Shown: positions 1 through 64,000 of the stretch, one piece after another
Numbering within the stretch: position 1 is the stretch's first letter
Layout: every line of letters begins with the position of its first letter
NCBI RefSeq assembly: GCF_019112545.1
Contig: NW_025064890.1
Location: 957,818 to 1,021,817, forward strand
Direction of reading: 5' to 3'
Origin: Guyanagaster necrorhizus
Lineage: Eukaryota > Basidiomycota > Agaricomycetes > Agaricales > Physalacriaceae
DNA length: 64,000 nucleotides
Program-made: the position numbers and the translations under genes
Notes under the pieces: generated by a model
The model's database searches: none
What the model was told of the DNA's origin: nothing
The model's input: the letters and a program-made list of their open reading frames with translations, nothing else

Positions 1-374
1 TACTGTCCGAGCGATAGATGCTGGCTAGTGTTTATATATCCCCCCCAAGCCTCGTCTCATTGGTGTGAAACTGAAGGGTTACGCCCGCTTGCTTTAGTCT
101 TCAGCAGTGGTATGATGCCTACAGGATGAGGGCGATGTAGGCCTTCATACTCACAAAGTTTATCGAGAGTCGAGGCAAAAGTGCCTTGATACATGCTTGT
201 GGCCCGTGCTAGTGCCGTGAATAAAATAAAATAAAATTAAAGCACACTTTGATGCACAACAAAATTTTGGCTAAAGGAAAACGTTACATCTTCCGTTGAG
301 GCGCTGGAGCAACGATGGCACTTCTGCCGAAGACATGAGTGGAGAACTCGGATGTAAAGTAGACGTGCCAAAGA

Positions 375-490
375 CATCTCCAAGAGCCGCAGAGAGACGA
401 TCACGCCTCAGGAGAGTCAAACTCCATGCTACTTACTCATAGCGCCAGACCCAGTTGTCCGCAGGATGAAAGTGGCTGTCTTTTGTCAGT
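375..490 (-). repeat. R1 relic repeat, copy 1 (core only)
   Basis: On the minus strand this carries the R1 core: a block reading as peptide SMEFDSPEA followed by an in-frame stop, next to a degenerate GSDAY-like stretch. It is similar in DNA to the copies near 985-1045, 14735-15075, 27780-28165 and 50090-50760. Boundaries are by eye. Confidence 0.45.
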
Positions 491-918
491 GACCCAATTA
501 GGTGGATACTGGCAGGAAGTGGCGCCTTTGTAGTGCTGTGCGAGGGTATTGAGTGCAGGAAGCAGGTGCACGGGGGGGAATGATTTTAGTCGACTAGGTT
601 GAACATAACCCTCAGTCGGATAAGTTCTTCGTCCATCAACAACAGAAACACGTGTCGGGTCCATTGTAGGTGTACCGCAGATACAGTAACAATTGATGAA
701 GCAGCTGGAAGGAAATTCTCAGTGAAAACGGAGCGACGAGGAGCTCTCACTACGGAAGTGACCCCTCCACCTTCGAAACAGAGGCAAATTAAACAGCACA
801 AGGCTTAGCAAGCTCCTCACAATGTGACTCTGTATAATTAAATGTGCGTGGAACTAGCATCAGATCCTCCTCCGCTGGTGCAATTTTAGGAATCACTAAG
901 CTGAGAACGACAGGTCAG

Positions 919-1356
919 TTAGAGGCCGTCATATAAGAGATATATACCGAATAAACATGCAATACGTCTCGTTGGGAATGATAACATCTCAGGAGAATCG
1001 AACTCTACGCTATAAGCGTCGAATCCTCCTATCCGCAAGTGCTGAATTACCGCAGTCACAACATCTGCATTAATAAAGCTATACTTTAGCAAAGAAATAG
1101 CAAACATAATACCTAGGAGACGGTCAAGGCCAACATCATTGGAGTATGAAACACAGGAGCGGCTAGCCGGTAGGATGATCTGAGGTCCCAGAGGAAAGGC
1201 CATCACTGTCACCACGATGCGGGGTGAATAATGAGATATTGGCAGCGTCTTTCGCAGTTGAAGATCTTCCTGGTCACGTATTTGGCTGGGCCATTCAGCC
1301 TTTCCCTCCAGACACCTACATATCTCAGAAACATAGTGAAGAGGAGTGTTCGACAT
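919..1356 (-). pseudogene. R1 relic repeat, copy 2 (protein-coding origin likely)
   Basis: This is the longest open R1 copy, 145 codons, with the core peptide GFDAYSVEFDSPEMLSF near residues 114-130. DNA similarity to the plus-strand copy at 14735-15075 extends over more than 300 bp, including the block around ATATTGGCAGCGTCTTTCGC at 1238. Because the similarity survives as peptide (VEFDSPE recurs in several copies), I infer decay from a protein gene family and not a SINE. No function is recognised. Other copies contain stops. Confidence 0.4.
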
Positions 1357-1936
1357 GCCAAAACTTGAACCGATGTAGCTTCTTTAGCAAACCCTGTCCA
1401 AAATAGCGGTTCTGTTGTAGAGTTTAGAGTTAAGTCGATGTCAGCGGAAATCATGGTGAGCCTAGAAGATACAATGAGGTGGAAGCATCCAACGGAAATG
1501 AGATGGAAAACAATTACCATTATCTTCATCCCACAATGCAAGCGATGCTGAAGAGCAGCAAAATGGCCAGGACCCATATTTAAAACTCCGCTACCATCCC
1601 CACCGGAAGTTCCGCTTTGAACAGAATACCTCAGTAACATCTATTCACCACCGCCAGTATTCGAACTATGCATCCTGCCAATTTTCACAGCAGCGATAAC
1701 CACCTGATATCACTCGAAGAAATAGTCGGTCACGAAATGGATTACAGAAAAGCAGCGCTACGCGAAACAACAGTACATTCAATTAAATCCTATATCCACC
1801 ATCACGCCCACATTGACTCAAGCAAATCCTAAGTACAGCAAACAATCAGCCAATTCCTAGCTATTGACAAGGCAGCCACAACTAACCTGAAATTCATGGC
1901 CGACTGAACCAACTGCACTCAATTATAGTGACATGT
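1357..1936. other. Intergenic, nothing recognised
   Basis: Only open frames without recognisable protein character are present. It forms the 3' flank of HT1; the 3' motif found behind other HT genes is not visible here. Confidence 0.5.
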
Positions 1937-2194
1937 CTACTCACTACAGGCACACCAAATATTAGCCATGTCCATGGATGACGCGTCAAGAAATACTCAC
2001 AGGAGCGACAACGTGATGTCACCATTAACCTTGGCCTGGATGGCAATTTCGACCTCGAGGTTGAGGTCCAAGCGGAGCTTCAAAGCCTCCTTGACGGGTG
2101 CGGCAGCCTGCCTATTGGAGCGGCCAACGACCTGTCCACCGACAGAGGAGAAAGAGGGCGAAGAGAACTTGGTAGCGGTTTCTGGGGCAGACAT
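1937..2194 (-). CDS. HT1, small beta-hairpin-tail protein, 66 aa
   Basis: Two exons: 2001-2194 and 1937-1943, with a 57-bp GTGAGT...TAG intron at 1944-2000. The spliced end reads Leu-Leu-Glu-TAG; without splicing translation would stop at TGA one codon after the last full exon-1 codon, losing only the final Glu. The start at 2194 is chosen because the TATA box (TATAAAAG, complement of 2224-2231) lies between it and an upstream in-frame ATG at 2293. The N-terminal tail is Ser/Ala/Pro-rich (MSAPETATKF..., then GGQVVGRSNRQAAAP), followed by KEALK and the invariant hairpin. No signal peptide or membrane segment is visible. Function unknown. Confidence 0.86.
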
Positions 2195-2294
2195 TGTTGT
2201 TGGATTAGAAACAACTTGCCCAGCTTTTATAGCATGAAGTCGGGTCGCAGCGTTTGGCTCCTCCGTTGCAACTAAACCCATTCTGGATTCCAAG

Positions 2295-3130
2295 TTTGCG
2301 GTACGTAACCCTCGCGATCCTGTGATACTTGGACTAATTCTGTGAACGCGCCTTCAAATCAAATAAAATGAAATCCAGACCAGAAGCGCCCTCACGGAGA
2401 CTTAGATTATGCCGTAAAAGCGGGCGTGCTTGGAGACCCGACGCTCGCTCTTGCTTCCATTCCACGTCGCTGCGTATCTATCGTCGCGAAACCCACCGAA
2501 TGTTCGTCGCAGAACTCGGCTCCCGAACCCTAGTTGCGGAAATAATGATCGATCGACAACGGAAGAGTGCGACACCGAGTTGGCCGAACACCTTGCGATG
2601 TCAGCCCGCTTTGATAGCTGTGCTTTGTCATTTCGGTACCTTGACATTCTCTACCATGAAGATGGTCTAATGACCATTCAAACTAAAGACCGGTCCCGGG
2701 AATAATTATGCAGTTCGTCTCTCCCATAATTCCTCCATTAACGCTGTTAATTGAAACACGAACAGATGTACCGGCGCTTTTGAATGTCATCATTTAGGCA
2801 CCCGGGAAGCGGGGACGCGAGAACACTGAACCATCTTAATTCTTCCCGAACCAATCAAGTGGAAACAGGAGTCTTTCTTTCGAACGGCAATAATGGCGGA
2901 AATCCAGTTCTCCAACCACCTAGAGACGCTATGGCCCAGACGCATCCGAGGATCTGGACGTGACGACCTCACTGATGGAACGGGATTTGGGGACACACGA
3001 CAGTCGCGTTTCCAGTCCGTGCCACGTTTGCTTTCCTGCGGGCAATCACCCCTGTGCGACCAATAACGGACTAGCCTTCCACCGTAGAGTCTCCGGTCAA
3101 TCTGCCTCTCCCTCCGGTGCGTAAGGGCAA
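2295..3130. other. Intergenic, nothing convincing
   Basis: It contains the HT1 upstream region and overlapping open frames of 80-115 codons on both strands, with no recognisable domain. I see no gene here. Confidence 0.4.
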
Positions 3131-3143
3131 CCATTCAGATGAG

Positions 3144-3222
3144 ACGCTGAAGCTCAGATTGAACCTCAACTTGATAGTCGAGATCTCCATTAAGGCGCAG
3201 GTCAACACCTTTCGCTTCTGCA
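3144..3222 (+). pseudogene. HT relic 1: decayed hairpin module
   Basis: Reading from 3144, the frame gives TLKLRLNLNLIVEISIKAQV, clearly the HT strand with polar-face substitutions. After GTCAAC the sequence resumes at ACCTTTCGCTTCTG, matching the family's ACCTTGTCGCTCCTG after a 9-base and a 1-base deletion, so the NGDI turn is gone and the frame is broken. No donor site, recognisable N-terminal tail or TATA box remains. The hydrophobic positions of the strand are all intact, which suggests loss after a period of normal constraint. Confidence 0.8.
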
Positions 3223-3224
3223 CG

Positions 3225-4060
3225 GCATCAATTCCTGCTGTCTCTTTTTTTCTCTATTCTGACTCGGTTGCTAGCGGGAAAATCTAGGTCCCCTGTCTTT
3301 GGACTTGAGGCTAGCCTTGGTCTATTTCTCCTCTTCGTCGAGGCTGATACCTTTCTTCACAGTTCTTTTTCGTTTCTGAGATCCGAGTTGACGGGAGGGA
3401 CAACTCGGATGAAGGAATGTATGAGTATGTACCATTCGCTACGCGTCTATCAATGATTGTCTTGATCAAGTCTTTTCAGCTCTCACACGTAAGAAACTTG
3501 AACTCATCCTCAAGTCTACGATCTAGTTCCTCGTCAATCTATTCTTTGCTTTGATCGACTACACTTCTAGCCACTGGCCGTCTATGTCCAGTTCTTAGCA
3601 CCCATTATACCAGAACTTTCCTTTAATTTCACTCGTATTAACTAACTAGCGCGTTATGCAAAGCAAGTCAGTCTAATTAGTTTTAGTGATGCCTTTTGTT
3701 CTGCGGCAAAAAGGTTGTTATTTCTCGGTGAAAACTTGGCCCGGCCGCTCATAAAGCAGATTCGCAACGTGAACTTCAAGAAAACGAGACGTCACAAGCA
3801 AATATTCATCATCCGCGGTAAAGTAGTTAATCAAAAAGGGCATTAGAAAAGTGCTCCTATATACAAGTGACAACGTTATATATGAAGCATCCTTCCACAA
3901 ATATATTGGTTGCCCTTCGTCAATCAACTAGAATCCGTCCGAGAACCAAAATCAAAAATGCTAGCAGCGAAAGGGTCAGCACAACAGACCGGCACCAAGG
4001 ATAAACTGCCAAACCTGACAATCCAAGAGAACCTGATTTGTTTTCATTCATCCTGAGCGC
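3225..4060. other. Intergenic, nothing recognised
   Basis: AT-rich DNA with no convincing coding frame; it ends in the 3' flank of HT2. Confidence 0.45.
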
Positions 4061-4062
4061 GT

Positions 4063-4328
4063 TTACTCACTACAATTAGAGTTTAGCGTACCGCATCACA
4101 ACCGAATAACAAAGGATCTGCTTACAGGAGCGAGAGGGTGATGTCACCGTTGACCTTGGCCTGGATGGCAATGTCGACCTCGAGGTTAAGATCTAACCTG
4201 AGCTTCAGCGCCTCCTTGGGGGCGACAGCTCCAGCACCGACACGAGCAGTCAGCTGACCATCCCTGGCTTGGGCATCAGCGGTAGCACCGAGAACAGAGA
4301 GATGAGTTTGAGCAGTTGGCTGAGACAT
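4063..4328 (-). CDS. HT2, small beta-hairpin-tail protein, 69 aa
   Basis: Exons are 4126-4328 and 4063-4069; the intron (4070-4125, 56 bp) starts GTAAGC and ends TAG. The product ends Leu-Leu-Glu-TAA. The tail differs from other copies (MSQPTAQTHLSVLGATADAQ, then VGAGAVAPKEALK), so it stands alone within the family. The hairpin has one change, EVE to EVD, on the polar face. A TATA box (complement of 4367-4374) lies 39 bp before the ATG. No function is known. Confidence 0.86.
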
Positions 4329-4936
4329 TATCGTTATTGAGAATCACAAGAGAATCGAGTCACGCCTTTTTATACGTGTATTGGGGGTAGGAGAAACGTC
4401 ACGTCGAGTTCTCCTCGGTATGGAGGAAAGCGGTTGCGGGACTCCATTTCGTAAATTTGGGCACGGTCCCAATGAATCCGTACACGAGACGTCACATCTA
4501 GTGAAACTTTGCAACTGGTGGGGTACCTACATAGAAGTTTTTCAGAGCGTGAGTTTATCCGATGTGCCGCGGCCTCAGGTTCCAAGTGAAGGTACGCCGG
4601 CCTATGCAAATATGAACATGTATGGACGTACCCCTCCCAAGATCAAGCGAATAAGCCAGCGAGGTAATATCACTCTGGGTCCTTTCCCATGCTGGATATC
4701 CTTAGGTTTACAGCAAGGCCTCGGCAAAAGTAAATGACGCGATGGGCGCTTTCGATTACACGCAGGTCATGGGAGGTCTGATGCTTTCTTGTATTGAACA
4801 CGCTCAGTCAGCGTTCCCATAGGTATGGACTAGAACACGGTTGCAATGTAACGGCACAAGAATCAAGCTAGGTCGTAGCGCAATTGAGTCGATGGCAACC
4901 GGTTCGATAGCAACTGGTCCCGCGGGCCGGAACTGT

Positions 4937-4955
4937 GGACCTACAAGCGCCCATA
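4937..4955 (+). promoter_or_regulatory. Distal HT-promoter motif (GGACCTACAAgCgCCCATA)
   Basis: It is nearly identical to blocks upstream of HT9 (34635-34653) and HT11 (40494-40512) and to the complement of 7383-7401 upstream of HT3. It lies 252 bp before the ATG of HT relic 2, which helps identify that relic. Function inferred only from position. Confidence 0.45.
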
Positions 4956-5188
4956 AGACATAAAGCGTTTCCGGGTCTCTCCGGGACGAGAATAATGTCC
5001 TGAGTCTGGCCACAGAAATTGACGAGCGAGTGATGATGATCTTACGCACTAACTGGAGGCTTGGAGAAGGTCGAATAACAGAGAGAACAGCTAGGGACCG
5101 TTCCAGCACTGCACATTACTCAGTCTCTGTACTTATAAGTAGAAGCATTAGGTTATGACCACTCATCTTTCACCCTGGCGACAGTATC

Positions 5189-5345
5189 ATGTCACAAGAA
5201 TCTATCCGTTTCGCTACTGTTACCGCTGCCACTGGCAGAAAGCTAACTGGAGGAGGCATTGAAGTCCAGCCTGAATCTAAGCTTTGCAACTCAGTCTAGG
5301 CCGAGCAGGTATTTCACCCTCGCCGTTGGTCTTGGTGAGGGTAAT
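5189..5345 (+). pseudogene. HT relic 2: promoter and tail kept, hairpin frameshifted
   Basis: An ATG at 5189 opens a 36-codon frame (MSQESIRFATVTAATGRKL...) that looks like an HT tail and stops at TAG 5297-5299. In the next frame the family C-terminus is still visible as EEALKSSLNLSF, and further on FTLAV in place of ITLSLL, with about five residues missing. A TATA-like TATAAG (5134-5139) is 50 bp before the ATG, and the distal HT motif is at 4937. Together these indicate a decayed HT gene. A short expressed 36-residue peptide cannot be excluded. Confidence 0.6.
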
Positions 5346-5349
5346 TGTG

Positions 5350-6290
5350 AATAAAGGATTGGTTTCACAAGACCTTAGCAGTCAGCGCTTCAGCATTGAA
5401 ATGCCGCACAGATCTTTGCACTAGTAAAGAAATTGAGGAGAAAGCAGAAGGGTAAAAGTATCCGATATTTGTTGCACAGGGAACCATGAGGGCGTCTAGC
5501 TGTCATTTCTAGTATCAACGAACCCAGGAGAATTCCATAAGATTAGAGTGGTAGAAGTCCACGAAGGCCTTAGGACGTGGGCGCGCTTTGGTGGAGCGAA
5601 GCCAGCCGCATCTCATTTTCGGTAATCTCCGAAAGCTCTCTTACTTCGACCACGACCACGACGGACAGCCTGTATACTACCAACATTCGTCCGCAGCTGC
5701 CAAGGCGGTCTGCAATCGTGCACCGTAAGATTATACGTCTTCTTTGACCAGCATATACGACGCGTTCTAAAGGACCGTATAGATATTTATACGATCTTTG
5801 TACCAAAGGAAATACGAGCCTCGTTTATACCATTGCCGTTTTAAGCTCTTATTCAGAACGGTTTACAGCCGGTTCAAACATCGTCTTCACCCTAAGCCCA
5901 AAAGAACGTAAATCCCACCTACAATTGACGCTGGAACTAGTCATTGCCCTTTACCTTTGTACAAGAAAGATAAGGAAGGGCTGTAGGTGCGTGTACCTAG
6001 CGCTATCTAAATCAAATGCGAATTATCATTTCTCCTAGCTATAGGCTGTGAGTTCTAGCAATGTTTGCAATTGTCGCATCTATACCGATACGTCCTGTAG
6101 CTTCTCTCGCCAGATCGTCCTATTCATTTGTCCAGTGGATCTTTGCCAACTAATTTGTGAGGTAGGTTGGTGTCATGTTCGAATATCGCATCTAATAACA
6201 CGCTCAGCAACCTCGATGTAAACTCACGACTGAGGTTGCCATTTCTTGCTCCGAATTTATCCCTAAATAGTACCGCCGTCAACTGATTCA
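5350..6290. other. Intergenic, nothing recognised
   Basis: Only short frames without recognisable character are present. It precedes the tRNA-Lys gene. Confidence 0.45.
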
Positions 6291-6294
6291 TGTG

Positions 6295-6386
6295 GCCCGC
6301 CTAGCTCAATCGGATAGAGCGTCAGACTCTTATCGTCTGAAGGCGGGTGAATCTGAAGGCTGTGGGTTCGACCCCCACGGTGGGCT
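6295..6386 (+). tRNA. tRNA-Lys (anticodon CTT) with an 18-bp intron
   Basis: The acceptor stem GCCCGCC pairs with GGTGGGC, including one G-U pair. The D stem is GCTC/GAGC, the anticodon stem TCAGA/TCTGA, and the T arm GTGGG-TTCGACC-CCCAC. The anticodon CTT is at 6329-6331. An intron at 6333-6350 sits after the base 3' of the anticodon, the standard position for nuclear tRNA introns. A T-run at about 6396 would serve as Pol III terminator. Confidence 0.93.
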
Positions 6387-6399
6387 ATCTAGTGTTCTT

Positions 6400-6905
6400 T
6401 TTTGGCTTCTTGAGATCTCCACCGGAGCAAAAGCACGTTGCGGAATAGCTTCGTCGCAAGCCATAACCTTTATAAATTCAGAGTATTCATGTCTGACGCA
6501 GGGAACTCATCTTTTGTCTTTCAATAGAGCTTATGTCACTGCCATCCTGTCGGTATGTATATTTGAATCTCCAAGACAACATTTTGTTCAGCTTGCATCA
6601 TCAATAGTAAGAACGGCTACCGAAAAAATGATACAGGGAATAGCGCTGATGCGCAAGACAATATCATTTGGAATTTTTCCATCTCCAAGTCGACTGTCAA
6701 CTCTTGACATTAACTATTCGTTCCGACTTCTATATCAAATCAAGGCCGATGAACCTCAACATTCTGGACTCAGCACACAAGCTAAAGACTAACCTCATTC
6801 TAAACGCCAAACGCGTTGATCACCATTTTGCGACTACCCGCAGAAGATAACTGGCTGGTAAATGAATCACCTTCCACTCAATGCGACCGTAAAGTTACTA
6901 AGACT
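6400..6905. other. Intergenic between tRNA-Lys and HT3
   Basis: An open frame running from the tRNA to about 6792 has no recognisable protein character. There is no good acceptor plus GAGTAA end for HT3 in the part next to that gene. Confidence 0.4.
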
Positions 6906-6909
6906 TTAC

Positions 6910-7098
6910 TCATAGGAGCGAAAGTGTGATGTCTCCCTCGACCTTTGCCTTGATAGCGATGACGACCTCGAGGTTGAGGTCCAAGCGTACTTCCAGTGTG
7001 TTCCCTCTATCCGCCATGCCGACGAACTCCTTGTGCTGGTCGTCGAAGGGAAAATTAGGTGCATCCAGGATAGTGGCGTAGAGAACTGGTTCGGACAT
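6910..7098 (-). CDS. HT3, divergent hairpin-tail protein, 62 aa, intron donor lost
   Basis: This is the most divergent open HT copy. The tail (MSEPVLYATILDAPNFPFDD...) is unlike the others. The hairpin reads VRLDLNLEVVIAIKAKVEGD then ITLSLL, so changes fall on the polar face apart from one Leu-to-Val swap. Where other copies have CTCCT-GTGAGT, this one has CTCCT-ATGAGT: the donor G is A, so the conserved intron cannot be spliced in the usual way. The in-frame TGA then ends the protein at Leu-Leu*. A TATA box (TATATAAG, complement of 7126-7133) is 28 bp before the ATG, and the distal HT motif lies at about 7383-7401. It may be active without the last residue, or early in decay. Confidence 0.7.
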   Translation of the reverse strand: MSEPVLYATILDAPNFPFDDQHKEFVGMADRGNTLEVRLDLNLEVVIAIKAKVEGDITLSLL

Positions 7099-7382
7099 AT
7101 TTGTTTCGTTGGAGATGGGTTCCCTCTTATATAGCAACGAACTCATCGGTAAGGAACCTGGCTGCCTTGTCGTGCTCACTTGGATTAATTTTGTTCGTAT
7201 GAGTTCAAGTCCTCCTCGCAAAAGATGTGAATTTTGGAAAGGACGGGGCGTGATTGCAATTATGCGACGGTCCTCGGAAGAGAGGAGTGGCGGCGGAGGC
7301 CCTGCAGGCGTGCAGATCGCTGTGTGACTTGCCACGCAGGTCTGTCAAAGGGCGGTCAATGTCGATCAACAGGATGGCTATT

Positions 7383-7401
7383 CCTATGGGTCCTTGTAGG
7401 A
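7383..7401 (-). promoter_or_regulatory. Distal HT-promoter motif upstream of HT3
   Basis: The complement reads GGTCCTACAAGGACCCATA, close to GGACCTACAAACACCCATA upstream of HT9 and HT11. It lies about 285 bp before the HT3 ATG. Role inferred from recurrence. Confidence 0.35.
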
Positions 7402-7419
7402 CCAACCCTCGTTTGGGCC

Positions 7420-10025
7420 GACGCTGACAGCACTTTCGCAGTTGCGGTATGGACTGCTCTACCTCTACCAGTTTCGTTTATTGATTCAGTATATCAGTAC
7501 CTGCCTCCATCACGGTGTATGCTTCGCACCTCGCACCTAGTTTATGTCGTTGATGGTCGGCCGGCAGCGTCCCGCAGATACTGTAATGACTGACTCGGCG
7601 TAGAGGTATGTGTACAAGCTCAGTGAAGCTCGTTCCTGCTTCACGACAGACAATGAGTTCAAATTTTGGCTAGGTAAATCTGTAATATTATTCAGGTGGT
7701 ATATGTGTATATGGGTCCTTTTCAGAATCTGGGAATGTCCCTTCTGTTTGTTCGTACGCGTTCTAGGCCGCGGGATCGCCCCAGGCCCATCAGTTTTTAC
7801 CGCTCAAACGAATCGGTCTTGTACGCACGTTGCCACTTATCGTTCCTACCCTCACACATCGTAAAGAGGACCCTCCACAACAGCCTCTTAGATTTCACTC
7901 TTTCACGTCTCATAAGCTCAGTACATCCGCATGTCTGTTTCACCGACCTCATCGGTGCAATAGTATAATTAGAGTAGGTGTTTTCAAGCTCCTTAGGATC
8001 CAGGCTCAGGATTACGGCGAGCACGGGCGTTCGCTTCTCAGAAGTGAATAGCAGTGATACAAATCCAAGTTCTCTGTTGACATGCTTTTGTGTCATGGTC
8101 ATTCCGCCGCGGGCCAAATTTCAGATGTGAAAGTTATTAATTGACCTCGTTCGGGTGAAAAGCGGGTTCGCCAGCGCGTTTTGATCCAGATCTTTACCAC
8201 CTCGCACTGCGGGGAAGAAGACATGCTATTTCATTCGTTCTAAAAGTACGCTCGCGGGAGAATCACTGATATTCGCCATATGCACCCACGGCGTATCAAT
8301 TATGGTCTCTCATTCATTTATTCATACTAACTTCAAGGTACTTTCTCAGTTTCTCAACAGTCGTAACATGATATATGCATCTAAAAACACAGATGCATAA
8401 TTGCGGTCATGTAATTCGACGATGATCGCGAAGAGTCAATTCCGCTTCGAATGGCCTCGTCATTTCCACAGAAAAGCAAGAGCGGCTGACGCCTTCGCAG
8501 TATCACATCCGGTGTTGAAGGCAGGTCTGGAGCAGGCGGTAGAACTTCGCGAAGACCGGTTGCGACATTTCGTGGTTGTCGAAAGGAACGGAGACTCAGA
8601 CACGACGTGCTCTCCAAATGGTAGTGAAGACGACGGGAACCTTGGTAGTCGGAAAAAGCCATCGATGAGACATCTTGAGGGGCCAGAGCTCTCCGTAAAG
8701 TAAACGGAGTCTAATTGGGGTTTGGGTTCCACCATTGTAGTAGTCCTTACGACTTGCATGACGCCACCTATCGAAGAACAAAGGAAGGCAAAGCAAAGCA
8801 GGTCTAGGCAGACCTGTCACTTCAAGAATTGAGCCGTCAGAGTCAAGCGAGGGAGAATGGGGATTTGGAGCCAATCATGCCAAAGCGGGAGACCGGAGTA
8901 TTGTCACGAGTTCGCAGCCCTGTCAGCACAATAACTTGGCAGCGAAAGCGGTTGTACTATATGGAGCGACTTCCACGGCTACAGATGCTACCCGGTGAGA
9001 GACTGGCAGGAGCTTTGCAGAGAGCGATGATGGTGAGAAGGAATGATTCAAATTGGCCGTGGCAGCGCACCATCGGCAGCCCCGGTCAACTGATCGTAAA
9101 TGCGGATCCGGGCCGGATACCGATCTAGTTTGAAAAAGAACCAGGGTAAGGGAGCCAGTGTTTCCGTCTTTTACCGAGGCCTTTGACCCGACTTGTAAAG
9201 AAGATGGTACTGGCGATGTTCCCAGAAACGTGTAAAACTTGCCTCCACCTACCATCTACGCACTAACGGCCTATGACATTTGTACCTCTGCAACTTCTGC
9301 ACGTAATCTCGATTCAATTACAAGTCTGCACCCCGTTGAATCCCCCATCTGGATATTTCATTTACTATTCCCGTATTGCTGTCACGGTACCGAAAATGGC
9401 TCCACAAAGAGACGTAGACGAACATGTCAGTCCATAAAGGGGGGCACAAACTTGGAAAGTTGAAACTTCAGTGGCGCAGGTTAAAGGAAGACGACAAAGG
9501 TACAAGAACGGTGTGATATTATTCGGACAGAAGGAAAGAAGGAGGATGGCACGTGTAGCAATGTACCTCGACAAAAAATAGGCCTCGGAAGTTGATGCAA
9601 GGTCGGTCAGAATGACACAATAATAGATAATGATCTCTAGATCAGACAAAATTATGAGGGCTATGAGTTTAGATGATGGCAACGCGGTGATGTGACCTGC
9701 TGTTATCGAGAAGGACGAAAGCCTGTGTCAAGGTGTATTGGACCACATGTTCTCTTTCTGTTTCTCGATTCCCAGGTAAATAAATCGTTCTACTGGGATC
9801 TTTGGGTTTAGAAGAAGCCCTGCCGTAAGGTTTGAATACGCGCCCACATTTCAGATAGAATGTATGACGTCAAACCGAAATCGATATACTTACTGGGTCT
9901 TCATTCGCGAAATGGAACATAACCTATGGGGAAACTTGACTTACTTGGTGTCATTTCAAACTGAACGTTACGTACCAAAAACTTGGGTACTCCCGCCCCT
10001 CCAACATTAATCAAACTCCTAAGGA
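7420..10025. other. 2.6 kb without a recognisable gene
   Basis: Both strands carry frames of 60-110 codons but none resembles a known domain, and no TATA/ATG/intron arrangement like that of the HT genes is present. I see nothing I can call. Confidence 0.4.
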
Positions 10026-10029
10026 GGAT

Positions 10030-10128
10030 GAGGTACCCGATTTACAGGCAAGACAACGTGCCAGTTCAGTAACGTTGCTCCAACCCCCCCGTTTTCAACC
10101 AATATCGATCCATTACCGCGTATAAAAG
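10030..10128 (+). promoter_or_regulatory. HT4 promoter: GAGGTACCCGATTTAC block and TATA box
   Basis: GAGGTACCCGATTTAC is at 10030-10045, GTAACGTTGC follows at about 10070, and TATAAAAG is at 10121-10128. The same order of blocks recurs before HT7-HT11, HT13 and HT14. Confidence 0.65.
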
Positions 10129-10176
10129 AGCCGGCTCCCCCAAGGTATCGTTCCAGACACCAACTGCACAAGTACT

Positions 10177-10451
10177 ATGTCTTCTGAAACCGCTACCAGA
10201 TTCGCCACTTCTGAGAACACTGCTTTCGACAGTGAAAACCAGGCTGGACAAGTTGCCAATCGAGGCCTTGGACGTGGCGGTGTTGGCAAGCAAAAGGAGG
10301 CCCTCAAGCTCAGGTTGGATCTCAACCTCGAGGTCGAGATCGCTATCCAGGCCAAGGTCAACGGCGACATCACCCTTTCCCTCTTGTAAGTCTGATTTCT
10401 TTGCACGTTTTGTGATTGAATTTGGAGCTGAATTTCACATTTAGGGAGTAA
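10177..10451 (+). CDS. HT4, small beta-hairpin-tail protein, 71 aa
   Basis: Exons are 10177-10385 and 10445-10451; the 59-bp intron runs GTAAGT...TTTAG, the longest in the family. The end is Leu-Leu-Glu-TAA. The tail contains a Gly/Arg-rich segment, NRGLGRGGVGKQ, shared only with HT18 some 51 kb away, so these two form a subfamily. The hairpin is the consensus form. The ATG is 49 bp after the TATA box. No targeting signal is visible. Function unknown. Confidence 0.88.
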
Positions 10452-10742
10452 ACCTTCCAATGGTCAATAGCTTGAATTAAAGCGCACAATCTGGCTGTAG
10501 GTCCGGCTAAGTCGTTTTTGGTGCCAAGGTCTTACCGATGCTTCTAGGATTGTTGTCAAGAAATGTCGTTACCCAGATTTGTTCACATAGCAGCCGCCTC
10601 GATAAAATTTCTACCTTCCATCCAGCTTTTTACATTTCTTCCCAAATCGCTCCTTTCATTTTATCCAAAGCAATTATTGTTTACTTTCATCGTCACTTTT
10701 GTTATTTCTCATCAATTGTCGGGTCGTACGGCTTTTCTGTCG

Positions 10743-10760
10743 AATATCAGTGTTGCTCGT
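10743..10760 (+). other. Conserved HT 3' element, HT4 copy
   Basis: GAATATCAGTGTTGCTCG matches the block found 170-260 bp after the stop of other HT genes; here the distance is about 290 bp. It probably marks the mRNA 3' end region. Confidence 0.4.
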
Positions 10761-10764
10761 GTTC

Positions 10765-11490
10765 AAATTCGAGTATGTTCACCTCAACCCGTGAATAACG
10801 AGTGAATTGACTCGAACTGGGCTCACGGGGAGTAATTTGCTTGAAAATTGGTCGTCTAAATCATAAAAACCGCGTTCTTTTCGATCTTTTCAATGATAGC
10901 AGGTAACATTGACTCTATGAAGAGATACAACCGTCTGCCACGACGGTCTGCATGCGTCCAGGATTGAGGTGCAGAGACATATAGCGCCAAGAGCCCAATG
11001 AAGTACGTCATTCAAGGTCGGCGCAAGTTCCATTTTTACCGATCTGACTTGCCATATACAGCTCAAGATTTTTGATCGCATTGTTGGTAGATGCACCTGC
11101 CTACTTCTAATATGCCTGAGTCTACTTTCATGACTTTCATGTACAACAATCATAAATATAAAGTCAGGAATTCTCATACCATTGTTTAGATTAGCATGGA
11201 CGCCATGTACGTCGTCGCGACTTTCCCCGTCAATGGATGGTCATTGTCTCGACTCGTGATAATGATTGGCAACGACTACTAGCAGTACTGAATTCCAACT
11301 CTTCGAATTCAAGCTCTCGACAGAAAGCGTTCTTTGTATGCCCCAATATAAACTAGCCTTCCCAAGACGAAATGAGGCCGTTTTTGTCGTACATGGCTCT
11401 TTTGCGACACGGTTTTTTGCGCGTTTCTACATCAGACTTCGAGATCACTCTTCTCGGCCACGAGGCTACAACCTCGTTTCCACCCGAGTC
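10765..11490. other. Intergenic, nothing recognised
   Basis: There is no clear gene. Frames on the plus strand between 11266 and 11581 may belong to the relic that follows. Confidence 0.35.
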
Positions 11491-11499
11491 CGGGGTTCA

Positions 11500-11810
11500 G
11501 ACTTGTCTCCTCTCGATTTCAGGAATCGAATTTGAGTCCGCCGACACGCGTCTCTTCGCCAGACGCCACGCTGGTGAATGATTCCGTCACTCTTTTCACC
11601 GCCAATCCGCCTCTATTGTATGATACCTTAATTGACGCCACCGCGACGCCACACTTGGTCTAGGCGCTGCGTTGTTACCTCGCGCCACTTACTCCTGATG
11701 TCGAATTCCGTTCTGATATCACCTCCGAGCCATTGAACGTCTTCCTTTATATTACGTTCATCCGGCATCCAACAAGTTACAGTCTCCCTAGAGAAATGTA
11801 AGTCGAGGTC
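11500..11810 (+). pseudogene. Unrecognised coding-like relic with in-frame stop
   Basis: From about 11540 one plus-strand frame gives a protein-like stretch (LVNDSVTLFTANPPLLYDTL), reaches TAG at about 11660, and continues in the same frame with a similarly protein-like stretch (PLTPDVEFRSDITSEPLNVF) to TAA at about 11800. The composition suggests a decayed gene, not chance, but I do not recognise the family and cannot define ends or introns. Confidence 0.3.
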
Positions 11811-12162
11811 GTTCCAGAACGAAAAAAAAGAGACAGGGTCACTGCTTAACTCTTCCAAGTTTCGCTGTCGAACTCTGATTCACCCTCATTTTTTGGTGGT
11901 TCCTCGAATCGAAAAGAACGTTGCTAAGCATGCGTCCGTTTTTGCGATCACATCACATCAGCAAGGGATTTTCGGCTTTCGGACCGCGAAAGGGAAGGTT
12001 CCGCCAAGGACATTCCTCCGCTCCGTCGCATCTCTCACCCCGTACCCTTTACAGCAGGCCTACTTTGATTTTAATTTGATCTGGAAAAGCGAAGGTCGCC
12101 ATCCCCACGGTAGCGAAAAACACTTGACAGCAATATAACCCATCTCTACGAAGTTCGCCGTG

Positions 12163-12170
12163 TATAAAAG
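12163..12170 (+). promoter_or_regulatory. TATA box of HT5
   Basis: TATAAAAG lies 36 bp before the HT5 ATG. The GAGGYACCCG block seen before other copies is not evident here. Confidence 0.6.
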
Positions 12171-12205
12171 ACTCGCCCATTCAACCAGAAGTTCTTATTC
12201 CAACA

Positions 12206-12456
12206 ATGTCTGCCCCAGAAACTGCTACCAAATTTGCACCTACCCAATCTTCCTCCGTCCTCGGTGGACAAATTGTCGGTCGCTCTGAGCGTCAGGCTGT
12301 TGCACCCCCCGCGGCTTTGAAGCTTCGTCTTGACCTTAACCTCGAGGTTGAGATCGCCATCCAGGCCAAGGTTAACGGCGACATCACCCTTTCTCTCCTG
12401 TGAGTTCATTGCGTTGATTCAGGTGCCCTTGAACTGACTGTTCTCCCAGCGAGTAA
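12206..12456 (+). CDS. HT5, small beta-hairpin-tail protein, 66 aa
   Basis: Exons are 12206-12399 and 12450-12456; the 50-bp intron runs GTGAGT...CCCAG. The end is Leu-Leu-Glu-TAA. The tail (MSAPETATKFAPTQSSSVLG, GQIVGRSERQAVAPPAALK) defines the largest subfamily, shared with HT10-HT13. The hairpin is the exact consensus. There is no signal peptide. Unspliced RNA would end at TGA after the second Leu, so both forms give nearly the same product. Confidence 0.9.
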
Positions 12457-12654
12457 ATGTCCCAAGTGCTTAGAGAGTTGGACGCGGCATTCGGTTGGAT
12501 TTGAGGTGAAATTTCTTTGGTAAATGTTTGTTAACAGGCTCATTGTTTTCACATATAGGCAGAAATACATGTGTCTTGTATCTCAGAACGGTGTCTTTAG
12601 TTCTCTTTCCTTTCAACTTTGCAGATGTATTTGGTAGCATATCCTCACCTATCA

Positions 12655-12681
12655 GATATCAATATCAGTGTTGTTTCTGGG
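12655..12681 (+). other. Conserved HT 3' element, HT5 copy
   Basis: GATATCAATATCAGTGTTGT followed by TTCTGGG, 199 bp after the stop. It matches blocks behind HT4, HT6-HT13 and HT17, and is probably a 3'-end or polyadenylation-related element. Confidence 0.5.
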
Positions 12682-12689
12682 ATCTTATT

Positions 12690-13440
12690 GAGTCACTTGC
12701 CAAATAATTTTCCATTGATTTCAGAATCCTAATGGTGAATTAATGTGCTCATCTTTTAAGGAGAGTCATTTTTGTTTGGTAGCATGGCGCTCCTCATAGG
12801 ATATTGCATGAGCACGGCATCGAGGTATGGCCAGTTGTGCTGTTGATAGGTAATCCAAGATTACATATTTCAAAGTAATACGTCCAGGATAGGCAGGGTA
12901 TTTGTTGTCTGTCGAAAGGTTTGAAAGATTCGACGGGTGAGCCTTGTGAGGAGGTATGTCGAAGATGTGAACTTGTAGTTTATCAATTGTAGGAAGGGCA
13001 TAAGGTGAAGTTGTTGGGCTGGCACGACAGACAGTATGTTTGCTCATCAAATGATTATTGAAAAGGCTGTTGAGTTGCTGTGAACCCGATAGGCATGCGA
13101 AGCAGAACTGCATCCACCCGACCAGGAAGGAAGACAGTGCGTTGGACACTTGTCGACTAGAGAACGCGAATGACAAGACAAACTTATTGTCCATGTCGGG
13201 CACTTTGTTGAGCACAATCTCGCTGGAACTGTCCTTATGGCATTCTCAGCGACGTGGATGCAAAAGGAGGGTCGGTACCGGCGGCAGCGTTACAGACCTA
13301 GACCATGAGTGTTCATCTTTGCACGGTCTAGGTGCCGTATCTCGCCTCATTTACATCCACTTGGCGACGCCTCAACGACAGTTCTGCTGTACGATGTCAC
13401 GCTCGACATACAGTCTCTCATGTACAAGTGATTGGTGGGC
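12690..13440. other. Intergenic, nothing recognised
   Basis: Overlapping frames of about 130-150 codons exist on both strands (for example 12766-13215 minus), but none has recognisable character. Confidence 0.4.
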
Positions 13441-13445
13441 ACAAA

Positions 13446-13468
13446 CCCAGTGACACTGATATTTGAGA
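13446..13468 (-). other. Conserved HT 3' element, HT6 copy
   Basis: The complement reads AAATATCAGTGTCACTGGG, about 180 bp after the HT6 stop, matching the family 3' block. Confidence 0.4.
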
Positions 13469-13644
13469 TGGTGTATACAAAGGCCGCAGCCTATACGAGG
13501 ACGGTAACCGGAAAGAACGACGATTTCTGATAAGGGAGTTGTGATCTGAAGCCAGAGTCTCAGCGCAACTCGAGGACAAAGCAAAAGACCTACCTTGGGA
13601 GTAGTAACTCGACGAATATATGCGTTTCTCAGCCCGCGGAAGAA

Positions 13645-14059
13645 TCATTCACTAGCAACGCGATATCAGCAGGAAAGTAAGAGGCAGAAATATGTCGACT
13701 CACAGGAGCGAGAGGGTGATATCCCCGTGAACCTTGGCTTGAATGGCGATCTCAACCTCCAAATTCAAATCCAACCTAAGCTTGCGACCTTCCTCATTGC
13801 TCCTCCTAGCGACGGGAGCAGGAGCGTCGTCAATAGCCCCAGTTCCACTGATAGAGTCCCATTCCTGCATCCCATTTAGGCTGCTGTTGGGCACGAAATC
13901 CCATTCCTTTCGTCGACCGCCGTAACCAGTACCACTGACGGATTCCCAGGCAGAAGCGGTGCTGATGCTGCTGGGTAAACCGTCGATGTCGGCGCGCGTA
14001 CTGGTAGGAGATTCACTATAGTATGGGAGCCCGCTGACGGTTTTAATGTTGTGCGACAT
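13645..14059 (-). CDS. HT6, long-tailed hairpin protein, 120 aa
   Basis: Exons are 13704-14059 and 13645-13651; the 52-bp intron runs GTGAGT...CTAG. The end is Leu-Leu-Glu-TGA, with the Glu encoded by GAA where most copies have GAG; the residue is kept although codon and stop differ. The tail is about 90 residues, twice the usual length, with Ser/Thr/Gly-rich repeats WESVSGTG (about residues 38-45) and EWDSISGTG (about 66-74). The hairpin has a single change, NGD to HGD. A TATA box (complement of 14092-14099) is 33 bp before the ATG. No secretion signal is visible. The extended tail may add an interaction region; this is inference. Confidence 0.83.
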
Positions 14060-14104
14060 GATGGGCGTTGTTGTTCAAAGTTGGTCGAACCCTTTTATAA
14101 CAGG

Positions 14105-14730
14105 GAAGGGTAGCAGTAACGTTATGCACACGCCACATTGAGGTACGTAATAATGAACCGAATCTTGTCGAACCTATGAATGTGTATTTGTTTGGGTACA
14201 CTTTGCCTTTGCCTCTTGCTCTCACCATTATCATACGTCAGATAGTTAGCCGCCTTTGCTGGCACGCTGTCTAAGCCGTGGACACACTTATGTTCCCGTA
14301 CGACGTCAACACCCTCAAGAAGAAGGAAGGTTCTACTGGGTATCCAGATGTCGCGTTACGACTGATATATTACCGACATCTAGCACCCGTCTCAAGCTCG
14401 TATGTGATGCGGATATTCTCTGGATGGGATGGAGATAGCGGTACGTAATTACTGGTTGTCTCATCTTCGTTGGACGCTTTCGAATTCTTATTTTTCTAGA
14501 TTTACCACGAATTCTGTCAATGTCGACCAGTCTCTCATTCTCCACGATGGAACCATTGTGACGGAGATGCTACAGAGGGCTTTCTGCTAAAATATATCAG
14601 TCCAAGTCGCGCAAACTCAGCTCCACCTTTTGTGACTACATAGCAATTCATTCGGGTGCGTAGATATCTCGAGAGAAATTTGACAGAGCGCCCAGTTTTC
14701 AGCACAGATAACCCTTTTGAGACCTCAAGT
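14105..14730. other. Intergenic, nothing recognised
   Basis: No convincing gene; it holds the HT6 upstream region. Confidence 0.4.
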
Positions 14731-14734
14731 GTGA

Positions 14735-15075
14735 TTCATAATCGCCCGGCCAAGTTATAATTGGCATGATGCGACCAGGAAGATTTTTTGTGGAAGACAT
14801 TGCCAGCATCTCGATTCTCATCGCTCATCTCCATCGCAGTGACGGTAGCGCTTTTTCCTATGCCCGTAGCATCCGCTTGACGTTTTCCTCTCAGGCTCCT
14901 TGGCTGCTTGTGCTTCCCAGCGTACGTGTCTTGCTTCAGCTTTGGCTGTGTTCTTTCGCCAAAGTAGAGCTTTGTTGAGCCACGCGCTGTGAATGCAAAA
15001 CGTGACTTCATCAATCGCGGATAGCAGGATCCAACGCTTATGGCGTGGAGTTCGACTCTCCCGAAATGTTATCGT
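14735..15075 (+). repeat. R1 relic repeat, copy 3
   Basis: It is similar over about 300 bp to the complement of 955-1350 and to 27780-28165. Near 15030-15075 it reads GSNAYGVEFDSPEMLSS. An earlier frame (SSQAPWLLV region) ends in a stop before the core, so the copy is broken. Confidence 0.5.
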
Positions 15076-15079
15076 CCCT

Positions 15080-15940
15080 CGGTAGCACGCATCGTACGTT
15101 TGTTTGGTATGCCTCTTCAATGGTGGCGTCTAGCAGACCCGGCGTTCCCAACAATGTCAAGACAAGACAACCCGCTTACGTGTCGGGCCTAGTTAGATGA
15201 AAGTGATTCATTTGCACGCCTGTATTCCCAGGTAAGCACGCTCGACCCTCGAAATACAATCAACGCTAATATTCGTATCTCATAGATTTATGGATGCTGG
15301 CAACTACGGATATTAATACTTATATGATACGCGGAAGATCCTTTCATCATAACGTGTTTCAGCATTGTAAATGAATGAGAATCTTACAATCTACTCACGC
15401 TAGTTAAGCTGAAGGTCGACCCTTCAGAGATGTGATACCGTTCATGTATGGCGGATGAGATGCTGCGATGTCTCCCTAGCGTGTAAACCTCGGTATGTTA
15501 TGTATATACTCAACATGCCGCCTGTGATGACTCTTCTGCCAGATGGATCATCGTTCCCACAGCCATTACAAAACCGTCAACGAGCATCTATAGCAATACA
15601 GACTGTTACGCACCAAAGAAACCAATTGTACTTCCTGTCCATGTCAATGCACCCGCTGCACTATACGAACGATTGCCGGATGCTAACAAGTGTTCCGACC
15701 GCAACAGCCTGTAAGCCGGCAGTTGTCGCTTTGTTTAGCAGGCTTTGGGATGTGTAGTCAAGATAAGTGGCGCGTACCATACCTGGTCCGGTTCAGCTTT
15801 TCCAGCGGGGCCTCTGTTCGTAAACTTGAACAATTTTACTACCTGACTCTATTCGAGATGCATCCAGATACGTTTGAACAAGGGTGATGTAATGTTTAGC
15901 ACTGAACCGCGCCAGCCTGAACGTCCTCTAATAGCAGCCC
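15080..15940. other. Intergenic, nothing recognised
   Basis: Short frames only. R1-related DNA may extend into it but I cannot define this by eye. Confidence 0.35.
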
Positions 15941-15982
15941 CTGGGTTCGATCTTGCTGATGTCTTCTGGCAGCTCAGCGCCA

Positions 15983-16010
15983 GCAGTTCGATTCTCCGAG
16001 AACATCATTT
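15983..16010 (+). repeat. R1 relic repeat, copy 4 (core fragment)
   Basis: CAGTTCGATTCTCCGAGAAC followed by ATCATTT matches GAGTTCGATTCTCCTGAGATGTTATCATT in the complement of copy 2. Confidence 0.3.
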
Positions 16011-16014
16011 CGTT

Positions 16015-16905
16015 CTGCGTGCTGGAAGTGACGATGTGATACCGAAGTCCTTCGCGCTGGCTTTCAGGCCAGTGCCTACACACGGTTCATCGTTCCCTCA
16101 CCATAAAAGGAAAGCAATCGCAGAAGAGATACGAAATTTGAATCTGTGGTTCCCTCTTACATGAGCTCGTACGTCTTTCCTGGGTTTATTTAGTATGGTC
16201 CTAGTGAACCTTTGTCCATGTGAAGTGTGAAGGAGCACCTTGGTCACTCAGACATCGTGAAAAGCTGTCAACCCTACCACTGATGTGCCGAAGGTGGATA
16301 GAATGATTTGTGCTTCCACAGCAGGATTACGTGTGGTCGTTCCAAATTCGTTAACTAGATACTCCCTCCAGGCTCCACCCTCGTTCTACTGCTAGTACTT
16401 CCATGGCTCTGTGACGCTACCAAGTACGGCTTTAGTGGTGGTGAGATACGCCGCACGAAGACCACCCGAAGGGACGTTTCAACCTGGTCAACTGAGCTCG
16501 TTCGCCCACGTACACCTGTTCTTCTCGACGGAAGTCACCCCGGTGGTAAGGAACGCATGCACGTGGCTGGTTGCTCTGCGCTCTCACCGGACCGGCTCCT
16601 AACAAAAACGACCTAGAATTCAAACCGATACTCACAGACAGTTCCATGCTAACAGTTCTGTTCTCTAGAGCGACAATATTTTATTATCCGCACTGACAGT
16701 CACAGTGCAACAGTGGGATACTTCACTGACTCTCCTCGTTATGGTAAACAGGCGAAACTACGTCAGTATGTAATTCACTTTGGCACGGCCTGCCTATGAG
16801 AAGTAAAACGTCGTGTTCTTTGCAAATACATCACCGTTGTTGACTTCACTCACAAGGAGAGCATTTACCTACTAGTACTGAATGTGCGCGGTCATTCAAT
16901 ATGTG
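16015..16905. other. Intergenic, nothing recognised
   Basis: No coding frame with recognisable character; it ends in the 3' flank of HT7. Confidence 0.4.
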
Positions 16906-16907
16906 GA

Positions 16908-16936
16908 GCCCCAAAAACAACATTGATATTGGTATG
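16908..16936 (-). other. Conserved HT 3' element, HT7 copy
   Basis: The complement reads ATACCAATATCAATGTTG then TTTTTGGGGC, about 200 bp after the HT7 stop. Nearly the same block follows HT8. Confidence 0.5.
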
Positions 16937-17136
16937 TGCCAAATGTATGAACGCCGGTAAAACACTAATACAATGCAATTAAAGGGAGAAATGAAGGATA
17001 GGAAGAAGGTAATCGACATGATTATAGGCTAGGCATTTAGACGTCAGCATCAATAAAAACTGGTATTCAGCAAAGCGAATCCTTACCGAACCCGACAACC
17101 GCAATCTAATACCCTCTCTCCAGGCCTACGGCACAT

Positions 17137-17356
17137 TTACTCGCTGGAAAAACGAACAATCAGTGTAAGGGCGTGCCAGACTGCAATAATCGTCAACGTA
17201 CAGGAGGGAAAGGGTGATGTCCCCGTTGACCTTGGCCTGGATGGCGATCTCAACCTCGAGGTTGAGGTCAAGACGAAGCTTCAAAGCTTCCTTGGGTGCA
17301 ACGGTGCCCTGGTTGGAGCGGGTAGCAACAGAGGTAGTGGTTTGTGGGGCAGACAT
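17137..17356 (-). CDS. HT7, short hairpin-tail protein, 53 aa
   Basis: Exons are 17202-17356 and 17137-17143; the 58-bp intron runs GTACGT...TTCCAG. The end is Leu-Leu-Glu-TAA. This copy is informative because its donor is GTACGT: retained intron would not stop at once but add 24 unrelated residues, so splicing matters for the usual C-terminus. The tail is only about 22 residues (MSAPQTTTSVATRSNQGTVA) and is nearly the same as in HT8. The hairpin is the exact consensus. A TATA box (complement of 17392-17399) is 36 bp before the ATG. Confidence 0.88.
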
Positions 17357-17391
17357 GTTTTGCTGATATTGAGTGAGTCGCTTTGGTCAAG

Positions 17392-17484
17392 CTTTTATAT
17401 GAGAATTGTCTGACCCAAGGCATTTGCAGGATATGAATAAGGATATCCTCGCGCCATAATGCAGTTCAGCAAGTCGGGTGCCTT
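17392..17484 (-). promoter_or_regulatory. HT7 promoter: AAGGCACCCGACTT block and TATA box
   Basis: The complement of 17471-17484 reads AAGGCACCCGACTT, followed by TTATGGCGCGAGG and TATAAAAG at the complement of 17392-17399. HT14 shows the same order. Confidence 0.6.
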
Positions 17485-17489
17485 GCCCA

Positions 17490-18880
17490 AACAACTTAGC
17501 TTTTTTCGTCTCGAAGCTCTGAGCCCTACGTAACGGTTCTTATTTCATAAGAAACACGCTGCAGAATCGAATCCTTCATTGACATATGTCTGTGACTCGG
17601 GATCTTCTAATAGACTAAAGAAATAGAATGCAAGCCATGGGGATATGCTACAAAATGTCGTTGGTGCTGGTAAGAATATCCTCATCTGTATGGGTTCTTC
17701 TAGGCCCAGGGACGCGCGACGTGTCTGCGACTATATCGCCTACTCGCAACCATCCGCAAATCTTTTTAAACTCAGTTTCCATCATCAGTTCCGTTCCGAC
17801 GCACTTCTCTGCGCACCATCGGAAGGAATTTTTCGAAGATATTGCCGCAAGCTTGGATTCGACTCACCCGCATCCCGTACTAAAGGCTAGGCTCCCAATA
17901 TCAGAAATCACAAAGGAACAGAGAACAAAGAACGATATTACAGCTTCGTGAACTTGGTCCATGCCCGAAGCCTTTCGCAGCCCTATTACAACAAATTACA
18001 GTAGCCCGAGGTTCGACGTCATTTTCCTCTCTGCTGCTCTTCTTTTTCCTCTTTTCCTCCGAATCAGATACCTCAAACATGGATGACTACAGCAGAAAGC
18101 CCATGAATAGTATGGTAATTGTACTCGGGGATGCGCTGGGTCGTTCTTTCGAGCCAGAACGTTTTCCAGCAGCCGGTATGTCAATTGGCCCATTACCTGT
18201 GGCGTGAACTGCAACTCCCCCGGATATCAGTCTTCTTTACCCTGCTTTGACTCTGTAGGATGAGGGCAATCAGTTTGGCCCGGATGGGTACGCTGATTCA
18301 TGGGTCGCGGCGTAATACAGTTGATCTCGCAATGAACCCGGGCAATTGGTTAGTGAGATGGATACTAACTCGTGCTGGCAATATCCCTGCATCCGCTTCT
18401 TTGTTATCCTCGTTCGTGTCACCACGGGTGCACACCAGAGCCTGGACACGCAGTGAGTTCAGCGATCTGATCGGCTGCTTTCGGACGCATATTCATGGTG
18501 CATGGCGGAACTTGGGACCCTGGGAACGGTATGAGGCTGCCGCTGGAGGGCAAAGTGCGTTGAATATGACCAGGGCAGGGGCGTCCATATTCGCGTCAAG
18601 TTCGCGCGGGTTTCAAGGCCCCGTGTTTGTCTTCCATCAGAGATAGAAATGAACCTGTTTCGTTCCCGCCCATGTTATATTCGGTTCAACAAAACTGCTC
18701 TCTTTTACCATCTTGCTTGGTATGCGTAGTAGAACTGAGAACAGGGAAGCGGAACTAGCCGGGTCAGGACCGTTCGTTCCGATAATAACTTACCCAGAAA
18801 CTGGCCGCTGTTTGGAAGCAAAGGCCCAATGATTCGTGTCACTGAAAACAGATACCGGATGTTACCAGTGGTACGATCGC
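17490..18880. other. Intergenic, nothing convincing
   Basis: An open frame of 128 codons at 18260-18646 (plus) starts with ATG but has no recognisable domain, TATA box or family resemblance. I do not call it. Confidence 0.35.
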
Positions 18881-18929
18881 ACGGCTGATACACCATTAAG
18901 TCAATGTCAAATTTGCGAGCACAGACCTC

Positions 18930-19230
18930 GGTCGAGAGAAACAATGTTCTCCTTGAAGCTCTCGAGACGACGTCCCGATCGATGGACAAAGCGAGTGACA
19001 TATTCTGGTGCGGACAATGACCTGTGGGACCGAGATCTCGGTAATAATAATGCATCCTAAAAATACAAGGGTAAACCATCAGGTCGCACTGAAAGAGTTT
19101 AGGGTTTGCCAGAGCTGTGATACTGAATCAAAGCCGTAGTCATGTAGATATCTATATCAATCACCTGCAACGCGGGAAGGTGCAGTATAGAATCCAGACG
19201 AGTCAATGCATAACGATAGCAGGAATCAAC
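18930..19230 (-). pseudogene. F-box/LRR gene relic (C-terminal part)
   Basis: The stretch CTCTCGAGACGACGTCCCGA at about 18958 and the following bases match the F-box pseudogene near 29175 (CTCTCGAGGTGACATCCCGA). The stretch near 19147-19195 matches its segment near 29575-29620 (ATATCTATTTCAATCGTC...). The order is compressed, so internal pieces are deleted. It encodes no continuous protein. Confidence 0.5.
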
Positions 19231-19471
19231 GGAAATGATCTAGCCGTTTTCTATCAGCCCGATAGCGGACCCGGATACTGAAAGCGTCAACCCAACTGAT
19301 GGTACTTTGAAGTGGGACCAAGCAATTTAGAGTACTATCAAAACAGGAACGTCAACTACGAGTGAGACTTTTTCACTCTTCCGGCTTATTACGAGACACC
19401 TGAAGACGAATGAGATCTGCTAAAGCGAAAAGTAGGATGATGAATCTAAATTACGACAGTCAACGTCAAGA

Positions 19472-20064
19472 TTAAAGGTCCTTGAAGCCCTCGGCGACGA
19501 TGAACCTCATCAAGTCGATGGTTGCAGAAAAGTTCTTTGGGGTACTGTCTCGAAGATCCCAAGACTCTTCGTTCTCGACGTCTGCCTTTATCCTCATGGT
19601 AGTCACCAAGATGTAGAAGTAAGTGGAAAGGCCGTAAAGGGGGATTGCAAACACCGCCCTGTATTCCCAGGAGCTATTGCCCTCGGAGGAGTTCTTTGAG
19701 AAATCTGCGAATCCTTTCTCCTTTTTCTCCTTCAAGTGGGTAAACGTCGTCTCGGTGATCTTTGCCAAATCATGTAGGTCTATCTCCGTTTGGAGGACAC
19801 CAAAGAGGAGGTAGGCGACCTCCCTAACGATCATGGACACCGCAGTGGGATCAGTCCGGGATGTGACATCCGTTTTGAACAGGTCAAAGGTGATTTCGCC
19901 GTTTGGGTGGTGATTGAGGGCGGCTTTGAAATCACTCCAGTTGAACTGTTTCCGGTTGGTCGTATCGTCGAATTTCACGGAATGGCCAACAAACTTGATG
20001 ACCTCCGTCACGGTGGGTTCGAGGTTCTTGGGCAACTTGGAAAACTGTTCGAATGCGGGCTTGT
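19472..20064 (-). CDS. Cyt-like cytolysin (volvatoxin A2 / Bacillus Cyt family), 5' end unresolved
   Basis: The main exon gives about 197 residues, open from an acceptor at 20065-20066 (TATGTAG) to TAA at 19472. The first in-frame ATG (20035) is internal to conserved sequence, so one or more short 5' exons are expected upstream of 20064, probably near 20190; I could not find a clean model. The protein has the alternating helix and beta-strand pattern and a conserved Trp/Tyr-rich central segment, which I recognise as the Cyt delta-endotoxin fold family, known in fungi from volvatoxin A2. Family members bind membranes and form pores. No secretion signal is seen. Full family proteins are somewhat longer, so the N-terminus may be missing or truncated. 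A broken paralogue lies at 21480-22140. Confidence 0.7.
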
Positions 20065-20199
20065 CTACATAAGTATGTCAATGTGTAGTAATTCAATATC
20101 AGGAAAACCGACGAACGACTAGCGCTGTTGGCGATGAAGGATGAGGTTCGAGGCCGAAGACGAGGAAAGGGTACATACTCGAAGGGCATCATGAGAGGT

Positions 20200-20865
20200 T
20201 TCGTTGATTTGAAGGCGAGTGTATAAGAAGACTTTGAAGGGTTACAAGAGACCGAGTGTCTATAAGAGTTAGGGGAGACGGAGCGGAGCGGCTGAGACCA
20301 CGAGAGTCAGATTTCATAATTTGAGACTGCAGCATCCTTCAATATCTTGAGGGCGAGTGGGGAGGGACTTGTAGATGAACCGTTCTGGCGGATGGCGGAC
20401 AATCAGAGGTAGTACGAGGTTGGACTTGAGCATTCTGAGGCGATTCGGTGAGCAGGCATGTGCGCCTGTCTTTTTCGCAGTGGCCAAGAAATAGCGAAAT
20501 AGCGAATACTTTGTGAAACAAGACAGTCGGATTCTGTAGGTGTGGCTCGATAGGCAGTTGTTTGCAGCGGCGGGCTCGGCATTCCATTGAAAGAAAGGAT
20601 CGCACTGGCAGGTGGTCTTCGTCGTGCGGTTTGTGCCTTTCCTTCCTTCAGCACTTTGGCACTGGGAAGCATTGAATATTGAACATTGAACATTCACAAA
20701 AGCCAAGAATAAATGACAAGATTTTCACAGAGGACTTTCACCCGCTCAACGCTGCGAATGAGCAAGATTCGGACCTGAGACCAGAAAAACTTAGGACCAA
20801 TAGTCACGCATGAATGTAACAAAGACATTAATAATGTGTTTTCTATACCTTTCGACCGCATTTTG
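20200..20865. other. Intergenic, nothing recognised
   Basis: It includes the upstream region of the cytolysin gene; no convincing gene. Confidence 0.4.
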
Positions 20866-20868
20866 ACC

Positions 20869-21200
20869 TCAACTATCATCCATCAACGTCTCGAGTTTCG
20901 CTACCCACGACGGCCACCAATTCATCTCGAGACCAAATCCCACGCCCTTCACGAGATTCAAGATGCTGCTAGATGAGAGTGTCAGGACAAAACCAGAGGG
21001 CTCGACGGATACGTATGACATGCCCCGAATAGCAGGTGTGTCCTTTTGGCGCTTGTGCTTGCGCAAAGGTATTAATGTCTGAGCCATAATAGCCATCCTG
21101 CTGCATGCGGTCCAATCTACTACTACGAAAATCTCCAAACAACAGCGATTCTGAACGTTGCCTTTCGTGCTCTGCTGTCACGTCAGGAAGTTGAAGGTTC
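20869..21200 (-). pseudogene. F-box/LRR gene relic (C-terminal fragment)
   Basis: The sequence near 21087-21185 (TAGCCATCCTGCTGCATGCG ... CTCTGCTGTCACGTCAGGAAGTTGAAG) matches the duplicated arm near 26522-26615 (TAGCCATCCTGCACACGGTG ... CTCTGCTGTCATACCAGGAAGTTGAA). It corresponds to the leucine-rich end of an F-box protein. An 89-codon frame at 20869-21138 remains open but has no F-box. It is a leftover between the two cytolysin sequences. Confidence 0.5.
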
Positions 21201-21479
21201 ACGCTTCACAGGACCTAGCAATGTGTTGGTCACGGTCTTATGGTCTCAATCCTCTTTCGTCCTACTTCCTGTGATCCCTTATCCAGACCAACCCTCCGAA
21301 GTCTTCCTTCACAACAAGGCCTATCTCATAATCTCCTTCAAGTACGTACCCTTTTTACACTTTGACCTTGACTCTGACCCCATTTATTGCCAACAGAGAC
21401 AAGTTCAACGCTAATCATTTGTCAGGCTTCTTTCTCCTTTGAATTCCTACTAAGCGACATCCTTATATAGCCGAGCTCG

Positions 21480-22140
21480 CCTTTGACCGATTTTCCAAGC
21501 TGCCCGAGAGTCTTGTACCCATCAGCATAGGTTTCATCAAGTTCCCCCGCCGTTGCATGAAATTCGACGACACGACCGATAAGAAACATTTCGACTGGAA
21601 GGACTTCAAGGCCGCCATCGATCGCTACCGGGGCCTCGATCTCGCCAATTTGTGTTCAACAGTACCGTCATGTCTCAAACTGATGTGACGGTGTCCGTTA
21701 TGGCCGGAAAGATCGTCACATTCCTCCTCGACGTCCTGCGAGCGGATGTAGACGTACACGAAGTGGGGATGACCTCAAGGCGACGTTTACCCACTTGACG
21801 GAGAACAAGGAGAAAGGGTTGGTAAAACTCTTCCAGTCGACCGAGGAGGGGAAGAGCTGCTGGGAGTACAAGCTGGCGTTTACGCTTCCCAACAAGTTCC
21901 TCCGCAATTACTTCAGTTCGCGCCAACATTAACCCCTCCGTAGATTTTTTTGATCGTCGAATTCGTCTTGATGTTTCCTCGAGCTTACTCGCCACGTCCA
22001 CTCGGTATCAAATGGTTTGAGCCATTTGGTAGGGGCCTCTCCCCCTTTGGTGATCACCATGAAGTTGGAGGCGAACATCAAGAACGAGGAGACTTGGGTT
22101 CTTCAAGGCAGCATCACCAAAAACTTACCATTGGTTCTCC
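21480..22140 (+). pseudogene. Cyt-like cytolysin pseudogene
   Basis: In shifting plus-strand frames this region encodes pieces clearly related to the gene at 19472-20064: an N-terminal segment near 21510-21660, a central segment near 21665-21915 and a C-terminal segment near 22050-22130. The pieces are separated by frameshifts and, around 21920-22045, by unrelated sequence. A remnant of the 5' part may begin near 21225, including a GTACGT donor-like site that aligns with one upstream of the intact gene. It cannot encode a full protein. It lies in opposite orientation to the intact copy. Confidence 0.65.
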
Positions 22141-22179
22141 GAAGGTCTTCGTGTCTAAGGATTTCAAACCCTTAACTTT

Positions 22180-23180
22180 GCTTCGGTGCTTACCGATATA
22201 AAATTCCCTTTTTGCTTTGACTGGTCTCCTTCTCTTCAGGCATCTCTTTTTTTAATCTCAGTCGCACACAGTATGACATGGTATGCCTGATTGAGTTACC
22301 ATATAACAATGTCTCTGCTGTACCCCCTTCTTTTGTTTGTGTGATAAGCCGGCAGGATTTCATGTCGTTTCAACTCATCGTTATTCTCCCCCTTGTTTTC
22401 GTCCCCCAACGTCCTGATTCTTATACCCGTTTACTACCATGAGTCAGACTTTGCTATCATTTCTGTTCCATTATCAGGTCTTGTGTCCAGCAGTATACCA
22501 GGTTTTCGCTCTTTAGCCGTTCCACAACTCTCTTGCGCCTTGAAGCAGGAGACGCGGATGCGAACGCGACCGAGAGCATGTTGCCGGTCACTGTGAATAA
22601 TCTGCCTGTCATACTTAAGGGATATTTAGATACGCGCCGGATAAAGAGTGTTGTCCACATCATTATGGTGGATACGTTGCTAAGCCATATCCACGTTCCA
22701 GGCTAGAAGATAGTAAAAGGGCTCTTGACGTGAGGCTTGCGACTTCGTACGGGGGCAATGGTTTGGGCTTGGGGACACTGGTATTTACTAGAACGTCTGG
22801 TGATAAGCAGGTTGGTAACATCGTTGAATAGCACTCGTCGTACTCACGCGCACCCAGATAAGTACAACACGTTCGTATCATTGTACTCCGCCCACCGCGA
22901 AGATGCTCCAAGACATATGTTCATTCCATTTTCGGGTCCTCCTCTCGCCTTTTATTGCACCCCGCTGAATCTTCACCCCATTACGGAGTTACAAGTCCTG
23001 GCAACGACACCTAATAAAGCGTCCAAGTGCGGAGCCTAATTCTTTATCCGCCGTTCACACTGGTATTCGTGGATTCAGACGCCTGTCCATGGCCGCTGTA
23101 CAATGGGAGAGAATACACTATCTCAGCACGCGAGCTCTCGTATCGCTCTCATTCATCTCCATAAAGGATACATTTCTGGC
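22180..23180. other. Intergenic, nothing recognised
   Basis: Short frames only. Confidence 0.4.
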
Positions 23181-23185
23181 ATTAA

Positions 23186-23259
23186 GGGTCGATGGCGAAG
23201 TTGGTTATCGCATCTGTCTTACACACAGAAGATCCTCAGTTCGAATCTGGGTCGACTCA
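23186..23259 (+). tRNA. tRNA-Val (anticodon TAC)
   Basis: The acceptor stem GGGTCGA pairs with TCGACTC (one G-U), followed by discriminator A. The D stem is GCG/CGC, the anticodon arm TCTGT-CTTACAC-ACAGA, the variable loop five bases, and the T arm CTCAG-TTCGAAT-CTGGG. No intron. Related but odd copies are at 43877 and 45723. Confidence 0.88.
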
Positions 23260-23264
23260 TGATG

Positions 23265-24340
23265 ATGCTGTTCAACATAATTCTTTTCTCGTGCGGGTCC
23301 GGGAAATTAGCTCCTCACTGTCTGATAATTCCTACTACTCGAGGCATATGGATGGCGATACATACCTTCCTGAGCCATGTCCCCGGTCGATAAGACAGGG
23401 GGTGCATCAGAAGATTCTCATTTTGAACTGATAACGAATACCGCCTGTTTTTATTCTTCCCATCTCATGAACAGCAACGGTTACAGCATTGGAGACACGA
23501 CGGATGTTTGTGGATGATATTCGTCTTGTCGCACCTTCCTCTAGCTAAACGCTATTTGGCAGCGTTCAAGTACCCGCGGATTACAGATATACTTACCTTA
23601 AAATTGGTGAGTCCATATTTGTGTCACTCCGTTGTGTGAGTACTAGCACCTCCAACAGCTACACCTACAGGTGCCCCGCACCATACAGCCACGCTATCCT
23701 TGAAACAGTTTTCCCTTCCAATTGCGAGAGCCCACGTCCTGAAGAACGTGGTACTTTTCTGTTGTCCGCCAGCCGCTAATAATGTGGTAGGGATGAAGAG
23801 TGCTAAGTGCGAAGGGAAGCGAACCGCTTGCGAGATCCGCTCATTGAATTCCCTCCTGATGCGGTGTGGTGGTGGTGACCAGTTCTTTGGCATAGTGTCT
23901 TGCGATGTTACACATGCCTACTTCTAACATCATCTTCTGGGGGGAAATGCATAGAGGCCTCGGGGACCAGATGGACTTGAAGGAGTGACCAAGGATTCAA
24001 CAGAACCTCAATCATTCGGGGATTACTAGTTCACTCTCCTCCCATATACGACACTATGTCCTCTTCCTTCGCAAGCTGTTCACTATGTTTGGTTAATTCT
24101 ATCAAAGTCTACATTTCCTAATGTGTCCGAATTCGACTGCTGGCAAAGGACAGGCCATAGGAAGCATATCTGTACGCGCTTGGGTATTGACAGCGCGCCA
24201 CGTTACCCTACATCATCTCTGCCCTTATCTTCCTTTTACTGCACGGAATCTAGTCATCCCATTTCCAAGTTCTTTCTCCCCTGAGCAATTTACAACTACC
24301 AAAGGAAGTTGACCTGCCTTTCACTAAAAAACTCAAGGTC
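23265..24340. other. Intergenic, nothing recognised
   Basis: No convincing gene before the start of the left duplicated arm. Confidence 0.4.
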
Positions 24341-24703
24341 ATCCGAAAAGACAGCAGCGATAAGATGTACGATTTCAATCAAACTAAAGGACTACGACAC
24401 GAATTGTTCCTAGCTACAGGTAGCAAAGTCCAAGACTCATGGTAGTAAATGAATATAAAAACCGGGACGATAGCAACTGAATGGACAGAAGGCAATATGA
24501 GTAAGGAACGATAGCAGTAGGTAAAAACGGGCAATGATAATAGGATGGGCGATTTTTTTGGGATTTTTGAATAAATATGCTGTCAGTGAATAACGATGAA
24601 CTTAAACGCATCGGAAGGGTGCTAGCCGATCTCGCTGACCTTGAAAAGAGGGTCAGAAATTTATGGAGTGCTACAGTAAGACATACAATTTCAGGACACG
24701 ATC

Positions 24704-24961
24704 TCAGGACATCTTAGCGGAGACGATGAACGCAGCGTCGGACGAAGCCGATGTTCCATCGTTGACAGTCAACTTGCCACTGTGGTAGTCGACACTGAAC
24801 ACAACGACACCGTTGACCTCGACAACATATTTTCCCGGCTTGCTGAATTTCAATTTCTCCGATTCCTTTATGTCTTTGGTGCTGCCGCCAGGTTGAATCA
24901 CAACACCATCCACAGCCCCTTCGTTAGACATGAAGAATGAACGGGTCGCGAAATTGGCCAT
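24704..24961 (-). CDS. Orphan 85-aa protein, left-arm copy
   Basis: An intact single coding exon. The protein starts MANFATRSFF and has Gly/Val-rich, strand-like stretches (KPGKYVVEVNGVVVFSVDY) and a Ser/Ala-rich end. No signal peptide, and I do not recognise the family. A TATA box (complement of 25179-25186) lies about 220 bp upstream, and a likely 5'UTR intron (GTATGT...AATATAG) separates it from the ATG, as in the other arm. The coding sequence gives the same protein as the right-arm copy at 49380-49637, so both copies may be active. Confidence 0.65.
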   Translation of the reverse strand: MANFATRSFFMSNEGAVDGVVIQPGGSTKDIKESEKLKFSKPGKYVVEVNGVVVFSVDYHSGKLTVNDGTSASSDAAFIVSAKMS

Positions 24962-26489
24962 GACGATTGTCTGGTGGAGTGCTATATTTCAGTTGCGCGT
25001 CAGGGTTAAAGATAGTATGCGCACACCTTGGAGATGTAGTTGGCGGTCAGGTGCTATCAGCCGAATAGTAGAGAATGAGCAAACACAAGTGCAACTAGAA
25101 ACAATGGAATGGGACATACAAGTCGATTAAAGAAGCTGGGCAAAGGTGCTTGACGCTTTTGAGAGACGAAGGGGTGAGCTTTTATACCTTAGGGATGTTG
25201 CACGGCGGCCCGGTGAACTCGAAAGAACTTGTCCAAAAACAAGGTTAATTCCTGGGGGATTTCTCCAAACATATTCAACTGGGAGGAGGAAACCAGTTCG
25301 TCGGACCTGATGACCTGATGGAACAAAGTTATTGAGAAAAAGTTGCGAGGGAAATATGCCTGCCAGTGTCTGACATTGACATCTAGCATTGAACTAGCAT
25401 GAAATTTTTCTGTGTTCTCTTCATTTGAGATCCGGGGAAAGGAGCCATTTCGTAGTACTGGTTTCTCACCTCCACTAACCAAAACAGCGCTGGAGTAGTG
25501 TCGAACCATTTATGATATGCAGGACGCTACAATGGACATCATTTAGACGCCCAAATATTTCATAGCTATGGAGCTCAGGCTCCATTGAACGCGCTGCATT
25601 ATCATCCTATAGTAAAATCACATTCAGTCAACAATGATATTATAAATGACCATAATATGAATGACATGTGAGGATATTCTGACCCAATCATAGACGAGCA
25701 TGCGGGGAACATGAAGATTAAGGATATCACCTTTAGCACAAGAGCCAGACAGGATGGGGCAACGTTCAATTGGTGATTTGCTGTCTCGCATCCCAACCAT
25801 CACCGCCCGGCGGAGATGTTCACATCACCTGAGGCTTGAGGAAGTCCAGTCATCCACGAATCGGTTGTCATTGGCGCGCGCTTATGATGCACTTGGGCGT
25901 CTGAAAAGAATGGTCAGGAGACAACTGGTGCATCGCCACCTGAGACATTCCCAACGTCAAATTTCCACTAGCGTGTGAAGCGTGCCGTGACAGACGCGTC
26001 AATCACATCAGGCAGCAGTCACAGTCTGGGCGAGATCCTGCATGTGGATCCTGCGTATTGTACGACAAAGGACGATATTTTTCCAGAGATTCAAGCGCGT
26101 CACAAGTACATGCGGCCTTAGTTACACCACGTCGCTGATCAAGTCCAAATACAAACTTCCAGTCACCGCGACTGCCCTTGTCGCCTAATATTAATCACAC
26201 TCCCAGATGTGCTTCGTGCGAGGCGTCGCCGCTAGTTCATTGACAGCGAATGGCTTGAATGGAAAGCTTTAACTGAGTAACAGACCTTCTTCTGGCCCTT
26301 GTCGGAACCTGTGCTGATCGCCTCTCCGGATTAAAGAACAGTGATAGTTACAATACGTGGAAATAGGTTTTCTACATTACTGGGATAACATCTGGACGAG
26401 CAAGGATATTTCGGAGGAGCATTTGTACATCCATCCCAGCCAATATCTCAAACCAAAATAACACTGAAATCGTCAATCAATCGCGGAGG

Positions 26490-27365
26490 TATTCGTCTAA
26501 GCGCTGAATACGGAGTATCTAATAGCCATCCTGCACACGGTGCTGAACCGACCACTACAAATCTCTCCGGAACTAAATGGCCCTTCGCACTCTGCTGTCA
26601 TACCAGGAAGTTGAATATCAAGGGCAAGTGATATCACTGGAATCATCAAGCGGTAACCTCAGTTGATGCATATGGATCCCTTGGCCTTGGAAGCGTTGTT
26701 TTCCACCACTTCGGAGCATTTAAACACGTATCCAAGCGATAATTAGAAACGTAGTGACGGAGATGTTTCTGTTTCAATTGTGACAGCTTCCAAGAGGTGG
26801 GTAAGATACATGACAATGAGAATGAACACAAGGTTCTTCTAGCGATCCATCTTCTGTCAGCTTGCCGCTGTGTCGCAGAAGATGTACAGATTGAGAGGAG
26901 GTTCGCGTGTGATCCAAAAAAGCCTGCAAGATGTGCTTAGAGGAAGAGACCTTCACGACAAGCCTATGAGCCCATGAAGCAGGAGACATGTGTAACGTAT
27001 CTCTCCAAAGCCCACAGGCACAGCCCAGAATCCAAAGGGGCCTGGCTACATTTAAACTATCATATCTTGGTGGGTATCACCACTGCGGGTCGCAAGCAGA
27101 GTGAAATATCTCAATGAGAACATCTCGGGGAAGATGGCAGATGGTAATTGCGACTTTCGAGGGCTTCCAGGACTTTATATCGCCACCGATGGATATACGA
27201 GGATTGCAGCTGTTCCAACTCGACAAAGATATAGACCGTATAGTCGGAGTCAATCAATGGTCGTGACCCTTCTAGGAATTGCGAACGGACAGCCTTGAGA
27301 GATTGTAGCTTTCACTCGGGAGGAAGGAGGTTGATGAATCCATAGTTGCTGCAGGCGAGACACGA
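26490..27365 (-). pseudogene. F-box protein relic in left arm
   Basis: Minus-strand pieces align with the F-box pseudogene at 28663-30291: an N-terminal Cys-containing start, the coiled segment, SSPRDVLIEIFHSACDPQW around the F-box, then NYRLDTCLNAPKWWKTTLPR further on. In-frame stops (TGA/TAA) and gaps interrupt it, including one soon after the F-box. The same breaks are present in the right arm, so decay preceded the duplication. Confidence 0.65.
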
Positions 27366-27648
27366 AAGGGCAAGAATCGCACGTGGCTTCATTAGATCTG
27401 GTTCTTATCGGTAACGCTCATTTGTTCGTTGCTGCTGCTGATTCCCGCGCTTTTTTTCTGTTTCGTTCCTTCGTATTTCTCTCCTTAAAGCTGTAGATGA
27501 ATTGAACGGCAAGTCGCGAGGACTACCATCGGATCACGACACAATTCTTCAAGTTGAGTACACGTTGTTCACTGTATTAAACATGTATCCAGATGCCTGG
27601 GGCCAGTCACGCTACCATCTTGTTGCTATTAGGACCTTCGGTGTGAGA

Positions 27649-27681
27649 TAGAGGGTGACAGCAACTTGCTGTCACCCTCTA
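27649..27681. repeat. Perfect 33-bp palindrome at the arm boundary
   Basis: TAGAGGGTGACAGCAA and its exact complement are separated by one base (C at 27665). It begins two bases after the point where similarity between the duplicated arms ends. It could form a hairpin. Confidence 0.9.
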
Positions 27682-27779
27682 CTACTACGTCCCTGTGTCG
27701 TTACGAATCGTCACATTTGGGAGATGTCAACGTAGATTGATATTGAGGTCTTGTCAGTGGCGCAGAAAGGCCGCTCGTC

Positions 27780-28165
27780 TCTATGCTCTGTGAGGTTTGA
27801 ATGACTTTCGTGCGCACCGCTCGTCTGAGGCATGCTTGTAACCTATGTCGGTTTTTGCTATTTACGACAGCCCTCTACAAGGTTGAGCGCGTCATGATTC
27901 TCATTGACATCGTTCACCTCCATCGTGGCAACGGTGGCGCCTATTTTAGGGCCGTAGCACCCACTTGACGCTTTCCCCTCAGGCTCCCTGCTTCCCAACC
28001 AGTGTGTCTCCGTAACTCCTTCCTGAGTCTCCTCCTTCCTGTTTCATCGCCAAAGCAGAGCTTCATTGAAGCATGCAGCGAGAATACAAAATGTGAACTC
28101 ACCATTCGCGGATAGCAGGATCCGACGCCTATGGCGTGGAATTCGACTCCCCGGGAATATTTTTT
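27780..28165 (+). repeat. R1 relic repeat, copy 5
   Basis: It reads GSDAYGVEFDSPGIFF near 28110-28160 and matches copy 3 over about 270 bp. Stops in the preceding frame show that it is broken. Confidence 0.5.
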
Positions 28166-28169
28166 GCTT

Positions 28170-28655
28170 GAGATGGCGACGAGGCTGCCTACTGCATTTC
28201 TTACTTCGGTTTATGTGTCGCGGTGATCTTTGTTACTCTAGTGAGTTCGACCTCTGGCGCATTGTTCCCCGTCCTAGCGAGAAGGTTGGTAGGATCTAGC
28301 AGACCTGTCATTTCCAGCAAAGTTAAAGTTAGGACAAATTATCTGGCTTTCATATCGAAGTATGTTCCCGGTTAAGCTAATACCCAAATCTCACAGACCC
28401 GGCAATTAGAAACTGATCTCTGAAAGGAGTGGAAAACATATTGTTCATAGATGGGCAGGGAATACTCGATATCAAGTTACTGAATATTCCCTTCTCAAGC
28501 AAATCTGGCTCTATTAACGACGATGTCTATTAGGCCGTCGAGTCAAGACTATACATAAACTTCTAGTTTCTTGAAATGAGGCTCAAACTTGGATTCGGCG
28601 AACAAGTACTGGTGTCAGCACCGTGTAGTATCAAATGCTTGTTACATGTTTTGCC
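28170..28655. other. Intergenic, nothing recognised
   Basis: It lies between an R1 relic and the 3' end of the F-box pseudogene. Confidence 0.4.
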
Positions 28656-28662
28656 GGTGATA

Positions 28663-30291
28663 TCATAAATCTATCAACGCTCTCCAGTCGTTTACACTGG
28701 CAGTTGATATGGATCCCAAAATGGACGGCGGCCCAAATCCAGCGGGTTCCATTTCTTGACTCGCATCTCCAGATTGTCCCCAGTGAGCTCGGATATCCAG
28801 TTCCATATCATGAAAATCGGCCCACCTCCGGTCATCATCTTCGTCGTCTTCACCATCATCAACTTCATCTATGTCATGACTATCATCATGAGCAAACTGC
28901 ACTTCAATCGTTTTCAGCAGTCCAGCATCACGGCGGGAGCAGATCACATTCACAAGACAATTCTGTTTATGACGGGAAGTCTGAGCCGCCATGCAGAGGA
29001 CGAGATGATGCAGATTGGGCAGGACTGAGAGAGGGGCGAGGGCCTTGGCAACCTTTATCAATTGCGAACCGAGTTCGGGTTTGAAGTGAGTGATCACGGA
29101 ACAGACTTCAGAAGAGAGAAGTTCGCTGATCGAGGCTGACGGATCTAGTATTCGGAGGCATATATTCAAGCTCTCGAGGTGACATCCCGATCGACGGAGG
29201 AAAAAGGTGATACTAGACAATGACCCTGGTGAAAAGCTGCTAATAGACAAACTTTGGAGCGTCGGTGCTATTAGAAAGTTGAGAATACTTAAATCCCCCA
29301 CTTGAGCTGGCAGAGCTCCGCCATAATCACCGGCGAGTCAATTTTTAAGCTCCCTGAGATCATGAAAGAGATATGGCACATTTTAAGCATGGGAAATGGC
29401 TGTAAATCTTTCGGGCGATATATACATCCAGAGTAATGAGTTATCCCGGGCGGTAACCTCACTTGATGGATTCCTGGGCCTAAAAGAATTGCTCGCCATA
29501 GCTGCGGGGCATTCAAGCATATGTCCGAGCGATAATCGATAATCATTGCCGTCGTCATTCCAGATATCTATTTCAATCGTCTTTAGGACGGGAAGGTGCG
29601 ATATAGATTCCAGATAGTGCGTATTATGCCTGTCGATGCGTATATACGCATCCTTCCACCGATAGCAAGATTGAAGGAGTAGTGACAGGATTTCGTCATC
29701 TTCTGCACGCTTGTTGCTCCAGTAGTCGATTCGCATACCGAGAGGATGTTCGCCTGCACATCTGAGATATGTCTGGCATATCTCGTGGGCGTGCTTGGAG
29801 ACAGGGGTTATCACTAGGACATTCCGAGCCCAGAACGCTGGAGAGGTGTTCAACGTATCCCTCCAAAACCCGCAGACACGCCCTAATACCCAAAGAGGTC
29901 CAGCCATGTTTAGACTATCACGCCCGATGGCATTTTCTGCGTCTCCCCATGCATCTGAGCTGCAAACATAATGAAAGATTTCAATCAGAATGTCTCGGGG
30001 TAGACGACGGATGGGGGAATAGATCGACACGCGATTTTTCAGGGCTTTCAAGACTGGAAATTGGCGCAACTGGATCTCCTGGAACTGGGCATCATATAAA
30101 AACCGCAACTGTTCCAGCTTCGCAATCTCGTCCTCCATCAAGGCATGGTCTGAGTTGAGCAATGGCCGTGACCCACGTAGAATGTGAGAAACAAGCCCAT
30201 CAAAGCTCTGGATCGTTTTGAGCGTTTGTAGCTGTGGTTCGGGAGAAGGGAAATTGACGAATCTGCAGTTGCTGCAGGTGTGGCACGACAT
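28663..30291 (-). pseudogene. F-box/LRR-like protein gene, two frameshifts
   Basis: From ATG at 30291 the protein opens with a Cys-rich start (MSCHTCSNCR), a coiled stretch (LMEDEIAKLEQL, about 51-62) and an F-box (SPIRRLPRDILIEIFHYV, about 92-109), followed by the RVCGFWRDTLNTSPAFW motif typical of basidiomycete F-box proteins. Such proteins usually recruit substrates to SCF ubiquitin ligases. Two events break it: a perfect 7-bp tandem duplication CGATAATCGATAAT at 29530-29543, and a 1-base change in a C-run at 29295-29299. The remaining frames encode the leucine-rich C-terminus, with an acidic stretch EVDDGEDDEDDDRR, ending at 28663. Without the breaks it would be about 530 residues, normal for the family. 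It could be a recent pseudogene, or the run-length change could be an assembly error. Confidence 0.8.
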
Positions 30292-30299
30292 CGGGTTGA

Positions 30300-31095
30300 G
30301 AATCCTGGAATATGGCTTGGGAAACTGCTGGAAGAAGATGAACTTGTATACCTACTTCCGCTATCGAACGAAGTTAGCCTCAAGCCGCTTTATGAAGACT
30401 CGGGGAACTCATACGCGTATGAAGGACGAACTTAAATAATTCAAGTTAAGAGACACACGTGGCGGGTTGCTACATCGGTCCGGCAAATGTTCATCCTCTC
30501 CGTTCGTAAACAATCTCACTGCTCGATATGCCCACATATTTATCTTCAGTTTTCTGGCCATATGGAAACAAAGATGATTCAATGTTGAGCGCTGAACGAC
30601 CTCTAATGACAGCCACCCTCTTGACCTACGGGTTGTATTTCTCCCAGGCTGTTGGTCACGCTGAGGTCTTCTGCATCAGAGAATTCAAACTGGCACTCAC
30701 AGACGGCTAAATGCTAGCTTCCCGGAGGTACACTCTTTTCCTTTTAAGCACCGGCAGCGATGGAGGGGCAGTAGACCTTCGCCATGCCCATATATGGTTC
30801 ATTGATCCCTAAAGAACATACTCGCTCACCATAAAATAAACAGTTAACAGTAAACATACGAAACTACAACTTCAATGTGCAATTCCCTTAGCAATCGACT
30901 CCATGTGTATATTCCTACTGAACTTTGCCCCATAGGTTCATTATCTACCTACTAAATGCATACATTAGTACAATTCATGGGAAACATCAGAACACTAACT
31001 AATGTCATTTCGAGCAGGCTAAGAATATAATACCCGCTTACATCTATGAACACGCGGTTCAGTTCTTCGCAAATCTTCCTTAGGCTCGATACATG
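30300..31095. other. Intergenic, nothing recognised
   Basis: It holds the upstream region of the F-box pseudogene and the 3' side of HT8. Confidence 0.4.
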
Positions 31096-31097
31096 AA

Positions 31098-31126
31098 GCC
31101 CCAAAACAACACTGATATTGGCATCT
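31098..31126 (-). other. Conserved HT 3' element, HT8 copy
   Basis: The complement reads GATGCCAATATCAGTGTTG then TTTTGGGG, about 220 bp after the HT8 stop. Confidence 0.5.
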
Positions 31127-31343
31127 ACGTAACTGGATAAAGATCGGTAAAAACTGATACACAATGTTGGTGAAGGGATGAAGGAAAGAATGGAATCAAG
31201 ATGAATTTGGCCGTATCATGACTTGGACGTCCTAGCGAGACAATAGACTTAGCGTCGACCCAAACGATACACGGAGAAATAATTCCTACCTGATCCCGAC
31301 AACAACACTCCGACTCTTATCTCACCATGTCCACAAAAGACAT

Positions 31344-31558
31344 TTACTCTCTATAGAGAGCGGACGATCAGCCTAGGAACACTGGAACCAAATGATAATC
31401 ACTTACAGGAGGGAGAGAGTGATGTCGCCGTTGACTTTGGCCTGGATGGCGATCTCAACCTCGAGGTTGAGGTCCAAGCGAAGTTTCAAAGCTTCCTTGG
31501 GAGCGACGGTGCCCTGGTTGGAGCGAGTAGCAATGGAGGTAGTTTCTGGGGCAGACAT
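31344..31558 (-). CDS. HT8, shortest hairpin-tail protein, 52 aa
   Basis: Exons are 31407-31558 and 31344-31350; the 56-bp intron runs GTAAGT...ATAG. The end is Leu-Leu-Glu-TAA, with exon 2 contributing an A, where other copies have C, T or G at this silent position. The tail (MSAPETTSIATRSNQGTVAP) is the closest relative of HT7's. The hairpin is the exact consensus. The start at 31558 lies 43 bp downstream of a TATAAAGG box (complement of 31601-31608). It is near the minimum length at which the whole hairpin is still present. Confidence 0.88.
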
Positions 31559-31600
31559 GTTAAAGCTGTAGATGCTGAAGACAAATCCCGACAAGCTGAT

Positions 31601-31674
31601 CCTTTATACGAAGATGGACGGCCCAAAAGAGTTATATTGCTTGCAACTCAACCCGAAAGTAAACCGGGTGCCTC
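31601..31674 (-). promoter_or_regulatory. HT8 promoter: GAGGCACCCGGTTTAC block and TATA box
   Basis: The complement of 31659-31674 reads GAGGCACCCGGTTTAC; TATAAAGG is at the complement of 31601-31608. Confidence 0.65.
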
Positions 31675-31857
31675 GTCGTCTCGACTTGATTCATTCCAGA
31701 GGTGTAGAACACCGAGAAGGTTGAAGCTGAAGTCCGGTACGTAAACAGCGGCCCCGGGCTAATCCTTTATTTCAAAAAAAAATAGCACGCGCAGTGCACA
31801 TGTGCATTATTAAAACAAATCAGTACCGCGGCGTCTGGGGGAAATTCGGATTGAGGA

Positions 31858-33560
31858 CTAGCCTGCGGGGGAAGACAATCGGAACACGAGATCGAAATAT
31901 TGGTTGACATGACTGTTGGGTGCGAAGTCAACTAGCTGAGAGCGAGGCTCGCGCAATAACCTTTCATTGTTCTTTTCTCCCGTACCTGGCATCAAATCGA
32001 AGTCATGCAGCGCATGATACGAGCTTTTGACCTTGCACATGTTCTTGCCTTAACCTATTGCTGGAAAATGCAGGTACAGCTGTGGGTATCCGAGGGCCAA
32101 ACTGAGGAGACGGGTTTGATTGGGGGATGTAGAAACCGAAAGTCTTGACCGCTGCCGAATTCTGCGCCACCGAGTTTAGGTTGCGGTTCAACTTCTCTCA
32201 AGTTGAACTCAAACGGGTGTGGAAGTCTCTGTCACTTACGGAGTATACGCATTGGGTTGGCGCACAATCAAACATCGGTCCGAATAGCCTACACAGAAAC
32301 CGGTCGTTGTAAATGTGCGGTATGCCGTCTTTACAATACATCAGACTGCATCAGTGTGGCCAGAGGCCCCAGTCTAGTCTTCCCATCAGGCAACGGCGTA
32401 TCCGGTGAGCATCGTTGTTCTCGGCCTTCATAATTCCTGCAGAACTTCTCTTGTAAATCAGAATATTACTGAAAGGAAAAAAAGAACGATACAACGACAT
32501 GTACATTGAATTCCTAGCCGGGCTCCCCTGAACATACAATAATAACCCTAAAATTCTCCACGCGTGAAATCGTACGGTCTCGCGGCTGACCTTTGAAGTT
32601 TGGCCTGATGGTTTGGGTTTTGCCATGACCGGGATAAGTACTATCAATAGAAAGAACAAAGGGCACTTTCTGTGAAACAGTTCTAGACCAAGCGTCGAGC
32701 TTGCGCAGTGGCACAGAATCCACGTCAATTTTGATCCTTCGTCGATGTACTGATAATTAGTCAATGCAATGCAATGGAGGAGTACTTGGAAAAAAAACTG
32801 ACAACGCATCAAAGTTCTTGAATGTGGCGTCGTGTTACGGTCCGGAAGACGGCAACGGAACCTGAGATCAAAGGCTGGACCGAATGTGGGAATCGGTTCG
32901 ACGAAGGTGGAAGAGAAAAGTAGAACGGTTCAAGTTGCCGAGCTGAATGGAGGTACAGCCTGCGTTGTCATGCACTGTTTTTCTGCATGAAGGTTCCAAG
33001 TAATCTTTCTTGAGATAATGGCTGTTCGAAGTATGTGGCTACGACTTGGAGACGGATGGCTGACATGATACCGATCCCAGGTGGCAATCTGGGGAAAGCT
33101 CAAGCTAGGAAATAAGTACACTGCGCGAAAGTTGGGAAAAAGTCAATAACCGGTTTGGCAACGACGACCCTAAAAATCCAGCAGAATGCAAGTCTAATAG
33201 AAGGTAGTGGAAAGTGAAGTGCCCAGGAGTTTTCTCAAAGAAAAGGATTTGTAAAATAGCTAAATGGCAGGAGTGGCTGCGTGCTGATCAACAATCTTGA
33301 ACTACTTACGGAAGAGAGCGGATACCGGGCCGAACTCTCTTGTGCTTTCAGTCATGAATGCACGCGTCCTTGAAGACATCGTATGTACGCTGGTAACCTC
33401 TAATTCCTCGAAGAAAGCGTCGCTTCAGTATTAATATACCGGAATTTCCTTGACTCCAGACGACTGGGCGTCTTTGTATCTTACCATATCTTGTGAGGCG
33501 CTTGCGTCTCTCGCAATCATTGTAAGCGTAACTCCCCCCCGAGTCTACGTTGACCAACAC
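31858..33560 (-). pseudogene. Unrecognised coding-like fragments, possible multi-exon gene or relic
   Basis: Several minus-strand stretches look protein-coding by composition: around 33348-33560 (RKRLTRYGKIQRRPVVWSQG), 32930-33121 (FPQIATWDRYHVSHPSPSRS), 32514-32750 (KIDVDSVPLRKLDAWS, VPFVLSIDSTYPG, KTQTIRPNFKGQ) and 31858-32191. I could not connect them with convincing splice sites and do not recognise the family. They may be exons of one gene with unusually long introns, or pieces of a decayed one. Confidence 0.25.
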
Positions 33561-34257
33561 CTCGTTTTTTTAATTAATAGGTAGGTTCGCTGTATGCTGA
33601 TGTATCAACTGCAGCTTGGACGTGTAGACATGCAAACTTTTTTCCGTGAATCGCCAGGCCTCGCGACGATATTAACAGAAACTGCCAAGCGGTTCTCTGC
33701 CTGCCATTTAATATCCACTTTATCCTAAAGTGTTTAGGCAAGCTGTCAGTGCTACGCTGCTCTATGAATCTCTTCTTCGATAGTCGCTACGTGATGCATC
33801 CAAAGACACCCGGCTTAATCACCCATAGTTGCCTATACGCAGCTCAGATATATCATGTCAATAACACAAAAGCATCCCCAAATATGGTGGGAACTTCTTA
33901 AACGCGTCTCCGCTTTTCGCTATGGCTTGCATACCTTTCTGGAGAAACGAGTCAAACGACGCCACACTTGCCCCACGTCTATTAGTGGAGACAGGTAGGA
34001 GATCCACATGACGAAGATTCAGGTATCGTCTTGTGATTCTGTTCTAGATCTCGAAGACACCCGGCCAAGGGCCACCATTATCGAGAGAAAGACGTCTATC
34101 ACAGCTTACAGAACCATGTCCATTGCATATGGGGATGGCTACACATCTCATCACGATCTCAAGAATCCGTGGAGTACAAACCCCTCGCAGCCAGCTTAGA
34201 CGTCACAGAAATATTAACGAGATCTGATACCGATAGAACCGACATCTCGGTAGGTGC

Positions 34258-34541
34258 TCACTGGTAAGCGATTGATGGTACAGCCGAGGGTACATCCAAA
34301 TTGAACTCATGTGCCACCATGTCAATTTTCAAGGTTTCTTCTCGCAAGTAGCCACAACAGAAGAGGGGAACATGACTGGAGGAACCCTTTCCACCATTGG
34401 AAACTTGAAGGCTGCGGTCGGCGAACGACGTACTTGACATTCAAAGGACTGTAGTCTGGTGTTGTCGGACTTCGGTAAGAAGACGCAGGGTTCACTGGAG
34501 GTTGCTTCCAATTCGAAGTTGAAGAAAGTATTTTCGTTCAT
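34258..34541 (-). CDS. Candidate small two-exon gene, unrecognised
   Basis: Minus-strand ATG at 34541 opens a frame (MNENTFFNFELEATSSEPCV...) that can be joined through a 47-bp GTACGT...AAAG intron (34387-34433) to a second exon ending at 34258 (...SAVPSIAYQ), about 79 residues. The acceptor has a poor pyrimidine tract, and an unspliced 70-residue reading is equally possible. It could also be the 5' part of the coding-like fragments at 31858-33560. No domain is recognised. Confidence 0.25.
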
Positions 34542-34634
34542 CGTGCTGGATCGCTGATAGAGCTCTTCTCTTCGGCGAGTTCATGGAAAGGGACTTGAAG
34601 GGTGTGTGAATGGTGCCCACGGCCCAGTGATATT

Positions 34635-34653
34635 GGACCTACAAACACCCATA
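34635..34653 (+). promoter_or_regulatory. Distal HT-promoter motif upstream of HT9
   Basis: GGACCTACAAACACCCATA, identical to 40494-40512 and 420 bp before the HT9 ATG. Confidence 0.45.
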
Positions 34654-34920
34654 ATATCAGAGGAACAACATGTACATGCGGGGAAATTGAGACTGCGGAT
34701 TCTTGGATGGTCTAATATTAAAAATCTGTGGGTCCCATTCCCCCTCGATTGTGGCGGAGGGCTTACTGACCTCAGAAGGACAGACAGATGTCACCGAATA
34801 TTTGATTTTTTACTCGTGGCAGAAGAATCTATGATATTCTCGCAGCTAATGACACAGAGCTACTCGAGGGAGCTGGCCACTCGCACCCCCATGCACAAAA
34901 TTGGTCAAAGTTACTCAGGC

Positions 34921-35016
34921 GAGGCACCGGTTTACGAACCGCCACCATGGCGCGTCGATGACAATGCTATCGATATCCTCCACCAGCGCCTAGGGAGGGG
35001 ATTACTCGTATAAAAG
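34921..35016 (+). promoter_or_regulatory. HT9 promoter: GAGGCACCGGTTTAC block and TATA box
   Basis: GAGGCACCGGTTTAC at 34921, ACCATGGCGCG at about 34945, and TATAAAAG at 35009-35016. Confidence 0.65.
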
Positions 35017-35054
35017 GACGAAAATCTCTCCTAGTCGTATCCTTCAGCATCACA

Positions 35055-35305
35055 ATGTCTGCCCCAACTGCTACTCAATACACCACTGCCGAGACTTCCT
35101 CTGTCGCCGGCGGACAACTCGTCGGCCGCTCCAACAAGGGCGCCGTCGCTCCCAAGGAAGCTTTGAAGCTTTGCTTGGACCTCAACCTCGAGGTTGAGAT
35201 CGCCATTCAGGCCAAGGTCAATGGTGACATCACCTTGTCACTCCTGTGAGTTGTGTTCCGCCTCCTGAGGTATTCTCAAGCTGACGTTCAAATTTTAGTG
35301 AGTAA
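35055..35305 (+). CDS. HT9, small beta-hairpin-tail protein, 65 aa, with a Cys in the strand
   Basis: Exons are 35055-35245 and 35299-35305; the 53-bp intron runs GTGAGT...TTTTAG. The end is Leu-Leu-Glu-TAA. The tail (MSAPTATQYTTAETSSVAGG...) groups it with HT14, 17 kb away. The strand reads LCLDLNLEV where all others have LRLDLNLEV: a unique Arg-to-Cys change on the polar face, the only Cys in the family's hairpins. It could allow disulfide or thiol chemistry or simply be neutral. The ATG is 39 bp after the TATA box. Confidence 0.88.
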
Positions 35306-35511
35306 ATGTGCTCTCGATCCGTTCGGATGGAACTGCCGACATTTTTGGTAAGACTTGTTGGCGGGTTCACCTTGTATTTGGTGCTAAGAATGGTTTCGCG
35401 GCTAGGGTTTTCATAGAGAGAGATCCATTTGTTCGTTTGGAAAACCATCGACTCAATGCGGTTGAGGTTGTACATACTAGTGTTTGGGGAGGGTTCTACA
35501 TCTGTGACATA

Positions 35512-35537
35512 TGAATATCAGTGGTTTTTTTTTGGGT
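35512..35537 (+). other. Conserved HT 3' element, HT9 copy
   Basis: GAATATCAGTGG then T-run and GGG, about 207 bp after the stop; a weaker match to the family block. Confidence 0.35.
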
Positions 35538-35539
35538 CA

Positions 35540-36570
35540 ACGCATTAAGTTTTGAGAAAGTTTTTTGCCAATGAAGGCGGCTGTACAGCGCATTTGGGAC
35601 ATTGCACTTAATACATAGATCATGCATCGTGCCATACCACTTTTCTCGCCAGATATAGACCAGAAGCGCGATGGCTATTACCTGAGGATCAATAAAAGAT
35701 GGTTTGTACATTTCCTGAATGCCCGAGGACCGCGACAAAGGACACGCTCAAAATAGCAGCATTACGACGCGTACTCTAACCAGAGAAATTCCTATGGCGA
35801 GATGAATTTCTAATGAGCTTCTGAAAGCAGTTGAATACGGCGAACAACGAAAAGATAATTGGATGACTCACTCCTCTGCGACCTCCACGGAGCAAGGGTC
35901 AGTTCGTATCTTGTTTATTCCTCGTGTTCCACTGATGGCCTTCATCAACGCATACCACTTAGATGGTCTAAACGCACATCAGCTCCCATCGGCGCCTCCG
36001 TCTACGCGTATCGTAATCGTATTGCCTACTCTCATTTTCATCAATGAAATTTATGACGAAGAGAGGAAACCAAACGGCGGCGGCGTTGCGCTGTACAACT
36101 CTGATGTGGTAGCTCACGCATTAAGCCTTCCTCAGGAATCAAATCTCCCCCCTTGTCATCTCCGAGTCCCAGTTCCGCGGCACGTGTTGCATTGACTGTT
36201 AATAAGCACAGTCCCAATGACGAGATGCTCAACCCTGGACCGAACCGCGATTCTTGATTTAATTGCGACACACTGACGACGGGAGGCGATAAAAAGGTCA
36301 CCGGCAACCTTTCTTGCGCCCTAAATTTCACGGTAATCCGGACCGACAAACGTCCGGAATATCAAAGGTTGAAGATTCCAAAATTATCCTGAGAGCGAGT
36401 ATTAAACTTACTTGAAATGGGAGCGGAACTCGTCTATCAAATTGCCCGTCGGAAGGACCCGAACCTGGAAGAAATGCCGTCGTATATATCAGAATGGGGG
36501 TATGTACGCTTCTTAAATACGAAATGTTAAAAAACGTTTACGTACCTCATGTTTCAGTCGCAATCAATTT
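35540..36570. other. Intergenic, nothing recognised
   Basis: Overlapping frames at 35859-36349 have no recognisable domain. Confidence 0.4.
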
Positions 36571-36573
36571 GGT

Positions 36574-36651
36574 GAGGCACCCGATTAGCTGAATTAGTGG
36601 TACATCGCTCTGGCCCCCATCCTAATCCAGTAGTCGATACTCGTATAAAAG
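36574..36651 (+). promoter_or_regulatory. HT10 promoter: GAGGCACCCGATTA, CATCCTAATCCAG and TATA box
   Basis: GAGGCACCCGATTA at 36574-36587, CATCCTAATCCAG at 36618-36630 and TATAAAAG at 36644-36651. HT13 has the same three blocks in order. Confidence 0.68.
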
Positions 36652-36686
36652 GACCACCGCGTCGACTCTTTTTCTTCAGCATTGCA

Positions 36687-36939
36687 ATGTCTGCCCCAGA
36701 AACCAAATTCGCACCTACTCAATCCTCTTCTGTCCTCGGCGGACAGATTGTCGGTCGCTCTGAGCGCCAGGCTGTTGCACCCCCCGCAGCTCTGAAGCTC
36801 CGTCTTGACCTTAACCTCGAGGTTGAGATTGCCATCCAGGCCAAGGTCAACGGTGACATCACCTTGTCGCTCCTGTAAGTTGATGCCCATTGTCCACCTT
36901 GGGCGTGCTGATGCTGATTATCTGGCATTTAGCCAGTAA
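36687..36939 (+). CDS. HT10, small beta-hairpin-tail protein, 64 aa, terminal Gln
   Basis: Exons are 36687-36874 and 36933-36939; the 58-bp intron runs GTAAGT...TTTAG. The last exon reads C-CAG-TAA, so the product ends Leu-Leu-Gln: the only copy with Gln. The start at 36687 is 36 bp after the TATA box; an earlier in-frame ATG lies upstream of that box. The tail (MSAPETKFAPTQSSSVLGGQ) belongs to the HT5/HT11-HT13 subfamily and lacks the AT pair of HT5. The hairpin is the exact consensus. Confidence 0.87.
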
Positions 36940-37143
36940 ATGCGCTGTAGGTGTGGAGACTTGGAGTCGGATTGCATTGGTTGAACCGAGGTGAGATACT
37001 TGCCATTCTGTATTATCGTCGTTTTCATGCTGAGGCCTTGGGGGGTGTTAGAAAATGTTTTTATCAGTTGAATCCTTCTCATTCTCCTTGGTTCCCTTAC
37101 ATAAAAACCATATTAGTACTTACGGGCGTTTTTATATCTGTGG

Positions 37144-37169
37144 GATATCAATATCAGTTTATTTTGGGG
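37144..37169 (+). other. Conserved HT 3' element, HT10 copy
   Basis: GATATCAATATCAGTTTATT then TTGGGG, about 205 bp after the stop. Confidence 0.5.
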
Positions 37170-37179
37170 AGCATGGTCT

Positions 37180-37965
37180 TCAGTTTTGAATGTGATTATC
37201 TGAACCCATTTTTGGTTTCCAGAGACAAGTATTCCAGGATTGAGTTCTTGTTGAGATCCATTCTATGTAAGCAGTCCCGTGGTATTGTGTCCTTGTCACA
37301 GTTGATAGTGCATTGTTATGTGCAAGCTATGAGGGCCGTCCATTAGGGGGGAGCGCAAACACTGCTGCATGAGTGTTGTTCTATTTGACAGTAGGTCGTC
37401 TTTCCGGTTTATATAAGCACCATCCAAGTCCGGCAATTAGGGTGTGTGCATGTGAGTGAATGTCAAGACTGAAGAGGAAATGACTTGCTTGGCCCCCAGA
37501 CGCGTTGCTGAATCAAGCTCAAGTCTGACGAAGAGATTCAAACCAGGGGTACATGTACAGCTGAACGCAGCACGCACAGACAATCACATCTCGGGAGAAC
37601 CCATAAGCATCGGACCCTATAGTATGATCCGCGAGAGCGCTAGGTAATCCCAAAGAAACGACGCCGTGCATGTATTTCTTCACATAAAAACTCCGAAAGG
37701 AGATTTTGAACAGAAATTTTCTGGTCGTACGTTTTATTGCTGCTCCCGTCACAGTATCGGGGGATGCGTTGTTGACACGCATTGACTATAACGTTGCAGC
37801 GCAACCGTAACCTCTGTGCGGCGAGTCAAGTCTTGACGATCGGCATTTTGGCCGTTGAGCGGAGGGAGAAAGTGGCGCTCCTGGTCTCGCGTTGTGGGGC
37901 TGCAATTTTGAGAACAAAGGTCTCGAACTCGTGCAATGGTCTTCTGGAATTTTTTTTTTTCTCCT
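37180..37965. other. Intergenic with R1 core fragment
   Basis: Apart from a short R1 match at 37586-37640, in which the reading CATCTCGGGAGAACCCATAAGCATCGGACC lacks the middle of the core, I see nothing recognisable before the transposon. Confidence 0.4.
37586..37640 (-). repeat. R1 relic repeat, copy 6 (core fragment)
   Basis: It matches copy 9 (50487-50560) with an internal deletion of the region encoding MEFDS. Confidence 0.3.
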
Positions 37966-37970
37966 AGATA

Positions 37971-40405
37971 CAGTTGACTATCTCACAATGCATATGGTCG
38001 GGAGACACCAAAACCATATGCATTTATAGATTTATGCAGAACCAAAATAGCATGTGATGTGACATGTGACTTTATGTGACAANNNNNNNNNNNNNNNNNN
38101 NNNNNNNNNNNNNNNNNNNNNNNNNNNNNNNNNNNNNNNNNNNNNNNNNNNNNNNNNNNNNNNNNNNNNNNNNNNNNNNNNNNNNNNNNNNNNNNNNNNN
38201 NNNNNNNNNNNNNNNNNNNNNNNNNNNNNNNNNNNNNNNNNNNNNNNNNNNNNNNNNNNNNNNNNNNNNNNNNNNNNNNNNNNNNNNNNNNNNNNNNNNN
38301 NNNNNNNNNNNNNNNNNNNNNNNNNNNNNNNNNNNNNNNNNNNNNNNNNNNNNNNNNNNNNNNNNNNNNNNNNNNNNNNNNNNNNNNNNNNNNNNNNNNN
38401 NNNNNNNNNNNNNNNNNNNNNNNNNNNNNNNNNNNNNNNNNNNNNNNNNNNNNNNNNNNNNNNNNNNNNNNNNNNNNNNNNNNNNNNNNNNNNNNNNNNN
38501 NNNNNNNNNNNNNNNNNNNNNNNNNNNNNNNNCTTCAACATTATCTCTGCTGTCTGGAGCTGTTGAATGGGGGCAATTTGGGTGGGAGGTGTGTTCATTT
38601 TTGACTGTGACGAAGAAGCCAACTGATTGACTGCCTCCAGTGCTTTACCAACATCGTTCTCTGCATTCATAACAGCCATAAGAGCAGGATGCCAGTCAGC
38701 ATCAGCATATTGGTTTCCAAGCAGATCCTGCAATGCCTGTTCGATCCCTGGAAGCGTGTATTTGTCTGTTGAGGCAAAGTCACGAACAAGGTTCCAGGCA
38801 GACTTGAAGAGTGAGGCAGCTTGGAAATCATTGGATGGTGTGGTAGACTGTGACTCAGGTGCATTGTCAGGCATTATACCGGTGTGTTTCCAGCAGTTTG
38901 CTATCGTTTCACTGCTGACATTTGCCCAAGCATCACGAGCGATAGTCATAGCTTCAAGGAGATCAAGCTTGAAGATCTCAGACTCTCCAAGATCATCGAG
39001 ATCAAGTGCACGGATACACATGGCATTCCGATAATGTGCCTTGAAGCAGCGGATAATACCAGCATCTAGCGGCTGAACATATGGAGTCATATTGGGCTCG
39101 AAGAACTCCAGCTTTGTGTTATGGGGTGTATAAGCGATGGAATGCCCTCGAAAGTTGTCCAAGGTCAGCAGAACCTGCCGCATCTCCCTCTTCATCTTTA
39201 AATCAAACATCTTCACCCACTCCGTAAATATTTTGCTCGTCATCCAGGCCTTCTTGTTATTCCGATAATAGAATCCCATTGCCATTGGACTCTTTTTTTT
39301 GAAACACCGTGGTTGCTTTGACTTGCCAATGAAAACAACTGGCATTTGCTCACTCCTATCTGCATTCACAGCAAAACACATGGTGATGCGGAACTTGTCC
39401 TGTTTTCGTCCACTCATAGGACCAGATGCCAAGGTACGATCTGGGATGGCAAAGATGACAAGACCGGATTCATCAATATTCCATCTGTCCCACATCGCAT
39501 ATTTTGCCATAATGCTGTGAAGACGCATACGTTCTTTTTTCACTGCTATTATATCCACTGAGCCTGCTTCTCCATGCCACCGAACCTCCTGAATCTTCCA
39601 TGCCTTGCAGAATGACCTCAACCATCCCTTTCCTTTCAAACACTGATCCTCTGGAATATTCATCAGATTTTCAATCCGATTTCGCTTCTCTATCAGCATT
39701 GCACCAGTCACAGTCTCATCTCGGAGCTGCATGTTCTGATACCAGGATGCAACAGCATGCTCCACATCAGGTCGGGTGACAATACGAGACTTTTTGGATG
39801 ATAGTGCATTAGGGTTCTCGTTTGCACGCTGTTCGATTTTTGTACAAGATGCCAGTTTCCGTGAAAGAGTTGATTGGGTAAAGAGCAGTGCACCTTCCTT
39901 TCGGTTTGCGAAATGTGCCACAATGTCAGCATGTCGATGGGAAGGATGGTTATCAACGTGTTTGAATACTACGAGCCAGTCTCCTGTTGTGAGGTGTGGG
40001 CGGGAGATCTGCTTTGGAGGCTGAGCTGATGATGTGTATATTGGGACTTTCTCCTTCTGTTTTGTATGCTCATATGGATTTCCAGGTTTAGCACGTGGTT
40101 TTCGTGTTGGTTCAGGAGGCATGTTTATAGAGATATAGGCTGCGTTGCTTTACAATAATTTTTTTTGTGTTTGTCATAGTCCATACAAACAAATTATGTT
40201 CTTTATTGTTCTAATATATGCATAATGTCATATCAGCTTACTATAATTTTCGATCTGACAATGCATATTCCTAACTAGAACCATATGCATTATGCGATAT
40301 GCATTTCTAGCCCATTTCCCTGCTCCCCAACTGCGTTCCAGCCCAATCCATATGCAAAGTCAGAATTATGCATTTCGACATCATGCATTGTGAGATAGTC
40401 AACTG
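37971..40405 (-). mobile_element. Pogo/Tc1-type DNA transposon with 23-bp inverted ends
   Basis: The ends are perfect inverted repeats beginning CAGTTGACTATCTCACAATG (37971-37993 and complement of 40383-40405), flanked by TA on both sides (37969-37970 and 40406-40407), the expected target duplication of the Tc1/mariner superfamily. Length is 2435 bp with a 450-base run of N at 38083-38532. Motifs ATGCATATGG / CCATATGCAT recur just inside both ends. It sits between HT10 and HT11. Perfect ends and a long open transposase frame suggest recent insertion. Confidence 0.9.
38032..40122 (-). CDS. Pogo-like DDE transposase (interrupted by assembly gap)
   Basis: It is open from ATG 40122 to the gap, about 530 residues, with a short end beyond the gap. 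A basic N-terminus is followed by helix-turn-helix DNA-binding regions of the CENP-B/Tc5 type (about residues 45-190, including SWYQN and KGWLRSF). The DDE catalytic core follows: D217 in WNIDESG, D322 in LTLDNFRGH and D353 in VQPLDAGII, with 30 residues between the last two, as in pogo/Fot1 elements. These enzymes cut and paste the element at TA sites in the nucleus. The three acidic residues are intact, so it may be active, but the gap hides about 150 residues. The final 16 residues after the gap are uncertain. Confidence 0.88.
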   Translation of the reverse strand: MPPEPTRKPRAKPGNPYEHTKQKEKVPIYTSSAQPPKQISRPHLTTGDWLVVFKHVDNHPSHRHADIVAHFANRKEGALLFTQSTLSRKLASCTKIEQRANENPNALSSKKSRIVTRPDVEHAVASWYQNMQLRDETVTGAMLIEKRNRIENLMNIPEDQCLKGKGWLRSFCKAWKIQEVRWHGEAGSVDIIAVKKERMRLHSIMAKYAMWDRWNIDESGLVIFAIPDRTLASGPMSGRKQDKFRITMCFAVNADRSEQMPVVFIGKSKQPRCFKKKSPMAMGFYYRNNKKAWMTSKIFTEWVKMFDLKMKREMRQVLLTLDNFRGHSIAYTPHNTKLEFFEPNMTPYVQPLDAGIIRCFKAHYRNAMCIRALDLDDLGESEIFKLDLLEAMTIARDAWANVSSETIANCWKHTGIMPDNAPESQSTTPSNDFQAASLFKSAWNLVRDFASTDKYTLPGIEQALQDLLGNQYADADWHPALMAVMNAENDVGKALEAVNQLASSSQSKMNTPPTQIAPIQQLQTAEIMLKXXXXXXXXXXXXXXXXXXXXXXXXXXXXXXXXXXXXXXXXXXXXXXXXXXXXXXXXXXXXXXXXXXXXXXXXXXXXXXXXXXXXXXXXXXXXXXXXXXXXXXXXXXXXXXXXXXXXXXXXXXXXXXXXXXXXXXXXXXXXXXXXXXXXXXLSHKVTCHITCYFGSA

Positions 40406-40493
40406 TAGTTAAGGAAGGAAGTTTCGATTATGAGCAGGAAAGAAAGGTGACGGGCAACAAAAACATTCTCACGGTCTAGACCCTCGCTCGGGT

Positions 40494-40512
40494 GGACCTA
40501 CAAACACCCATA
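40494..40512 (+). promoter_or_regulatory. Distal HT-promoter motif upstream of HT11
   Basis: GGACCTACAAACACCCATA, 260 bp before the HT11 ATG and identical to the block before HT9. Confidence 0.45.
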
Positions 40513-40652
40513 CTTACGTCTACATTTTTACCGAGCAAGCGCTCGTACGTAGGGCTTACCTTACCTATGGGCCGACCATCAGCAAAATAAGAAATAAGAA
40601 CCGTTTACGTATCCCAAATTTAACTCGAAGTCTTCTCTTCTGGAGCGTCGAG

Positions 40653-40716
40653 GAGGCACCCGATTTATCGTGATGCCCAATTATAACTAATCTAGAAGTC
40701 GATACTCATATAAAAG
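40653..40716 (+). promoter_or_regulatory. HT11 promoter: GAGGCACCCGATTTA block and TATA box
   Basis: GAGGCACCCGATTTA at 40653-40667 and TATAAAAG at 40709-40716. Confidence 0.68.
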
Positions 40717-40753
40717 GAACGGCCGCGTCTGATACTATTTCTCCAGCATTACA

Positions 40754-41001
40754 ATGTCTGCTCCAGAAACCAAATTCGCACCTACTCAATCCTCTTCCGT
40801 CCTCGGTGGACAGATCGTCGGTCGCTCCGAGCGTCAGGCTGCCCCTCCCGCAGCCGTGAAGCTTCGTCTTGACCTTAACCTTGAGGTTGAGATCGCCATC
40901 CAGGCTAAGGTCAACGGCGACATCACCTTGTCGCTCCTGTAAGCACCGTTTCCTATGCTGGCGCGTCATCGGGGCTGATTGTCCATTTTTACAGTGAGTA
41001 A
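40754..41001 (+). CDS. HT11, small beta-hairpin-tail protein, 63 aa
   Basis: Exons are 40754-40938 and 40995-41001; the 56-bp intron runs GTAAGC...TTACAG. The end is Leu-Leu-Glu-TAA. The tail is of the MSAPETKFAPTQ type, ending QAAPPAAVK, with Val for Leu before the strand. The intron differs from that of the frameshifted HT13 at only one of 56 bases, although the upstream exons differ more, which suggests conversion or a recent partial duplication between the two. The ATG is 38 bp after the TATA box. Confidence 0.89.
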
Positions 41002-41191
41002 ATGCGCCACGCGTATGGGGAGTCAGAGGCGGAGTGCATTCCTCGGATTGAGGTGAGATGTTCGTCATTCTACGTTGTTGTCCAACGCTGAGAACCGTTA
41101 TGCTAGGGGTCAGGTCACGTCGATTACATTCTTCCCATCCTCCGTTTCCCTACCTACACTGTAGTATTTTCGGGCGTTGTTATACCTACGA

Positions 41192-41220
41192 GATATCAAT
41201 ATCAGTGTCCATGTTTTGGG
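41192..41220 (+). other. Conserved HT 3' element, HT11 copy
   Basis: GATATCAATATCAGTGTCCA then TGTTTTGGG, about 190 bp after the stop. Confidence 0.5.
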
Positions 41221-41224
41221 ATCA

Positions 41225-42130
41225 TTTTATTCTGCTCGCCGAGTTAGGTTGCTTGATGCAACTGTATTGTAATGGTCCCGCTGTCGTGACAGACATAGTT
41301 GTCGAGACAACAAACGTGATAGGTAATATGGGGGATCCCGCCAATGACATGAATGTTGAGGTTTCTTGTTGGTGAGATGATGATGCACCGTAGGAAGGAT
41401 GGATGAAGAAGATATCCTAGTTGTGTTAGCAGCATCTCCATTGGATTTAGGAAATAGTAGTGAAGTATCACTTACCCATTGCTCCGTGATGTTACTAGCA
41501 TGATGGTAGAAAACTCGAGAAGATGCCCCGGAGGAACGAGAAGTCACGACTTGGAAAGGTCCCGTTTCCACATTCTCTCAAGGGACATGTCCATCGTATT
41601 AGACAATCACAACTCGAGAGATTCGAACTCCACGCGAGTAGGCATCGGATCCCCCTATCCGCGAGTGTGGAGCTCAGAGGCGCACCCAGGAATGAATAGA
41701 GACAGAGTACGGGAACGCGTGTGGCTGGGCGAGTGGAGGACGACGTGTGGACTTTTGTGCGCTGCTCTGGGTAGGAAGCCCGTTCAGAGAAGCGCTAGTA
41801 CTAAGGCGAGGTGGACGCGCCCCACAGAGCCACTCGGGATACGTAAAGCCCAGAACGAGACTGCCACTTGGCGCCGATATCTCCAGTTTGCAAGGTGGAA
41901 CTTGGGAGAGGAATGCAAGCCGGGTGCGATGGGACGAGTTGGCTGGTTGTATGCTGGCTTGATATATGAAAGAGCGCCTGTTGCAGTACCCCCTTAGAGG
42001 ATGCGAAAGATGGATGGCCTCGCGCGTGGTAGAGATGACTGTACGCATTGCATAGTAAAACGTGTCCAAGATATTCAGAACACTCATCAGAACTCTCAGC
42101 GCGAGGATTCGCGTCATCGATAAAACCTCA
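41225..42130. other. Intergenic with an R1 core fragment
   Basis: The long frames here (41479-41997 plus, 41674-42159 minus) overlap each other and have no recognisable domain. The complement of 41605-41680 carries an R1 core (GGATCCGATGCCTACTCGCG, then GTGGAGTTCGAATCT) with a frameshift. Confidence 0.4.
41605..41680 (-). repeat. R1 relic repeat, copy 7 (core fragment)
   Basis: It matches the GSDAY...VEFDS core in DNA, with an indel between the two halves. Confidence 0.4.
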
Positions 42131-42138
42131 ATTGCATG

Positions 42139-42168
42139 ACCCCAGAATAACACTGACATTGGTATCTA
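42139..42168 (-). other. Conserved HT 3' element, HT12 copy
   Basis: The complement reads AGATACCAATGTCAGTGTTA then TTCTGGGG, about 170 bp after the HT12 stop. Confidence 0.5.
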
Positions 42169-42333
42169 GTAGGTATAGAAACAAGACACTGTCAACGAAG
42201 GATGAAAGGAAGAATGTAACCGGTACGACTAGGCCCTAACAAGTCAGCACGAAAACCGCAAGTACCAGGTGGCAAGTCCCACCTCGAACTGACGAATGCA
42301 CTCTGATACCATCTCCCCGTGCGCGTGGCACGT

Positions 42334-42585
42334 TTACTCACTATGAAAACAAACAGTCAACCCGACGACGTGCCAACACGACCAAAACACTCACAGGAGC
42401 GACAAGGTAATGTCACCGTTGACCTTGGCCTGGATGGCAATCTCAACCTCGAGGTTAAGGTCAAGACGGAGCTTCAAAGCTGCGGGAGGGGCAGCCTGGC
42501 GCTCAGTGCGGCCGACGATCTGTCCACCGAGAACGGAGGAGGATTGGGTAGGTGCGAATTTGGTAGCGGTTTCTGGGGCAGACAT
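42334..42585 (-). CDS. HT12, small beta-hairpin-tail protein, 65 aa
   Basis: Exons are 42395-42585 and 42334-42340; the 54-bp intron runs GTGAGT...CATAG. The end is Leu-Leu-Glu-TAA. The protein encoded before the strand end is identical to that of HT13, including GRTERQAAPPAALK, but the introns of the two are unrelated. The hairpin is the exact consensus. A TATAAAAAG box (complement of 42621-42629) is 36 bp before the ATG, and CTATCCTAATCCAG, as in HT10 and HT13, precedes it. Confidence 0.89.
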
Positions 42586-42639
42586 TGTAATGCTGGAGAG
42601 AGGGAGTCGATGCGGTAGTCCTTTTTATACATCTGGATT

Positions 42640-43240
42640 AGGATAGGGTACGTTATCATTGCATCGTTTTGGGGTAGCAACCTGGCATGGAAGCATAATA
42701 AACTCGTTGCGCATGTACTCCAGATTTGATTCGGCACGTGAGCATGGCAAGTCTATACAGTTTCCAATGCGTGTTTCTGAACCGTGAGATAGCGACGACC
42801 TTGCTCTCTACTATCGACATGCACACATCAGGCTCGGACTGATACGAATTCTAGACACATTTCTTTTTCAACACGTGTACGACCCTGAATCTGTTTCTCT
42901 GTCGACATACATTACGGGAAGCTTAGGTCTCCAGTCGGGTTGGTAACTTATTGTTCGCAGCCCCAGTTACCCCCCGCCACCACCGTTGGTCGCTCTACCT
43001 CTCTCCCTCCGCTTATCCATCCAACCAATGCGCCGTCGTATGTCTGAACTGTCATCTGAAAATGCCATCGTACATTGCATCAGAAGCACGCGAATCCATC
43101 TCCCAGGCCTTCGCACATGCCCCATCTTTTGAATGAAATAACAAACCCTTACGTGTCCACATTCCTCTCGTGTACAGTCTTCTCTTCCCCAAATTTTTTA
43201 CACCTGCATACTTCAAGTTCGAGACTTAATTAACTTGCTA
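42640..43240. other. Intergenic, nothing recognised
   Basis: This is the divergent spacer between the HT12 and HT13 promoters; no gene is evident. Confidence 0.4.
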
Positions 43241-43243
43241 CGA

Positions 43244-43340
43244 CGAGGCACCCGAGTTGCTAAATGCACCATGGCGCAATCATAACATTGCTCTCGCCCT
43301 CATCCTAATCCAGAACTCGAGATCGATACTTGTATAAAAG
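43244..43340 (+). promoter_or_regulatory. HT13 promoter: GAGGCACCCGAGTT, CATCCTAATCCAG and TATA box
   Basis: GAGGCACCCGAGTT at 43244-43257, ACCATGGCGC at about 43268, CATCCTAATCCAG at 43301-43313 and TATAAAAG at 43333-43340. The promoter is complete although the coding region is broken. Confidence 0.65.
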
Positions 43341-43377
43341 GGACCACCCCATCGACTTCCCTCTCTTCAGCATCACA

Positions 43378-43627
43378 ATGTCTGCCCCAGAAACTGCTAC
43401 CAAATTCGCACCTACCCAATCCTCCTCCGTTCTCGGCGGCCAGATCGTCGGCCGCACTGAGCGCCAGGCTGCACCCCCTGCAGCTTTAAAGCTCCGTCTT
43501 GACCTTAACCTTGAGGTTGAGATTGCCATCCCAAGGTCAACGGTGACATCACCTTGTCGCTCCTGTAAGCACCATTTCCTATGCTGGCGCGTCATCGGGG
43601 CTGATTGTCCATTTTTACAGTGAGTAA
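43378..43627 (+). pseudogene. HT13, hairpin-tail gene with 4-base deletion
   Basis: The copy is intact until GCCATCC at about 43531, where AGGC is missing relative to GCCATCCAGGCCAAGGTC; the frame then leaves the hairpin after EVEIAI. The donor (GTAAGC, 43565), acceptor (TTACAG, to 43620) and TGAGTAA end are all kept. Read unspliced, the shifted frame stops at 43623. Tail and first half of the strand match HT12 at the protein level, but the intron matches HT11 at 55 of 56 bases, so the copy is mosaic. The decay is recent. Confidence 0.88.
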
Positions 43628-43817
43628 ACGTGCTACGCGCACGGGAAGATGGCGTCGGAGTGAAGTTGTATTGTCCAGGTGAGAGATACTTCAGTGCTAA
43701 GTACCACCCATTGTCGATGCTGATACTCATCCTCTTAGCCCTTAACCACTTTGCTTACCTCCTCCTTTTCTCCGACGGTTGTGCTAGTATTTTACCGGCG
43801 TTGATAGACGTAGTAAT

Positions 43818-43836
43818 GCTAATATCAATGTTGTCT
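43818..43836 (+). other. HT 3' element, HT13 copy (weak)
   Basis: CTAATATCAATGTTGTCTC, about 190 bp after the old stop position. Confidence 0.35.
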
Positions 43837-43876
43837 CGCTCAAATGATTACGATACTTAAGTCTACTACGTTTAAA

Positions 43877-43966
43877 GGGTCGATGGCGTAGTTGGTTATC
43901 GCATCTGTCTAACATCAATCGGAATGATTTGTACACAGGTCCTCAGTTCGAACCTGGGTCGACTCA
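43877..43966 (+). tRNA. tRNA-Val-like (anticodon AAC) with about 19-bp intron, short variable loop
   Basis: The body matches the tRNA-Val at 23186: same acceptor stem GGGTCGA/TCGACTC, D arm and T arm. After anticodon loop bases CTAACA an insertion of about 19 bases sits at the usual intron position. The 3' anticodon stem then reads ACAGG, followed by only TC before the T arm, about three bases fewer than expected. A T6 run follows at about 43973. Either a functional gene with an unusual variable region or an early pseudogene. Confidence 0.6.
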
Positions 43967-44387
43967 TAATAATTTTTTGTCGAGATCACTGTCAAGAGTC
44001 AGTTCTCAAGGCTTCAGGTTGTGATTTAAGGAACAAGTTTAAATAGTAGTGGTATCCATAGATAACAGTATTCAACGGCCTCGGTAGTTGAACATTGGAT
44101 GTTGAGAGTCTTTGACCTTAGCAATGGGCTAAAATTTATGATCATCTTTTACTCTGTCAACTAGAACTGAATATCCATGGGTTGGTAGTGCAGCCGCTTG
44201 GTGCTTTGATTTTCGGTTCGAACCGCTTTTGCCGAAAAATGACGTCACCCCGGTGTGAAGAGAGAACAAAGGACGTCCCTTGTTTATTGTTCTTGTATGG
44301 CACACATAAAACCCTCGCGCCAGAGTCCATAATGCCTTCCACCTTTTTCTCTTTCTCTTCCTTCCAGCCTGGTGCTTTTTCTCCACG

Positions 44388-45211
44388 ATGTTCTCCTCCG
44401 TTCTTTTCGCTACTTCTTTCTTCCTCTCTGTACACGCGGCACCCACAGCCTCCCTCAATGCTTCTGCCCTCCTCGCGAACGGCCAAGCTGCCCAGTCCCA
44501 GAACGTCGCGTTCCAGAACCTCAGCGTCAACGATACGTGCTCCAGTGTGTCTCCCTGTCTGATCCTGTTCCTCGCACATTCAACTCATCCCCCCCTTCGT
44601 ACTATATAGCCGGCGAAGTAGCGTGTATATCTAGCGACGTGGCGCAATGCGGGGACAACAGCCAATGGACGACGTCCCCTTGTTCGGGCTCGGCGCAGTG
44701 TTTTGTGCTCCCGTCCGTGAGGGAGAACGGGACTGTACGTATTACCTTCTCTCTTGCTTTCTTTATTTCATGGGACTGACGGTTCCCTGGTGTGCAGTTC
44801 ATACAGTGCGCGAGCGAGATAGACGCCGCATCCATCATCAATGCCACGGGCACTACTGGGGGCATCTTTGGCACCGACACTGACACGTCCAATTCTACGA
44901 CCAGCAGTACCAATTCCACGACCAGCAGTGCCAACTCCACGGATACCACGTCTGGCACCGACAGCGGGAGCGGGATCGTCACCGTGACCATCACACTCAC
45001 TCCCACCGCGACGGTGTTCGTGAGCACCGAGGTACCCGTCACAACGACGCTGTCCCCTGACGAGGCCTCGAGTCTCCTGGCGAGCTTGACGGGCATGGGC
45101 GCGTCTGTTGTTACAGATGTTAGTGCCACTGATGCAGAGGTTGCAGAGTCCTCCTCTGCAGCTACGACGATCTCTCTCGTTCCTGCCTCAGCTGCCACCT
45201 CATCATCATAG
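44388..45211 (+). CDS. Secreted six-cysteine protein, CBM19-like, with Ser/Thr-rich tail (231 aa)
   Basis: Exons are 44388-44544, 44610-44734 and 44798-45211; introns of 65 bp (GTGTGT...ATAG) and 63 bp (GTACGT...GCAG) restore one frame of 232 codons including the stop. A signal peptide of about 17 residues (MFSSVLFATSFFLSVHA) is followed by a domain with six Cys (about 51, 58, 66, 77, 83, 98) in the order C-x6-C-x7-C-x10-C-x5-C-x14-C. It includes GEVACISSDVAQCG and SAQCFVLPSVRENGT, which resembles family 19 carbohydrate-binding (chitin-binding) modules in fungal wall proteins. The rest is Thr/Ser-rich with many N-S-T sequons, as in wall or extracellular linker regions. Likely secreted and glycosylated; the ligand is inference. 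It is the best conventional gene in the window. Confidence 0.82.
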
Positions 45212-45722
45212 AGACTTATGAATGTCATGGATGTATAGTAACTGGTTTACTACGAGGAGTATACTGTACTGTATTGTAGGTTTAATAGGAGAGGCATTCA
45301 GACTGGACTATACCCGGACCTCGCATCCAAACCAACCAATTATTGCCGACTGGAAAAACAACTCAGCGCAACGACATGCATGCCCCCACGATAAGCAAGT
45401 GCACTATCGATGGATCCGCGTAAACGTCCAGGAGGAACGTTCCACTTGAACACCACTCCTGCTCCGATTTCTGGCACGTTTACTCCCCTCTGAGGATCCA
45501 GATGACGAGGCGCACTATCCAGCCCAAACAGTTCGTCCTGAACCATAGGGAAAAAAGCGTAATGTCTGCCGCAAGAGTCGATTCTAGACGGGAGAGAAAC
45601 AAAAAACCGGCGCCGGCCCAGATTCGAAGTTCGAACATCAACGAGCAGAGCATCAAATTTCAATGGTATTGGTAACCCATTGACTCCGACGTCCAAAATA
45701 AAAATGCTAGATCTCTTTCATA

Positions 45723-45793
45723 TGAATCGACCCAGATTCGAACTGAGATTCTGTGCCGCAGACAGAAGCGATAACCAACCTTGCCATCGACAC
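45723..45793 (-). tRNA. tRNA-Val-derived pseudogene or odd tRNA (anticodon-position GCG)
   Basis: It is similar to the tRNA-Val copies but with loop CTGCGGC (anticodon position GCG, an unusual choice in eukaryotes), an acceptor mismatch (GTGTCGA/TCGATTC), a weakened D stem (GCA/CGC) and a two-base variable region. T arm CTCAG-TTCGAAT-CTGGG is intact. I read it as a decayed tRNA-Val copy. Confidence 0.55.
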
Positions 45794-45799
45794 GTACAC

Positions 45800-46690
45800 G
45801 TTGAAGTGCTTGTGAGCTTCTATGGTGAAAAGCCATGGACAGGTGTCTGAATCAACGGGTGCCAGTGTGGACATGCTAGGTGCCATTGCTTCGTAACGCG
45901 GGAAGGTGGAACAAAGTGCCAGAGACGTCCCGAGTGGAAATGAGAGAACAGAAGGTGGGAATAAAGATCTTGTGGTGGGCAGGTGCTGGGTGTACGTGAA
46001 TACGGCGAGCAGTCCTAGTCAACGATAGGTTATTGCCAGAAGTTTCTAGCACCTCAGCAAACACTGGCGCAAAGCGCCTCCAATTCTGAACCATTATCCG
46101 CATACAGAGTCACAAGGCTCGTGTAAAGTTAGCTCTCATCCTCTGACTAGTCACTTTGCTATCTTCTAGCTTTGACGCATGTGTCATGATGATGGGCATA
46201 GTACTCTTTATCCAGTGTGTGTCCGAATCTCCTGTGAGTACGACAGGCAGAAATGTCACGTAGATTACTCACCGACAGACATACGCATCGTTCTTCAAGA
46301 CATAAATATCTGAATACACTTTGAGCATGACAAGTATAAAATATCGAAGACTACTTACCGGTGAGTACATGCATGCCCATTCACGCGACCAAGATCACCG
46401 CCTTGCTTCGCTTCTGCCACAAGAGTGAACGAGACTGACCATGCGCTTCATACTTCTGAGGGGTACAAGCACAGCCAGACGATCCACGCGCACACAGGGG
46501 CCTGCTTCTCGAGAGGGCCAAACTTCACACTAAATTGATGTCAAAGCCGGTTGTCTGCTCGAACGACCTTTTCAGTGGACCGAGCCGAGATGCAGGAGAC
46601 AGGTCTACATGGACACTGTCAGAGAAGAACGAGACGGAAAATGGCACTCATGTCAATGAAGAGGTCGATATTGGAGCCCAGGAGGGAAAT
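45800..46690. other. Intergenic, nothing recognised
   Basis: No convincing gene between the tRNA-like sequence and the right duplicated arm. Confidence 0.4.
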
Positions 46691-47004
46691 TTGCTCACAC
46701 TGAAGGTGCTAATAGCAACAATATGGTAGCGTGACTGGCCCCAGGCATCTGGATACATGTTTAATACAGTGAACAACGTGTACTCAACTTGAAGAATTGT
46801 GTCGTGATTCGATGGTAGTCCTCGCGACTTGCCGTTCAATTCATCTACAGCTTTAAGGGGAGAAATACGAAGGAACAAAACAGAAAAAAAGCGCGGGAAT
46901 CAGCAGCAGCAACGAACAAATGACGGTTACCGATAAGAACCAGATCTAATGAAGCCACGTGCGATTCTTGCCCTTTCGTGTCTCGCCTGCAGCAACTATG
47001 GATT

Positions 47005-47850
47005 CATCAACCTCCTTCCTCCCGAGTGAAAGCTACAATCTCTCAAGGCTGTCCATTCGCAATTCCTAGAAGGGTCACGACCATTGATTGACTCCGACTA
47101 TACGGTCTATATCTTTGTCGAGTTGGAACAGCTGCAATCCTCGTATATCCATCGATGGCGATATAAAGTCCTGGAAGCCCTCGAAAGTCGCAATTACCAT
47201 CTGCCATCTTCCCCGAGATGTTCTCATTGAAATATTTCACTTTTCTGGCGACCCGCAGTGGTGATACCCACCAAGATATGATAGTTTAAATGTAGCCAGG
47301 CCCCTTTGGATTCTGGGCTGTGCCTGTGGGCTTTGGAGAGATACGTTACACATGTCCCCTGCTTCATGGGCTCATAGGCTTGTCGTGAAGGTCTCTTCCT
47401 CTAAGCACATCTTGAAGGCTGTTTTGGATCACACGCGAACCTCCTCTCAATCTGTACATCTTCTGCGACACAGCAGCAAGCTGACAGAAGATGGATCGCT
47501 AGAAGAACCTTGTGTTCATTCTCATTGTCATGTATCTTACCCACCTCTTGGAAGCTGTCACAATTGAAACAGAAACATCTCCGTCACTACGTTTCTAATT
47601 ATCGCTTGGATACGTGTTTAAATGCTCCGAAGTGGTGGAAAACAACGCTTCCAAGGCCAAGGGATCCATATGCATCAACTGAGGTTACCGCTTGATGATT
47701 CCAGTGATATCACTTGCCGTTGATATTCAACTTCCTGGTATGACAGCAGAGTGCGAAAGGCCATTTAGTTCCGGAGAGATTTGTAGTGGTCGGTTCAGCA
47801 CCGTGTGCAGGATGGCTATTAGATACTCCGTATTCAGCGCTTAGACGAAT
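47005..47850 (+). pseudogene. F-box protein relic in right arm
   Basis: Mirror copy of 26490-27365 with the same stops and deletions. The recognisable order is Cys-rich start, coiled segment, SSPRDVLIEIF at the F-box position, a WAHRL segment after about 47350 and NYRLDTCLNAPKWW near 47600. Confidence 0.65.
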
Positions 47851-47859
47851 ACCTCCGCG

Positions 47860-49150
47860 ATTGATTGACGATTTCAGTGTTATTTTGGTTTGAGATATTG
47901 GCTGGGATGGATGTACAAATGCTCCTCCGAAATCTCCTTGCTCGTCCAGATGTTATCCCAGTAATGTAAAAAACCTATTTCCACGTATTGTAACTATCAC
48001 TGTTCTTCAATCTGGAGAGGCGATCAGCACAGATTCCGACAAGGGCCAGAAGAAGGTCTGTTACTCAGTTAAAGCTTTCCATTCAAGCCATTCGCTGTCA
48101 ATGAACTAGCGGTGACGCCTCGCACGAAGCACATCTGGGAGTGTGATTAATATTAGGCGACAAGGGCAGTCGCGGTGACTGGAACTTTGTATTTGGACTT
48201 GATCAGCGACGTGGTGTAACTAAGGCCGCATGTACTTGTGACGCGCTTGAATCTCTCGAAAAATATCGTCCTTTGTCGTACAATACGCAGGACCCACATG
48301 CAGGATCTCGCCCAGACTGTGACTGCTGCCTGATGTGATTGACGCGTCTGTCACGGCACGCTTCACACGCTAGTGGAAATTTGACGTTGGGAATGTCTCA
48401 GGTGGCGATGCACCAGTTGTCTCCTGACCATTCTTTTCAGACGCCCAAGTGCATCATAAGCGCGCGCCAATGACAACCAATTCGTGGATGACTGGACTTC
48501 CTCAAGCCTCAGGTGATGTGAACATCTCCGCCGGGCGGTGATGGTTGGGATGCGAGACAGCAAATCACCAATTGAACGTTGCCCCATCCTGTCTGGCTCT
48601 TGTGCTAAAGGTGATATCCTTAATCCTCATGTTCCCCGCATGCTCGTCTATGATTGGGTCAGAATATCCTCACATGTCATTCATATTATGGTCATTTATA
48701 ATATCATTGTTGACTGAATGTGATTTTACTATAGGATGATAATGCAGCGCGTTCAATGGAGCCTGAGCTCCATAGCTATGAAATATTTGGGCGTCTAAAT
48801 GATGTCCATTGTAGCGTCCTGCATATCATAAATGGTTCGACACTACTCCAGCGCTGTTTTGGTTAGTGGAGGTGAAAAACCAGTACTACGAAATGGCTCC
48901 TTTCCCCGGATCTCAAATGAAGAGAACACAGAAAAAGTTCATGCTAGTTCAATGCTAGATGTCAATGTCAGACACTGGCAGGCATATTTCCCTCGCAACT
49001 TTTTCTCAATAACATTGTTCCATCAGGTCATCAGGTCCGACGAACTGGTTTCCTCCTCCCAGTTGAATATGTTTGGAGAAATCCCCCAGGAATTAACCTT
49101 GTTTTTGGACAAGTTCTTTCGAGTTCACCGGGCCGCCGTGCAACATCCCT
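47860..49150. other. Arm interior without recognised gene
   Basis: An open frame of 106 codons at 48832-49152 ends just before the TATA box of the orphan gene, and the same frame exists in the other arm. With only one recent duplication separating the copies, its survival proves little, so I do not call it. Confidence 0.35.
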
Positions 49151-49154
49151 AAGG

Positions 49155-49359
49155 TATAAAAGCTCACCCCTTCGTCTCTCAAAAGCGTCAAGCACCATTG
49201 CCCAGCTTCTTTAATCGACTTGTATGTCCCATTCCATTGTTTCTAGTTGCACTTGTGTTTGCTCATTCTCTACTATTCGGCTGATAGCACCTGACCGCCA
49301 ACTACATCTCCAAGGTGTGCGCATACTATCTTTAACCCTGACGCGCAACTGAAATATAG
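49155..49359 (+). promoter_or_regulatory. Promoter and likely 5'UTR intron of the orphan gene
   Basis: TATAAAAG at 49155-49162; a probable 138-bp intron from GTATGT at 49222 to AATATAG at 49359; no ATG occurs between the TATA box and the donor. The coding ATG follows 20 bp later. Confidence 0.5.
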
Positions 49360-49379
49360 CACTCCACCAGACAATCGTC

Positions 49380-49637
49380 ATGGCCAATTTCGCGACCCGT
49401 TCATTCTTCATGTCTAACGAAGGGGCTGTGGATGGTGTTGTGATTCAACCTGGCGGCAGCACCAAAGACATAAAGGAATCGGAGAAATTGAAATTCAGCA
49501 AGCCGGGAAAATATGTCGTCGAGGTCAACGGTGTCGTTGTGTTCAGTGTCGACTACCACAGTGGCAAGTTGACTGTCAACGATGGAACATCGGCTTCGTC
49601 CGACGCTGCGTTCATCGTCTCCGCTAAGATGTCCTGA
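49380..49637 (+). CDS. Orphan 85-aa protein, right-arm copy
   Basis: It encodes the same 85 residues as the left-arm copy (24704-24961), with no visible amino-acid difference. It is intact, with TATA box and candidate leader intron upstream. The sequence suggests a small soluble beta-rich protein (Gly/Val-rich centre, DGTSASSDAAFIVSAKMS at the end). Family not recognised. The start was chosen as the first ATG after the likely acceptor. Confidence 0.65.
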   Translation: MANFATRSFFMSNEGAVDGVVIQPGGSTKDIKESEKLKFSKPGKYVVEVNGVVVFSVDYHSGKLTVNDGTSASSDAAFIVSAKMS

Positions 49638-50089
49638 GATCGTGTCCTGAAATTGTATGTCTTACTGTAGCACTCCATAAATTTCTGACCCTCTTTTCAA
49701 GGTCAACCAGATCGGCTAGCACCCTTCCGACGCGTTCAAGTTCATCGTTATTCACTGACAGCATATTTATTCAAAAATCCCAAAAAAATCGCCCATCCTA
49801 TTATCATTGCCCGTTTTTACCTACTGCTATCGTTCCTTACTCATATTGCCTTCTGTCCATTCAGTTGCTATCGTCCCGGTTTTTATATTCATTTACTACC
49901 ATGAGTCTTGGACTTTGCTACCTGTAGCTAGGAACAATTCGTGTCGTAGTCCTTTAGTTTGATTGAAATCGTACATCTTATCGCTGCTGTCTTTTCAGGC
50001 CCGACATGAAGGCGGGAGGACTTGTCCTAACTTCCCTGAACAACGGTCTGGTAGATGCTATGCTTGGGGATCATGCGGGATAAACGTAC

Positions 50090-50345
50090 AATGTGTGCTA
50101 TCGAGAGACGATAACTCCTCGCCATAGGCGTCGGATCCTAATGTCCGTGAATGCTGGAGTCCCATTTTGCATTCTCAGCGCGCAAGCTCTGCCTTGTTAA
50201 GGAAACGGGAAAGATGAGACTCAGAACGCGGTCAAAACTCAGGAGCTAGAAAGCGTCAAGCGAATGCCACGACCTTAAGAAAAGGAGTCACTGTCACCAT
50301 GACAGACGCGAACGACGAGATGTTGGCATATCTTTCGCAGCATTC
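50090..50345 (-). repeat. R1 relic repeat, copy 8
   Basis: The complement contains the GSDAYGEE-like core near 50110-50160 and matches copy 2 further on (GTCACTGTCACCATGACAGA near 50287, CTTTCGCAGCATTCC near 50332). Confidence 0.45.
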
Positions 50346-50454
50346 CTCAATAGCACAGTCCAAGATGATGGCTTGAACAAGTGCAAACCCTTATGGCCGC
50401 CCAGATGGAAGCAAGGCATGCGAGAAAGATCACGGTGAAAACACGGTAATACGC

Positions 50455-50760
50455 AATTCAGTCCGGAATCTCATGAGGCAGGATTGCGTCTCGGAAGAGT
50501 CAAACTCCATGCCCATTATCAAGAGCATCGGACCCTTTTGTCCGCGAGGGCTGACAAAACAATTTGCTGAAAGGTGGCAGAACTTCGTCGAGAGCCTGCG
50601 GTTCCATGGGAGTAGCGGATGTCTGGACAAGGGCGCGCAATAACCACAACTTCGGGCACGACGTCTGACGAAAGAGCATGATGGACATCAGGAAGCGCGC
50701 CGACTGAAGCATGTCGGAGACGATGAGGAGTGGGCTTACTGACACGGTGTCGGTAACGTG
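50455..50760 (-). repeat. R1 relic repeat, copy 9
   Basis: The core near 50487-50560 reads MGMEFDSSETQSC on the minus strand. A frameshift separates it from the preceding SRTKGSDA stretch. Confidence 0.45.
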
Positions 50761-51079
50761 AAGTCAGGTGTCCGGGTCAGGTTCTGTTCGACTGTATCTC
50801 CACCGAAAATGGCAATTGGTCTTGTCTGCAGGTAACGTTCTTTCCCATATCCTTCCATGGTTCCAACAACGGTGGAAAGAGTTTTGAATGTTACGGGATG
50901 GCCTCAACCCTGTAGAGGACCGTCGTAAAAGCTAGACTACCTCAAAGGAAGACTCACGAATGTGGTCCTCAGAGCCTAGACGCAAACGAACTTTTCTCGC
51001 AAACTCTTGATGACGAGACCTCTGGACCCAAACTACGTTGACGTCTCCTGGCAGTTGTCGGTGATGATTCGATAATGAC

Positions 51080-51160
51080 AGAGACGTGGTAGGGTCTTGA
51101 CTACTGGAGGCCCATGTTAATAATCATTGGACCCTTTTGTCTCCAAGTGTCATAAAGCGC
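51080..51160 (-). repeat. R1 relic repeat, copy 10 (weak)
   Basis: CATTGGACCCTTTTGTCTCC matches GCATCGGACCCTTTTGTCCG of copy 9; the VEFDSPE part is no longer readable. Confidence 0.3.
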
Positions 51161-51164
51161 TAAA

Positions 51165-52265
51165 CGATGGGGAGCCTATCGTCCGAACCAGCATAGTATG
51201 TGTGAAGAACACTATATCGCCTACAAAATGCAGCGTTGCTATGAAGCACTGATGATTCTCGACTGTGTCCAGAAGAGGCTGTTCCCGGCCTCCATTCAAG
51301 TCGAAGATGCGCGAACATGAATCATTATTCTTGCGCCTCTTTCTGGTGGTCGACCGGGAAGGGGGGGGGAAATCTCTTGAAGACTTCCATATCACGAGCG
51401 AACGATGTCGAAAACCATTCAATTAGCATGATAGTGGAGGAAGAACCCTGCAGAGACGCGGTGGCGTGACTGATAGGTACAGTGAGCGAAGGATACCGAT
51501 GGAAGAGAAAATGATGTTGCTAAGTAGCAAAATCTCGAAGTTCGGAGTACGGCATAGTCGCTCAAACAGGGCATGAACTTCTGACCCTCAGCAACACCGA
51601 CTTTACGAACCTACAAGAGCATCTTTATTCGAAATAACAAAAAAGAATCTTCAACGCTTAGGTTATCAGGGCCGCGAAAATGTCACTCTTTGATATCAGG
51701 TAGACTTGCTCTTTTCCATTGCTGAGATAGAGAGGGAAAAATACGGTGGCGCAACTGAGGCTGGGTGTCGTGCTCCTAGACGTGTGGTAAGTAACCAGGG
51801 ACGATAAGCTTCGGGCAAGACTTCTCACCTCACGAGAAGGTTCTTCGCTCATAGTTTGCTGATTCCTACTACCGCATGCCGTTCCGTATAACGAGATGAA
51901 CTCCGTGGCACCGCCGCAAGAAATTTCAAGGGAAGAATAGGGCTGTGGCGCACAAAATTGCATGGTATCCATGCAGGAATAGCGAACTGAGAAGGTTTGG
52001 TGGATCCTTATGGTGGCAAGAGACAAGTCGGGGCCAGTTTCCATTCCCACGGCCACTCAGCCTGGACCGACAAGCGTCCACCTGTTACTTCGTCCTTTTT
52101 TCAACGACACGGCAAGGCCACCGCGTCGAACACATCCGAACTTACCCAATTGCTTCTCAGAAGGCCTCGAATCGCGTTTAAGCGACAGGTGTCACTCGTA
52201 TCTGCAGCATGTTCAATACGAAATGTAGACCCTCTCTTGCGGTCTTCTACAAACTCAAATTGTTA
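51165..52265. other. Intergenic, nothing convincing
   Basis: Overlapping frames at 51658-52266 on both strands show no known domain. It includes the HT14 upstream region. Confidence 0.35.
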
Positions 52266-52269
52266 GGGC

Positions 52270-52342
52270 AGGACACCCGATTCACGATGGCGCGATAATA
52301 ACGTTGCCCGTACCCTGATCCTAAGACTCGTAGTATAGAAGG
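52270..52342 (+). promoter_or_regulatory. HT14 promoter: AGGACACCCGATTC block and TATA-like box
   Basis: AGGACACCCGATTC at 52270, ACGATGGCGCG, ATAACGTTGCCCG and then TATAGAAGG at 52334-52342, a variant TATA box 34 bp before the ATG. Confidence 0.6.
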
Positions 52343-52375
52343 CCGAGCTCGTCAGGACTACTCTTCAGCATCACA

Positions 52376-52627
52376 ATGTCTGCCCCAACTACTACTCAAT
52401 ACACCACTGCTGAGACCTCTTCCGTCGCTGGCGGACAACTGGTCGGCCGCTCCAACCAAGGCGCCGTCGCTCCCAAGGAAGCCTTGAAGCTTCGCTTGGA
52501 CCTGAACCTTGAGGTGGAAATTGCCATCCAGGCCAAGGTCAACGGCGACATCACCTTGTCGCTCCTGTGAGTGGATTTCATGCCGTGGTATCCTCTGGCT
52601 AATTGTCCTTTTTTTATTAGCGAGTAA
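52376..52627 (+). CDS. HT14, small beta-hairpin-tail protein, 65 aa
   Basis: Exons are 52376-52566 and 52621-52627; the 54-bp intron runs GTGAGT...TATTAG. The end is Leu-Leu-Glu-TAA. The tail (MSAPTTTQYTTAETSSVAGG, GQLVGRSNQGAVAPKEALK) is nearly that of HT9. The hairpin is the exact consensus, with several synonymous differences from HT9, which points to selection on the protein. Confidence 0.89.
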
Positions 52628-52849
52628 TTGCACTGGGATCATGAAGGGATGGCATTGACATTCTATGATGACGTTCCAGGTAAGATTTTCTTATTATAAC
52701 GCCTCGGTTGAAGTATTGAAATTATTACACTTAGAATCATCCTTACCTACATGAATGTCTTCCCATCATCTTTTCCCTTCACATTCAATCTCTTAGGCGT
52801 ATTCAGCAGCATTCAAATATTGTAGATACCAATTTGAGTTTGTTTGAGA

Positions 52850-54230
52850 TTTATGCTCAGTTTGAAGGCAAATCTAAGCTTCCGTTTTTGGACTTGTCAG
52901 TTCTCCCTTTTACCCTCACTACAGAATACGCTCGTGTCCCTTCTCTTCGAGGTTCTATCAGCTGATACAGTTAATCCACTATCATTCATTGTTGGGATAC
53001 TGGACGTCAGAATAATGTGTGTGCAAGACGATATAATGCCCTAATCGACACCGGAAGAGAGAAAGGGCAGGTCAGGCATGAAGGTATGCGACTTTACCAA
53101 TCTTTTTGTGGTATCCTCACGAGTAGTTCGAAAGGCTTAGTTGGGACTTCTGCAGCTCTACTCCAGCCTGAACTACTTGGCCGATATCCAAACATGACGT
53201 CCCCAAAGGCTTGTTTATCACCGGTCTACCAAACTCACTAGTGACTCGTCGATACCTGGTCGCATGTCTTCGGACACTCTACAAGTCACACAAACATTAC
53301 AACGATGATATCTACCGCGACTATGAGAGGAAACAGCCAAGCGATTGCGCGATGTTAAATCGTCCGATAGTAGTGTTGACTTGGACACACTCAAGTGCTC
53401 ATCGACAGGCTCGATTCGTTCTGATACTATACTCGTCGTATGTTTCCAATTGCATGACGTTTTCAGGGCTCTTCTCTCGGAAGCTTGTACTGGCACATGG
53501 GCAAGGTGTCGTTAGGACGTCGAACCGGTTCCAGAGGATCTATACGTCAACGGAGTTCAGTGAGAGGCGGGTTGAGGGCATGGTGCGGGGTGCGCAACGT
53601 CGGGCAAGACGAGAGCAAGGATTAGCAAATTCTGCGGGCTGATGCGGGGTGGAAGATGTAAGAGATGGACGGTGGTCAACTTCATGGCCCATGTACATCA
53701 GCCCAAGGAATATGTGCATATTCTTGCTTCTGCAACTCTGCCAAGAGGTGTAATCATCCAGCCTCTTTTTTTCATGCCTGCAGAGACACAGGTACCTATA
53801 GTCCCTGCACACGTTTGGTCGTCTTTTGTTGGTTCGATAAAGTAACAGGAGTGTTCCTTGAAGTTGATGCCCTCAATGAGACGACGTCTGTATATTTCTA
53901 CTCCGCCCTTACAGCTATAGGCGTCGAGCTTGACTTAGTAAGTAACTCATGTACCTTCAATGTAGACCTTACATGACGCTCATTTTCATAGATACTTAGT
54001 GTCAGATAAATGGAACAGAAACTAGTGACGAATAGAACACAAGCCCTTGCTAAAATAATGTTAAGGGGATAGCAAAAGGTATTATAACTGTCTTTTTCTG
54101 TGGCTAATAGACTTCTTGATCAAAGTTCTATAGGAAAAAGAATTTTAGCGCGGAAACGTCTCTGAGGAGCAAGCAAATGACCAACCCAATAACCCAACCA
54201 CTCGGTCTAATCCCCGCCTCTATCCCGTAC
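52850..54230. other. Intergenic, nothing recognised
   Basis: Frames such as 53211-53642 (plus) have no recognisable domain. Confidence 0.35.
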
Positions 54231-54237
54231 TGAACAC

Positions 54238-54500
54238 TCAGTCGCTGAAAATTGCATTCAGCCTGAATTTGTCGGGATAGTCAAGTTCACTCACAGGAGA
54301 GAGAGCGTGATGTCGCCGTGGACCTTGGCTTGAATCTGGATCTCGACCTCGAGGTTGAGGTCCAACCTGAGCTTGAGCGCCTCCCTGTGTCTTTGGTGGG
54401 GAATTATGGCCGCTGGGACGTGGGCGATGTGCTTCTCACCACCAGCAACGGTGGGGTGCTCGGCGGTAGCAAATTTGGCAGCATTTTGAGGAGAAGACAT
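54238..54500 (-). CDS. HT15, small beta-hairpin-tail protein, 70 aa, terminal Asp
   Basis: Exons are 54295-54500 and 54238-54244; the 50-bp intron runs GTGAGT...TTTCAG. The last exon reads C-GAC-TGA, so the product ends Leu-Leu-Asp, keeping the negative charge. The tail is distinctive (MSSPQNAAKFATAEHPTVAG, then GEKHIAHVPAAIIPHQRHRE), rich in His. The strand reads EVEIQIQAKVHGD, with two polar-face changes. A TATA box (complement of 54541-54548) is 41 bp before the ATG. Confidence 0.84.
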
Positions 54501-54559
54501 GGTAGTTGCGGTGTCTGGAGCAAATCTCTAGCGAAACCTGCTTTTATACGAGCAGAGTG

Positions 54560-56200
54560 GAGGGTGGGAACTCTGCGGGTGCGTCGTTTTGCCAGGGAAC
54601 TGTCTGACTTGTCCCTTTCGAAGAGGAGGATCGAATGATGCTTCGGGCTACGTAACGGGCAGTTTACATGATGATATCTGTCAAAGGGAAGTACTCTGCG
54701 GTATGTATGGGGTTATCAGATGACAGCGCCCTGAAAAAACCTCGCGATGGATCGCAAGGGCGCTCAGGCCTCTTGGGGAAATGAAGTCTGGAATACAGCT
54801 CTTTATTCTCGTTCGTTTTAACAATATACTGTTATCGTCAGCTGCCTTAAAAGTTGCTTGGCTTCGTATTGGACGAAATATCAACCAGAGACAGCTTAGA
54901 ACGTCTTGATCCGCTACAATGAGGCCATGGTCTGACTATATCAAGGGATACAGTGCTACTAGCCCCATCGTTTGTATCCAAATGACAACTCTTGATGATA
55001 TCCATGTCATAATTGCCATAAGAATCCCCGCACACCTGTCGAGGTACATCGGGGACTTGTGCACATGGGTACGAGGACGGCATCCCTCGTTCCTTAACTG
55101 CGTCGGCGCTGAAATTCTACCTATGCACCAGCCCTGTTTATTATGATTGATACACACTGCTGACTGTCATTTTCACTCAACTTCGCGACCTGGTGAATGT
55201 TCCACTGCGGAGAGGCGCAGTAATTGAATTTAATCCTTACGGAAAAGAATAGGAGCGCTCGAATGGTGTGTGAACACGGCGAGCTTTGTTGGACAAATTG
55301 AATGGCTTGACATCGACCCAGTGAATAACGGTAGGCCCCGCGCCTTGCACAGCGGCACACAGACTATTCCGATACTTTCCTAGGATATGTGATATATCCA
55401 GACTCCATATGCTTTGTGAATGACCAAAGATACATATAGTTGGTAACTTCTGGCATCAGATCCCGCCTCATATGATATCTCATGTGTCAACATAGGTAGC
55501 TGCGCGTGCCGACATTTTCTCAAACGTTGACTGTGTGCCAAGCCGCGTCCATGTGGAGTTCTAGGCTTCGTTTTGCAGCATATCGACTTATAGATCTCCG
55601 ATGCGTGGGTTCATGCATGCTCCCTGATTGTTTTTTATGCACTATATGCTGCGCGGATCGTGTTCCGAACTGTCCCGTGACCGTGATAGTTGCCTTTTCC
55701 GGGCTTGAAGTGTAAACATAGACGCTTCGACAGGTAGGTAATTGCAGGTGCAATGATAGTATTTTGTGTATCGGGCTCTTCTTGACTATGAATATGAATC
55801 TGCGATGGCGACACTTCTGCCCGAGTGACGCGAAGTAACGAATGTTCGGTACGACTCTTGATGGAAGGAGTCCAGGAACATTCAAACATGTCGGCCGGAT
55901 CAGTGCGTATTGGTGTCTGATTCTTTTTTGCCGTGGATTCTAAACATCAACCCGCCAGGGGCGGCACAGAATAGAAAGCTGTTTGCGCGAGCGCTGATGT
56001 CCTTATGGATCTTGACACTCTCAGGTCCTGACTGCTCGTCCTCAGCTCTAGTGGACAGATGTCACCCAAAGGCACAGTATCTGCCATGCTAACACACCCC
56101 GCACAGTTTACGAAACGATGAACACCGCTCGATTTTATGCGCCAACAGAGTCCCGATATTCGATTTCTAGATCCAAAATAGGAGGACTTTTTCACCCTTT
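54560..56200. other. Intergenic, nothing recognised
   Basis: Several frames of 60-120 codons on both strands, none with recognisable character. Confidence 0.35.
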
Positions 56201-56206
56201 GGCTGG

Positions 56207-56214
56207 TATAAAAG
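56207..56214 (+). promoter_or_regulatory. TATA box of HT16
   Basis: TATAAAAG, 48 bp before the ATG. Confidence 0.6.
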
Positions 56215-56261
56215 GGAAAAGACATGCTGGGTTTTCAGTATCAACATAAACCAGTGTCATC

Positions 56262-56521
56262 ATGCCTGAATCTGCTTCTTCTCGCGCTTCCTCTCCTGGT
56301 GGTCCTGCCCATAACCAAGCTACCACCATTCACAAACCAACCTATACTCAAGCTGTCGCTAAGCCGTATAGGGAGGCGCTGAAGCTCAGGCTGGACCTCA
56401 ATCTTGAGGTCGAAATCGCCATCAAGGCAAAAGTCAATGGCGACATCACCCTCTCTCTCCTGTGAGTCTCTGACCTGCTGGAGTATTCTCAATGGGTTCT
56501 AACTTGTTCTACAGCGAGTAG
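56262..56521 (+). CDS. HT16, small beta-hairpin-tail protein, 68 aa
   Basis: Exons are 56262-56461 and 56515-56521; the 53-bp intron runs GTGAGT...CTACAG. The end is Leu-Leu-Glu-TAG. The tail (MPESASSRASSPGGPAHNQA, TTIHKPTYTQAVAKPYRE) is unique. It starts MP where most copies start MS. The hairpin has Gln-to-Lys in IAIKAKV, as in HT17. The ATG follows the TATA box with no intervening ATG. Confidence 0.86.
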
Positions 56522-56529
56522 ACCACTCC

Positions 56530-57705
56530 AGTGGTTCTGCAGCAGGTTGGTCTTTTCTGATTGAAAGTCCTAATGATACTGAAATTCACTTTGCTAGCTG
56601 GCGGTTGTTTTTAATGCCGAATTTTGTTAAAAAGAAGGATGTTGGAATTAACGAAAGTCAAATGCTCTACTTGTAGCACTGTTAGACATGTTCGTTCCCT
56701 TTCTCTTGGTCAATCCATTGTTGCTGCATGAAAAGAATTCGTCCGAATTGTTAGAGGATAATCTATATCATTCGGCGACAACATAAAATAGGATAGGAAT
56801 CGAAAGATGGTTTCATTAACAGGACGAGTGCAAGTTCTTTACATAACCTACAGTCCCACCTTCGTATCCTCAATATTTCGTAACTCAGGAAGAGTTGGCG
56901 TATCCTCGGGACCGATGGTGTACCTAATTGGCGGCACTGAATCAGTGATGGATAATGAAATTTATATATCCTGCTGGGGATGTGTAAGCATGTGTTACCC
57001 GTTAATAAACTAGTAAAGCACTTGTAGAAGGGGGCCCCGCGCCAGCATAATTGACTGGTGATGAGTCATCGCATGGGTCCAGCTTCGCCAAATCTGAGTG
57101 CTGACGTGAACGTGAGCATCTAAGACAATTTCCCTGGATGTCGTTCAGACAGCGGTAAGATTCTAACGGTCAATTTGCGCAGTTAGGAATTGATCACCGG
57201 ATGCATGTTGAGTAGCCAAAGAGGGCAAGCTCGACGACTTCCTCACTGGAGCAAAGCCTCATACAAACTACGTCTGAAACAGAGATGCGTGGCTGAAAGT
57301 TGTTAAACAAGTCGTCGTGTACCGATGATACCGTGGAGGCTAGACATCAAGTGCAATAACCGGCATCATTGAAAATATTGAGTTCAAATTGCACATGGAC
57401 TGGTACAATGTTGAGTACTAGTGCAAATATCAAAGTAACAAGTCCTGAAAGGAAATGTCAGTGCTAGCGCAACGCCGTAGGAAATATCAAACATACAGTC
57501 ATCACTCCAAGATCGATAGGCATGAAATTCACTTTCTCCATCATGCCGTAAATGCCGCTCGGAACTTCCAAGTTCAATTGTCTACCATTTTAAAACAGTT
57601 CCTACTGTTCATTCGAGCATGCGGAAACCGAATCTCTGCTACCGTATACTTTCTGTGTCGTTTGTTACTGACGGTTTCTGGCTAGGCACTTCAAACGCAC
57701 GCTTT
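56530..57705. other. Intergenic, nothing recognised
   Basis: No convincing gene. The 3' motif of the family is not clear behind HT16. Confidence 0.4.
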
Positions 57706-57710
57706 GAATT

Positions 57711-57732
57711 CCCGAATAACATTGATATTGAC
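57711..57732 (-). other. Conserved HT 3' element, HT17 copy
   Basis: The complement reads GTCAATATCAATGTTATTCGGG, about 250 bp after the HT17 stop. Confidence 0.45.
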
Positions 57733-57976
57733 ATTGACATTTAGTAGGTACTTTACTGCACACAACTTTTCTGGTAACTTCCGGAAGCACAATAAAAGAA
57801 AGAAAAAGGAAAGAAGATACAATCCGTATCAGAGTAACTACTATCCAAGGACTTAAGAATGGATTTTCCCGACGGTCTTGAGGCATCTCAGCATTGGAAC
57901 GACTCATGGACGCAGCCTAGACTAACCTGATATCCCGACAGTTGATTCTTCGACTGCTAATTTTTCCATCGAACAT

Positions 57977-58251
57977 TTACTCCCTGAAAGTGTAGTTAGG
58001 GACACGGTACTGCGAACCGAGCTCGAACCCACTCACAAAAGGGAGAGGGTGATATCACCGTTGACCTTGGCCTTAATGGCGATCTCAACTTCGAGGTTCA
58101 GGTCCAAGCGAAGCTTCAGCGCTTCCCTTTGCTTCCCACCGAGCCTTCCGAGGGAAGGTTGGGTGAGAGCACCGGCAGCGGGGTCGTCGCTACCACTACG
58201 AGGAGCGGGGGCAGAGCCAAAGATAGAAGGGGCAGCGGAAACTGAAGACAT
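57977..58251 (-). CDS. HT17, small beta-hairpin-tail protein, 73 aa
   Basis: Exons are 58037-58251 and 57977-57983; the 53-bp intron runs GTGAGT...TTTCAG. The last codons are CTT-TTG-GAG-TAA. The tail is Ser/Ala/Pro/Gly-rich (MSSVSAAPSIFGSAPAPRSG, then LTQPSLGRLGGKQREALK). The strand carries IAIKAKV, as in HT16. The start at 58251 is preferred over an ATG 36 bases upstream because of family resemblance (MSS...) and because the TATA box (complement of 58304-58311) is then 53 bp away. Confidence 0.85.
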
Positions 58252-58319
58252 TTTGTGATATTTGAACTGAAGGTTCGATAGAATCACTTGTCAAATTCGA
58301 GGCCTTTTATATGCGCATT

Positions 58320-61210
58320 CACTACTACGCGTTACAAAAGTGAGTGAAAGTGAACCGATTGTCCCGTTATAGCAACTTGGGTAATCTTGGAAGAGAGTAC
58401 CTTCAAGATGAACCGCAAGTTCACGAGCGGTCATGAAATTCCAGCTAGTATGCCGGTGGCGTATGCTGCGCTAAACAGATTCTCATAAGTGTGTGATGGG
58501 CTATCTGTATGGCGACTTAGGCGGAGGAAATTAAAACGTATCTCGAAAGGCCGCGATTGGTGGTAACTCTTGCCGGTGCGATTGTATATGGTTTCCGAAC
58601 GGCTCCTCAAAAAACCGAGTTGAACCACAGCCTCCTTGAATTGAACTAGGCTCGGTCGATGCGGTTTCACCCGAGCTGTACCAAAGCGACAGCTTTGTGT
58701 GTAGATGGGTAACGACAACCCGTGTCGAAGGGACTCCAAACGGGTCATTATTCTGCACTTGTCAGAAATACATTCTTTTCAGATGTCGCACAAACGTTTC
58801 GTGCCTTCGCCAAGGTACTGGATTTCTACTCCGTTCCTCTGCTTGATGTTTCTTCAAAGTCCTTGTGATCTCATTGTTCGGTAGCCATTCGTGTTTACGC
58901 TGATGATTATGAAAACCATTTTGGGAGAATCGGGAATCCCGACGTACCGGCTCTGCGAGGTCTCACGCAATATCCGCCGGACTTCAAATTCACTGTAGCC
59001 TTTACTCCTTCAAGAGGGGTCGGGTATGGAAGCTGTTTTTATTGTCTTTGTCTTGGCGTAGGCCGGGAAGTAGCGTGGCTCGTTCAGCGCAGTCCTGAGC
59101 TTGACGAAAAAAACCTCGGAACGTTTTCTATGGCTATTAGCTTCCAAATGGAGAATGGAATGCAAAGCCAAGAAGGCTTTGTTTACCAATAGAGCAGAGC
59201 AGCTTACATGAGCTGTAATTGCCTTGGGAAAAAAACGCAATTGCGCATTCATTCGCGACGGAAGAGCCGGGATGTCGTGAAAAACGTTGGCCGAGAATGG
59301 TTACGAGACGGTCTCCTGGCACTAGACACATTCTAGGCTTAATGATTCAAGTTGAAGTTTGTAAGGCAGACGGAAACCGTGTTACACGGGAACGAAGGCC
59401 GTGAAACTCTGAGGCTCAATGGAGTTCATGGCCAATTAGCGCTTAGCAACAACTTACTGGGTAACAATCCATTTGCTTTGAGGTCTGGACTGAACTCTGT
59501 CAAACGTACCAATCAAAACGCTGAATCTTCGGACAGACCTTCCCCTCCCCACGGAAGTTCCGATTGGAAGACAAAAATATAACCCGAAATTGGGGTGCTC
59601 ACCTGGTCTTTCCAGCTCACTAAGAGCATGACAGTCCACGGTGAATGCTGGCGAGCGCGGAAACTTTCCGCAATATGTGGGTCGGGTCCGATCAATATCC
59701 TTGTTACTCAATACTATTGACTCGCAAATGGTTGATTCTTCCACCCAGTCGCTTGAAAGCTTACGGATCGGTGAATTCCTGTTGCGGCAGAAACCGGCCA
59801 CCATCACGTGTACTTCGACCACCCACTCGCCTGGTGGCTGTTCATTCCACGTGGCTATTGAATCTTGATTCCATCAGATTCAGTTTGAACAGCGACAATG
59901 TTCTCGACTTGGACTCAATGGCATGACTGTAGGTAATGACGCCGAGCCTCGAGTTTTGCGACGATCGTATCACACCCTTCTGACTTCGGATGTAACCGTT
60001 GAAGGTACCGCGTACTGCGTGTGGTCATTTTTTCTTCCAAGTTGCTGAGACCGGGGTTTGAGTGAGGGGCATTCTTTCCGAAACGCAGCACGGCAGGCCG
60101 TTGAATTCGCATGTGGAAATGGGTAATTGCAAGGTACGAGTTGCTTTTCCTGTGCGTTTAGGTTCTTTTTGAGGCGAAGAACAACCGTAGAAATCTGAGT
60201 TGAACCAGCCAATCGGACGGCTTCAGCCATGAGGCTCTTCGACGCTTCACTGCAATGTGCGAGGCCAGACTCAATAGACCAAATGTTAATGTGCTTACAG
60301 TGTTAGCAGCTCCGCAGCCAACTCAACATGAGCTTCAACACGAGTGGTACACGCTGTATTTTTCGGGTACGTACGTTTCTCCATACCCCCAGATTATAAT
60401 GGTCGAGCATTTCCCTTGAACTTGGGCTCCACTCCAAGTGCCGCAATCCATTTCCTTTCCGATTCTTGGTTTCTCCTCTACGAGCTAGGGTACTGATTGA
60501 ATATATTTATTAGCGCGTGTCAGTCGTCGATAAACCGACTTGGCACGCGTTAATTGAGATTGTCGCCAGTATTGACGCGTCTCGTTTGAGTATGACGTAA
60601 TATGCATCACCGCGATATGCTCAGAGCTATAACCCGCGGACGGCGTCAAGCGTGACCTCACCTTGCCCTCCTATGCTTAAAGTAGTAGTTCCTTACGGTT
60701 TCATGCAACGATAACGAACCCCAGATCACTCTAATTCGCTTCTCCAATGATCTGTCTCAAACGAATGGTGCAGCAAGTAAATGAAGCAGATTTACAAGTA
60801 CATCCACATGTACTTTACACAATAAGTCAATGCTCTCACAAGTACTTACTTTGAACTCTGCTTGATCATTGCCAGAGCACAAGAAAGTAATTTATCTGAC
60901 GCTCAACATGCCCATAAGGCATTGACCATGAAAGTAAGACATGTCGCTTCGTGTAGAAGCCCAATCACGCTAACAATGCCACTTTTCAAACATAAACAAC
61001 AGTGAGAATTGGGCAATCGTAAGTAACTATCATCATATTTCATCAAACACCAAACTATGTAAAGAAAAATCCTTCCAGCACCGAAATCTTCGCAATCAAA
61101 AGTCCCAACCATTACGATCCTGCAAGGAAATCCTAAGTACCCCAAATTAACAGAAATGATAAGCTAACCTGACAATCCAACAACCAGTCCTTTTGATCAC
61201 TCAGATTCGA
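58320..61210. other. 2.9 kb without a recognisable gene
   Basis: Frames up to about 120 codons occur on both strands between 58431 and 60230, none with recognisable domains or splice-joined continuity that I could follow. It may be an old, decayed element or gene. It ends with the 3' flank of HT18. Confidence 0.3.
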
Positions 61211-61217
61211 GATACAT

Positions 61218-61487
61218 TTACTCGCTGTAAGCCAGGATTAGGATACAACGAAAACTGAACAGGCAGGTACTAGCTCACAGGAGAGAAAGAGTAATGTCGC
61301 CGTTGACCTTAGCCTGGATGGCGATCTCGACCTCGAGGTTGAGGTCCAAACGGAGCTTCAGAGCCTCCTTTTGCTTTCCAACACCGCCGCGGCCCAATCC
61401 CCTGTTGGCAGCGGGGGCGACTTGGTTTTCAGCAGCTGGGGCAAAGGCAGTAGCAGTGGGAGCAAATGAGGTTTGAGGAGAAGACAT
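61218..61487 (-). CDS. HT18, small beta-hairpin-tail protein, 71 aa
   Basis: Exons are 61279-61487 and 61218-61224; the 54-bp intron runs GTGAGC...TTACAG. The end is Leu-Leu-Glu-TAA. The tail (MSSPQTSFAPTATAFAPAAE, then NRGLGRGGVGKQKEALK) shares the Gly/Arg segment of HT4. The start at 61487 is 47 bp after the TATAAAAA box (complement of 61534-61541); an ATG at 61544 lies upstream of that box. The hairpin is the exact consensus. Confidence 0.88.
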
Positions 61488-61549
61488 GATGCTAAAGCTG
61501 TAGGTGGCTGAAGAGACTACCGGATACCTCGCCTTTTTATACAACTTTT

Positions 61550-63765
61550 CAGTGCTACTTCCAGATTAGGAGCAACTAATTTCTAGCCCAACAACCACAC
61601 CAGAATGGAATAGCTTTCGGCGAATCGCCGACCTCGTCGCAGCAACATAACCCGTTTTAGAGGACTTCTCACGGTAGTAGCGGCTCCGAGCGATTCCTGG
61701 CCTTTCATGATGGCTGTCGAACGAATTTCATTTCATAACAACATATTCCAAAATTAATGTACACTCATTACGCGAAACACGAGTTGTCCATGACAATCAA
61801 ATGATTTATGCCATGTGTCGAGAAAGAATCAAGAATATCAGAATATCAAAGGGTGTGGGGTACCGGGACGCGTCGATAAGCAGAAGTCCTTCTGATTTCA
61901 TACGTGACGAGAGCAAGAAAATCAAGGCGAAGGCCCGGTGGTCGGGAATAGCACCTTCCATTCTTGTCACCCTCCCGGTGGCTCCGACAAAATTCAAAAT
62001 GGAGTACCGGGAGACGCGTTTTGATGCGTATTACGTGTGGCCCTTCTTGAATACCGCGTCCATTGACTATTGGTGCGAAAGTATGGTCCAGGCTCGGACT
62101 TTTGCTGGCGCTCTTTCCCAGTGTTAGGGTAGTGGAGCATTACGAAAAAACTGGTTTTCAAGGGGGAAACACGCCATCTGACAGCTAGGTCCTCACAGTT
62201 GTCAATCCGTGAGGTCTGTGCACACATACGCGCGAATCCAGTTTCCTAAAATAAATGCATTCACCATAAATACCGGGCTCATCTTAAATTCTTAGTCCTT
62301 GTGATCTTTGATTGGTTGAAGCAATTTACCTTGTGTCCTCCTTGCGGCCGTTCTCTGAGTATACAAAGACTTCGGGTAATCAAGTCCGATTTCAATAGGA
62401 TTTGAATTCTTTCCGTCCGTGTCAAACTTGGGCCAAACTTTCGCACGCTGAAGGTAAAAACGAACACCAAGCACACTTAAACTTTCCTAAGCCCGGTAAC
62501 TATTTGTCTCTTTGCTTCCGAGTCTGTCGTAAAGGCTCCTTCCAGTCGCCTTCAGTCCATTTCCGTCCATGGGAACTTGAATGCCATCTTGCATTTAATA
62601 CCAGTAAGTAAATGGTATTCTCGACTCCGCCCGACAGAAGTACTGGCTGTTCAAACAAAGGCGGATCATTGATGGAAAACTTGAATTTATACCCAAAGAA
62701 AAATAAAACTTCTTTAGAAATTCCGTGACAATATTCTGCGGTTCACAGAGCTATTTATCTCTGTATTACCGCCAGATTCTGAAGACGTACGAGTGACCCA
62801 CGATCAAAAATCTTGAGCCATTTTCGGATGGTCGGAAGTCGGACCGGACCTTGTCTTACCACCACCACCGTTCTTTTGCCAAAATCGGTACATTGCAACA
62901 AGGCCGTCTCGAGTTCCTTCGTTCAATCGTGGAAGCACAGCACCAGGTACCCTCGCCAGAACATAGTAAGTTTTCAGTTGCTTCTTTTTTTTTGAAACGA
63001 AAGCGCTTGACGTGTCTCCGGCCCACCCTTAAGCCAATGTGTCGATGGGATCCAAGCGTCAAACTGAGTCGTTTGCGTACAGTTCAATTCTACATTACCA
63101 GCCAACAGACCCCGAGTTTCGCAGAAGCGTCCCCAGGTATGACTAGAACTTCCCAGCCTGACTCGGAGCGACCCTCTCGCGCTGTCGGTAGATGAATACA
63201 AAGCAAGGTACGCTATTTAGAGTTCAAACCGATTTCCCCGTGCTTGCTTCCACGTTGCGTTTCAACTTCCTACATCTCAAGTTCCCTGATCTTCTTTAGA
63301 TGCCCCTGACTTTCTCCACGGAGCATTTGGATTCACTCCGACAAGGCGACCTCGAGGCGACCCACTCGATATAGGCCATTCCACACCACGACCTTCAAGT
63401 TGAATAAGAACGGGGTAAATAATAGGGACGCTGTTCTCTGAGACAGGTTTTATTCTAAAGTTATTACAGTTTGAATATTGCAGAGATCTCATCAGAAATG
63501 TGTCCGATGCAGACTGAATTATCACCGGGAGAACCCTGATCTGCCCTGAGGCCTGATGGTTCATGGCCCGGGCGAGACACGCACAGGACTCGAGGAATTG
63601 GATGCGTGAGCCAGTTGATGCCCTTGTCATAGACTGGCAGTGTCGTTATTTTGAAGAAACCATACTATTGAGTTCGCAAATCAGTTGGTAGCGACTTGAA
63701 CTGATTGATTGACATTGCGTGGATAGCGGATACCTTTCACTACTCTCGCTGGGCCAGTCCTTCCA
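61550..63765. other. Intergenic, nothing convincing
   Basis: Frames near 62851-63195 (plus) look weakly protein-like but no domain, promoter or splice pattern supports a call. Confidence 0.35.
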
Positions 63766-63769
63766 TTAT

Positions 63770-63799
63770 AGCCAGACGTCCATTATAACACGTCTGGCT
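63770..63799. repeat. Perfect 10-bp inverted repeat with 10-base loop
   Basis: AGCCAGACGT at 63770-63779 and ACGTCTGGCT at 63790-63799. The 8-base unit CCATTATA occurs at 63762 and again in the loop. It could form a hairpin; no neighbouring gene explains it. Confidence 0.6.
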
Positions 63800-64000
63800 T
63801 ATCTCCCTTCGACTCTTCCTCAGGACTGTCATAGGCGGAGGTCCATTTCCTTCCGTTATAGCGTTTGGGGGGGGCAAATCAGCTTTTCGGTACGGTGAGG
63901 CCGGTGGCCTCTCTTTCACTCTCCACCAACACCGGTGCTGCATTTTATCGACAAGCCAATCATCCCATCCTGATTGAATTTTTGTTGGATTCTGATTCCT

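Follow-up and report, generated by a model that had tools for sequence, protein, structure and literature searches.

A multicopy family of tiny proteins in Guyanagaster necrorhizus with a conserved C-terminus resembling a self-assembling β-strand

Comparison with described systems

Binary-alternating self-assembling peptides include those of the EAK16, RAD16, KLDLKLDLKLDL and FEFK type (PMC8355586). A strict alternation of hydrophobic with charged or polar residues is common to these peptides and to the C-terminal motif of the family described here, and the peptide KLDLKLDL is close in kind to the family's KLRLDLNLEVEIAI (PMC8355586). The peptides named in that source are at most 16 residues long and repetitive, being either products of design or fragments of a yeast protein (PMC8355586), whereas the family motif is a natural, conserved, non-repetitive 28-residue C-terminus found in 42 copies, for which assembly is proposed.

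Hydrophobins, which are functional amyloids of fungi, are likewise small, multicopy, fungal and amphipathic; for the present family, a β-rich assembly is a proposal. A hydrophobin assignment was rejected, as the family has no eight-Cys pattern (Cys occurs in 2 of 42 copies), no strongly hydrophobic N-terminal stretch and no significant Pfam match. Fungal amyloid signalling motifs of the HET-s, PP and sigma type are paired with NLRs, the motif recurring in a NACHT/NB-ARC protein that is usually encoded nearby. They consist of a short β-forming protein end, which is proposed for the family as well. This assignment was also rejected: no open frame with a motif match in the genome exceeds 156 aa, and the seven NACHT matches are on contigs C36, C39, C46 and C52, none of which carries the family. 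Mushroom mating pheromone precursors resemble the family in having tiny multicopy genes and differ from it in their CaaX end and their location at STE3 receptor genes.

Copies, gene structure and relatives

The window, the whole 64,000-nucleotide stretch analysed, contains the motif at 19 places on both strands, according to a tblastn search with a 26-residue core from which antisense and noise rows were left out (Table 1). Seventeen places are open copies, one is frameshifted inside the motif and one is a relic. The sequence-only reading had proposed an expanded family of tiny intracellular proteins with 18 open or broken loci and two relics. The family is real and the 18 loci were matched; only one relic was recovered, further window rows being weak (about 17–23 bits). 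In the 53.3 Mb assembly, the number of open copies is at least 42, with 30 of them on a single contig. Chance origin of the motif is excluded, because 42 places in the same genome match it at E ≤ 0.001 (best 1.3e-9). The proteins have 50–133 aa before the last codon, with a median of about 64. A transposable element or MITE, whose copies would be defined by common ends and not by a reading frame, was rejected as an identification: the longest repeat between copies, 396 bp, lies around the gene, and selection acts at the protein level.

Table 1. Family copies in the window; the first copy has its stop at position 1937 and the last its ATG at 61487. Protein lengths are followed by the residue encoded after the intron.
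Position	Strand	Feature	Subtype	Remarks
1937..2194	-	family copy, 65 aa + E		intron 2000-1944; TATA box 37 nt before ATG
3141..3206	+	relic, motif fragment without open gene		tblastn
4063..4328	-	family copy, 68 aa + E	MSQPTAQTHLSVLG	N-terminus 90% identical to one Desarmillaria ectypa copy
6913..7098	-	diverged copy, open		altered splice donor (ATGAGT); without conserved last codon
10177..10451	+	family copy, 70 aa + E	GLGRGGVGKQ
12206..12456	+	family copy, 65 aa + E	LGGQIVGR
13645..14059	-	family copy, 119 aa + E		longer N-terminus; TATA box 40 nt before first ATG
17137..17356	-	family copy, 52 aa + E	ATRS
31344..31558	-	family copy, 51 aa + E	ATRS
35055..35305	+	family copy, 64 aa + E	GQLVGRSN	R to C in motif
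36687..36939	+	family copy, 63 aa + Q	LGGQIVGR
40754..41001	+	family copy, 62 aa + E	LGGQIVGR
42334..42585	-	family copy, 64 aa + E	LGGQIVGR
43378..43565 (to last motif codon)	+	recently broken copy		frameshift inside motif; public model BT62DRAFT_1005343
52376..52627	+	family copy, 64 aa + E	GQLVGRSN
54238..54500	-	family copy, 69 aa + D
56262..56521	+	family copy, 67 aa + E	MPESASS
57977..58251	-	family copy, 72 aa + E	APSIFGSAPAPR
61218..61487	-	family copy, 70 aa + E	GLGRGGVGKQ

The 16 two-exon models of the sequence-only reading were exact: in 16 of the 17 open window copies, a GT-AG intron of 50–59 nt is followed by one codon and a stop. In the genome as a whole, the intron lies directly before the last codon in 40 of 42 copies, bearing out a shared intron position and gene end. 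That codon encodes E in 34 copies, Q in three, and D, S and R in one each (40 readable copies; the other two of the 42 have no readable end); all three stop codons are in use. The shared promoter holds as well. In 37 of 42 copies, the TATA box TATAAAAG precedes the start codon by 30–69 nt, with at least seven of its eight bases matching; within a slightly narrower range the count was 36 of 42, compared with 1.6% among 4000 stretches taken at random. To look for further co-regulated genes, the promoter pair AAGTTGCT-N5-GAGGCACCCG was searched for throughout the genome with up to two mismatches; this gave nine matches as against two for a reversed-pattern control; eight of the nine are just upstream of family copies, one of these being the frameshifted copy, and the ninth is on contig C5. 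Family members are probably regulated together.

Preferred two-fold codons make up 82% of such codons in the motif, 59% in the N-termini and 45% in the background. The corresponding shares are 65% and 50% in two actin-family exons and 53% in two elongation-factor-type exons (four of eight loci read), and 48%, 46% and 66% in three window ORFs. Public gene models often overrun the likely true gene end, and such overlong models hamper profile building and proteomics.

The family is present in three armillarioid genera, and N-terminal subtypes are shared between genera. Named homologs among the matches listed are all armillarioid and deposited as hypothetical or uncharacterized proteins. At E ≤ 0.1, a profile search brought up 361 proteins; among the best 120 of these 361, all organism-named proteins belong to the same three genera. 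A diverged gene on contig C13 keeps GDITLSLL and the alternation at 62% identity and has IELHL in place of LDLNL; its protein, used as a query toward other fungi, brought one Desarmillaria protein among 48 candidates. The armillarioid clade, Armillaria included, has been dated to about 51 million years, and the family would be at least as old as the clade.

The supposition that no characterised family has this design is supported: no significant match to members was found in Pfam, NCBIfam or PDB, and the known-domain reading was dropped. A Pfam search with 55 members touched six families, each in one member (best E 0.028); with six members, a single weak match emerged (0.012), which fell well short of its cut-off, and another search gave one match, at E 0.34. 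A literature search on the peptides and six locus-tag stems found no paper naming them, and a broader search found no title or opening part of an abstract dealing with the family.

Conservation and shape of the C-terminal motif

The motif, (A)LKLRLDLNLEVEIAIQAKVNGDITLSLL, comprises 28–29 residues and is followed by one residue, usually E. GDITLSLL is present in 42 of 42 copies and LDLNL in nearly all. The last 29 codons have 40 distinct DNA sequences among the 42 copies, 29 of which encode one identical peptide; the motif is thus almost fixed with many synonymous differences, as had been noticed at the outset. For the motif core (39 core copies), pS is 0.52 and pN 0.034. The resulting pN/pS of 0.066 is not near 1, and the selection on the protein suggested by the sequence-only reading stands. 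Within three subfamilies, pN/pS is 0.02–0.04 for the motif and 0.11–0.24 for the N-terminus. Since pS is no lower in the motif than in the N-terminus, conversion confined to the motif is no explanation. The N-termini are low-complexity and subfamily-specific. The early description of strongly differing tails is true between subfamilies and fails within them; nor are the tails free, since their subtypes are found again in other genera and are under constraint. Comparison of the copies provides strong evidence for function: tens of copies are under purifying selection, and their subtypes are shared between genera.

The motif has a hydrophobic face, LLLLLVIIAVGILL, and a polar face, KRDNEEAQKNDTSL. 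Its hydrophobic moment peaks at 180 degrees, with none of 5000 shuffles as high, and the same is true of the C13 gene. All 14 face sites are hydrophobic or Gly in 135 of 141 motifs from database proteins, where the search pattern already dictates much of the last eight sites. The 42 own copies show 25 deviations over 15 polar-face sites and 13 over 14 hydrophobic-face sites; in the database motifs, the polar face has 42 and the hydrophobic face 36. As read from these alignments, the polar face is constrained too.

AlphaFold2 gave no paired strands for a lone copy, a weak model (mean pLDDT 65, pTM 0.20). Two copies in one chain were paired as two continuous strands of 30 residues at low confidence (59 and 0.27), and AlphaFold2 may pair any two β-prone stretches; the two-motif protein used probably results from neighbouring genes having been annotated as one. 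Fold searches with these models gave no significant match: Foldseek returned 112 weak matches to the two-copy model, the best at E 0.017. The motif had been read as a hairpin. The hairpin as the only reading is not supported, as the alternation runs unbroken through NGD, the supposed turn, the one-copy model has no paired strands and the strands of the two-copy model are continuous, weak as both models are. The C-terminal end looks like a natural self-assembling β-strand. The supposed intracellular location fits: by hydropathy there is no strongly hydrophobic leader, the best 12-residue mean near the N-terminus over 42 copies being 1.13, and the proteins are probably cytosolic.

Proposed co-assembly and competing explanations

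The best mechanism, put forward tentatively, is an intracellular co-assembling β-strand tag. The C-terminal strands of different members would pair edge to edge to form a sheet, two sheets would pack via their hydrophobic faces, and paralogs would co-assemble into mixed filaments or patches showing different N-termini, which would carry subtype function. One strand sequence would be kept in all copies because members must fit one another. A parallel in-register sheet would place like charges on top of one another, so that a different strand order would be needed. We infer expression, strand pairing, co-assembly and a cellular role. The identical 29-residue ends of 29 of 42 copies, the alternation of faces and the AlphaFold2 pairing of two copies speak for co-assembly; the polar face of the own copies, about twice as variable as the hydrophobic one, speaks against it, as this would be expected of a plain solvent-facing side. 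It is also possible, if doubtful, that more than 40 paralogs, jointly switched on by one promoter type and each joining the common 28-residue self-assembling strand to a different N-terminal tag, constitute a natural, genetically encoded co-polymer system of mixed intracellular filaments or condensates.

Much the same conservation is predicted if the C-terminus is a linear docking motif that adds as an edge strand (β-augmentation) to a conserved partner, the N-termini varying the outcome and the copies being interchangeable ligands of one hub. This has perhaps some chance of being right: it agrees with a motif near invariant across copies and genera of so old a clade, with the diverse N-termini and with the retention of GDITLSLL and the alternation in the diverged C13 gene. 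However, no partner gene was recognised among the 21 neighbouring ORFs scanned (one transposase, one F-box-like, two weak matches below cut-off and 17 without match), and a fully alternating strand of 28 residues is long for a docking motif. The entirely hydrophobic face would also suit a membrane- or interface-active strand, forming an oligomeric β-barrel, a pore or a lipid-coating layer inside the cell, and membrane-pore stems make up most of the 50 listed among the 112 Foldseek matches, next to a few flagellar-ring and phage-tail proteins. None of the 112 reaches E 0.001, such stems resemble any long ribbon, and 28 residues are far longer than a bilayer-spanning strand; this explanation is unlikely.

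The proteins might be ligands of a Tup1/Topless-type corepressor, since LRLDLNLEV appears to contain the core (LxLxL/DLNL) of the plant EAR motif, in which LxLxL or DLNxxP is bound by Topless. LDLNL persists in almost every copy but lies within a much longer conserved strand; conservation is no lower in the remainder of the motif, GDITLSLL above all, the C13 member has IELHL instead and the family lacks a strongly hydrophobic leader. Corepressor binding is distinctly improbable. Many copies on both strands, together with the relic and the frameshifted copy in the window, might indicate a small dispersed selfish or non-coding element with an incidental reading frame. Such an origin is very improbable given a pN/pS of about 0.07, a frame that continues beyond an intron into a conserved last codon and ends in any of three stop codons, a TATA box kept in most promoters and subtypes common to several genera. 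Least credible are mating pheromone precursors, which tiny size and copy number recall: the last residue is E, Q, D, S or R in the 40 readable copies, with no C-terminal CaaX, and the 17 STE3 matches, on contigs C32, C12, C21 and C7, include none on a family-bearing contig.

The relatives among the matches listed carry only hypothetical or uncharacterized names despite the strong evidence for function. The family strand offers a direct test of whether the binary-alternating self-assembly code serves as a natural protein tail. If the co-polymer reading is true, this would be, to our knowledge, the first protein family defined by a single long binary-alternating strand as its domain, and the surface of the co-polymer would be set by which copies are on. 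A self-assembling strand would be a source of assembly tags and would mean a new intracellular structure in mushroom cells.

Gene structure and promoter

Nineteen places in the window, on both strands, match the 26-residue core LRLDLNLEVEIAIQAKVNGDITLSLL of the family's C-terminal motif; 17 are open genes, one is frameshifted within the motif and one is a relic. The sequence-only reading had counted 18 open or broken loci, which agrees, and two relics, of which one was found. Its shared intron position is borne out: in 16 of the 17 open copies, an ATG, a variable N-terminus and the motif are followed, directly after ...SLL, by a GT-AG intron (50–59 nt, n = 16), one codon and a stop. Many public gene models of the family carry unrelated tails after SLL, and a second AG four bases beyond the acceptor, frequent at the family junctions, gives tails such as LKCA.... 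The short end appears to be the better reading, since an acceptor yielding one residue and a stop is present in 40 of the 42 open copies of the assembly. In these 40 copies, the last residue is E (34), Q (3), D, S or R (one each) and the stop codon is TAA (30), TGA (7) or TAG (3). Unspliced transcripts of 38/42 copies have a predicted stop at the donor (of the CTG TGA or CTG TAA kind), and their product would be the identical protein minus one residue.

The promoter is likewise shared, as had been proposed. The element TATAAAAG, matched at seven or more of eight bases, precedes the ATG in 37/42 copies (by 33–60 nt in the window copies), against 1.6% of random stretches, computed over a slightly narrower distance range. 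Position −3 is A in 38/42 copies, one being counted from a later-corrected start. Compared with random window stretches, a set of 36 non-redundant promoters shows an excess of the upstream words CGTTACGTA, TATGAAATA, GTTAAGTTGCT and GAGGCACCCG; the tested words are absent from 10 of the 36. With up to two mismatches each, GTTAAGTTGCT and GAGGCACCCG lie 16 bases apart at the diverged gene on contig C13 as well. Common descent explains part of this sharing; the survival of the words where introns hardly align suggests that they are in use.

Distribution and age

The window occupies positions 957818–1021817 of contig C11. The 42 matches in the 53.3-Mb assembly are a lower bound: at least 30 are packed in contig C11 at 853–1046 kb, and at least 12 more lie on C13, C14, C20, C27, C33, C45, C54 and C92. 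Three near-identical copies of one subtype, each on another contig (C27:568560, C33:86503 and C92:7586), probably arose by recent segmental duplication. The 3.3-kb inverted repeats of the window are far younger than the family and contain none of its copies. A public protein search gave 160 matches; the organism-named ones among the best 120 are all from Armillaria, Desarmillaria or Guyanagaster, and no other genus was named among the best 120 of 361 matches in the widest search. In A. ostoyae, ten members (locus tags within ARMOST_19625 to 19669) cluster on a single 430,646-base contig. The diverged C13 gene has its intron at the family position and R as its last codon; its Desarmillaria ectypa relative is 87% identical, and the C13 gene is possibly near the founder gene.

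Features of the window and the diverged family member
Feature	Position	Strand or orientation	Remarks
Inverted repeat pair, 3.3 kb	24345–27647 and 46694–49996	inverted	98.8% identical
696-aa open reading frame	38032–40122	−	DDE_1 and Tc5-type HTH domains; within low-GC stretch 36–40 kb
187-aa ORF	19472–20035	−	weak Bac_thur_toxin match below cut-off, E 1.2e-4; inverted relative (66%) at 21324–21881
302-aa ORF	29383–30291	−	F-box-like match barely above cut-off
tRNA-like gene	6294–6387	+	55 bits against the Rfam tRNA model; anticodon called as a stop anticodon by ARAGORN under its bacterial setting, perhaps reflecting a nuclear tRNA with an intron
Diverged family member	C13:234014–234415 (L009 2015–2416)	−	133 aa, serine-rich N-terminus

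For 22/42 copies, the N-terminus scores as high or higher against an other-genus copy, among the matches listed, than against any paralog, a count that includes ties, weak matches and one copy with a wrong start. In the clear cases, identities to the other-genus copy and to a paralog are 90% and 47% for 4063–4328, 87% and 64% for C20_985401 and 86% and 73% for C11_1046044; 56262–56521 reaches 80%, with nothing comparable among paralogs. Since a passage of PMC5264464 places the armillarioid ancestor at about 51 million years, several subtypes, at least, are probably as old as that ancestor.

Selection, strand pattern and function

The last 29 codons comprise 40 distinct DNA sequences among 42 copies, yet encode one peptide in 29 of them, and GDITLSLL is invariant (42/42). 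Mean pS is 0.518 and pN 0.034 over the 39 core copies, far from a ratio of 1, as the suggestion of selection on the protein had implied; the 17 copies in the window have 0.550 and 0.059, and the full set of 42 has 0.537 and 0.053. In three subfamilies of 10, 6 and 6 copies, pN/pS is 0.040, 0.018 and 0.031 for the motif and 0.114, 0.137 and 0.240 for the N-terminus. Motif pS (0.346, 0.292 and 0.469) is not below N-terminal pS (0.316, 0.224 and 0.279), and the motif is therefore not younger. Intron identity is 0.61–0.67 within subfamilies and 0.58 across all pairs, compared with 0.56 ± 0.04 in shuffled introns. Together, these values indicate protein-level conservation rather than recent copying.

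The 28 motif residues alternate faultlessly between two faces, LLLLLVIIAVGILL and KRDNEEAQKNDTSL, as do those of the C13 gene. The alternation runs through NGD, so the hairpin of the sequence-only reading is not required; it is possible, since a three-residue turn would likewise keep the alternation. Constraint is apparent on both faces, the polar face being less constrained in the assembly's own 42 copies (25 deviations at 15 sites vs 13 at 14 on the hydrophobic face); 141 database motifs (23 distinct) have 42 polar-face and 36 hydrophobic-face deviations. The AF2 models offer structural hints, no more. A single copy (55 sequences) had a mean pLDDT of 65, with blocks from residue 31 on at 72–82, no strands assigned and no match in a fold search. 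A two-motif database protein (22 sequences) was modelled with strands at 50–79 and 114–143, a pTM of 0.27 and motif blocks mostly at 70–77; none of its 112 fold matches had E ≤ 0.001, and stems of membrane pores, flagellar rings and parts of phage tails make up most of the best 50.

Domain and structure searches with family members gave no significant match and literature searches found no paper on the family, consistent with the earlier remark that no characterised family is known to have this design; function is therefore argued from the design. A role confined to melanized rhizomorphs is unlikely, because these, according to a passage of PMC5264464, are not known from Guyanagaster or Desarmillaria in nature. 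Near-identical strand ends across all paralogs, two constrained faces, distinct conserved N-termini and one promoter type would suit a docking strand, added to a conserved partner, nearly as well as co-assembly. Pairing of paralogs into sheets through the C-terminal strand would fit this design best.
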